Of a stretch of DNA of 33,771 nt, positions 1 through 33,771 are shown in pieces; within the stretch, counting starts at the first letter, position 1, and each line of letters starts with the position of its first letter. A model generated the notes under the pieces. It was not told the DNA's origin, did no database searches, and saw only the letters and a list, made by a program, of their open reading frames with translations. Source of the DNA: Plantactinospora alkalitolerans. Its GTDB lineage: Bacteria; Actinomycetota; Actinomycetes; Mycobacteriales; Micromonosporaceae. The translations under genes were made by a program, and so were the position numbers. The DNA is taken from positions 1 to 33,771 of the forward strand of contig NZ_JADPUN010000199.1 of the NCBI RefSeq assembly GCF_015690345.1, read 5' to 3'.

Positions 1-226
1 GCCCCCGTCCCGTACGGCTCCCGAGGGGACCGAGCAGCTGCCTGCGGAGGTCGAGGTGGTCGCCGTACCGGAGGAGGCACGTCCCGGGGCACACAGCTGG
101 CAGCCGTACGTGACCGGCACGGTGTCCGAGGTACGCCTGCCCTGCCGGCACTCCGAGATAGCACAGCCGGCGAATCTGGGTCTCGCCTGGGACGGGATCG
201 CCGCCTGGCTGGCGGCTCGAGGATAG
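1..226 (+). CDS. NRPS 3' end, probable thioesterase C-terminus (partial)
   Basis: An open frame (codons from base 2) enters from the left edge and stops at TAG 224-226, giving about 74 residues. Near its end are W-Q-P-Y-V-T-G and, about 20 residues on, C-R-H-S-E-I-A-Q-P. This resembles the end of NRPS thioesterase domains, where a W-x-P-Y-V-T-G strand precedes the C-x-H-x-x-x-x-x-P segment holding the catalytic His. The gene would therefore be the terminal synthetase of the cluster, releasing the finished peptide. It matters because the complete NRPS at 15075 lacks a thioesterase and needs a partner. The catalytic Ser and all other domains lie outside the window, so a stand-alone thioesterase or another alpha/beta-hydrolase fold cannot be excluded. 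Confidence 0.6.
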   Translation, partial: PPSRTAPEGTEQLPAEVEVVAVPEEARPGAHSWQPYVTGTVSEVRLPCRHSEIAQPANLGLAWDGIAAWLAARG

Positions 227-403
227 CGGCGCCGGCCGGTCTGGGGGTGCGGGCATCCCCAGCCGGCCGGCACCTTCAGGCGCGAGGTGTCCACCAGGCG
301 GGGTGCGCGCCGGCGGGTCGACGACATCGCGTACGGAAACGAGCGGGTCACCCGGCAGTCGGGTGGCCCGCTCGATCGCCGACAAGGCGTCGGGCGAACA
401 GAT

Positions 404-440
404 CCGTAGACGGTGCATGAGCGAACCACACCGTCTACGG
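404..440. terminator. 12-bp hairpin downstream of the NRPS end
   Basis: The perfect inverted repeat CCGTAGACGGTG (404-415) and CACCGTCTACGG (429-440) encloses a 13-base loop. It lies in the gene-free stretch 227-518 between the converging NRPS end and the MacB-like permease, together with the larger hairpin at 455-501. No U-tract follows, as is usual in GC-rich actinomycetes. A role in termination or mRNA 3'-end protection is inferred. Nothing else coding is convincing in 227-518. Confidence 0.55.
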
Positions 441-454
441 CTCCCCAACAGAGC

Positions 455-501
455 GGTCCAGGTGCCCCTTCTGCCGGCTCGGCGGAAGGGGCACCTGGAC
501 C
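455..501. terminator. Long hairpin, bidirectional terminator
   Basis: A 17-bp perfect stem (455-471 with 485-501) is extended by about five more pairs (472-476 with 480-484, one of them G-T), leaving a 3-base loop. The total is about 22 bp. It sits 17 bp beyond the stop codon of the permease gene and between converging genes, so it fits a bidirectional terminator separating the NRPS from the transporter operon. Confidence 0.75.
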
Positions 502-518
502 TCGGGGGTGAGTAATGC

Positions 519-1721
519 TCAGTTGGCGGAAAGCGCCTCGGTCGGTGCCAGACGGGAGGCGCGGATCGCCGGGTAGAGGCCAGCCATCGCGCCGATGACC
601 AGGGTGGCCGCGAAGCCGCCATAGGTGGACCATGCGGGGACCACGGTCGACCAGCCACGGATCGTGGCGTAGATGCTGGTCACCACGATGCCGAGGAATG
701 CCCCGCCGACTCCGCCGAGCGCGGAGAGCAGGAGCGACTCCGCGAGGAACTGGAGCCGGATCTGGCCACGGGTGGCACCCAGGGAGCGCCGTAGGCCGAT
801 CTCGGAACGGCGTTCGAGCACCGAGATGACCATGGTGTTGGCCACGCCGACTCCGCCGACCAGGAGTGCCACCGCGCCCAGGCCCAGTAGCAGGTTGGTG
901 AACGCCTGGCTGGTGGCAGCCTGCGCGGTCAGCGCATCGGAGGGTTTGGAGACGGCGACCTCACCGGGCGACGCCGGGTTGGCGGTGGCCGCGAGCACTC
1001 CTTGCACGTCGTTGACGTAAGCCTCGTCCGACCGGGTGTAGATGATCGTCGGAAGGCTGTCGAACAGCAGGTAGTTCTCCGCGGCGGTCCAGCCGACCAG
1101 CGCCGAGGTGTCCAGCTCCGGTGCGAGCGTCGCCCTGTCGAGGATGCCGATCACGGTGAACCAGCGTCCGCCGAGGTAGACCTGGACGTCCCGGCCGGCG
1201 GCGCCGATGCCGAGCCGGTCGGCCGCGGTGGCGCCGAGCACCGTCGCCGGGTACTGCTCGGTGGCGGCGTTGAACCAGGTGCCGTTCGCCATCGTCGCCG
1301 TCACCGTGTCGAGCAGGTTCAACTTCGCGGCCCGTACGCTGAGACCGCCGCTCTGCTCGGCGGGAATCTTGTCGTTGCGGTACGCCTTGGCGTCCAGGAC
1401 GGTCCCGACCGCGGCCACCTTCTGCACCGGTGTGATGCGTGAGATCATCGCGACCGATTCCTTCGGCAACGTCGCTGTCGTACCGGAAACGGTGCGTCCG
1501 GGGGTGACGGTCAGCAGATTCGTGCCCAACGCGGCGAGCTGGCGGTTCAGTGTTTCCTGACTCGACGAGGACAGTCCCACCACCGCCACCATCGCCGCGA
1601 TGCCGATCGCGATGCCGAGCGCGGACAGGAACGCCCGCATCGGCCTGGTACGTAGCCCTGTGCCACCCACCCGCAGCACGTCCGAGGGGCTCATCCGTGC
1701 TGGTGACAACGTCGCTGTCAC
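519..1721 (-). CDS. MacB/FtsX-type ABC transporter permease
   Basis: 400 residues. The GTG start at 1721 overlaps the stop of the ATPase gene (GTGA, 1718-1721), indicating translational coupling. An N-terminal membrane segment follows [17 protein letters not shown], then comes a long extracytoplasmic MacB_PCD-like domain. The C-terminal FtsX domain has three membrane segments and the motif [15 protein letters not shown], ending P-T-E-A-L-S-A-N. This four-helix topology is that of MacB-like mechanotransmission exporters. With the ATPase and MacA-like adaptor encoded just upstream it should form a MacAB-like complex, probably for export of or protection against an antimicrobial peptide. The substrate cannot be read from sequence. 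A longer frame running upstream is only a reading through the ATPase gene. Confidence 0.9.
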
Positions 1722-2422
1722 GACACGACCTGCCCATCCCGCATGACGATCTGCCGGGGCAGTTCGGCGGCGAGTTCCCGGTCGTGGGTGATGATCAGGA
1801 CGGTTGTCCCGCTGGCGTGCAGCTCCCGCAGCAATGTCATCACGCCCGCCCCGGCGACCGAGTCCAGGTTGCCGGTCGGCTCGTCGGCCAGCAGTAGCGG
1901 CGGGTCGCCGATGACCGCGCGGGCGATGGCCACCCGCTGTCGTTCCCCGCCGGACAACTCGTTCGGCAGGTGATCCATGCGGCTGCCGAGGCCGACCCGG
2001 TTCAGCGCGGCCTCGGCGCGTTCCCGCCGTTCGCCCAGCGACACACCCGAGTAGAGGAGGCCGTCGGACACGTTGTCCCGGGCGGAGACGCCAGCGGCGA
2101 GATGGAACTGCTGGAACACGAATCCGATCCGGAAGGCGCGCAGCGCCGACAGTTGCCGGTCGGTGAGCTTCGCCACGTCGCGCCCGTCGATGTGAACCGA
2201 CCCCGTCGAGGGCCGGTCGAGCGTCCCGATCAGATGCAGCATGGTGGATTTGCCGGACCCGGACGGGCCGACGATGGCCACCAGTTCCCCATAGCCGATC
2301 GTCAGGCTGACGCCGCGCACCGCGACGACCCCGCCCGGGTACTCCTTGGAGACGTTCTCGAGCCGAACTACCGAGTCCAGGCCGGCAGTGTGTACCTCTT
2401 CGAGCTGACCGACCGCGCTCAT
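1718..2422 (-). CDS. ABC transporter ATPase (MacB/LolD type)
   Basis: 234 residues. The ATG at 2422 overlaps the adaptor stop (ATGA, 2419-2422). The Walker A motif is G-P-S-G-S-G-K-S-T, the Q-loop lies in F-V-F-Q-Q-F-H-L, the signature is [14 protein letters not shown], Walker B is [12 protein letters not shown] and the H-loop is I-I-T-H-D. All catalytic elements are intact. It resembles the stand-alone ATPases that pair with MacB/FtsX permeases, and the overlapping permease gene downstream is its partner. Lying third in a four-gene operon with a lipoprotein and a MacA-like protein, it probably powers antibiotic self-resistance or envelope stress export. Confidence 0.95.
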
Positions 2423-3528
2423 GCGGGCATCCCCACCGTCGCACCCTCGGCCAGGCCGTCGCCCGTGATCTCTACTTTGCCGTTGGCGAACAAACCGGTC
2501 TTCACGGCGATGAGCCGAGCGGAGTCACCCTCCACCAGCTGCACACCGTACCCACCCTCGGAGAGGGCGAGCAGAGCCGCTACCGGGACCGTCAGCACGT
2601 CCTTTCGCTCGGAGGACGCGAACGCCACCTCCAGGGAGGCCTCATCGAGGCCGGCCAGCTTCTTGGGATCGTTGGCGGTGACCGAGACCTCGATGACGGT
2701 GGTGTCCTTCTCCGTGCTGCTGGCGGCTGGCTTGATCACCATGACGGCGCTCGAGATCTTGCCGGGCAGGGTTTCGCCGTCCGGCAGCGTCACGGTCACC
2801 GGGGCTCCCTTTTTCGCCATCTGGCGGTAGTCGTACGGCAGTTCGACGCTGACCACCTTGCTGTTGCCGGTGTAGGTGAGAACGGTCGAACCGGGCCCGG
2901 TCACATTGCCCAACGCCAGTTTCTGGCTGTCCACCCGGATCTGCCCCGAGGCGTAGAACACCCGTCCGAGGTCCACCGTGCCGGTCTCGGACAGGCCCAG
3001 GTCGTCCTGCCACTCCCGGACCGCCGAGGCGGTGGACGACGTGAAGTCGTTGTCGACGGTGAATCCGTCGTATCCGAGCGCGCTCAGGTTCTGTTCGAAC
3101 TGCTTGACGTCGGCGCCGCTGTCACCGGATTTCAGCGCCCGGTACATGGGGAGCCTGCCGTACATCAGTACTACCGGCTTGTTGTCCAGCCGGTAGAGCG
3201 GTTTGCCCCGGACCACCTGGCTGCCGATCCCCGGCAGCCAGGTAACGGTGCCGGTGAGGCGGCCGAAGACGCTTGTGGTGCTGCCGAAACCCAGGTCACC
3301 GCTGAGGGTGACGGCATCCACCAGGGTCTCCCTGGTGATGGTGGCCGTGGCCGGGGGCAGGGTACTGCCGGCTTCGGTCGTGGACTTCTTCCCACCGAAC
3401 ACTTCGAGGACGCCGGCGAATCCGACACCGGTCGAGGCGATGGCGGCCGCGCCGGCGGCGATCACGACGCCCGCCGCGATCGCCGCCCGGCCGCCACGGC
3501 GTCGACGCCGTTTGCCTTCGGCAGCCAT
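2419..3528 (-). CDS. MacA-like periplasmic adaptor with peptidoglycan-binding domain
   Basis: 369 residues. The ATG at 3528 overlaps the lipoprotein stop (TGATG). A run of basic residues (K-R-R-R-R-R) precedes a signal anchor at about residues 15-45. Then comes a barrel/lipoyl-like region (about 60-105) and a PG_binding_1-type domain (about 115-165; [15 protein letters not shown]...Y-D-G). A beta-barrel and membrane-proximal HlyD/MacA portion completes it. Such adaptors with a peptidoglycan-binding insert are common in actinobacterial MacAB-type systems, where no TolC exists and the adaptor probably reaches into the wall. It should couple the downstream ATPase and permease to substrate outside the membrane. 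The wall-binding role is inferred from the domain. Confidence 0.85.
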
Positions 3529-4073
3529 CAGCCGTTGCCCCCGGCCGGCGTCGCCGGCTGGAACTGGCGGCACTTCTCCTCGGCGGCCTTGAGCTTCGGG
3601 TCGTCGGGCCCGCTCAGACCCAGCTTTTCGAAGTCCACCCGCATGGAGCCGTCGGCCTCCGGGTCGGGCCAGCCGGGGAAGCCGTTGTCCCGCATGCACT
3701 GGGCGAGCTTGCGCTGCCGCTCGGCCTGCTGCCCATCGGTACCGCCCCCGGCCGGGCGGCCGCCCCGGAATTGCTGACACTTCTTCTCCGCCTTGTTGAG
3801 CTCCGAGTCCGGGATGTTGTCGGGCACGTCGAAGCTCACCTGACCGTTGTCACCGACGGTCGGGTCGGGGAAGGTGGATATGCCGTTCTGACGCATGCAG
3901 TTCGCGTACTGGAGACCGGAGCTCTTGGCATCGGCGGCGGACTGGGCGGACGGGGTGGCTTTGCCGTCGCCATCCACGCTGGCCACTCCTCCGTCCCCTT
4001 CGCCTGAGCCGCCGCAGCCCGCCAGGCTGATCGCGACCAACAGGCCACAGACAAGTCCTGTCCTGATACGCAT
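3528..4073 (-). CDS. Lipoprotein with two C-M-R-x-N-G repeats
   Basis: 181 residues. The start M-R-I-R-T-G-L leads into a lipobox L-A-G-C (Cys about residue 20), then a Gly/Asp/Ser-rich linker. Two copies of a roughly 45-residue unit follow, each opening C-M-R-x-N-G-(I/F)-x-x-(F/W)-P-D-P and closing E-x-K-C-x-x-F, so each unit carries a pair of Cys likely to form a disulfide. Small surface lipoproteins with this motif are often encoded next to MacAB-like transporters and two-component systems in actinomycetes, but their biochemical role is not established. As first gene of the operon it could be a sensor accessory or ligand-binding protein. That function is inference. Confidence 0.8.
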   Translation of the reverse strand: MRIRTGLVCGLLVAISLAGCGGSGEGDGGVASVDGDGKATPSAQSAADAKSSGLQYANCMRQNGISTFPDPTVGDNGQVSFDVPDNIPDSELNKAEKKCQQFRGGRPAGGGTDGQQAERQRKLAQCMRDNGFPGWPDPEADGSMRVDFEKLGLSGPDDPKLKAAEEKCRQFQPATPAGGNG

Positions 4074-4139
4074 GGTCGACTCCTTCGTTAGGAATGCGGC
4101 CGTGCGTCGACCGCTGTGTTCGAGGAAAACAGATCAGCC

Positions 4140-4156
4140 GTTTCCATCCGGTCACC
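4140..4156 (-). promoter_or_regulatory. 17-bp operator candidate of the two-component system (copy 1)
   Basis: On the minus strand this reads GGTGACCGGATGGAAAC, ending 66 bp before the lipoprotein ATG. The identical 17 bases occur at 5996-6012 on the plus strand, 53 bp before the second ABC ATPase. It also lies 46 bp upstream of the response-regulator start, in the divergent promoter region 4074-4202, so it may serve autoregulation. An inverted repeat GTCACC/GGGTGAC overlaps it. Binding by the regulator at 4203 is inferred. Confidence 0.65.
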
Positions 4157-4202
4157 ATGGGGGTGACGCGGTGGATACCCGAGCGTCGGCGACTATGGTG
4201 GT

Positions 4203-4859
4203 ATGCGGATACTCGTGGTCGAAGACGAGCGGTTGCTCGCCGAGGCGGTCGCCGAGTGGTTGCGCGGCGACGCGCACGCGGTCGACGTGGTGAACGATGG
4301 CGGTGCCGCTCTGGAACGCCTCGGCGTGAACGACTATGACGTGGTGGTGCTGGACCGGGATCTGCCGGTGGTGCACGGGGACTCGGTCTGTCGGGAGATC
4401 GTCAGTAGCAGCGCCGGTGTGCGGGTGCTGATGCTGACCGCCGCCACGGATGTCGACGACCGGGTGGCCGGGCTGGCCCTGGGCGCCGATGACTACCTGC
4501 CCAAGCCGTTCGCGTTCCGGGAGCTGTCCGCCCGGGTGCAGGCGCTCGGACGGCGCGGACTGCCCGCATTGCCGCCGGTGTTGCAGCGGGCCGGCATCCG
4601 GCTGGACCCGAACCGTCGGGAGGTGTTCCGGGACGGCCGGCTGGTGCCGCTGGCGCCGAAGGAGTTTGCGGTGCTCGCGCAGCTGCTGCGGGCGGAGGGC
4701 GCCGCGGTCTCCACCGAGCAGTTGTTGGAGAAGTCGTGGGACGAGAACGCCGACCCGTTCACCAACGCCGTACGAATGACGATCTTGAAGCTGCGCCGCA
4801 AGCTGGGCGATCCGCAAGTGGTTCTGACCGTGCCGGGCGGAGGGTACCGCATACTGTGA
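4203..4859 (+). CDS. OmpR/PhoB-family response regulator
   Basis: 218 residues. The receiver domain (1-115) has the acidic pair E7-D8, phospho-acceptor D51 in V-V-V-L-D-R-D-L-P, T in M-L-T-A, and the K in L-P-K-P-F. A winged-helix DNA-binding domain (about 125-218) ends in the wing V-L-T-V-P-G-G-G-Y-R-I-L. Its stop overlaps the kinase start (GTGA). With the kinase it forms a two-component pair placed between two ABC-transporter operons. The shared 17-bp element upstream of both operons is the natural candidate target, so it probably switches on efflux or detoxification in response to a cell-envelope signal. The start at 4203 has no strong Shine-Dalgarno, but the N-terminus matches the family. 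Confidence 0.93.
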   Translation: MRILVVEDERLLAEAVAEWLRGDAHAVDVVNDGGAALERLGVNDYDVVVLDRDLPVVHGDSVCREIVSSSAGVRVLMLTAATDVDDRVAGLALGADDYLPKPFAFRELSARVQALGRRGLPALPPVLQRAGIRLDPNRREVFRDGRLVPLAPKEFAVLAQLLRAEGAAVSTEQLLEKSWDENADPFTNAVRMTILKLRRKLGDPQVVLTVPGGGYRIL

Positions 4860-5992
4860 GCAGGCTGACGATCCGAGCCCGGTTGACGCTGGTCTACTGC
4901 GGGCTGCTGGCTTTCGCCGGCCTGCTCCTGTTGGCGGTGATGTACGGGCTGATGGCCCGGCACATGGCGCCGGGCCGCCAGCTGGCGGAGGCCGGCTCGG
5001 GAGCGGATCGGGTCGGCCAGCCGGCGCCGCTGGCCGGCTTCGCCGAGCGGATCCGCGAGAGCACGCTCGAAGCGATGCTGATCCAGGGCGGGGTGGCGCT
5101 TGTCGTGATCATCGCGTTGGCCGTCGGGCTGGGCTGGCTCATCGCCGGTCGGATGCTGCGGCCGCTGCATCGGGTAACCGACACTGCCCGCCGGATCGCC
5201 CAGGCGCCCGCCGCCGACCGGCGCCTGGACGAACGGATCGCGCTCGACGGCCCGCACGACGAGATCAGGGTGCTGGCCGACACCTTCGACGTGATGTTGG
5301 AGCGGTTGGACAGCTCATTCGACGGGCAGCGCCGCTTCATCGCCAACGCCTCGCACGAACTGCGTACCCCGCTCACCCTGAATCGGGCGCTGCTGGAGGT
5401 GGCCGTCTACCGCCGGACCGCGTCGGAGGAGGTGCGGCAGCTCGGTGAGACGCTGCTGGAGATCAACAGACGGCACGAGCGGCTGATCGACGGCCTGCTG
5501 GTGCTCGCCCGATCCGAGCGGCAACTGGTGGACCGGTCGTTCGTGGATCTCGCCGATCTGGCCCAGTACGTGGTCTTCCATCAGGCACCCCACGAACTCA
5601 CGATCGACATCGAGGCAGCCGAGGCTCCCACCATCGGCAACTCCGTGCTCCTGGAGCGCCTCGTACGAAATCTGGTGGAGAATGCCGTCCACTACAACGT
5701 CAAGGACGGCTGGGTCAGCCTTCGCACGTACACCGATCAGGACGGCAGCGCCGTTCTGGAGGTGACCAACACCGGCCCGGACGTGCCGCCGTTCGAGGTT
5801 CCCAGCCTCTTCGAGCCGTTCCACCGCAGCGAAGGGGTACGGGCCGCAGACGGGCCGCCCGGCTCAGGCCTGGGATTGTCCATCGTGAGGGCGGTCGCCC
5901 ATGCGCACGACGGCACCGCATCGGCCGAACCGCGCGGCGAGGGCGGCCTGATCGTCACCATCCGGCTGCCGGGCGCGAAGGCGGACGGCTGA
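4856..5992 (+). CDS. Membrane sensor histidine kinase
   Basis: 378 residues from GTG 4856, overlapping the regulator stop by four bases. Membrane segment 1 is about residues 10-32 and segment 2 about 76-98, framing an extracytoplasmic loop of only about 45 residues. A HAMP linker follows (R-M-L-R-P-L-H-R-V). The H-box N-A-S-H-E-L-R-T-P-L has phospho-acceptor H167. The ATPase domain carries N-L-V-E-N-A-V-H-Y-N (N box) and G-S-G-L-G-L-S-I-V (G2 box). The tiny sensor loop is typical of kinases that sense through the membrane or through an ABC partner rather than binding a large ligand outside. It is the cognate partner of the upstream regulator. Confidence 0.93.
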   Translation: MSRLTIRARLTLVYCGLLAFAGLLLLAVMYGLMARHMAPGRQLAEAGSGADRVGQPAPLAGFAERIRESTLEAMLIQGGVALVVIIALAVGLGWLIAGRMLRPLHRVTDTARRIAQAPAADRRLDERIALDGPHDEIRVLADTFDVMLERLDSSFDGQRRFIANASHELRTPLTLNRALLEVAVYRRTASEEVRQLGETLLEINRRHERLIDGLLVLARSERQLVDRSFVDLADLAQYVVFHQAPHELTIDIEAAEAPTIGNSVLLERLVRNLVENAVHYNVKDGWVSLRTYTDQDGSAVLEVTNTGPDVPPFEVPSLFEPFHRSEGVRAADGPPGSGLGLSIVRAVAHAHDGTASAEPRGEGGLIVTIRLPGAKADG

Positions 5993-5995
5993 GAC

Positions 5996-6012
5996 GGTGA
6001 CCGGATGGAAAC
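5996..6012 (+). promoter_or_regulatory. 17-bp operator candidate of the two-component system (copy 2)
   Basis: GGTGACCGGATGGAAAC is identical to the element at 4140-4156 and in the same orientation relative to the gene it precedes. It starts three bases after the kinase stop and ends 53 bp before the ABC ATPase ATG at 6066. This suggests an internal promoter lets the second transporter respond separately to the regulator. Confidence 0.65.
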
Positions 6013-6065
6013 AGGGCAGGCTCTAACGTCGGTTCTTACGAGCCACCGACTCTGGAGCGACGGCG

Positions 6066-6758
6066 ATGAGCGAAGCAGTGATCGAGTTACACGAGGTCAC
6101 CCGGCAATACGACGAGGGGCCGCCGGCACTGCGTAAGTTGACCTTGACCGTCAACCGCGGCGATTCGGTGGCGATTCTCGGCCCGTCCGGTAGCGGTAAG
6201 TCGACCCTGTTGAATCTGATCGCCGGGCTGGACAGACCCACGTCGGGAACGGTGACCGTGGCCGGTGCCGAGGTGCACACCCTCGGCGAGGCGGCCGCGG
6301 CACGCTACCGCCGGTCCCATATCGGCATGGTCTTCCAGTTCTTCAACCTGCTCGACGATCTCACCGTGCTGGACAATGTGCTGCTGCCCGCCCAACTGGC
6401 CGGAGTCCGCGGTGGTGAGGCCCGGTCCCGCGCGGCTCGGCTGCTCACGACGCTCGGCATCGACCGGCATTCGGGGGCCTACCCGGGCCGGCTTTCCGGG
6501 GGTGAACGGCAGCGGGTCGCCGTGGCGCGGGCGTTGATCAACCAGCCGGCACTGCTGCTGGCTGACGAACCCACCGGCGCGCTGGACACCGCCTCCGGCA
6601 TCGAGGTGCAGAACCTGCTCAAGGAGCTGCACGCCGGCGGCCAGACCATCCTCATGGTCACCCACGACATGGCTCTCGCCGAGGCCTGTGCCACCCGCAC
6701 CATCCATCTCGTCGACGGGCAGGTCTCCGCTGACACTCTGACGGACAGCCGGTCGTGA
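6066..6758 (+). CDS. ABC transporter ATPase
   Basis: 230 residues. Walker A is [10 protein letters not shown]-loop F-Q-F-F-N-L, signature [14 protein letters not shown], Walker [13 protein letters not shown] and H-loop M-V-T-H-D. A GGAG about 8 bases upstream supports the ATG at 6066. It overlaps the large permease downstream (GTGA, 6755-6758). ATPases of this class pair with FtsX-type permeases and usually confer resistance to, or sense, cell-wall-active peptides. The position after the kinase gene and the shared upstream element make it a probable regulon member of the two-component system. Confidence 0.95.
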   Translation: MSEAVIELHEVTRQYDEGPPALRKLTLTVNRGDSVAILGPSGSGKSTLLNLIAGLDRPTSGTVTVAGAEVHTLGEAAAARYRRSHIGMVFQFFNLLDDLTVLDNVLLPAQLAGVRGGEARSRAARLLTTLGIDRHSGAYPGRLSGGERQRVAVARALINQPALLLADEPTGALDTASGIEVQNLLKELHAGGQTILMVTHDMALAEACATRTIHLVDGQVSADTLTDSRS

Positions 6759-9127
6759 GCGCTCTCGGCCGCGTGGTGAGCTCCGGCGTGGGCCGCCGGC
6801 GATGGCTGCAGACGCTGGTGATCGGGCTGGTGGCCGCCATGGCGGTGGCGACGTCCGTGCTCGGCGGTGCGCTGCTGATCAGTTCCCGAGCGCCGTTCGA
6901 CACCGCGTTCGCCGACCAGAACGGCGCTCACCTGGCGGTGCTTCTCAACGCCAAGAAGGTAGCCGCACAGCAGGCCGCGGCCACCGCGAACGCCACCGGG
7001 GTGGCCGCGGCGGCCGGTCCGTTCCCCGTCGGCACCGTCGGCGTCAGAGGAACCGAGGCCGGCACCCTGACGATCGACCTGAAAGTGGTGGGCCGTGCCG
7101 ATCCGGGCGGGGCCGTGGACAGGGTGTCGCTGACCGACGGCCGGTGGGCCACCGGCCCCAACGAGATCGTGGTCTCCAACGCCGGCATCATCGTGTCCGT
7201 CGGTGAGACGCTGACCGCTGGGGAGACGACTCTGACCGTGGTCGGCAAGGCCCGGTCGATGAGCGACACCGCCGACGCCTGGACGGACCCGGCCACCCTG
7301 GCCGCGCTCACCACGACCAGTGAGTACCAGATGCTGTACCGGTTCGAGGCCGCGGCGACCGCGACCGAGATGACCGCCAACCAGACCGCCGTCGAGAAGG
7401 CTCTGCCGGCCGACACGGTGATCGCTGCCCGGTCGTGGCTGGAGGTGCGCCGCGAGGCGGTCGAGGCTGCTGCGGTGTTCGTGCCGTTCCTTGTCGCGTT
7501 CGGCGTACTCGCCCTGGCCATGTCGCTGCTGATCGTCGCGAACGTGGTCACCGGGTCGGTGGCCTCGGCGGTACGCCGGATCGGGATCCTGAAGGCGCTC
7601 GGCTTCACCCCTGGCGAGGTGGTCCGCGCCTATGTCGGACAGGCGCTGCTACCGGCGGCGGCGGGCGCGGGAGCCGGGGTGATCGTCGGGAACCTGCTGG
7701 CCGTGCCGTTGCTCGGGCGGATCCAGGTGGTGTACGGCACGCCGAAGCTTGCTGTGTCGTGGTGGGTGGACGTCGTCGTGGTCGTGTTCGTCCTGGGCCT
7801 GGTGGCAGTGACCGGGTGGCTAGCGGCGCTGCGGGCCGGTCGGCTGCGTACCGTGGACGCGCTGGCGGTCGGCCGTACCAGCAGCGGTGGCCGGGGCCGG
7901 TGGGCGGCCCGGCTCGTCGGCCGGCTGCCGGTGCCCCGCCCGGTCGGTATCGGTTTGGCCCGCCCGTTCGCGCGGCCGATTCGCGCGGTGCTGCTGCTGG
8001 CAGCGATCGCCTTCGGAACCGCTGCGGTGACGTTCTCGGTCGGCATCGGCACCTCGCTGGTACGCGTCCAAGCGGCCGGCGAACACAACATCGCCGACGT
8101 CGTGGTGCAGCCGCCACGGCCTACCCGGGGTGGACCGTCCGGCCCGGCCGACGCCGGTCCGCAAGCGGACCCGGCGAAGGTGTTGGCTGCGATCAGCGCG
8201 CAGCCTGGAACTGAAGCGGCCTACGGTGTGCGGCAACAGCCGATGCGGATGACCGGAGCGGCGAATGCGGTAAATGTCAGCGCGACGCTCGGGGACGCCC
8301 AGTGGAACCGGTACGAGATGGTCACCGGCGGTTGGTACGGCGCGCCCGGTGAGGCGACGGCCGCGTCCGGTCTGCTGCGGGCGACCGGCAAGAAGGTCGG
8401 CGACACCATCACGCTCACCGGCAGCGGGGGCACGGCCACGCTCACCATCGTCGGCGAGGTGTTCGAGTCGGGCGAGGCTGTCTGGGCCGACGTCGCCTCG
8501 GTCGGCGCGGCCATGGGCGACACCGGCTCGACGTCCGGCGTGCGACCGACCAATGGTGAGAGGGGTCAGACCGAGGATTCGTTCCGTTACTACATCGCGA
8601 TCACCGACGCCAGCGACGTACTGGACTACATCGCCCCGCTCAACTCGGACCTGGAAACCCTCGGCCTGGAGGCTTTCCGCAATCCCCGGACGACCGAGCC
8701 GATCATCACCGCCCTCATCGGCCTGGCCACCCTGGTGGCGACGTTGCTCGCGGCGGCGGCCGCCCTCGGCGTGCTGAACACCATGATGCTGGACCTTCGT
8801 GACCGGGTGCACGACCTCGGGGTCATGAAGGCGGTCGGCATGTCGCCCGGGCAGACCGTCACCTCCGTGATCGCCTCGGTGGTCGGCGTGGGCCTGCTGG
8901 GCGGTGCCGCCGGGGTGCCGATCGGGATGGCTGTGCATTCCCTGACGCTTCCCTCGATGGCCGGCACCGCCGGCACGTCCCTGCCCTCGTTCATCACCGA
9001 CGTCTATCTGCCCGCCGTGCTCACCGCGCTCGTGTTCGGTGGCTTGGTCGTCGCCCTGCTCGGCGCACTGATCCCGTCGGGATGGGCCGCTCGGGTGCGC
9101 ACGGCTACCGCCCTGCGCACCGAATAG
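6755..9127 (+). CDS. Large FtsX-type ABC permease
   Basis: 790 residues from a GTG overlapping the ATPase stop. An N-terminal membrane helix (about 20-45) is followed by an extracytoplasmic domain, then a first FtsX core with three helices (about 245-370; R-R-I-G-I-L-K-A-L-G-F-T-P). A further helix (about 408-430), a second extracytoplasmic domain (about 430-640) and a second FtsX core follow (D-L-G-V-M-K-A-V-G-M-S-P-G-Q), ending A-R-V-R-T-A-T-A-L-R-T-E. The duplicated FtsX layout with about eight helices is typical of single-polypeptide permeases of antimicrobial-peptide resistance systems in actinomycetes. Together with the ATPase it probably gives self-protection. The substrate is unknown. 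Confidence 0.92.
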   Translation: MSALGRVVSSGVGRRRWLQTLVIGLVAAMAVATSVLGGALLISSRAPFDTAFADQNGAHLAVLLNAKKVAAQQAAATANATGVAAAAGPFPVGTVGVRGTEAGTLTIDLKVVGRADPGGAVDRVSLTDGRWATGPNEIVVSNAGIIVSVGETLTAGETTLTVVGKARSMSDTADAWTDPATLAALTTTSEYQMLYRFEAAATATEMTANQTAVEKALPADTVIAARSWLEVRREAVEAAAVFVPFLVAFGVLALAMSLLIVANVVTGSVASAVRRIGILKALGFTPGEVVRAYVGQALLPAAAGAGAGVIVGNLLAVPLLGRIQVVYGTPKLAVSWWVDVVVVVFVLGLVAVTGWLAALRAGRLRTVDALAVGRTSSGGRGRWAARLVGRLPVPRPVGIGLARPFARPIRAVLLLAAIAFGTAAVTFSVGIGTSLVRVQAAGEHNIADVVVQPPRPTRGGPSGPADAGPQADPAKVLAAISAQPGTEAAYGVRQQPMRMTGAANAVNVSATLGDAQWNRYEMVTGGWYGAPGEATAASGLLRATGKKVGDTITLTGSGGTATLTIVGEVFESGEAVWADVASVGAAMGDTGSTSGVRPTNGERGQTEDSFRYYIAITDASDVLDYIAPLNSDLETLGLEAFRNPRTTEPIITALIGLATLVATLLAAAAALGVLNTMMLDLRDRVHDLGVMKAVGMSPGQTVTSVIASVVGVGLLGGAAGVPIGMAVHSLTLPSMAGTAGTSLPSFITDVYLPAVLTALVFGGLVVALLGALIPSGWAARVRTATALRTE

Positions 9128-9196
9128 GCATCGCCACGCGGGCGCGTCTTCGGCGGCCGGGAACGACTCGTCCAACCGACATCGGCTGCTCAGTCG

Positions 9197-9221
9197 CACA
9201 GCCGCTTCGCTCGCGGCTGTG
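9197..9221 (+). terminator. Hairpin after the ABC permease
   Basis: CACAGCCGC (9197-9205) pairs with GCGGCTGTG (9213-9221) around a 7-base loop, extended outward by imperfect pairs. It lies 70 bp after the permease stop and before the KAS III-like gene at 9268, so it probably ends the transporter transcript. There is no U-tract. Confidence 0.5.
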
Positions 9222-9267
9222 TGCGGCCGTCCTTGTCGGTCCCGGACGGCGAACATAGTGTGCCCGT

Positions 9268-10311
9268 ATGCGGACACCAGGGCTCTTCGTGCACGCCACC
9301 GGCGTGTTTCTGGGGGACCGGGTTCCGGTCACGGACGCCGTGGCGGCCGGAAGTTATGACGCCGACGAGGCCGAGGCGACGGAGTTCGCCAGCATCGCCG
9401 TCGCGGGAGATGTTTCCGCACCTGAACTCGCGGTGGCCGCTTCGCGGGTGGCGCTGAACCGGGCCGAGGTGCCCGGAACGTCGCTCAGCCACCTCCTGTA
9501 CGCCGACGTCCATCACTCGGGGCCGGACGGCTGGTGCCCGTTCGCCTACGTGCAGCGCGAGCTGGCCGCCGGTGACGCCCTCGCCACCGGTATCCGGCAG
9601 GGGTGCAACGGAGTGTTCGGCGCTATGGCGCTGGCTGACGGGGCGTTGCGGACCGCCGCGGCCGGACGGTCCGCGCTGCTGGTCGCCGCCGACAATTTCT
9701 CCTCGCCGCTGCTGGACCGGTGGCGGTGCAATCCCGGCCTGGTCATGGGGGACGGTGCGGCGGCGCTGGTGCTGAGCCGTACGCCCGGCTTCGCAGAGGT
9801 GCTGTCCGTCGCTTCGACGACGCTTACCGAGTTGGAGGGCCTGCATCGGGGGAACAGGCCGCTGTACCCGGCAGATGTGACTCTGGGCCGGAAACTCGAC
9901 TTCGGCGCCCGTTTCGCCGAGTTCGCTGCTGCCGGCGGTTTCTTCCCGGGCAGTGGACTGGAGTTCGTCCGCCGGTTCGCGGGCCTCGTTGAACTGGTCC
10001 TGGAGGAAGCCGGCGTCAAGCTGGACGAGATCGCTCGAATCGCGTTCAACCACGGGGGCCGCGAGGTGGTAGAGGACCGGCTGGGTCCGTTGGGCGTGCC
10101 GCTGGAGCGCACCACCTGGGCGTTCGGCAGCACGATCGGACACGCCGGTGCGGCCGACCAGATCATCGCGTTCGACCATCTGCTGGGAAGCGGGACCATC
10201 GGTCCCGGTGACCACGTGCTGATGCTCGGCGTCGGCCCCGGAGTGTCGATCGCCGGCGCCGTGGTACGCGTGCATGCCACACCCTCGTGGCTCAATCGAC
10301 CGGGGGACTGA
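9268..10311 (+). CDS. KAS III-like acyltransferase/ketosynthase
   Basis: 347 residues of thiolase fold. The nucleophile is C113 in G-I-R-Q-G-C-N-G-V-F (FabH uses a Cys at nearly the same position), H262 lies in F-N-H-G-G, and where FabH has its catalytic Asn there is H292 in I-G-H-A-G-A-A-D-Q. The C-H-H arrangement and the phrase Y-A-D-V-H-H-S-G-P-D-G-W are features of secondary-metabolite KAS III-like proteins. Several of these (CerJ, DpsC and the CloN2 type) transfer acyl groups or start chains rather than act as fatty-acid FabH. Its stop overlaps the desaturase start and a carrier protein follows, so it probably loads or transfers an acyl unit on that carrier. No clear Shine-Dalgarno precedes ATG 9268. 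Confidence 0.82.
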   Translation: MRTPGLFVHATGVFLGDRVPVTDAVAAGSYDADEAEATEFASIAVAGDVSAPELAVAASRVALNRAEVPGTSLSHLLYADVHHSGPDGWCPFAYVQRELAAGDALATGIRQGCNGVFGAMALADGALRTAAAGRSALLVAADNFSSPLLDRWRCNPGLVMGDGAAALVLSRTPGFAEVLSVASTTLTELEGLHRGNRPLYPADVTLGRKLDFGARFAEFAAAGGFFPGSGLEFVRRFAGLVELVLEEAGVKLDEIARIAFNHGGREVVEDRLGPLGVPLERTTWAFGSTIGHAGAADQIIAFDHLLGSGTIGPGDHVLMLGVGPGVSIAGAVVRVHATPSWLNRPGD

Positions 10312-11441
10312 TGGAGTTCGGATGGACGACCGAGCGGCGGGCGAGATACGACAGCGCGGTCGCCGCCGCGCGGCGGTTGGCGCCGGAGACCGGCACGCCG
10401 GGTCTCGACCCCGCGCTCTGGCGGGAACTCGGCCGGCATGGCTTGCTCGGGGCGAGCGTGGACGTGAAGGAGGGCGGCGGAGGCCTGGGTGCCCTCGACA
10501 CCGCGCTGTTGTTCGAAGGGTTCGGCCGAGGCTGCCCCGACACCGGTCTGGTATTCGCGGCCGCGGCCCACCTGTTCGCCTGCGCCATGCCGATCGCGGA
10601 GTTCGGCTCGGCGGCGTTGCGTTCCCGGCTGCTGCCGGGCCTGTGCGCCGGCGATGCCGTCGCGGCGAACGCGATGACGGAGCCGGGTGCGGGCTCGGAC
10701 GTGTCACTGCTGGCCGTGACAGCCACGCCGGGCGACGGCGGATACCGGCTGAACGGCACGAAGAGTTTCGTCAGCAACGGCCCGGCCGCGGACGTGCTTG
10801 TCACTTATGCGACCACCGACCCGGGAGCGGGCCATTTCGCGCTTACCGCGTTCGTCGTCGACCGTGCCGGTCCGGGCGTCCGGGTCGGTGAGCCGTTCCG
10901 GAAACTCGGCATGGCGTCGTGCCCGGCGAGCGAGGTGGAGTTCGTGGACTGCTTCGTCCCGGACGGCAACGTCCTCGGCGAGCGCGGTCAGGGGTCGGTG
11001 ATCTTCCAGCACTCGATGCTCTGGGAACGGACCTGCCTGTTCGCGCTCTACCTCGGGGTGCAGGACCGGCTGGTCGAGCAGGTTACCGCGCATGCCGGGC
11101 AGCGCACCCAGTTCGGGCAGCCGCTGCGCGGATTCCAGTCGGTGTCCAACCGGATCGTGGAGATGAAGCTGCGGCTGGAGAGTGGGCGCCTGCTGCTCTA
11201 CCGGGCGTGCTGGCTGCTCGACCGCGGTGAGCCGGATCTGCTGGCGTCCGCCCTGTCCAAGCTGGCCGTGTCGGAGGCGGTGCTTGCCAGTTCGATCGAT
11301 GCCCTTCAGATTCTGGGCGGCCGTGGCTACCTGACCGGCCAGGGCGCCGAAGCCGCGCTGCGTGACGCGGTCGGCGGCACCATTTTCTCCGGAGCCTCCG
11401 ACATCCAACGGCAGATCATCGCTCGGGAACTCGGCCTCTGA
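10311..11441 (+). CDS. Acyl-CoA-dehydrogenase-like desaturase, probably acting on a carrier-bound acyl
   Basis: 376 residues from ATG 10311, overlapping the KAS III stop by one base (TGATG) behind a GGGGG Shine-Dalgarno. FAD-binding signatures include A-M-T-E-P-G-A-G-S-D and G-T-K-S-F-V-S-N-G. The usual C-terminal catalytic Glu of short/medium-chain dehydrogenases is missing: the motif is F-S-G-A-S-D-I-Q with S360 at that position. A Glu appears instead at E239 in S-M-L-W-E-R-T-C, the position used by isovaleryl-CoA dehydrogenase and by the prolyl-carrier-protein oxidases of pyrrole biosynthesis (PltE/RedW/CloN3 type). It therefore probably introduces a double bond into an acyl or aminoacyl thioester on the PCP encoded next. 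The substrate is unknown; no dedicated adenylation gene is present nearby. Confidence 0.85.
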   Translation: MEFGWTTERRARYDSAVAAARRLAPETGTPGLDPALWRELGRHGLLGASVDVKEGGGGLGALDTALLFEGFGRGCPDTGLVFAAAAHLFACAMPIAEFGSAALRSRLLPGLCAGDAVAANAMTEPGAGSDVSLLAVTATPGDGGYRLNGTKSFVSNGPAADVLVTYATTDPGAGHFALTAFVVDRAGPGVRVGEPFRKLGMASCPASEVEFVDCFVPDGNVLGERGQGSVIFQHSMLWERTCLFALYLGVQDRLVEQVTAHAGQRTQFGQPLRGFQSVSNRIVEMKLRLESGRLLLYRACWLLDRGEPDLLASALSKLAVSEAVLASSIDALQILGGRGYLTGQGAEAALRDAVGGTIFSGASDIQRQIIARELGL

Positions 11442-11520
11442 CACCGCTGCGCCGCCACTGGCCGCTGGCGCCCTACCGCTACCCGCACGGTCATTGCTCA
11501 CTTACCGGGAGGATGTGTTG

Positions 11521-11832
11521 ATGGAGGCGCTCGAGGCTGTTCTCGTGCATTGCTGGGAGTCGGCGCTGCGGCACCGGCCGATCGGTGTGGACGACAATTT
11601 CTTCGCGATGGGCGGACATTCGCTGACAGCCATTCGGATTGCTCACCGGATCACGGAGGCCTTCGGGGTCGAAGTCGAATACCTCATGGTGCTCGAGTCC
11701 GGCACGATCGCCGTGCTGGCGCAGGGTCTCGTCGACCGTGCCGCGGCGGCCGGCGTCACCGTCTCCGAACTGTCTGACGCGGGGCGGGCCTATCTGCTGA
11801 AGCGGGGCGTCGCAGCCGCAGAAATCGTGTGA
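11521..11832 (+). CDS. Free-standing peptidyl/acyl carrier protein
   Basis: 103 residues. It carries V-D-D-N-F-F-A-M-G-G-H-S-L-T-A-I, with S34 the phosphopantetheine attachment site, followed by the helix 2-3 pattern of NRPS-type carrier domains and a roughly 25-residue charged tail. The ATG at 11521 is chosen because GGGAGG (11507-11512) stands 8 bases upstream; in-frame GTG 11515 and TTG 11518 sit too close to it. As last gene of a set with a KAS III-like enzyme and a desaturase, it is the likely carrier of the acyl unit those enzymes process, and possibly the donor for the first C domain of the NRPS at 15075. The GGHS core looks PCP-like rather than ACP-like. Confidence 0.9.
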   Translation: MEALEAVLVHCWESALRHRPIGVDDNFFAMGGHSLTAIRIAHRITEAFGVEVEYLMVLESGTIAVLAQGLVDRAAAAGVTVSELSDAGRAYLLKRGVAAAEIV

Positions 11833-11835
11833 GAC

Positions 11836-11875
11836 CGAAGGAGGCCCACGCCGGTCATGGCGTGGGCCTCCTTCG
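11836..11875. terminator. Perfect bidirectional terminator hairpin
   Basis: A 16-bp perfect stem (11837-11852 with 11859-11874), flanked by one more C-G pair, has a 6-base loop. It lies between the converging carrier-protein and ABC-exporter genes, only 3 bp after the carrier stop, and fits a shared terminator. Confidence 0.85.
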
Positions 11876-11892
11876 CGTGAGCGTCTCTCCCG

Positions 11893-13833
11893 TCAGCTCC
11901 CGCGACGCGCCGTCCGGACGGGCGGCCGCCGGTCGCTGCTGGCACCGTTCTCCCCGCCGTACTGGATGCGGTACAGGTCCGCGTAGAGGCCGCCGGCCGC
12001 GAGCAACTCGTCGTGCGTGCCGCTCTCCCGGATCTCGCCCTCGGCGACGACCAGGATCTGATGCGCCTCCCGGATGGTGGACAGCCGGTGTGCGATCACC
12101 AGGGAGGTGCGGCCGGTCAGCGCGGTGTGCAGGGCGCGCTGGATGGCCGCCTCGGATTCGGAGTCCAGGTGTGCGGTGGCCTCGTCCAGTACGACGACCG
12201 GTGGCGACTTGAGCAGGAGCCGGGCCAGCGCGACCCGCTGCTTCTCGCCGCCGGAGAGCCGGTAGCCGCGGTCGCCGACCACGGTGTCGAGGCCGTCCGG
12301 CAGAGCCGAGATCACGTCCCAGATCCGCGCGGCCTGGCAGGCCTCGACCAGTTCCTGCTCGGTGGTGTCATCACGGGCGTACATCAGGTTGGCACGCAGG
12401 GTGTCGTGGAACATGTGCGCGTCCTGGGTGACCACTCCGACGGTGCCGAGCAACGATCCCAGTGTCAGGTCCCGGACGTCCTCACCGCCGACCCGGACGG
12501 TGCCCTCGATGGCGTCGTACAGCCGGGGCACCAGTTGGGTGATGGTGGTCTTGCCGGCGCCGGACGGGCCGACCAGCGCGGTCAGCTTGCCGGCCGGGAC
12601 GCGGAACGACACGTCCCGCAGCACCCAGGCGTCGCTGGGACGGTCCTGCCCCCGCCGGGCGATCGACTCCAGGGACGCCAGCGACACGTCCTTGGCGTTC
12701 GGGTAGCGGAACGAGACGTGGTCGAATTCGATGTCCGGAGCGGCGGTTCCGTTCGTACCCGGCTCCAGCACGCGCGCGCCGGGCTTCTCCTTGATGAGCG
12801 GCTTGAGATCCAACACCTCGAAGAGCCGGTCGAAGCTGACCAGCGCGGTCATCACGTTGACCTGCATGTTGGCCAGCTGGTTGATCGGGCCGAAGACCCG
12901 GGTCAGCAGGCCGATCATGGCGACGATCGTGCCGATCTCCAGGGCACCGTCGATGGCGAGGATGCCGCCACCGCCGTACACCACCGCGGTGATGACCCCG
13001 GTGAGCACGGTGAGAGCGAGGGGAATTATCTGCCCGTAGACCATCAGGGTGGTCGAGATGTCCCGTACCGCGGCGGCCTTGCCGGAGAACGTGGCGGTCT
13101 CCCGTTCCGGGTTCCCGTACAGCTTGGTGAGCATCGCCCCGGCGACGTTGAAGCGTTCGCCCATCACCGAGGCCATCTCGGCCTCCACGGTCATGCGTTC
13201 GCGGGTCATCCGCTGGAGCCGGCGGCCGACCAGCCTGGTGGGAAACAGGAACAGCGGGATCAGCACCAGCACGGCCACCGTCAGTTGCCAGGAGAGGATG
13301 AACATCGTGCTGAGGACGAGCACAAGGGTGAGCAGCGTCGAGATGGTCTGGGAGAGCAGCGTGGTCACCGCCTGCTGGGCGCCGACCACATCGGAGTTGA
13401 GCCGGCTGATCAGTGCTCCGGTCTCGGCCCGGGTGAAGAAGGTCAGGGGCTGCCGCTGTACGTGGGTGAACACGGTGGTGCGCAGATCGTAGAGCAGGCC
13501 CTGACCCACCCGGCCGGACAACCAGGTCTGCGAGTACACGGCAATCGCGTCGACAATCGTCGCGCCGAGGATCAGCAGCGCCAGCGCCACCACGACGTCG
13601 CGCCGCTTGGGCATGATCCCGTCGTCGATGACGAACTTGAGCAGAAGTGGTGTCAGTGCGGTGAGGGCCGCGTGGAGCGTGGTCAGCAGCACCAGACCCA
13701 GCAGCGCCCAGCGGTACCGTCGGGCGTACGGGAGGACCCGTTTTATCGTCCCGGGGCGCACCTTCTGCCCCTTAATATCCGGCCTGGGGCCCATGCGCAT
13801 CGGGCCCGCACCGGGGCCGCCCATCATAGCCAC
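11893..13833 (-). CDS. ABC exporter, fused membrane and ATPase domains
   Basis: 646 residues from GTG 13833, picked because AAGGA stands six bases upstream; ATG 13827 is an alternative. An N-terminal cytoplasmic tail ([12 protein letters not shown]) leads to a six-helix exporter domain (about 45-350; first helix W-A-L-L-G-L-V-L-L). The ATPase domain has Walker [10 protein letters not shown], signature [13 protein letters not shown] and Walker [13 protein letters not shown]. This MsbA-like homodimeric type is widely found in glycopeptide, ramoplanin and other Hpg-peptide clusters as the product exporter. It is probably transcribed with the hydrolase 38 bp upstream, from the divergent promoter region that also serves the NRPS. 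Confidence 0.92.
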
Positions 13834-13871
13834 GTAAAGTCCTTTGCTTAGCGGTGGAGCGTCCGGTGGGG

Positions 13872-14672
13872 TCAGTGCTTGTCGAGGAACTCGATGACCG
13901 CGGCATTGACCTCGTCGGGCCGTTCCAGATAGCCGAGGTGGCCGCAGCGGGGAATCTCCACGAAATCGCAGTGCGGGATGGCGTCGGCCGTCTCGGCCGC
14001 GAGGTGCGGCGGTGCGATGCCGTCGTCGGTGAACGCGATGACCCGGCAGGGCGTCGTGATCTTGGTCAGAGCTGCCCGGCGATCCTCGGTGGTGTCCACC
14101 CAGGCCTGCCCGCTGGCCTCGCCGCCCTCGGCGGCGAGCTCGAAGATCTCCAGCCACGACGAGGTGACGTCGTCGTTCCGCAGCGTCGCTGGCGACAGCA
14201 TCTTCTGCACCGTGTCGACCGCCCGGTATCGGGCCGGGAGCTGGATGCCCCGCTCGTCCAACGCCCGGTCGGCCAGTGTCTGGGCCAGACGGACGGCGTC
14301 GGCTCGCGGCCGGGTCGCGATCAGTACGGCACAGCGCACCAACGACGGGCTGTGGATCGCCAGCTCTTCGGCGATCATCGCGCCGAGGGACGTGCCCACG
14401 ATCCGGCAGGGTGCGAGGTCCAGCGCCTCGATGAGCCCCCGGGTGTCGGCGACCATGTCGGCGAGCGAGTAGCGGCCGGGCGGCGTCGCGGACGGCGGAA
14501 CGCCCCGGTTGTTGAAGATGGTGGTCCGGTAGCCCGCGCGGTGCAGGGCCGGAGTCTGGTGCATGTTCCAGACGTGGCCGGCGGCGTTCTGCCCCATGAT
14601 GAGGAGCACATCCTCGCCGTGGCCGCTGCGCTCGTATGACAGCCGGATGCCGTTGGTGTCCAGGTAGGGCAC
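13872..14672 (-). CDS. Alpha/beta hydrolase, possible acyltransferase or editing thioesterase
   Basis: 266 residues from GTG 14672, preceded by a strong GGAGGAG four bases upstream. The oxyanion/strand region has N-N-R-G-V-P-P-S. The nucleophile elbow is G-T-S-L-G (Ser), the acid is in F-T-D-D-G, and the His in R-C-G-H-L-G-Y. Related proteins in antibiotic clusters include type II thioesterase-like editors and the CloN7-type acyltransferases that move a carrier-bound acyl group to a product. The KAS III/desaturase/PCP set nearby recalls the aminocoumarin gene set, so an acyl-transfer role is plausible, but hydrolysis cannot be excluded from sequence. It heads the minus-strand pair with the exporter and faces the StrR-type operators at 14888-14970. 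Confidence 0.8.
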
Positions 14673-14887
14673 GAGTCTCCTCCGGTGTAAATGCGTCAAA
14701 ATCGTTGATGTCGTCCCTACTGGCGCTGTTCACGCCTGCGGACTTGGCCCTACTATCGCAAGATCCGGCCGAATGATGCCAATGTCAGAAACGGCAGCCC
14801 GAACGCCATTGTGCAGGTATGTGGCGGCGTGGTCGAGTCAGCGGAATCCTGCGGAGGTCACGTGGGACGCCGAAAGGCGCGGCAGGT

Positions 14888-14916
14888 GTCCGTCCGCCTC
14901 GATTGCGTGGTTGGAC
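14888..14916. promoter_or_regulatory. StrR/Bbr-type operator 1 (hydrolase-exporter/NRPS divergent promoter)
   Basis: Half-sites GTCCGTCCG (14888-14896) and TGGTTGGAC (14908-14916) are separated by 11 bp. This equals the known Bbr layout GTCC-N-N, 17 bp, TTGGAC and the StrR 9-11-9 layout. It is 216 bp upstream of the hydrolase start. Its spacer is nearly the same as that of the site at 29874. Binding is inferred. Confidence 0.7.
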
Positions 14917-14941
14917 GGCTGCCGGCTGCGGCCGGCTGTTT

Positions 14942-14970
14942 GTACAACTGATGCGCCGCTGCGGTCGTAC
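14942..14970. promoter_or_regulatory. StrR/Bbr-type operator 2 (NRPS promoter)
   Basis: GTACAACTG (14942-14950), an 11-bp spacer, then CGGTCGTAC (14962-14970): the halves are complementary at 7 of 9 positions. The left half is identical to that of the site in front of the strR-like gene (30186). It ends 104 bp before the NRPS ATG. The rest of 14673-15074 shows no gene; it is the divergent promoter region. Confidence 0.65.
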
Positions 14971-15074
14971 ATTGTCCGACTGTGCATTGTGGCAAATGAG
15001 GGCTGCTCGGTCATGCTGACGCGTGCGATCCCGTATGCGCCGCGCCCGGGACCCTCGACGACTGAGGACGTGGA

Positions 15075-18000
15075 ATGGTCGCTTCTGAAGGTGTGCTCCG
15101 TGAGTTGATGGCCGGCCAGTTGGCTATTTGGAACGCCCAGGCGCTAAAGCCGGACAGCGTTGCCTTCAACGTCGGCGAGTACGTCGAAATTCGTGGTGAC
15201 CTGGACACGGGCCTGTTCATGACGGCCGTGCGGCAGGCGCTGGCCGAGGCCGACTCGTACCGGCTGCGGTTCACCACCGTCGATGGCGTGCCGCGGCAGT
15301 ACGTGGGCGGGATGGAGAGTCCCCCGGTGCGGGTCGTGGATCTGGTCGGCCAGCCGGATCCGCAGGCTGCCGCCGAACACGCCATGCGTGCCGACCTGAG
15401 CCGGCGGATGGAACTGACCGGCGCCGCGATGGGCACCCAGTTGCTGTTCGTGCTGGAGCCCCGGCGTTTCTGGTGGTACCAGCGTTTCCATCACCTCGTC
15501 ATCGACGGGTACAGCCTCTCGTTGTTCGTCTCGGCGGTGGCACGCATCTACACGGCGCTGGCGGAGGACGGCAGCGTCGAGGAGACCAACCTCGAGCCGC
15601 TCTCCGTCCTGTTGGACGCCGAGCGGGACTACCGGGAGTCGGCGGCGTTCGAGCGGGACCGGCGCTACTGGCTGGACAAGCTGTCCGGCCTGCCGGAGAG
15701 CGCCCACCCGGCGGCCCTCCGGAATCGGCTGCCGGATGCCCCCACCAAGCACCGGCGGCAGTTGGACGCGGACGAGGCCACGACGTTGAGAGCGTCGGCC
15801 GCGCGATCGCGGGCCAGCATCGCCGAGCTGGCGGTCGCTGCCGCGGCTGTCTACGACCACCGCCTCACCGGAACGCGCGACGTGGTCGTCGGCGTCACGT
15901 CGGTCGGACGGTCCTCGCCGCGAGAGTTCGACGCGGTGGGGATGACCTCGAACGTGATACCGGTGCGCCTGACGATCGATCCCGCCGAGACGCGCGGGAC
16001 GTTGCTGCGGCGTACGTCCGAGGCGGTCCGGGACGCGCTGCGGCACCAGCGTTACCGGTACGAGGACATGGTGCGGGAGCTGAAGTCCGTCGACGGCGCG
16101 CCGCTGTTCGGCCAGGTCGTCAACGTGATCTCGTTCGAGTATCCGCTGCGGTTCGGCGCGTGTACGGCGACCGCCCGGACGTTGGCGTCCGGCCCAACCC
16201 ATGACCGACGGATCAGTGTCTACGACCGGGCGGACACCGGGGAGCTCACCTTCGAGGTCGAGGCCGATGCCGACCGGCACGGGACGGACGGAGCCGACCG
16301 CGTAGCGAACCGCTACCTGCGGTTGTTGAAGGCTTTCACGGGCGCCGCCGCAAACGAGCCGGTGGCTCACGCCGAGATCCTCGGCGAGGAGGAGCGTCGC
16401 CGGGTACTGGTCGACTGGAATCCTGCGCCGCGCCCGGCCGCGGATCTTCCCGTGCATCTCGGCGACCTGTTCGACGCCCAGGTCGCCCGGACGCCCGAAG
16501 CCATCGCGCTCGTCGGTGACAGTGTCGAACTCACGTACGCACAACTGGACGAGCGCGCGAACCGGCTGGCGTGGTACCTGCGCGGCCGCGGCGTGGGCGA
16601 GGGATCGATCGTCGGACTCGCCGTGGACCGGGGCACCGACTTCGTGGTGGGCTTGCTCGGGATCGTGAAGGCCGGCGCGGCCTATCTGCCGATCGACGCC
16701 CGGTACCCGGCCGAGCGGATCGCGTTCATGATCGACGACAGTGGTGCGGCGCTCGTGCTGACCGCGTCGGACCTCGTCGGCAGCGGGGCGACTCCGGTTG
16801 CCGTGCTGAACAGCGCCGAGGTGCAGGCGGAGATCGCCGGGTCTCCGGCGGTGGCGCCGACGGTGGTCCTGTGGCGGGACTCGCTGGCGTACCTGATCTA
16901 CACGTCCGGCTCGACGGGGACGCCGAAGGGCGTGGGGGTGACCCACGGCGGCGCGGTGAACCTGGCAGCGGCACAGATCGAACGGTTCGGCGTGCGGGCC
17001 GGGGACCGGGTGCTGCAGTTCGCGTCGCACGGGTTCGACGCCGCCACGTGGGAAGTGCTGATGGCGCTGGCCTCGGGCGCCGGGTTGGTGGTGGCCGCGC
17101 AGGACGACCTGCTGCCGGGGGAGGGCCTCACCGGGGTGCTCGGCCGGCACGGCGTGTCGTACGCGACGTTGCCGCCGGTCGTGCTCGGTGCGTTGACGCC
17201 GTCGGACCTGGCATCGGTGCGCACGCTGGTATCGGCCGGTGAGGCCCTGGACCGCGGGTTGGTCCAGCGGTGGGCGGAGGGCCGCCGGTTCATCAACGCG
17301 TACGGGCCGACGGAGACGACGGTGTGTGCGTCGATGTCGGCGCCGCTGGTAGCCGGCGACGAGCCGGTCATCGGCACGCCGATCCGCAACACCCGGGCGT
17401 TCGTCCTGGATGGCTCGCTCGGCCCGGCCCCGGCGGATGTGGCCGGCGAGTTGTATGTGGCCGGCGCCGGTCTGGCCCGGGGGTACATGGGTCGCCCGGG
17501 GCTGACCGGCCAACGTTTCGTGGCGTGTCCGTTCGGCACGGGTGAGCGGATGTACCGCACCGGTGACCTGGCGAAATGGACTCTCGACGGGCAACTGGTG
17601 TACCTGGGCCGAGCCGACGATCAGGTGAAGATCCGCGGGTTCCGGATCGAGCCCGGTGAGATCGAAGCGGTCCTGGGCGCGCATCCGGCCGTGCTCCGCG
17701 CGGCGGTGGTCGTCCAGGAGGTTCAGGCCGGCAACAAGAGCCTGGTCGGCTACGTCGTCCCCGGTGACGGTGACAACGGCGAAGACCTGCCGGCGATACT
17801 GCGGGAGTACCTGGGCGAGCGGTTGCCGGACTACATGGTGCCGGACGCGGTGATGGTTCTGGCGGAGATGCCGCGCACCGTGAACGGAAAGCTCGACCGC
17901 GCGGCGTTGCCGGTGCCACGACGGACCACCGGTGCCGGCCGGAGTCCCGCGACCGCGGCCGAGCGCCTGGTCAGCGAGGCCTTCGCCGAGGTCCTGGGCC

Positions 18001-21000
18001 TCGATCGGACAGGTGTCGAGGACAATTTCTTCGAGTTGGGCGGACACTCGCTGCTGGCGACGAAGTTGATCGGCTGTGTGCACAAGGCGACGGGTGTGAT
18101 GTTGCCACTACATGCGCTGTTCGACATGCCGACGGTCGCGGCGCTCGCCGCGCATGTCGCCGGAGCGGCTTCCAGCCCGGCCCGGTCGGCTCTGACGGTC
18201 ACGGCTCGCCCCGACCGGGTCCCACTGTCGTTCGCACAGCAGCGGCTCTGGTTCCTGAGCCAGGTGGAAGGCAACAACCCGGCCTACAACGCCCCGCTCG
18301 CCCTGAAACTGACCGGACCACTCGACCATGCCGCCCTGAACATGGCGCTGCGGGACGTGCTGGGCCGGCATGAGGCGCTCCGCACGGTGTTCCCCGTGCA
18401 GGACGGCGAGCCGTGCCAGGAGATCCTCGACCCGGCGTCGATGCGGTGGTCGTTGCAGGTCGAGCAGGTGCCGGCGGTCCAGGTATCCGAAGCGGTGGCA
18501 CAGGCGGCGCGGTATCCGTTCGAGCTGTCCACGGAGGTGCCGATCCGAGCGTGGCTGTTCGAGACGGCGCCGCAGGAGTCGGTACTGGTTCTGGTTCTCC
18601 ACCATGTGGCCGCCGACGGCTGGTCGATGGGCCTGCTGATGCGGGATGTGTCGGCGGCCTACGCGGCCCGGCTGCGGGGTGGGGCGCCGGAGTGGGAGCC
18701 GTTGCCGGTGCAGTACGCGGACTACGCGCTGTGGCAGCGTGATCTGCTCAGCGAGTCCTCGAGCACGAACGACCTGCTGCGGGACCAGGTGGACTACTGG
18801 CGCCGTGCGCTCGCGGACGCACCGGAGGAGCTCGGTCTTCCCCGCGACCGGCCGCGGCCGGCCGAGGCGAGTCACCGGGGGCACACCGCGCCGGTGCGGA
18901 TCCCGGCCGAGGTGCACCGGCGACTGGCGGAGTTGGCCACCGCGGAGAGCGCCACGTCGTTCATGGTGTTGCAGGCTGCCCTGGCGACGTTGCTGTCTCG
19001 TCTGGGGGCTGGTACGGACGTGCCGATCGGGTCGGCGGTTGCCGGGCGTACCGACGAGGCGCTTGACGAGCTTGTCGGCTGTTTCGTGAATTCGCTGGTG
19101 ATCCGTACGGACCTGTCGGGGGATCCGCCGTTCCGGCAGTTGCTGGCTCGGGTGCGGGAGACGACCCTGGGTGCGCTGGCGCATCAGGACGTGCCGTTCG
19201 AGCGTCTGGTGGAGGAGTTGGCGCCGGCACGGTCGTTGGCGCGGCATCCGCTGTTCCAGGTGGTGCTGACCCTTTTCGACCCCGGCGACCAGGCAACCGA
19301 TCTGCCCGACGTGACCGCCGAGTTCATCCCACCGGACCGGCAGACGGCGAAGTTCGACCTCGACGTGTTGTTGAGCGAGGTCTTCGACGCTGATGGTGCT
19401 CCGGCGGGTCTGTGGGGTGTGGTCACGGTGGCGGCGGATTTGTTTGATGAGGTGACGGCGGTTCGGTTCGCGGAGTTGTTCGTGCGGGTGTTGTCGGTGG
19501 TGACCGCGGTGCCGGATGTTCGGCTGCATGCGGTGGATGTGTTGGATCCGGTCGAGCGTGAGTTGTTGGTCCGGGGTTGGAACCAGACTGCGGCGCCGGT
19601 TTCCGCCGGGTCGGTGGTGGAGCTGTTCGGGCGGTCGGTGGCGTGGGTGCCGGACGCGGTGGCGGTGGTGGCCGATGGTGTCGAGCTGACGTATGCGGGG
19701 TTGGCTGAGCGTGCCGGCCGCCTGGCGGGTTACCTGCGGTCCCAGGGTGTGGGTCCGGAGTCGGTGGTGGCGTTGTGCCTGCCTCGGGGTGTGGAGATGG
19801 TCACCGCGATTCTGGCGGTGTGGCAGGCGGGCGGGGCGTATCTGCCGGTCGATGTGAAGCTGCCGGTGGAACGGGTGGCGTTCATGTTGGCGGACAGCCG
19901 GGCGATGTTGGTGGTGGGTACCGGAGACGTCCTGGACGACCTGCCGGTGGGTCTGGTGCCGATGGTCGCGGTGGATGATCCGATGGTGGCCGGGGCGATG
20001 CCGCTCGTGGCGCCGGTACGGGTCGATCCGGATGGCTTGGCGTATGTGATTTACACGTCCGGTTCGACTGGTGCTCCCAAGGGTGTGGCGGTTACCCACG
20101 GCTCGTTGGCCAACTATGTGGGATCGGTGTCGCAGCGGTTGGGATGGACCGGTGGTGGCCGGTTCGGGTTGTTGCAGCCGCAGGTGACCGACCTGGGCAA
20201 CACGGTGGTGTTCAGCAGCCTGGCCACCGGTGGACAGTTGCATGTGCTTGACGAGGCCAGTGTTCTGGACCCGCAGGCGGTGGCCGACTACCTGACCGAG
20301 CACCGTATCGATCATGTGAAGGTGGTGCCGTCGCATGCGATGGCGCTGTCGGCGGGGGCGGTTCTGCCGGCCCGGTCCGTGGTTCTCGGTGGTGAGTCGG
20401 CGCCGGCGTCATGGGTGGAGTCGCTGGTACGCGAAGCCGCCGGTCGGGGGGTGTTCAACCACTACGGGCCGACGGAGACCACGATCGGGGTGGCCACCGC
20501 TGACCTTTCGGGGTTGTCCGGCCCGGATGTGCCGATCGGGACACCGATCGCGAACACCCGTCTGTTCGTGTTGGATGAGCGGCTCGCACCGGTACCGGTC
20601 GGGGTCGCCGGAGAGTTGTACGTCGCTGGCGCGCCGGTGGCCCGTGGCTACGTCGGGCGGCCGGATCTGACGGCCGAGCGGTTCGTGGCCAGCCCCTTCG
20701 GTGCGGGGGAGCGGGTATACCGCACCGGTGACCGGGTCAAGTGGACGACGCAGGGGCAGTTGGTGTTCCTGGGCCGAGCCGACGACCAGGTCAAGATCCG
20801 CGGGTTCCGGGTCGAGCCCGGCGAGATCGAAACGGCCCTGCGCGCCTATCCGGGCGTCGAACACGCCGCGGTGATCGTCCGTGAACAACAGCTGATCGGG
20901 TACGTGGTCGCCGACGGTGACGTCGATGAGATCCGAGGATTCATCGGATCACGGCTACCCGACTACATGGTGCCGTCCACGATCGTCGCCCTGCCGGAAC

Positions 21001-24000
21001 TGCCCCTGACCGACAACGGCAAACTCGACCGCAACGCCCTACCCGACCCGCAGCACGCCAACACATCCGTCCGCGGCCCGGAAACGGTGCAGGAAGAACT
21101 GCTCTGCGCCGCTTTCGCCCACGTCCTGGGCCGGGACACCGTCGGCGTCGACGACAACTTCTTCGACCTCGGCGGCCACTCCCTGCTCGGCGTCCGACTC
21201 GTCTCCCGGATCCGGTCGACCCTCGGCGTCGAAATCGAGATCCGCACACTCTTCGACGCACCCACACCAGCCGAACTGGCCGGGTGGCTGGCCCGATCGG
21301 GTACCGACCGGGTGCGGCCGGTGCTGCACGGCGGGGGGCAGCGGCCGGCGCGGGTGCCGCTGTCGTTCGCCCAACGCAGGCTCTGGTTCCTGACCCAACT
21401 GGAGGGTCCGAACCCGACGTACAACGTACCCACGGTGCTGCGGTTGTCGGGGCCGGTGAACGCGATGGCCCTGGAGATGGCGCTGCGCGACGTGATCGCG
21501 CGGCACGAGTCGCTGCGCACCGTCTTCCCCAGTGATGACGGCGAGCCCTACCAGCGGATTCTCGATCCGGACGACGTGGGTTGGACGATGACGGTGGTGC
21601 CGGACAACCGAGCCGGAACAGTGCAGTTGCGCTTCCCGGACATCGACGCTCCGTCCGGCGGTCCCTCCGGAGTCCTGCCGGAGGTGGAACCGATCACCGA
21701 CCTCACGGTGGACGCCCTGTCCGGAGCCGATCTGAGCGCCGCGATCGTCGGCGTGACGCAGTGCACCTTCGATCTGTCGGTGCACGTGCCGATTCGGGCG
21801 TGGCTGTTCGAGGTGGCTCCGGACGAGTCGGTACTCGTGCTGGTTCTGCATCACATCGTGGCGGACGGTTGGTCGGTGGGGCCGTTGATGCGGGATGTGT
21901 CGGCGGCGTACGCGGCGCGGTCGCGGGCGATGGCGCCGCAGTGGCCCGGGCTGCCCGTGCAGTACGCGGACTATGCCCTTTGGCAGCGCCGGTTGCTCGG
22001 TGACGAGGCGGATCCAGGAAGTCTGCTGTCGGAGCAGGCGGAGTATTGGCGGCGGGCGCTTGCCGGCGTTCCAGGGGAACTGAGCCTGCCCTACGACCGG
22101 CCCCGGCCGATCGAGGCGAGCCATCGTGGGCACAGCGTGCCGGTGCGGATTCCGTCCGGGGTACACCGGCGGTTGTCCGCTCTGGCCAGGGACGAGGGCG
22201 TGACACCGTTCATGGTGTTGCAGGCTGCCCTGGCGACGTTGCTGTCTCGTCTGGGGGCTGGTACGGACGTGCCGATCGGGTCGGCGGTTGCCGGGCGTAC
22301 CGACGAGGCGCTTGACGAGCTTGTCGGCTGTTTCGTGAATTCGCTGGTGATCCGTACGGACCTGTCGGGGGATCCGCCGTTCCGGCAGTTGCTGGCTCGG
22401 GTGCGGGAGACGACCCTGGGTGCGCTGGCGCATCAGGACGTGCCGTTCGAGCGTCTGGTGGAGGAGTTGGCGCCGGCGCGGTCGCTGGCGCGGCATCCGC
22501 TGTTCCAGGTGGTGCTCACCATCCTCAATCCCGTCTCGTCGGAACGGCGTACCGCCGAGACCCTCGACCTGGCAGACCTCGAGGCCGAGGTGCTGTTCGC
22601 CGGAAAGCAGCTCGCGAAGTTCGACCTGGACGTGCTCGTCGGCGAGGTCTTCGACGCTGATGGTGCTCCGGCGGGTTTGCGGGGTGTGGTCACGGTGGCG
22701 GCGGATTTGTTTGATGAGGTGACGGCGGTTCGGTTCGCGGAGTTGTTCGTGCGGGTGTTGTCGGTGGTGACCGCGGTGCCGGATGTTCGGCTGCATGCGG
22801 TGGATGTGTTGGATCCGGTCGAGCGTGAGTTGTTGGTCCGGGGTTGGAACCAGACTGCGGCGCCGGTTTCCGCCGGGTCGGTGGTGGAGCTGTTCGGGCG
22901 GTCGGTGGCGTGGGTGCCGGACGCGGTGGCGGTGGTGGCCGATGGTGTCGAGCTGACGTATGCGGGGTTGGCTGAGCGTGCCGGCCGCCTGGCGGGTTAC
23001 CTGCGGTCCCAGGGTGTGGGTCCGGAGTCGGTGGTGGCGTTGTGCCTGCCTCGGGGTGTGGAGATGGTCACCGCGATTCTGGCGGTGTGGCAGGCGGGCG
23101 GGGCGTATCTGCCGGTCGATGTGAAGCTGCCGGTGGAACGGGTGGCGTTCATGTTGGCGGACAGCCGGGCGATGTTGGTGGTGGGTACCGGAGACGTCCT
23201 GGACGACCTGCCGGTGGGTCTGGTGCCGATGGTCGCGGTGGATGATCCGATGGTGGCCGGGGCGATGCCGCTCGTGGCGCCGGTACGGGTCGATCCGGAT
23301 GGCTTGGCGTATGTGATTTACACGTCCGGTTCGACTGGTGCTCCCAAGGGTGTGGCGGTTACCCACGGCTCGTTGGCCAACTATGTGGGATCGGTGTCGC
23401 AGCGGTTGGGATGGACCGGTGGTGGCCGGTTCGGGTTGTTGCAGCCGCAGGTGACCGACCTGGGCAACACGGTGGTGTTCAGCAGCCTGGCCACCGGTGG
23501 ACAGTTGCATGTGCTTGACGAGGCCAGTGTTCTGGACCCGCAGGCGGTGGCCGACTACCTGACCGAGCACCGTATCGATCATGTGAAGGTGGTGCCGTCG
23601 CATGCGATGGCGCTGTCGGCGGGGGCGGTTCTGCCGGCCCGGTCCGTGGTTCTCGGTGGTGAGTCGGCGCCGGCGTCATGGGTGGAGTCGCTGGTACGCG
23701 AAGCCGCCGGTCGGGGGGTGTTCAACCACTACGGGCCGACGGAGACCACGATCGGGGTGGCCACCGCTGACCTTTCGGGGTTGTCCGGCCCGGATGTGCC
23801 GATCGGGACACCGATCGCGAACACCCGTCTGTTCGTGTTGGATGAGCGGCTCGCACCGGTACCGGTCGGGGTCGCCGGAGAGTTGTACGTCGCTGGCGCG
23901 CCGGTGGCCCGTGGCTACGTCGGGCGGCCGGATCTGACGGCCGAGCGGTTCGTGGCCAGCCCCTTCGGTGCGGGGGAGCGGGTATACCGCACCGGTGACC

Positions 24001-24629
24001 GGGTCAAGTGGACGACGCAGGGGCAGTTGGTGTTCCTGGGCCGAGCCGACGACCAGGTCAAGATCCGCGGGTTCCGGGTCGAGCCCGGCGAGATCGAAAC
24101 GGCCCTGCGCGCCTATCCGGGCGTCGAACACGCCGCGGTGATCGTCCGTGAACAACAGCTGATCGGGTACGTGGTCGCCGACGGTGACGTCGATGAGATC
24201 CGAGGATTCATCGGATCACGGCTACCCGACTACATGGTGCCGTCCACGATCGTCGCCCTGCCGGAACTGCCCCTGACCGACAACGGCAAACTCGACCGCA
24301 ACGCCCTACCCGACCCGCAGCACGCCAACACATCCGTCCGCGGCCCGGAAACGGTGCAGGAAGAACTGCTCTGCGCCGCTTTCGCCCACGTCCTGGGCCG
24401 GGACACCGTCGGCGTCGACGACAACTTCTTCGACCTCGGCGGCCACTCCCTGCTCGGCGTCCGACTCGTCTCCCGGATCCGGTCGACCCTCGGCGTCGAA
24501 ATCGAGATCCGCACACTCTTCGACGCACCCACACCAGCCGAACTCGCGGGCCAGCTCGAGACCGCGCGGCCGAGCCGGCCGGCGCTGCGGCCGAGGCAGC
24601 ACGAAAACCTCACGGAGGACATGCACTGA
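15075..24629 (+). CDS. Three-module NRPS, C-A-T-C-A-T-C-A-T, predicted Phe-Asp-Asp
   Basis: 3184 residues; ATG 15075 follows GAGGA at a good distance. C1 (about 5-430; H139-H140-x-x-x-D144-G) resembles the EntF C domain, which takes an acyl from a free carrier. A1 is about 435-940 (A10 Lys K939) and T1 has S992. C2 has HHVAADG at 1176-1182; A2 is about 1490-1985 (K1983); T2 S2036. C3 has HHIVADG at 2259-2265 and about 38 extra residues near 2175-2225; A3 ends at K3072; T3 S3125. GrsA-aligned pocket residues give DAWTVAAVCK for A1 (Phe-like) and DLTKVGHIGK for A2 and A3 (Asp). There is no epimerase, methylase or thioesterase, and the tail after T3 is short, so the chain should pass to another synthetase, perhaps the one at the left edge. 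Modules 2 and 3 contain a recent duplication. Confidence 0.95.
18958..19267 (+). repeat. Direct repeat block 1, copy A (end of C2)
   Basis: This 310-bp stretch encoding the latter part of C2 recurs at 22207-22516 in C3 (offset 3249 bp). Only two base differences were noticed, both near the 3' end. Outside it the two C domains differ clearly, so identity is confined to a patch, as in gene conversion or module recombination. Confidence 0.9.
19375..21277 (+). repeat. Direct repeat block 2, copy A (C2 end, A2, T2)
   Basis: About 1.9 kb recurs at 22642-24544 with an offset of 3267 bp. Only two differences were noticed (19410 and 19413, changing one residue, W to R). It covers the C-A linker, the whole A domain and the T domain, so both modules have the same specificity code. 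Confidence 0.93.
22207..22516 (+). repeat. Direct repeat block 1, copy B (end of C3)
   Basis: Second copy of the 310-bp block at 18958-19267. It is followed by a stretch of about 125 bp that differs in sequence and length from the corresponding part of module 2. Confidence 0.9.
22642..24544 (+). repeat. Direct repeat block 2, copy B (C3 end, A3, T3)
   Basis: Second copy of the 1.9-kb block at 19375-21277. Identity stops a few codons after T3, where copy A continues into C3 and this copy into the end of the protein. Confidence 0.93.
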
Positions 24630-24675
24630 TCCGACCCGGAGCCATCGGCCATCGAGCTGCTCTGCGACGGTGAGT

Positions 24676-24701
24676 GGCGGCCCTCGCCGCGAGGAGCCGC
24701 C
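24676..24701 (+). terminator. Hairpin after the NRPS gene
   Basis: GGCGGCCCTC (24676-24685) pairs with GAGG-A-GCCGCC (24691-24701), ten pairs with one bulged A and a 5-base loop. It lies 47 bp after the NRPS stop and before the converging hydroxymandelate oxidase gene, so it may terminate the NRPS transcript. The remainder of 24630-25033 holds no convincing gene. Confidence 0.5.
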
Positions 24702-24992
24702 AACCGGCGGATCGTCCGTCGTCACCTCGGCCGGCTGGTCGGTACTACGGATCGGCGACCCTCGGGTCATGGCCCTGTCCGGGCACCCCATGCCCGTACC
24801 CTGTTGCCGCCGCCGGTGACACCGGCAAGAGCCTTCGCGCCGTGCCCGGCCGCATCGATTCGCTCGAAGCGCTTGTGGAGGTCGCCGCGCGGCACCACAC
24901 AACCACCGGTCGAATGACCCACGACCTACGGCGGCTCAGGAACGGGGTCCGGCACGCTTCACGCTCGGCCGCAGCACGGGCTCACGCGGATG

Positions 24993-25033
24993 GGTCGTGG
25001 TCACCGGGTGTCTAGGTCGTGGTCACCGGGTGT

Positions 25034-25036
<3 letters not shown>
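24993..25036. repeat. 22-bp tandem duplication overlapping a stop codon
   Basis: Two perfect adjacent copies (24993-25014 and 25015-25036) of a unit that contains GTGGTCACCGGGTGTCTA. The last three bases (CTA) are the TAG stop of the minus-strand oxidase gene. It may be a replication-slippage product or the scar of a mobile element. Confidence 0.9.
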
Positions 25037-27377
<2,341 letters not shown>

Positions 27378-27392
27378 TCATTCGACCCGAGG

Positions 27393-27421
27393 GTGCGACC
27401 GTTCCGGTGGCGCAGTTGTAC
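27393..27421. promoter_or_regulatory. StrR/Bbr-type operator 3 (hmaS/mbtH divergent promoter)
   Basis: GTGCGACCG (27393-27401), an 11-bp spacer, then CAGTTGTAC (27413-27421). The right half is the exact complement of the GTACAACTG half at 14942 and 30186. The left half matches at 6 of 9 positions. It lies almost midway between hmaS (127 bp) and mbtH (130 bp). Binding is inferred. Confidence 0.6.
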
Positions 27422-27550
27422 GCCTGGACGCCCTTGATGGTCGGCCCTGAATCAGCCATAGTGAATCCTGGCCCCGACGCCGAGCCACAAATGGCGCACA
27501 GGCGGTTTCTCTGGGTCTGCCCTTATTGCCGAGAGATTAGGGATGGTCCG

Positions 27551-27763
27551 GTGCCGAACCCGTTCGAAGACCCCGACGCGAGCTATCTGGTTTTGGTGAA
27601 CGACGAGGGGCAGCATTCGCTGTGGCCCGTCTTCATCGATGTTCCGGAGGGCTGGACGACGGTATTCGGGGAAGCGTCGCGAGACGACTGCCTCGAATAC
27701 ATTGAGAAGTCATGGACCGATCTGCGGCCCAAGAGCCTCATCGAGGCGATGAAAGGGCAGTAG
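27551..27763 (+). CDS. mbtH: MbtH-like NRPS partner protein
   Basis: 70 residues from GTG 27551, chosen because AGGGA (27539-27543) stands seven bases upstream and the product then begins N-P-F-E-D-P-D, as MbtH proteins do. A frame extending back to 27407 would add residues unlike the family and would overlap operator 3. Signature residues are present: [25 protein letters not shown] and W-T-D-L-R-P-K-S-L. MbtH proteins bind the A domain and enable its folding and activity. This one presumably serves the NRPSs of the cluster. It is monocistronic, with a hairpin after it. Confidence 0.95.
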
Positions 27764-27787
27764 GCCACCGTACGTGTGACCACCCTG

Positions 27788-27819
27788 GATGCCGGTGACC
27801 TCGACGGGCCGCCGGCATC
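27788..27819 (+). terminator. Hairpin after mbtH
   Basis: GATGCCGG (27788-27795) and CCGGCATC (27812-27819) form an 8-bp perfect stem with a 16-base loop, followed by TTGT, 24 bp after the mbtH stop. The stretch 27764-28016 between the converging mbtH and hydroxylase genes shows nothing else convincing. Confidence 0.5.
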
Positions 27820-28016
27820 TTGTCGTCTCCGAAATTTCGCCGATACCCTTGATCAGAGCCGACCATCGATCTCGAGGGCGAGATCCAGGCGTTCGGCGCC
27901 GGCGTCCGACCCGCATCGGAGCCGACTGTCGCCGCGGCGGCTCCCGGCCGACGCGGCGGCAGCGACCTGGCGGGTGGAGTCGCGGCGTCTCCCGCCGATC
28001 GGGTGGTGCGATGCCC

Positions 28017-28952
28017 TCAGTCCGACATCGCCACGAGCACGCGACGGGAACCCTCGAACGGGCGTCGGCCGTGTGCGACGAGGATGTTGTCGATAAGCAT
28101 CAGGTCGCCGGGCTGCCACGGCACGTCGACGGCCAGCTCCAGCCCGCGGTTCTGGATGTGCTCGACGTAGCGGTCCGGGATGGGGGAGCCGTCGGCGAAC
28201 GTGGCATGCTGCGGGAACTCGTCGGGCTCGAGGATGTCGTACAGCTCGGACGCGGTCTTGTCGCCGAGTCCGGCCGGGTGGAACTGGTCCGCCTGGTTGA
28301 ACCAGACCTCCGACCCCGTGATCGGGTGACGCACGGTGGCCGGGCGGTGCTGGATGATCCGGATACCCTCCGGGCCCCATTCCCACTCCGACTCGGTGCC
28401 CTCGAGGAACCGCTCGACCTCGGCCCGGTCGTCCGTCTCGAAGGTGTCCATCCAGCTCTTTCCGAAGCCGAACCCGTCATGCAGGTTCTGTACGTAGCGG
28501 ATGCCGCCGGCGAACGCCTCACGGACCTCGTCGTCCAGCGAGGCCAGCCACAGCTCACCGTCCAGCACCGGGGTGGCACCACCGCTCGCCGGCGCGATCT
28601 GGCAGAAGAAGACCAGGCGCTTGGGCCAGTGGTGGGCGTAGCTCATCTCGTTGTGCATCGAGATGGTGAACTCCTGCGGGTATTCGGTGGAGGTGTAGAG
28701 GTTGCCGCTCACCTTGGTGCGGGGCGAGTTGCCGTGTACGTACGGCAGCCGGTTCGGCACCACCTGGTCGAGTACGGGCTCGATGGACTCCGGTGTCACG
28801 CCGAAGCCGCGGAAGACCACCGCCTTCCGGTCGGCGAGCAGCCGGCTGAGCCCGTCCTGGCCCTGTCCGGTGAGCCAGCCGACGATGTCGGTGGTGCCGA
28901 TGGTGTCACTGGTGATCTCGTGCGGCAGCCAGGTGCCGGCTGTGGTGTCCAT
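28017..28952 (-). CDS. SyrP-type Fe(II)/2-oxoglutarate hydroxylase, probable Asp beta-hydroxylase
   Basis: 311 residues from ATG 28952 behind GGGGG. It has a TauD/clavaminate-synthase fold: metal ligands H100 and E102 in S-M-H-N-E-M-S-Y, distal H294 in V-A-H-G-R-R-P-F, and 2-oxoglutarate-binding Arg at R303/R304. The segment L-P-Y-V-H-G-N-S-P-R-T...N-L-Y-T-S-T-E-Y-P resembles SyrP and its relatives, which hydroxylate carrier-bound Asp at C-beta. The carboxylate ligand is present, so this is a hydroxylase rather than a chlorinase (those have Ala or Gly there). With two Asp-coding modules in the NRPS, beta-hydroxylation of Asp on T2 and/or T3 is the obvious role. Regiochemistry and which module are unknown. 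Confidence 0.87.
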   Translation of the reverse strand: MDTTAGTWLPHEITSDTIGTTDIVGWLTGQGQDGLSRLLADRKAVVFRGFGVTPESIEPVLDQVVPNRLPYVHGNSPRTKVSGNLYTSTEYPQEFTISMHNEMSYAHHWPKRLVFFCQIAPASGGATPVLDGELWLASLDDEVREAFAGGIRYVQNLHDGFGFGKSWMDTFETDDRAEVERFLEGTESEWEWGPEGIRIIQHRPATVRHPITGSEVWFNQADQFHPAGLGDKTASELYDILEPDEFPQHATFADGSPIPDRYVEHIQNRGLELAVDVPWQPGDLMLIDNILVAHGRRPFEGSRRVLVAMSD

Positions 28953-28990
28953 CGTTTCCCCCAATGTTGACGGTTGTGGTTCTGGGCGGA

Positions 28991-29167
28991 TCAGTACGTG
29001 TCCAGGAGCTCGATGACGGCGTCGGCCCGCGCTGTCGTCGCCATCAGGACCGCACACCGGACCGGGCGCGGCCAGCGGGTCGCGATCTCCTCGGCGCTCA
29101 ACCGGGTACCGGTGGTGCGCACGTAGGACACGTGTTCTTCCCGGATGGAAACGTATGCCGGCGCCAC
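28991..29167 (-). CDS. Small unknown ORF, 58 residues
   Basis: GTG 29167 lies four bases after the stop of the GAF gene, and the ORF ends 38 bp before the hydroxylase start, so it would be the middle gene of a three-gene operon. The product begins M-A-P-A-Y-V-S-I-R-E-E-H and contains R-L-S-A-E-E-I-A-T-R-W-P-R-P and a hydrophobic A-V-L-M-A. Codons mostly end in G or C, as in the neighbours. No family is recognised. It may be a small partner of the hydroxylase or a chance open frame. Confidence 0.45.
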   Translation of the reverse strand: MAPAYVSIREEHVSYVRTTGTRLSAEEIATRWPRPVRCAVLMATTARADAVIELLDTY

Positions 29168-29171
29168 CGGA

Positions 29172-29654
29172 TCAGCGGGACGGTAGGCGCTGGGCGGCCT
29201 GGTCCGCGAGCAGGACGAGCAGATCCAGGTCCCGCGGGTCGTTCACCGGACCACCCGGACCGAGAACCTCGATGACCCCGAGGCAGTGTCCGTCCCGTAC
29301 CAGCGGGGCCGCCATGACCCGGCCGGGCACGTAGCCCGCCCGCGAGACCGGTTCACTGGGGAATTCCGTGGTCGACCCGGTGCCGTTCGCCAGCACCGCG
29401 TGGCCGGACGACACGACCCAGCCGGCGATGCCGGCATCCACCGGCAGTTGCCCCTGCGCCGGGTGCCACACTCCGTCCCCGGAGACGGTGTCGAGGATCA
29501 GGCCGCCCGTGTCCTGGTCGATGACCGCGGCGAAGGCGGCGTCGGCGCCGAACAGGATCCGGGCGAGGTCCACGGTGTCCCGCATCGCTGGATTCGCCGA
29601 CGCTCGGGAATGCCTGGTCCGGGGCTGACAAGGACGAAGCTGATACGACCGCAT
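29172..29654 (-). CDS. GAF-domain protein
   Basis: 160 residues from ATG 29654, preceded by GGAGAG; M at 29585 (137 residues) is an alternative. One GAF domain fills the protein: D-T-V-D-L-A-R-I-L-F-G-A-D-A-A-F-A-A-V-I-D at the start, G-Q-L-P-V-D-A-G-I-A-G-W-V-V in the middle and V-M-A-A-P-L-V-R-D-G-H-C-L-G-V-I-E-V-L at the end. There is no output domain, kinase or DNA-binding motif. It probably heads the operon with the small ORF and the hydroxylase. A lone GAF domain could bind a small ligand to sense metabolite or redox state, but no function can be assigned. Confidence 0.75.
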   Translation of the reverse strand: MRSYQLRPCQPRTRHSRASANPAMRDTVDLARILFGADAAFAAVIDQDTGGLILDTVSGDGVWHPAQGQLPVDAGIAGWVVSSGHAVLANGTGSTTEFPSEPVSRAGYVPGRVMAAPLVRDGHCLGVIEVLGPGGPVNDPRDLDLLVLLADQAAQRLPSR

Positions 29655-29873
29655 ACAACTCTCCATCTCATGCAGGATTCGACGGTCCGTAAGCCCGATT
29701 GATGATAGGCCGCAGCCTTCTCGTGTCGCGACCGTCCAGGCAACCAGCGCCGCCCCCGCGTTTTTCGATGATGCAGTTGGACACCGCTCGCCCCCCATTT
29801 GAAACGGGCGCAGCAGGTGGGCACCCAGCAGATCTCTCCACCCCGAGTGGTGCGGCTGGCCTACCGGCAGAGT

Positions 29874-29902
29874 GTCCGTCCGCGTCGATTGGGCGGTTGG
29901 AC
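29874..29902. promoter_or_regulatory. StrR/Bbr-type operator 4 (GAF-hydroxylase operon side)
   Basis: GTCCGTCCG (29874-29882), an 11-bp spacer, then CGGTTGGAC (29894-29902). It matches GTCC-N-N, 17 bp, TTGGAC. It is 220 bp upstream of the GAF start, much like operator 1 relative to the hydrolase gene (216 bp). The rest of 29655-30302 contains no convincing gene. Confidence 0.75.
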
Positions 29903-30185
29903 GCCGCGCCTGCCGCCGGCGAAGAGCGGCGGAGGCGGATGCCCAGGAAATGGGTTACGTTTCCAGGTGGCGGCACGGATCTCTCGGATTGATGCATATG
30001 CGTTGCGGGGCGGTCTGTCAGGCAGCGGTGTCGCTAGCAGAATTCCGGTCACTGTCCGTGTGCTGATGTCCAAGCGAAGAGGCCGAATCCGAATTCGGAC
30101 AGTTGTCGGTGCGTAGCTCGCGGTAAGACGGCTAGCCGCAGCCTGGAGCCGTGATGACCCGTCGATGCAACCTCGCTACGTGCCA

Positions 30186-30214
30186 GTACAACTGCTCAGG
30201 ATTGACAGTTGGAC
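30186..30214. promoter_or_regulatory. StrR/Bbr-type operator 5 (strR-like promoter)
   Basis: GTACAACTG (30186-30194), an 11-bp spacer, then CAGTTGGAC (30206-30214): the halves are complementary at 8 of 9 positions, the best site in the window. It ends 88 bp before the regulator start. A TTGACA hexamer (30202-30207) lies inside it, suggesting overlap with a promoter and autoregulation. Confidence 0.78.
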
Positions 30215-30302
30215 ACCTGCGTCGGGCCGTCGGCCCTGCTTATTATCCGCCTGACGTCGGCTGATTTGGGCCGGTCAGAAGTGCTATACGGTTGGAGGAA
30301 CC

Positions 30303-31322
30303 GTGCTACGGGGGCTTGTTTCGAAAGAACCGACGATGAACAACTCGTTCCGTGGGCTGGTGTCGGCACCCGCTCCGGAAGCGGCACTCGAACTACGGGA
30401 TAGGCGACTGGTCGCCAATCTTGATCTGGAATGGCTGCCAGTCGACGCGCTTCGTCCGGCCGATTCGCCGCGGCGGGCCGGCGAGGACATGAATCACGTC
30501 GAGATGCTGGCTTCCATTGAGGACCACCTACCGCCCATCGTCGTCCACCGCGACAGCATGCGGGTCATCGACGGCATGCACCGCCTGCGCGCCGCCAAGC
30601 TGCGCGGCGACGACATGATCGAAGTGTCCTTCTTCGACGGTACCGAGCAGGAGGCCTTCGTCCTGGCCGTCACGGCCAACACGACGCACGGCCTGCCGCT
30701 CACGCTCGGCGACCGGACGCTGGCCACGGAACGCATCCTCGCCTCACAACCCACCTGGTCGGATCGAGCCATCGCGATGACGGTCGGCCTCGGTGCACGT
30801 ACCGTCGGCAACATCCGCCGCCGGATGCAGGACGAGGCGGCGGTGGAGCGGGTCAGCGCGCGTACCGGCCGGGACGGGCGGGTCCGGCCGCTCGACAACA
30901 ACGTCGGGCGGCTACGTGCCTCGGCGTTGATCAAGCAGCGTCCCGAGGCGTCGCTGCGTGAGATCGCCCGCGAGGTCGGTGTCTCGCCGTCCACGGTCCG
31001 GGACGTGCGGCAGCGGCTCGAGCGGGGTGAGGACCCGCTGCCGCAGATGCGGCGACGCCGGGAGAAGCCGGTCGATCGGGAGGCCGTCTCGCTGATGTTG
31101 CAGGGGCTGCAGAACGATCCGTCACTCCGGTTCACCGAGTCGGGCCGTACCGTGCTGCGGTGGATCCATTCGCGGGCGATTCGTGCGGAGGAGTGGTCCG
31201 CGGTCGAGCACAAGGTGCCGGCGCACTGCGCCTACATCCTCGCCAGCGTCGCCCGGTCCTGCGCCGACGAGTGGCTTCAGATCGCCGACGAGCTCGAGCA
31301 GCGCAGCACGCGCCCGGCCTGA
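30303..31322 (+). CDS. StrR-type pathway-specific activator (ParB-like N-domain)
   Basis: 339 residues from GTG 30303, with GGAGGA (30294-30299) at ideal distance; ATG 30336 lacks one. A ParB/Srx-like domain (about 40-130) has L-P-P-I-V-V-H-R-D-S-M-R-V-I-D-G-M-H-R-L-R-A-A. Two helix-turn-helix segments follow, about 150-175 (W-S-D-R-A-I-A-M-T-V-G-L-G) and 216-238 (S-L-R-E-I-A-R-E-V-G-V-S-P-S-T-V). This layout is that of StrR, Bbr, Tei15* and NovG, activators of antibiotic clusters that bind 9-11-9 inverted repeats. Five such repeats occur here, one in front of this gene. It should activate hydrolase-exporter, NRPS, hmaS-hmo, mbtH and the GAF-hydroxylase operon. Confidence 0.93.
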   Translation: MLRGLVSKEPTMNNSFRGLVSAPAPEAALELRDRRLVANLDLEWLPVDALRPADSPRRAGEDMNHVEMLASIEDHLPPIVVHRDSMRVIDGMHRLRAAKLRGDDMIEVSFFDGTEQEAFVLAVTANTTHGLPLTLGDRTLATERILASQPTWSDRAIAMTVGLGARTVGNIRRRMQDEAAVERVSARTGRDGRVRPLDNNVGRLRASALIKQRPEASLREIAREVGVSPSTVRDVRQRLERGEDPLPQMRRRREKPVDREAVSLMLQGLQNDPSLRFTESGRTVLRWIHSRAIRAEEWSAVEHKVPAHCAYILASVARSCADEWLQIADELEQRSTRPA

Positions 31323-31430
31323 TCCCGATGAGACGAAAACCGGCATGGTCGGGAGCATCATCCGACCGGCTCGCTGATCAGGGTCAACGGGGCGCCGTCG
31401 ATTCGCTCTGACGAGAGACCTCTCGCCGGT

Positions 31431-31467
31431 CGGTGGCCGGACCGCCGTATCGGTGGTCCGGCCACCG
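31431..31467 (+). terminator. Terminator hairpin after the strR-like gene
   Basis: CGGTGGCCGGACC (31431-31443) pairs perfectly with GGTCCGGCCACCG (31455-31467), with a few further pairs into the loop. It lies 108 bp after the regulator stop, between converging genes. Confidence 0.75.
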
Positions 31468-31563
31468 CCTTCCGTCTTTGCGGCGGAGACTCCTGTTGTC
31501 GGATTCCAGTGCAGTTGATCCGGCGGCCGCTCGCCCCGGCGGAACCAAGAGGCGCTGAAAGGA

Positions 31564-31601
31564 ACTGGCCGGCGGCGCGAGGATTCGCGCCGCCGGCCAG
31601 T
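31564..31601 (-). terminator. Terminator hairpin after the di-iron hydroxylase gene
   Basis: A 17-bp perfect stem (31564-31580 with 31585-31601) has a 4-base loop. It lies 16 bp past the hydroxylase stop on the minus strand. With the hairpin at 31431-31467 it insulates the two converging genes. Nothing coding is seen in 31323-31617. Confidence 0.82.
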
Positions 31602-31617
31602 GTCACGGGAGCCCTGT

Positions 31618-33207
31618 TTACCAGCGCCACTCGCGCTTGTTGAAGAGGTGTTCGGCGGTGATGCCGTTTTCGCCGGCCCAGCCGAGGAACTCCTCGATCT
31701 GCTTCATCTGGTAGGTGTCCGGGTTGTAGCTCGTCGCCATGACGTGGCCCTGCCAGCTTTCCTCGCCCATGGCGTAGATGTAGCCCTCGTCCGCGCCGAG
31801 TTCGGTCATGATGGCAGCGGCCTGTTTCGCGTTGGATCCCGAGAGCTTGCGCGAGTCGCTCATCCGCTTGGTGACCGGGCGCGTCAGCAGGCCCTGGTAG
31901 AGCCAGGTGAGCGGGGCTCCGTCGCACTCCATGCCGAGGAACGCCAGGTCGACGTGGCCGAGGTGGTTGCGTACGTACCGGTACAACACCGGATCGATGC
32001 CCGAGGAGTCGGCGCCGACGTAGATGCTGGCGCCGGCGATCTGGACGAAGAACGTGGACTTGGCGCGGATGTCCAGGTCGGAGTGCTCGCCCAGGAACGG
32101 CGTCGCCACCACCCGGCCGCCGGGGATCGGGACCTCGTCGAAGTCGTCGACCTCGATGACCGTGAAGCCCAGGGCCTTGAGGTACAGCCCGATCGACGGG
32201 TCGCAGAGGTTGCCGCGCGACGACCGTGGCACCACGACCGCACCGATCCGTTTGCGGAGCTGGAACAGTGTCTCGAGCACGATGTGGTCCTGGTGTCCGT
32301 GCGTGATGAGCACCAGGTCGATGTGCTCGGGCAGGTCGTCGAGGGTGTAGCGGTCACCGTGGCGGTTGTCGGCGCTGATGAAGGGGTCGGTGACGATTGT
32401 CGCCTCGGCCGACTGGATCACCAGACAGGCGTGGCCGAAGTAGCGGACCCGGCCCCCGGACTCGATACTGCGGTCAGGCGAGAGGCTCGGCTGGTCGGTG
32501 AGCAGCCGCCGCAGCTGTACGGTCTGCGCCTCGTCCAGTTCCAGCGCCTCGCGCAGCCGGCCAACCGTGGTGGGTGCGATCCGGGCCGCGAAGAACTCGT
32601 CGAGACCTTCGTGGTTGAACGGGATCTCCAGCTCGAGCACGTCCGGCTGCGTCAGCCGTGGCGTGCTGAGGATGAACGGCCGCTCGATGCCGGTTTCCAG
32701 CGACAACTGGACCGACTGACGCCGGACGTCGTAGTACGGGCTTGTGTACAGGACCGGTTCGAGCAGGTGCATGGACGCCTGGTTGCCAGTGTCGTAGGCC
32801 AGCTCCACCAGCCCGTTCAGAGCCGGCGGGAGCTTCGGGTAGAGCGGGGTGAGGTCGAAGCCCGTGGCGCTCTGCCGGAGCAGGTCGTCCGCGGTGGCGA
32901 TGGCGTCGGCGAACGCCAGCATGTCCGCCCGGTCCCGCTTGATCGTGTCGAGCAGCGCAGCGATCTCCATGCTGCGCGACTCCTCGACATTCACGAAGTA
33001 GCCGCCGCGCAGTGCGGGGTTGACGCTGGCGGCCGCGTGCACCTGCGGGTTCTGCAGGTACGACTCCAGCATGGGCACCTGGACCTTCGCCAGGTTCATC
33101 GAAGCCTGCGCCGGCGCCACGATATGCATCCAGGCGTAGAAACGGTCGACCAGCGGCTCGATGATCGCATTGGATCTCAGAAACACCGGTTCGTCACTGT
33201 CACTCAT
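31618..33207 (-). CDS. CmlA-type di-iron beta-hydroxylase (metallo-beta-lactamase fold)
   Basis: 529 residues from ATG 33207 behind GGAGG. An N-terminal domain (about 1-245) precedes a metallo-beta-lactamase-fold domain with H303-x-H305-x-D307-H308, E374 and D400. These positions run parallel, with an offset of two to three residues, to the di-iron ligands of CmlA, the 532-residue enzyme that hydroxylates carrier-bound p-aminophenylalanine at C-beta. Length and N-terminal domain separate it from true beta-lactamases. Relatives occur in glycopeptide- and ramoplanin-type clusters, hydroxylating Tyr or Asn on the NRPS. Here an aromatic residue on T1 (Phe-like code) is the most natural substrate, with Asp or a residue of another synthetase as alternatives. 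Confidence 0.9.
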   Translation of the reverse strand: MSDSDEPVFLRSNAIIEPLVDRFYAWMHIVAPAQASMNLAKVQVPMLESYLQNPQVHAAASVNPALRGGYFVNVEESRSMEIAALLDTIKRDRADMLAFADAIATADDLLRQSATGFDLTPLYPKLPPALNGLVELAYDTGNQASMHLLEPVLYTSPYYDVRRQSVQLSLETGIERPFILSTPRLTQPDVLELEIPFNHEGLDEFFAARIAPTTVGRLREALELDEAQTVQLRRLLTDQPSLSPDRSIESGGRVRYFGHACLVIQSAEATIVTDPFISADNRHGDRYTLDDLPEHIDLVLITHGHQDHIVLETLFQLRKRIGAVVVPRSSRGNLCDPSIGLYLKALGFTVIEVDDFDEVPIPGGRVVATPFLGEHSDLDIRAKSTFFVQIAGASIYVGADSSGIDPVLYRYVRNHLGHVDLAFLGMECDGAPLTWLYQGLLTRPVTKRMSDSRKLSGSNAKQAAAIMTELGADEGYIYAMGEESWQGHVMATSYNPDTYQMKQIEEFLGWAGENGITAEHLFNKREWRW

Positions 33208-33666
33208 GAGCCCTCCAACCGGGAGTGGTCAGTCTGATTGACGGTGGACATTTGTCCCCGTCGCATCAGGAAGCGGGGTAGTGAGTGGCTGCCACCGCGT
33301 TCCGGGGTCACTATGGCAGCAGGGTCCGGTCGAGTGTCAACATCAATGGAATGTCACTTGAACGCGCTGTTCAACTGTTTTCAGCTACGCTTGCGAAAAT
33401 CGGGAACACCGATGAAGAATGCCCATCGAAATCTACGCCCAGCCCGGCGCGTAGCGCGGCGAGGAAGTCACCGCCGTGATGGCGTGCGCGACCCGTTCCG
33501 TCGTGCCGAGGGGGCGACTCATCGACGGTGGCGGTGGCGTCTGCCGCGGCGACGCGGGTGTCGCGGATGCCACTCGCGTTGCGAGGACTCTTAGTCTTCC
33601 TTATAGTTCGACAGGAGTTGATGGCTCATCGGGCGGGCCGTTGCCACCGACCATCCGGAGGAACCA
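33208..33666. other. Gene-free stretch of lower GC with inverted repeats
   Basis: This roughly 460-bp stretch separates the di-iron hydroxylase (-) from the secreted protein (+) and should hold both promoters. It is visibly less GC-rich around 33330-33430. It contains GGACA-TT-TGTCC (from 33246) and CACTTGAAC/GTTCAACTG (33355-33363 and 33369-33377). GTTCAACTG fits a StrR-type half-site, but no partner stands 11 bp away. Short open frames here lack G/C-ending codon bias and a clear ribosome site, so none is called. Confidence 0.5.
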
Positions 33667-33771
33667 GTGCGGCGCATTCGCGGAACGCTCCTGCTGGCCG
33701 GGCTCGTCGCGGCGGTCGCGGCGGTCGCGACCGCCCCGATGGCGGTCGCCGCCCCGGCGACGACCCCGATC
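33667..33771 (+). CDS. Secreted protein, N-terminus only
   Basis: GTG 33667 stands five bases after a perfect GGAGG. The 35 residues visible before the right edge form a classic signal peptide: M-R-R-I-R-G, a hydrophobic core L-L-L-A-G-L-V-A-A-V-A-A-V-A, and a likely cleavage site after A-V-A-A. The mature protein lies outside the window, so its function is unknown. It may mark the boundary of the cluster. Confidence 0.8.
   Translation, partial: MRRIRGTLLLAGLVAAVAAVATAPMAVAAPATTPI

Follow-up and report, generated by a model that had tools for sequence, protein, structure and literature searches.

A peptide capped by a pyrrole-2-carbonyl group, probably chlorinated, rather than by a fatty acid is the likely product of the NRPS cluster that lies in part on contig NZ_JADPUN010000199.1 of Plantactinospora alkalitolerans, and we put the probability of this reading at about 0.78. 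The product probably reads (chloro)pyrrole-2-carbonyl-Phe-Asp-Asp..., with ten or more residues, and on our best reading it is made in the style of the ramoplanin and glycopeptide clusters and is not a fatty-acyl lipopeptide. The gene families, the adenylation pockets, the nearest relatives and the clustering of the cap genes in two relatives were observed directly. The first-pass annotation could not match the cluster to a named compound, and this is borne out within the literature searched: full-text searches, read as titles and starts of abstracts among the matches listed, gave no matching named product.

Gene content of the contig

The window, that is, the whole stretch of 33,771 nucleotides analyzed here, is an entire contig cut at both ends and therefore one piece of a larger NRPS cluster. 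Its genes were called from Pfam matches and homology. The genes and coordinates given in the first-pass annotation hold, as the NRPS, HmaS, Hmo, MbtH, both hydroxylases, the exporter and the StrR activator were all found again; the whole-contig nature of the window and an exact repeat in NRPS modules 2 and 3 were absent from it. Below, window genes are compared with those of two other contigs, C41 of the same genome and C208, and of three relatives, G004, G410 and G042.

An ABC exporter module occupies 519..3780 on the minus strand, with an FtsX/MacB permease (519-1737), an ABC ATPase (1718-2422) and a PG-binding/HlyD adaptor (2419-3780) identified by Pfam; it has homologues on C41 at 65, 74 and 51%, and its role is probably self-protection or export. 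Pfam also identifies, on the plus strand, a response regulator (4203-4859) and a histidine kinase (4736-5992), together spanning 4203..5992, and a second ABC ATPase (6066-6758) with an FtsX permease (6755-9127), a pair spanning 6066..9127 whose members match C208 proteins at 72% (ATPase) and 48% (permease). Further Pfam matches are an ABC exporter with fused membrane and ATPase domains (about 11893..13827, minus strand; 66% in G004, 69% in G410), an alpha/beta hydrolase resembling type II thioesterases (13872..14672, minus strand; 71% in G004, 73% in G410), an MbtH-like protein (27407..27763, plus strand) and a GAF-domain protein (29172..29798, minus strand), the last with no match in the G004, G410 or G042 stretches. 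A StrR-like activator, a ParB/HTH protein, lies at 30303..31322 on the plus strand (63% in G004 and G410).

Proposed cap genes in the window

The KAS III-type protein (9268..10311, plus strand; 74% in G004, 71% in G410) is an acyltransferase of the ChlB3/DpsC/CerJ kind, scoring 322 bits with ChlB3 versus at most 48 bits with true KAS III enzymes. Orthologues at about 70% or more occur in 3 of the 354 family genomes, its own genome counted. Its scan against the GTDB r220 contigs gave no match, a weak absence given that the scan consisted of a few short peptide patterns. The dehydrogenase (10287..11441, plus strand; 80% in G004 and G410) belongs to the acyl-CoA dehydrogenase superfamily and is most like prolyl-carrier-protein dehydrogenases. 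Its top solved relatives, 5zw0 (322 bits) and 6af6 (319 bits), are both L-prolyl-PCP dehydrogenases, and it also matches 6cxt (319 bits), which is named butyryl-CoA dehydrogenase, and the prolyl-ACP dehydrogenase 4irn (287 bits), with the next score at 235 bits. The best NCBIfam models are PigA (409 bits) and RedW (402 bits), both short of their equivalog cut-offs (500 and 650), so that the prolyl-carrier-protein dehydrogenase assignment holds at the family level only. When the GTDB r220 contigs were scanned with an alignment of three dehydrogenase sequences, likewise by way of a few short peptide patterns, the matches were Nocardia lijiangensis (65%) and two further loci at 34%. The third gene encodes a free PCP (about 11521..11832, plus strand; Pfam PP-binding; 60% in G004, 58% in G410), whose start codon was chosen by eye within ORF 11362-11832. 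We propose that the dehydrogenase makes the pyrrole, that the KAS III-type enzyme moves the pyrrolyl group between carriers, and that the free PCP is the acceptor of the cap. The set of KAS III, desaturase and PCP genes named in the first-pass annotation is present, but a fatty-acyl role for it is not supported, since the supposed desaturase is nearest to prolyl-carrier-protein dehydrogenases.

Further putative pyrrole genes on a second contig and in relatives

On C41 we find an enzyme resembling proline ligases (452 bits to the proline--carrier-protein ligase 6o6e), a halogenase (5buk 681, ChlB4 651 and PltA 554 bits) that by closest similarity is of the PltA/Mpy16 kind rather than a tryptophan halogenase, a carrier whose nearest relative is PltL, two sulfotransferases, an MbtH gene and the start of a second NRPS, NRPS-2. 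By homology, a stand-alone proline ligase and its carrier would therefore be encoded in the same genome as the window genes. Within this genome the dehydrogenase has a single match at 1e-120, the KAS III-type protein a single match at 1e-60 and the ligase a single match above 40%. The two contigs complement each other: nothing on C41 matches the dehydrogenase or the KAS III-type protein, and a ligase and a halogenase are missing from the window.

All pyrrole-pathway genes, split over two contigs here, lie in one cluster in both G004 and G410. Orthologues of the C41 ligase (70-74%), halogenase (80-85%) and carrier (72-78%) are found there together with those of the window KAS III-type protein, dehydrogenase, PCP, NRPS-1, TauD-type and CmlA-type enzymes, ABC exporter, hydrolase and StrR, and the NRPSs of these relatives hold 16 (G004) and 23 (G410) A domains. 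The two sulfotransferases stand upstream of NRPS-2 on C41 and likewise in G004, as does the MbtH gene on C41 and in G410; gene order differs between the window and the relatives. On the side against a pyrrole cap, the KAS III-type protein and the halogenase are also close to ChlB3 and ChlB4 of chlorothricin, and the chlorothricin acyl group on which ChlB4 acts is not a pyrrole.

The assembly line

NRPS-1 (15075..24629, plus strand) has the order starter C-A(Phe)-T, C-A(Asp)-T, C-A(Asp)-T, and neither an epimerase nor a thioesterase was seen among its domains (three each of C, A and T). Its pockets were re-read as DAWTVAAVCK, DLTKVGHIGK and DLTKVGHIGK, in line with the Phe-Asp-Asp specificity claimed earlier; the ninth position of the second and third pockets is G, in the local sequence TETTIGVA. 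DAWTVAAVCK is also given as the L-Phe code of lunaemycin module 1 in PMC9866976. The starter C domain, whose nearest relatives are 7c1k, then EntF and CDA synthetase I (174 bits), is by similarity of the lipoinitiation/EntF kind. Further pockets on NRPS-2 and on short contigs holding only NRPS sequence are for Asp, Phe, Tyr and arylglycine-type residues, with one left without assignment.

Arylglycine supply and beta-hydroxylases

The Hpg precursor genes claimed earlier are indeed in the window. HmaS (hydroxymandelate synthase; 26172..27296, minus strand) has 2r5v, 'PCZA361.1', as its nearest solved chain (506 bits versus 316 for the next); its identity to the G004 HmaS is only 39%, and the G410 stretch yielded no HmaS. 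HMO, a stand-alone protein of the FMN-dependent hydroxymandelate oxidase type by Pfam (25034..26188, minus strand), is 78% to a protein of G052 but only 50% to the fusion proteins of G004 and G410. HpgT is absent from the window and was found only on C208, which may supply it to the pathway. We did not count C208 itself as part of the cluster, since neither of its two A domains exceeds 0.57 identity to the others across the pocket region and the contig encodes an HmaS and a StrR of its own. Reading the DALS-type pockets as Hpg rather than Dpg from an absence of DpgA in G042 failed, because a 66% DpgA homologue lies just beside the G042 cluster.

Two kinds of beta-hydroxylase had been proposed, and the families agree. 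One is a TauD-fold, SyrP-like oxygenase (28017..29057, minus strand; Pfam, HNE motif) with orthologues in G004 (70%), G410 (75%) and G042 (64%); it is a candidate beta-hydroxylase of carrier-bound Asp, and the window has one TauD-type enzyme against two Asp modules. The other, of the CmlA type (31618..33207, minus strand; PF18456, 285 bits; 78% in G004, 84% in G410), shares with the diiron beta-hydroxylases CmlA and FrsH the CmlA_N domain, a metallo-beta-lactamase-type domain and the metal motif, here HGHQDH (diiron-binding HxHxDH). It scores 444 bits with 8a90, which we take to be FrsH, and 321 bits with CmlA. FrsH acts on carrier-bound Leu (PMC7794379), so an aromatic target does not follow from membership of the CmlA-type family. 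Action on Phe is possible for the window enzyme, but G004, which keeps it at 78%, lacks a canonical pocket for Phe or Tyr, although the domain with its pocket DAWLVGAVVK most resembles Phe/Tyr domains.

Alternative explanations

No end overlap between C41 and the window was found, and a physical link is absent from the assembly. The only exact shared end among the contigs and pieces compared is that of C296 and C320 (127 bases); the right ends of the window and of C41 match no other contig end, and the left end of the window was compared with the contigs of the C296-C320 comparison only. The pyrrole genes of C41 could thus belong to a second, unrelated cluster, with the window dehydrogenase and KAS III-type protein doing something else, and the dehydrogenase-ligase-carrier-halogenase quartet does stand without a multi-module NRPS in the G257, G939 and G396 stretches. 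We nevertheless consider this quite unlikely, given the complementary gene sets and the fact that both relatives with the KAS III-type protein at about 70% or better hold the genes of both contigs in one cluster. Assembly also bears on the double Asp module. Modules 2 and 3 of NRPS-1 are identical over 1,864 bp (19414..21277 and 22681..24544, plus strand), each copy covering the end of the C domain, the A domain and the T domain (C2, A2, T2 and C3, A3, T3), a length far beyond the 127-base overlap, and the assembly might have merged divergent copies or given a wrong number of them. Such an artefact is unlikely, because the intervening C domain is distinct from C2, with a separate relative in G004 (68%), and adjacent Asp modules occur also in G410 and G042, in the latter identical over the compared region. 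Asp-Asp is therefore likely real, with doubt limited to the exact identity of the copies.

An ordinary lipopeptide, in which the KAS III-type protein and the dehydrogenase make an unsaturated fatty-acyl starter on the CDA/ramoplanin model, would suit a starter C domain whose nearest relatives are of kinds accepting acyl or aroyl groups, and a dehydrogenase of the acyl-CoA dehydrogenase superfamily. It is very unlikely, however, as three of the four best solved dehydrogenase relatives are prolyl-carrier dehydrogenases, the KAS III-type protein is of the acyltransferase kind, and orthologues of the proline ligase, pyrrole halogenase and PltL-like carrier travel with the cap genes in G004 and G410. 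No fatty-acyl starter genes were seen in the window or in the ten C41 ORFs put to Pfam. Of the capped NRPS peptide predicted in the first-pass annotation, the N-terminal cap is supported and the ordinary fatty-acyl starter is not. Still more remote is a siderophore with iron bound by two adjacent hydroxy-Asp residues: the Asp-Asp pockets, the TauD-type oxygenase and the EntF-like first C domain would fit, but no siderophore-uptake family occurs among the Pfam-searched proteins of the window and C41, which are a part of the cluster only, and the StrR-type activator, the Hpg supply and the sizes of the relatives' assembly lines resemble antibiotic clusters.

Proposed route to a pyrrole-capped peptide

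In the route set out here all reactions are inferred, and so are the order of the contigs, the presence of chlorine and the positions of hydroxylation. The PltF-like ligase of C41 would load L-proline onto the PltL-like carrier, the window dehydrogenase would oxidize the carrier-bound proline to pyrrole, and the C41 halogenase would chlorinate it. The KAS III-type acyltransferase would then pass the pyrrolyl group to the free PCP of the window, comparable with CloN2 in clorobiocin biosynthesis, for which such transfer to a second carrier is described in PMC11218499. The starter C domain would join the cap to Phe, two Asp would be added, and NRPS-2 with the short NRPS-only contigs would finish the peptide, probably at ten or more residues. 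The precursor of the arylglycine would come from HmaS and HMO, carrier-bound residues would be beta-hydroxylated by one enzyme of the TauD type and one of the CmlA type, StrR would activate the cluster, and the ABC proteins would export the product and protect the host.

If this is true, a cap chemistry familiar from small molecules is joined here to long peptides assembled along the lines of lipid II binders. The expected mass would have to be corrected, a search for fatty-acyl peptides would miss the product, and a chlorine isotope pattern and label from proline would serve as handles. As the cluster is unbroken in two relatives, expression and structure prediction are feasible.

Comparison with known systems

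The ligase, carrier, dehydrogenase, halogenase and KAS III-type transfer enzyme are nearest to those of the clorobiocin, pyoluteorin and prodigiosin pathways (CloN2-N5, PltE/F/L/A and PigA). In those pathways the pyrrole becomes attached to a sugar, polyketide or pigment, whereas in the present proposal it opens a peptide made by a multi-module NRPS, with the genes on two contigs. The StrR-like activator, HmaS with HMO and the ABC exporter of the window, and the long assembly lines of the relatives, are like those of the ramoplanin, enduracidin and chersinamycin clusters. Unlike in those clusters, the pyrrole set replaces the fatty-acyl genes and Asp pockets are many; we know of no member of the ramoplanin family with many Asp pockets. 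CDA contains Asp-Asp and Hpg, and its synthetase I is matched by the starter C domain of NRPS-1, but the present cluster differs in its pyrrole set, in an NRPS-1 lacking an epimerase domain and in a starter C domain closer to 7c1k and EntF. Activator, arylglycine supply and exporter genes are described as common to ramoplanin-like and glycopeptide clusters in PMC10886168, and it is in this company that we place the assembly line. As for the cap, the likeness to hormaomycin is one of description, not of sequence. Hormaomycin is a non-ribosomal peptide with a chlorinated pyrrole as its cap; this pyrrole is N-hydroxylated, and the peptide is different and shorter.

Proposed pyrrole-cap genes are split between two contigs

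Of the four solved proteins most similar to the window 'desaturase', three are dehydrogenases of the prolyl-carrier-protein kind (322, 319 and 287 bits). The remaining one, 6cxt, is named as a butyryl-CoA dehydrogenase (319 bits), and the next solved relative after these four is an isovaleryl-CoA enzyme (235 bits). The best NCBIfam models for this dehydrogenase are PigA and RedW, with scores under their equivalog cut-offs. For the KAS III-type acyltransferase, ChlB3 is the closest relative, followed by 9z38, 7vyu, DpsC and CerJ; no true KAS III enzyme scores above 48 bits, and the GCNG cysteine of ChlB3 is retained. In clorobiocin biosynthesis, as outlined in an excerpt of PMC11218499, CloN4 activates proline, CloN5 carries it and CloN3 oxidises it, after which CloN2 shifts the group from CloN5 to a second carrier, CloN1; an excerpt of PMC10849742 likewise lays out the logic of carrier, ligase and dehydrogenase. 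The first-pass annotation, which had implied an acyl starter, holds in outline but is most likely wrong as to the cap, since its 'desaturase' is nearest to prolyl-carrier-protein dehydrogenases.

A 24,990-bp contig of the same genome, C41, encodes a stand-alone adenylating enzyme with the pocket DLFYVAWVCK (452 bits to the proline ligase 6o6e), a halogenase (681 bits to 5buk, 651 to ChlB4 and 554 to PltA) and a small carrier whose best match is PltL (45 bits). It also encodes an MbtH protein and the beginning of a further NRPS (NRPS-2), namely its initial C domain, truncated by the contig end. MbtH lies ahead of NRPS-2 in C41 and in the relative G410 alike. Two sulfotransferases (L055:6079-7691) also precede NRPS-2 on C41, and homologues in another relative, G004 (51 and 40%), occupy the same position immediately ahead of NRPS-2; the G410 stretch examined yielded none. 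Given this pair of genes, the product may be sulfated.

The two gene sets are co-located in relatives

In both G004 and G410, the C41 ligase, halogenase and carrier have orthologues that share a single cluster with orthologues of the window KAS III-type protein, dehydrogenase, PCP, starter NRPS, TauD-type and CmlA-type enzymes, together with those of the exporter, hydrolase and StrR. However, the G004 proteins share just 39% identity with the window HmaS and 50% with its HMO, a search of 140 kb of G410 yielded no HmaS, neither the GAF protein nor the left-hand regulators of the window had a match in the stretches compared, and gene order differs from that in the relatives, all of which count against simple orthology of the whole cluster. 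Among the HMO proteins compared, the closest to that of the window is the stand-alone HMO of a further genome, G052 (78%).

NRPS-1 and the hydroxylases

The window is the complete contig C421 (33,771 bp), one of 441 that make up a draft genome of 9.2 Mb, and Pfam, NCBIfam and solved-structure matches located the genes where the first-pass annotation had placed them. NRPS-1 (15075-24629) has 3,184 amino acids arranged as three C-A-T modules, in which no epimerase or thioesterase was seen in the domain reading. Re-reading confirmed its reported pockets DAWTVAAVCK, DLTKVGHIGK and DLTKVGHIGK. The latter two, in modules 2 and 3, we take to specify Asp, and 1,864 bases are identical between these modules. 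An excerpt of PMC9866976 assigns DAWTVAAVCK to L-Phe. The third C domain (within 18180-24629) has extra residues ahead of its HHxxxDG motif, with 232 residues between this motif and the T motif before it, versus 193 for the second C domain; the fourth-module C domain of G004 is 68% identical to it with equally long spacing.

By its sequence, the window CmlA-type enzyme can be placed firmly in the CmlA family. FrsH, also of this family, hydroxylates carrier-bound Leu according to an excerpt of PMC7794379, and G004 retains CmlA (78%) where a canonical Phe/Tyr pocket is absent, so that the target of CmlA is not firm; an aromatic residue in the G004 peptide is possible. The TauD-type enzyme is retained in G004, G410 and a further genome, G042, all three with Asp pockets, and Asp would fit as its candidate substrate.

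Arylglycine supply

The identity of HmaS is secure from its nearest relative. The window has HMO alone, whereas an HMO-HpgT-like fusion occurs in G004 and G410, as do Dpg genes. The best HpgT and DpgA matches in the own genome (65 and 66%) are both on contig C208, apparently another cluster, with a Tyr pocket in its NRPS and an ABC ATPase 72% identical to that of the window at 6066-6758. C208 (L101, L102 and L056) holds a glycopeptide-like cluster with DpgA-C, HpgT, halogenase, StrR and HmaS. The DALS-type (arylglycine-type) pockets may specify Hpg or Dpg, which the G042 comparison did not separate.

Length of the assembly line

G004 has 16 NRPS A domains and a terminal thioesterase, and G410 has 22 A domains plus one in a broken frame, making 23; its frame breaks may be sequencing errors. 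The G410 line (G410:C1:2148477-2230500) includes Asp-Gly-Asp and several Tyr and Thr pockets. For the strain itself, the window together with six short contigs that carry NRPS sequence only (C287, C327, C306, C296, C277 and C320) gave 10 A domains, excluding partial domains at contig ends. Over the pocket region, the Phe domain of C327 and the Tyr domain of C277 share 0.80 and 0.78 identity with the window Phe domain, and the C208 domains at most 0.57. The former values follow the pattern of paralogues inside one cluster, as also found in G410 and G042, and we infer that the short contigs belong to the window's cluster.

Many C domains of relatives (L049-L060 and the G410 stretches) carry HHxxxDHxG about 226 residues past the T motif, the alternative form being HHxxxDGWS at 193 residues. 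The former are possibly dual epimerisation/condensation domains; in G004, an epimerase motif of the classical type was not observed.

Recurrence and rarity of the cap genes

Dehydrogenase, ligase, carrier and halogenase recur inside about 8-21 kb in three further genomes (G257, G939 and G396), with no multi-module NRPS detected by motif in 80, 80 and 40 kb, respectively. In G396 (L120-L121, G396:C1:1106001-1146000), the quartet directly adjoins HmaS, HMO and HpgT homologues; the product of this locus is perhaps a small pyrrole-arylglycine compound.

Of 354 family genomes, 3 have the KAS III-type protein at roughly 70% or higher and 42 at E≤1e-60, the best below the top three reaching 52%. The CmlA-type protein is more widespread, with matches in 9 of 151 genomes at E≤1e-80. 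The dehydrogenase was matched in 3 of 394 sampled class genomes at 1e-120 and the halogenase in 5 of 397 sampled order genomes at 1e-200, the own genome being included in every count; since G004 and G410 are absent among the halogenase matches listed though both carry the gene, these sample figures are not full counts. The system is a variant of known NRPS peptide clusters, for which no named product appeared among the titles and abstract openings listed by full-text literature searches.
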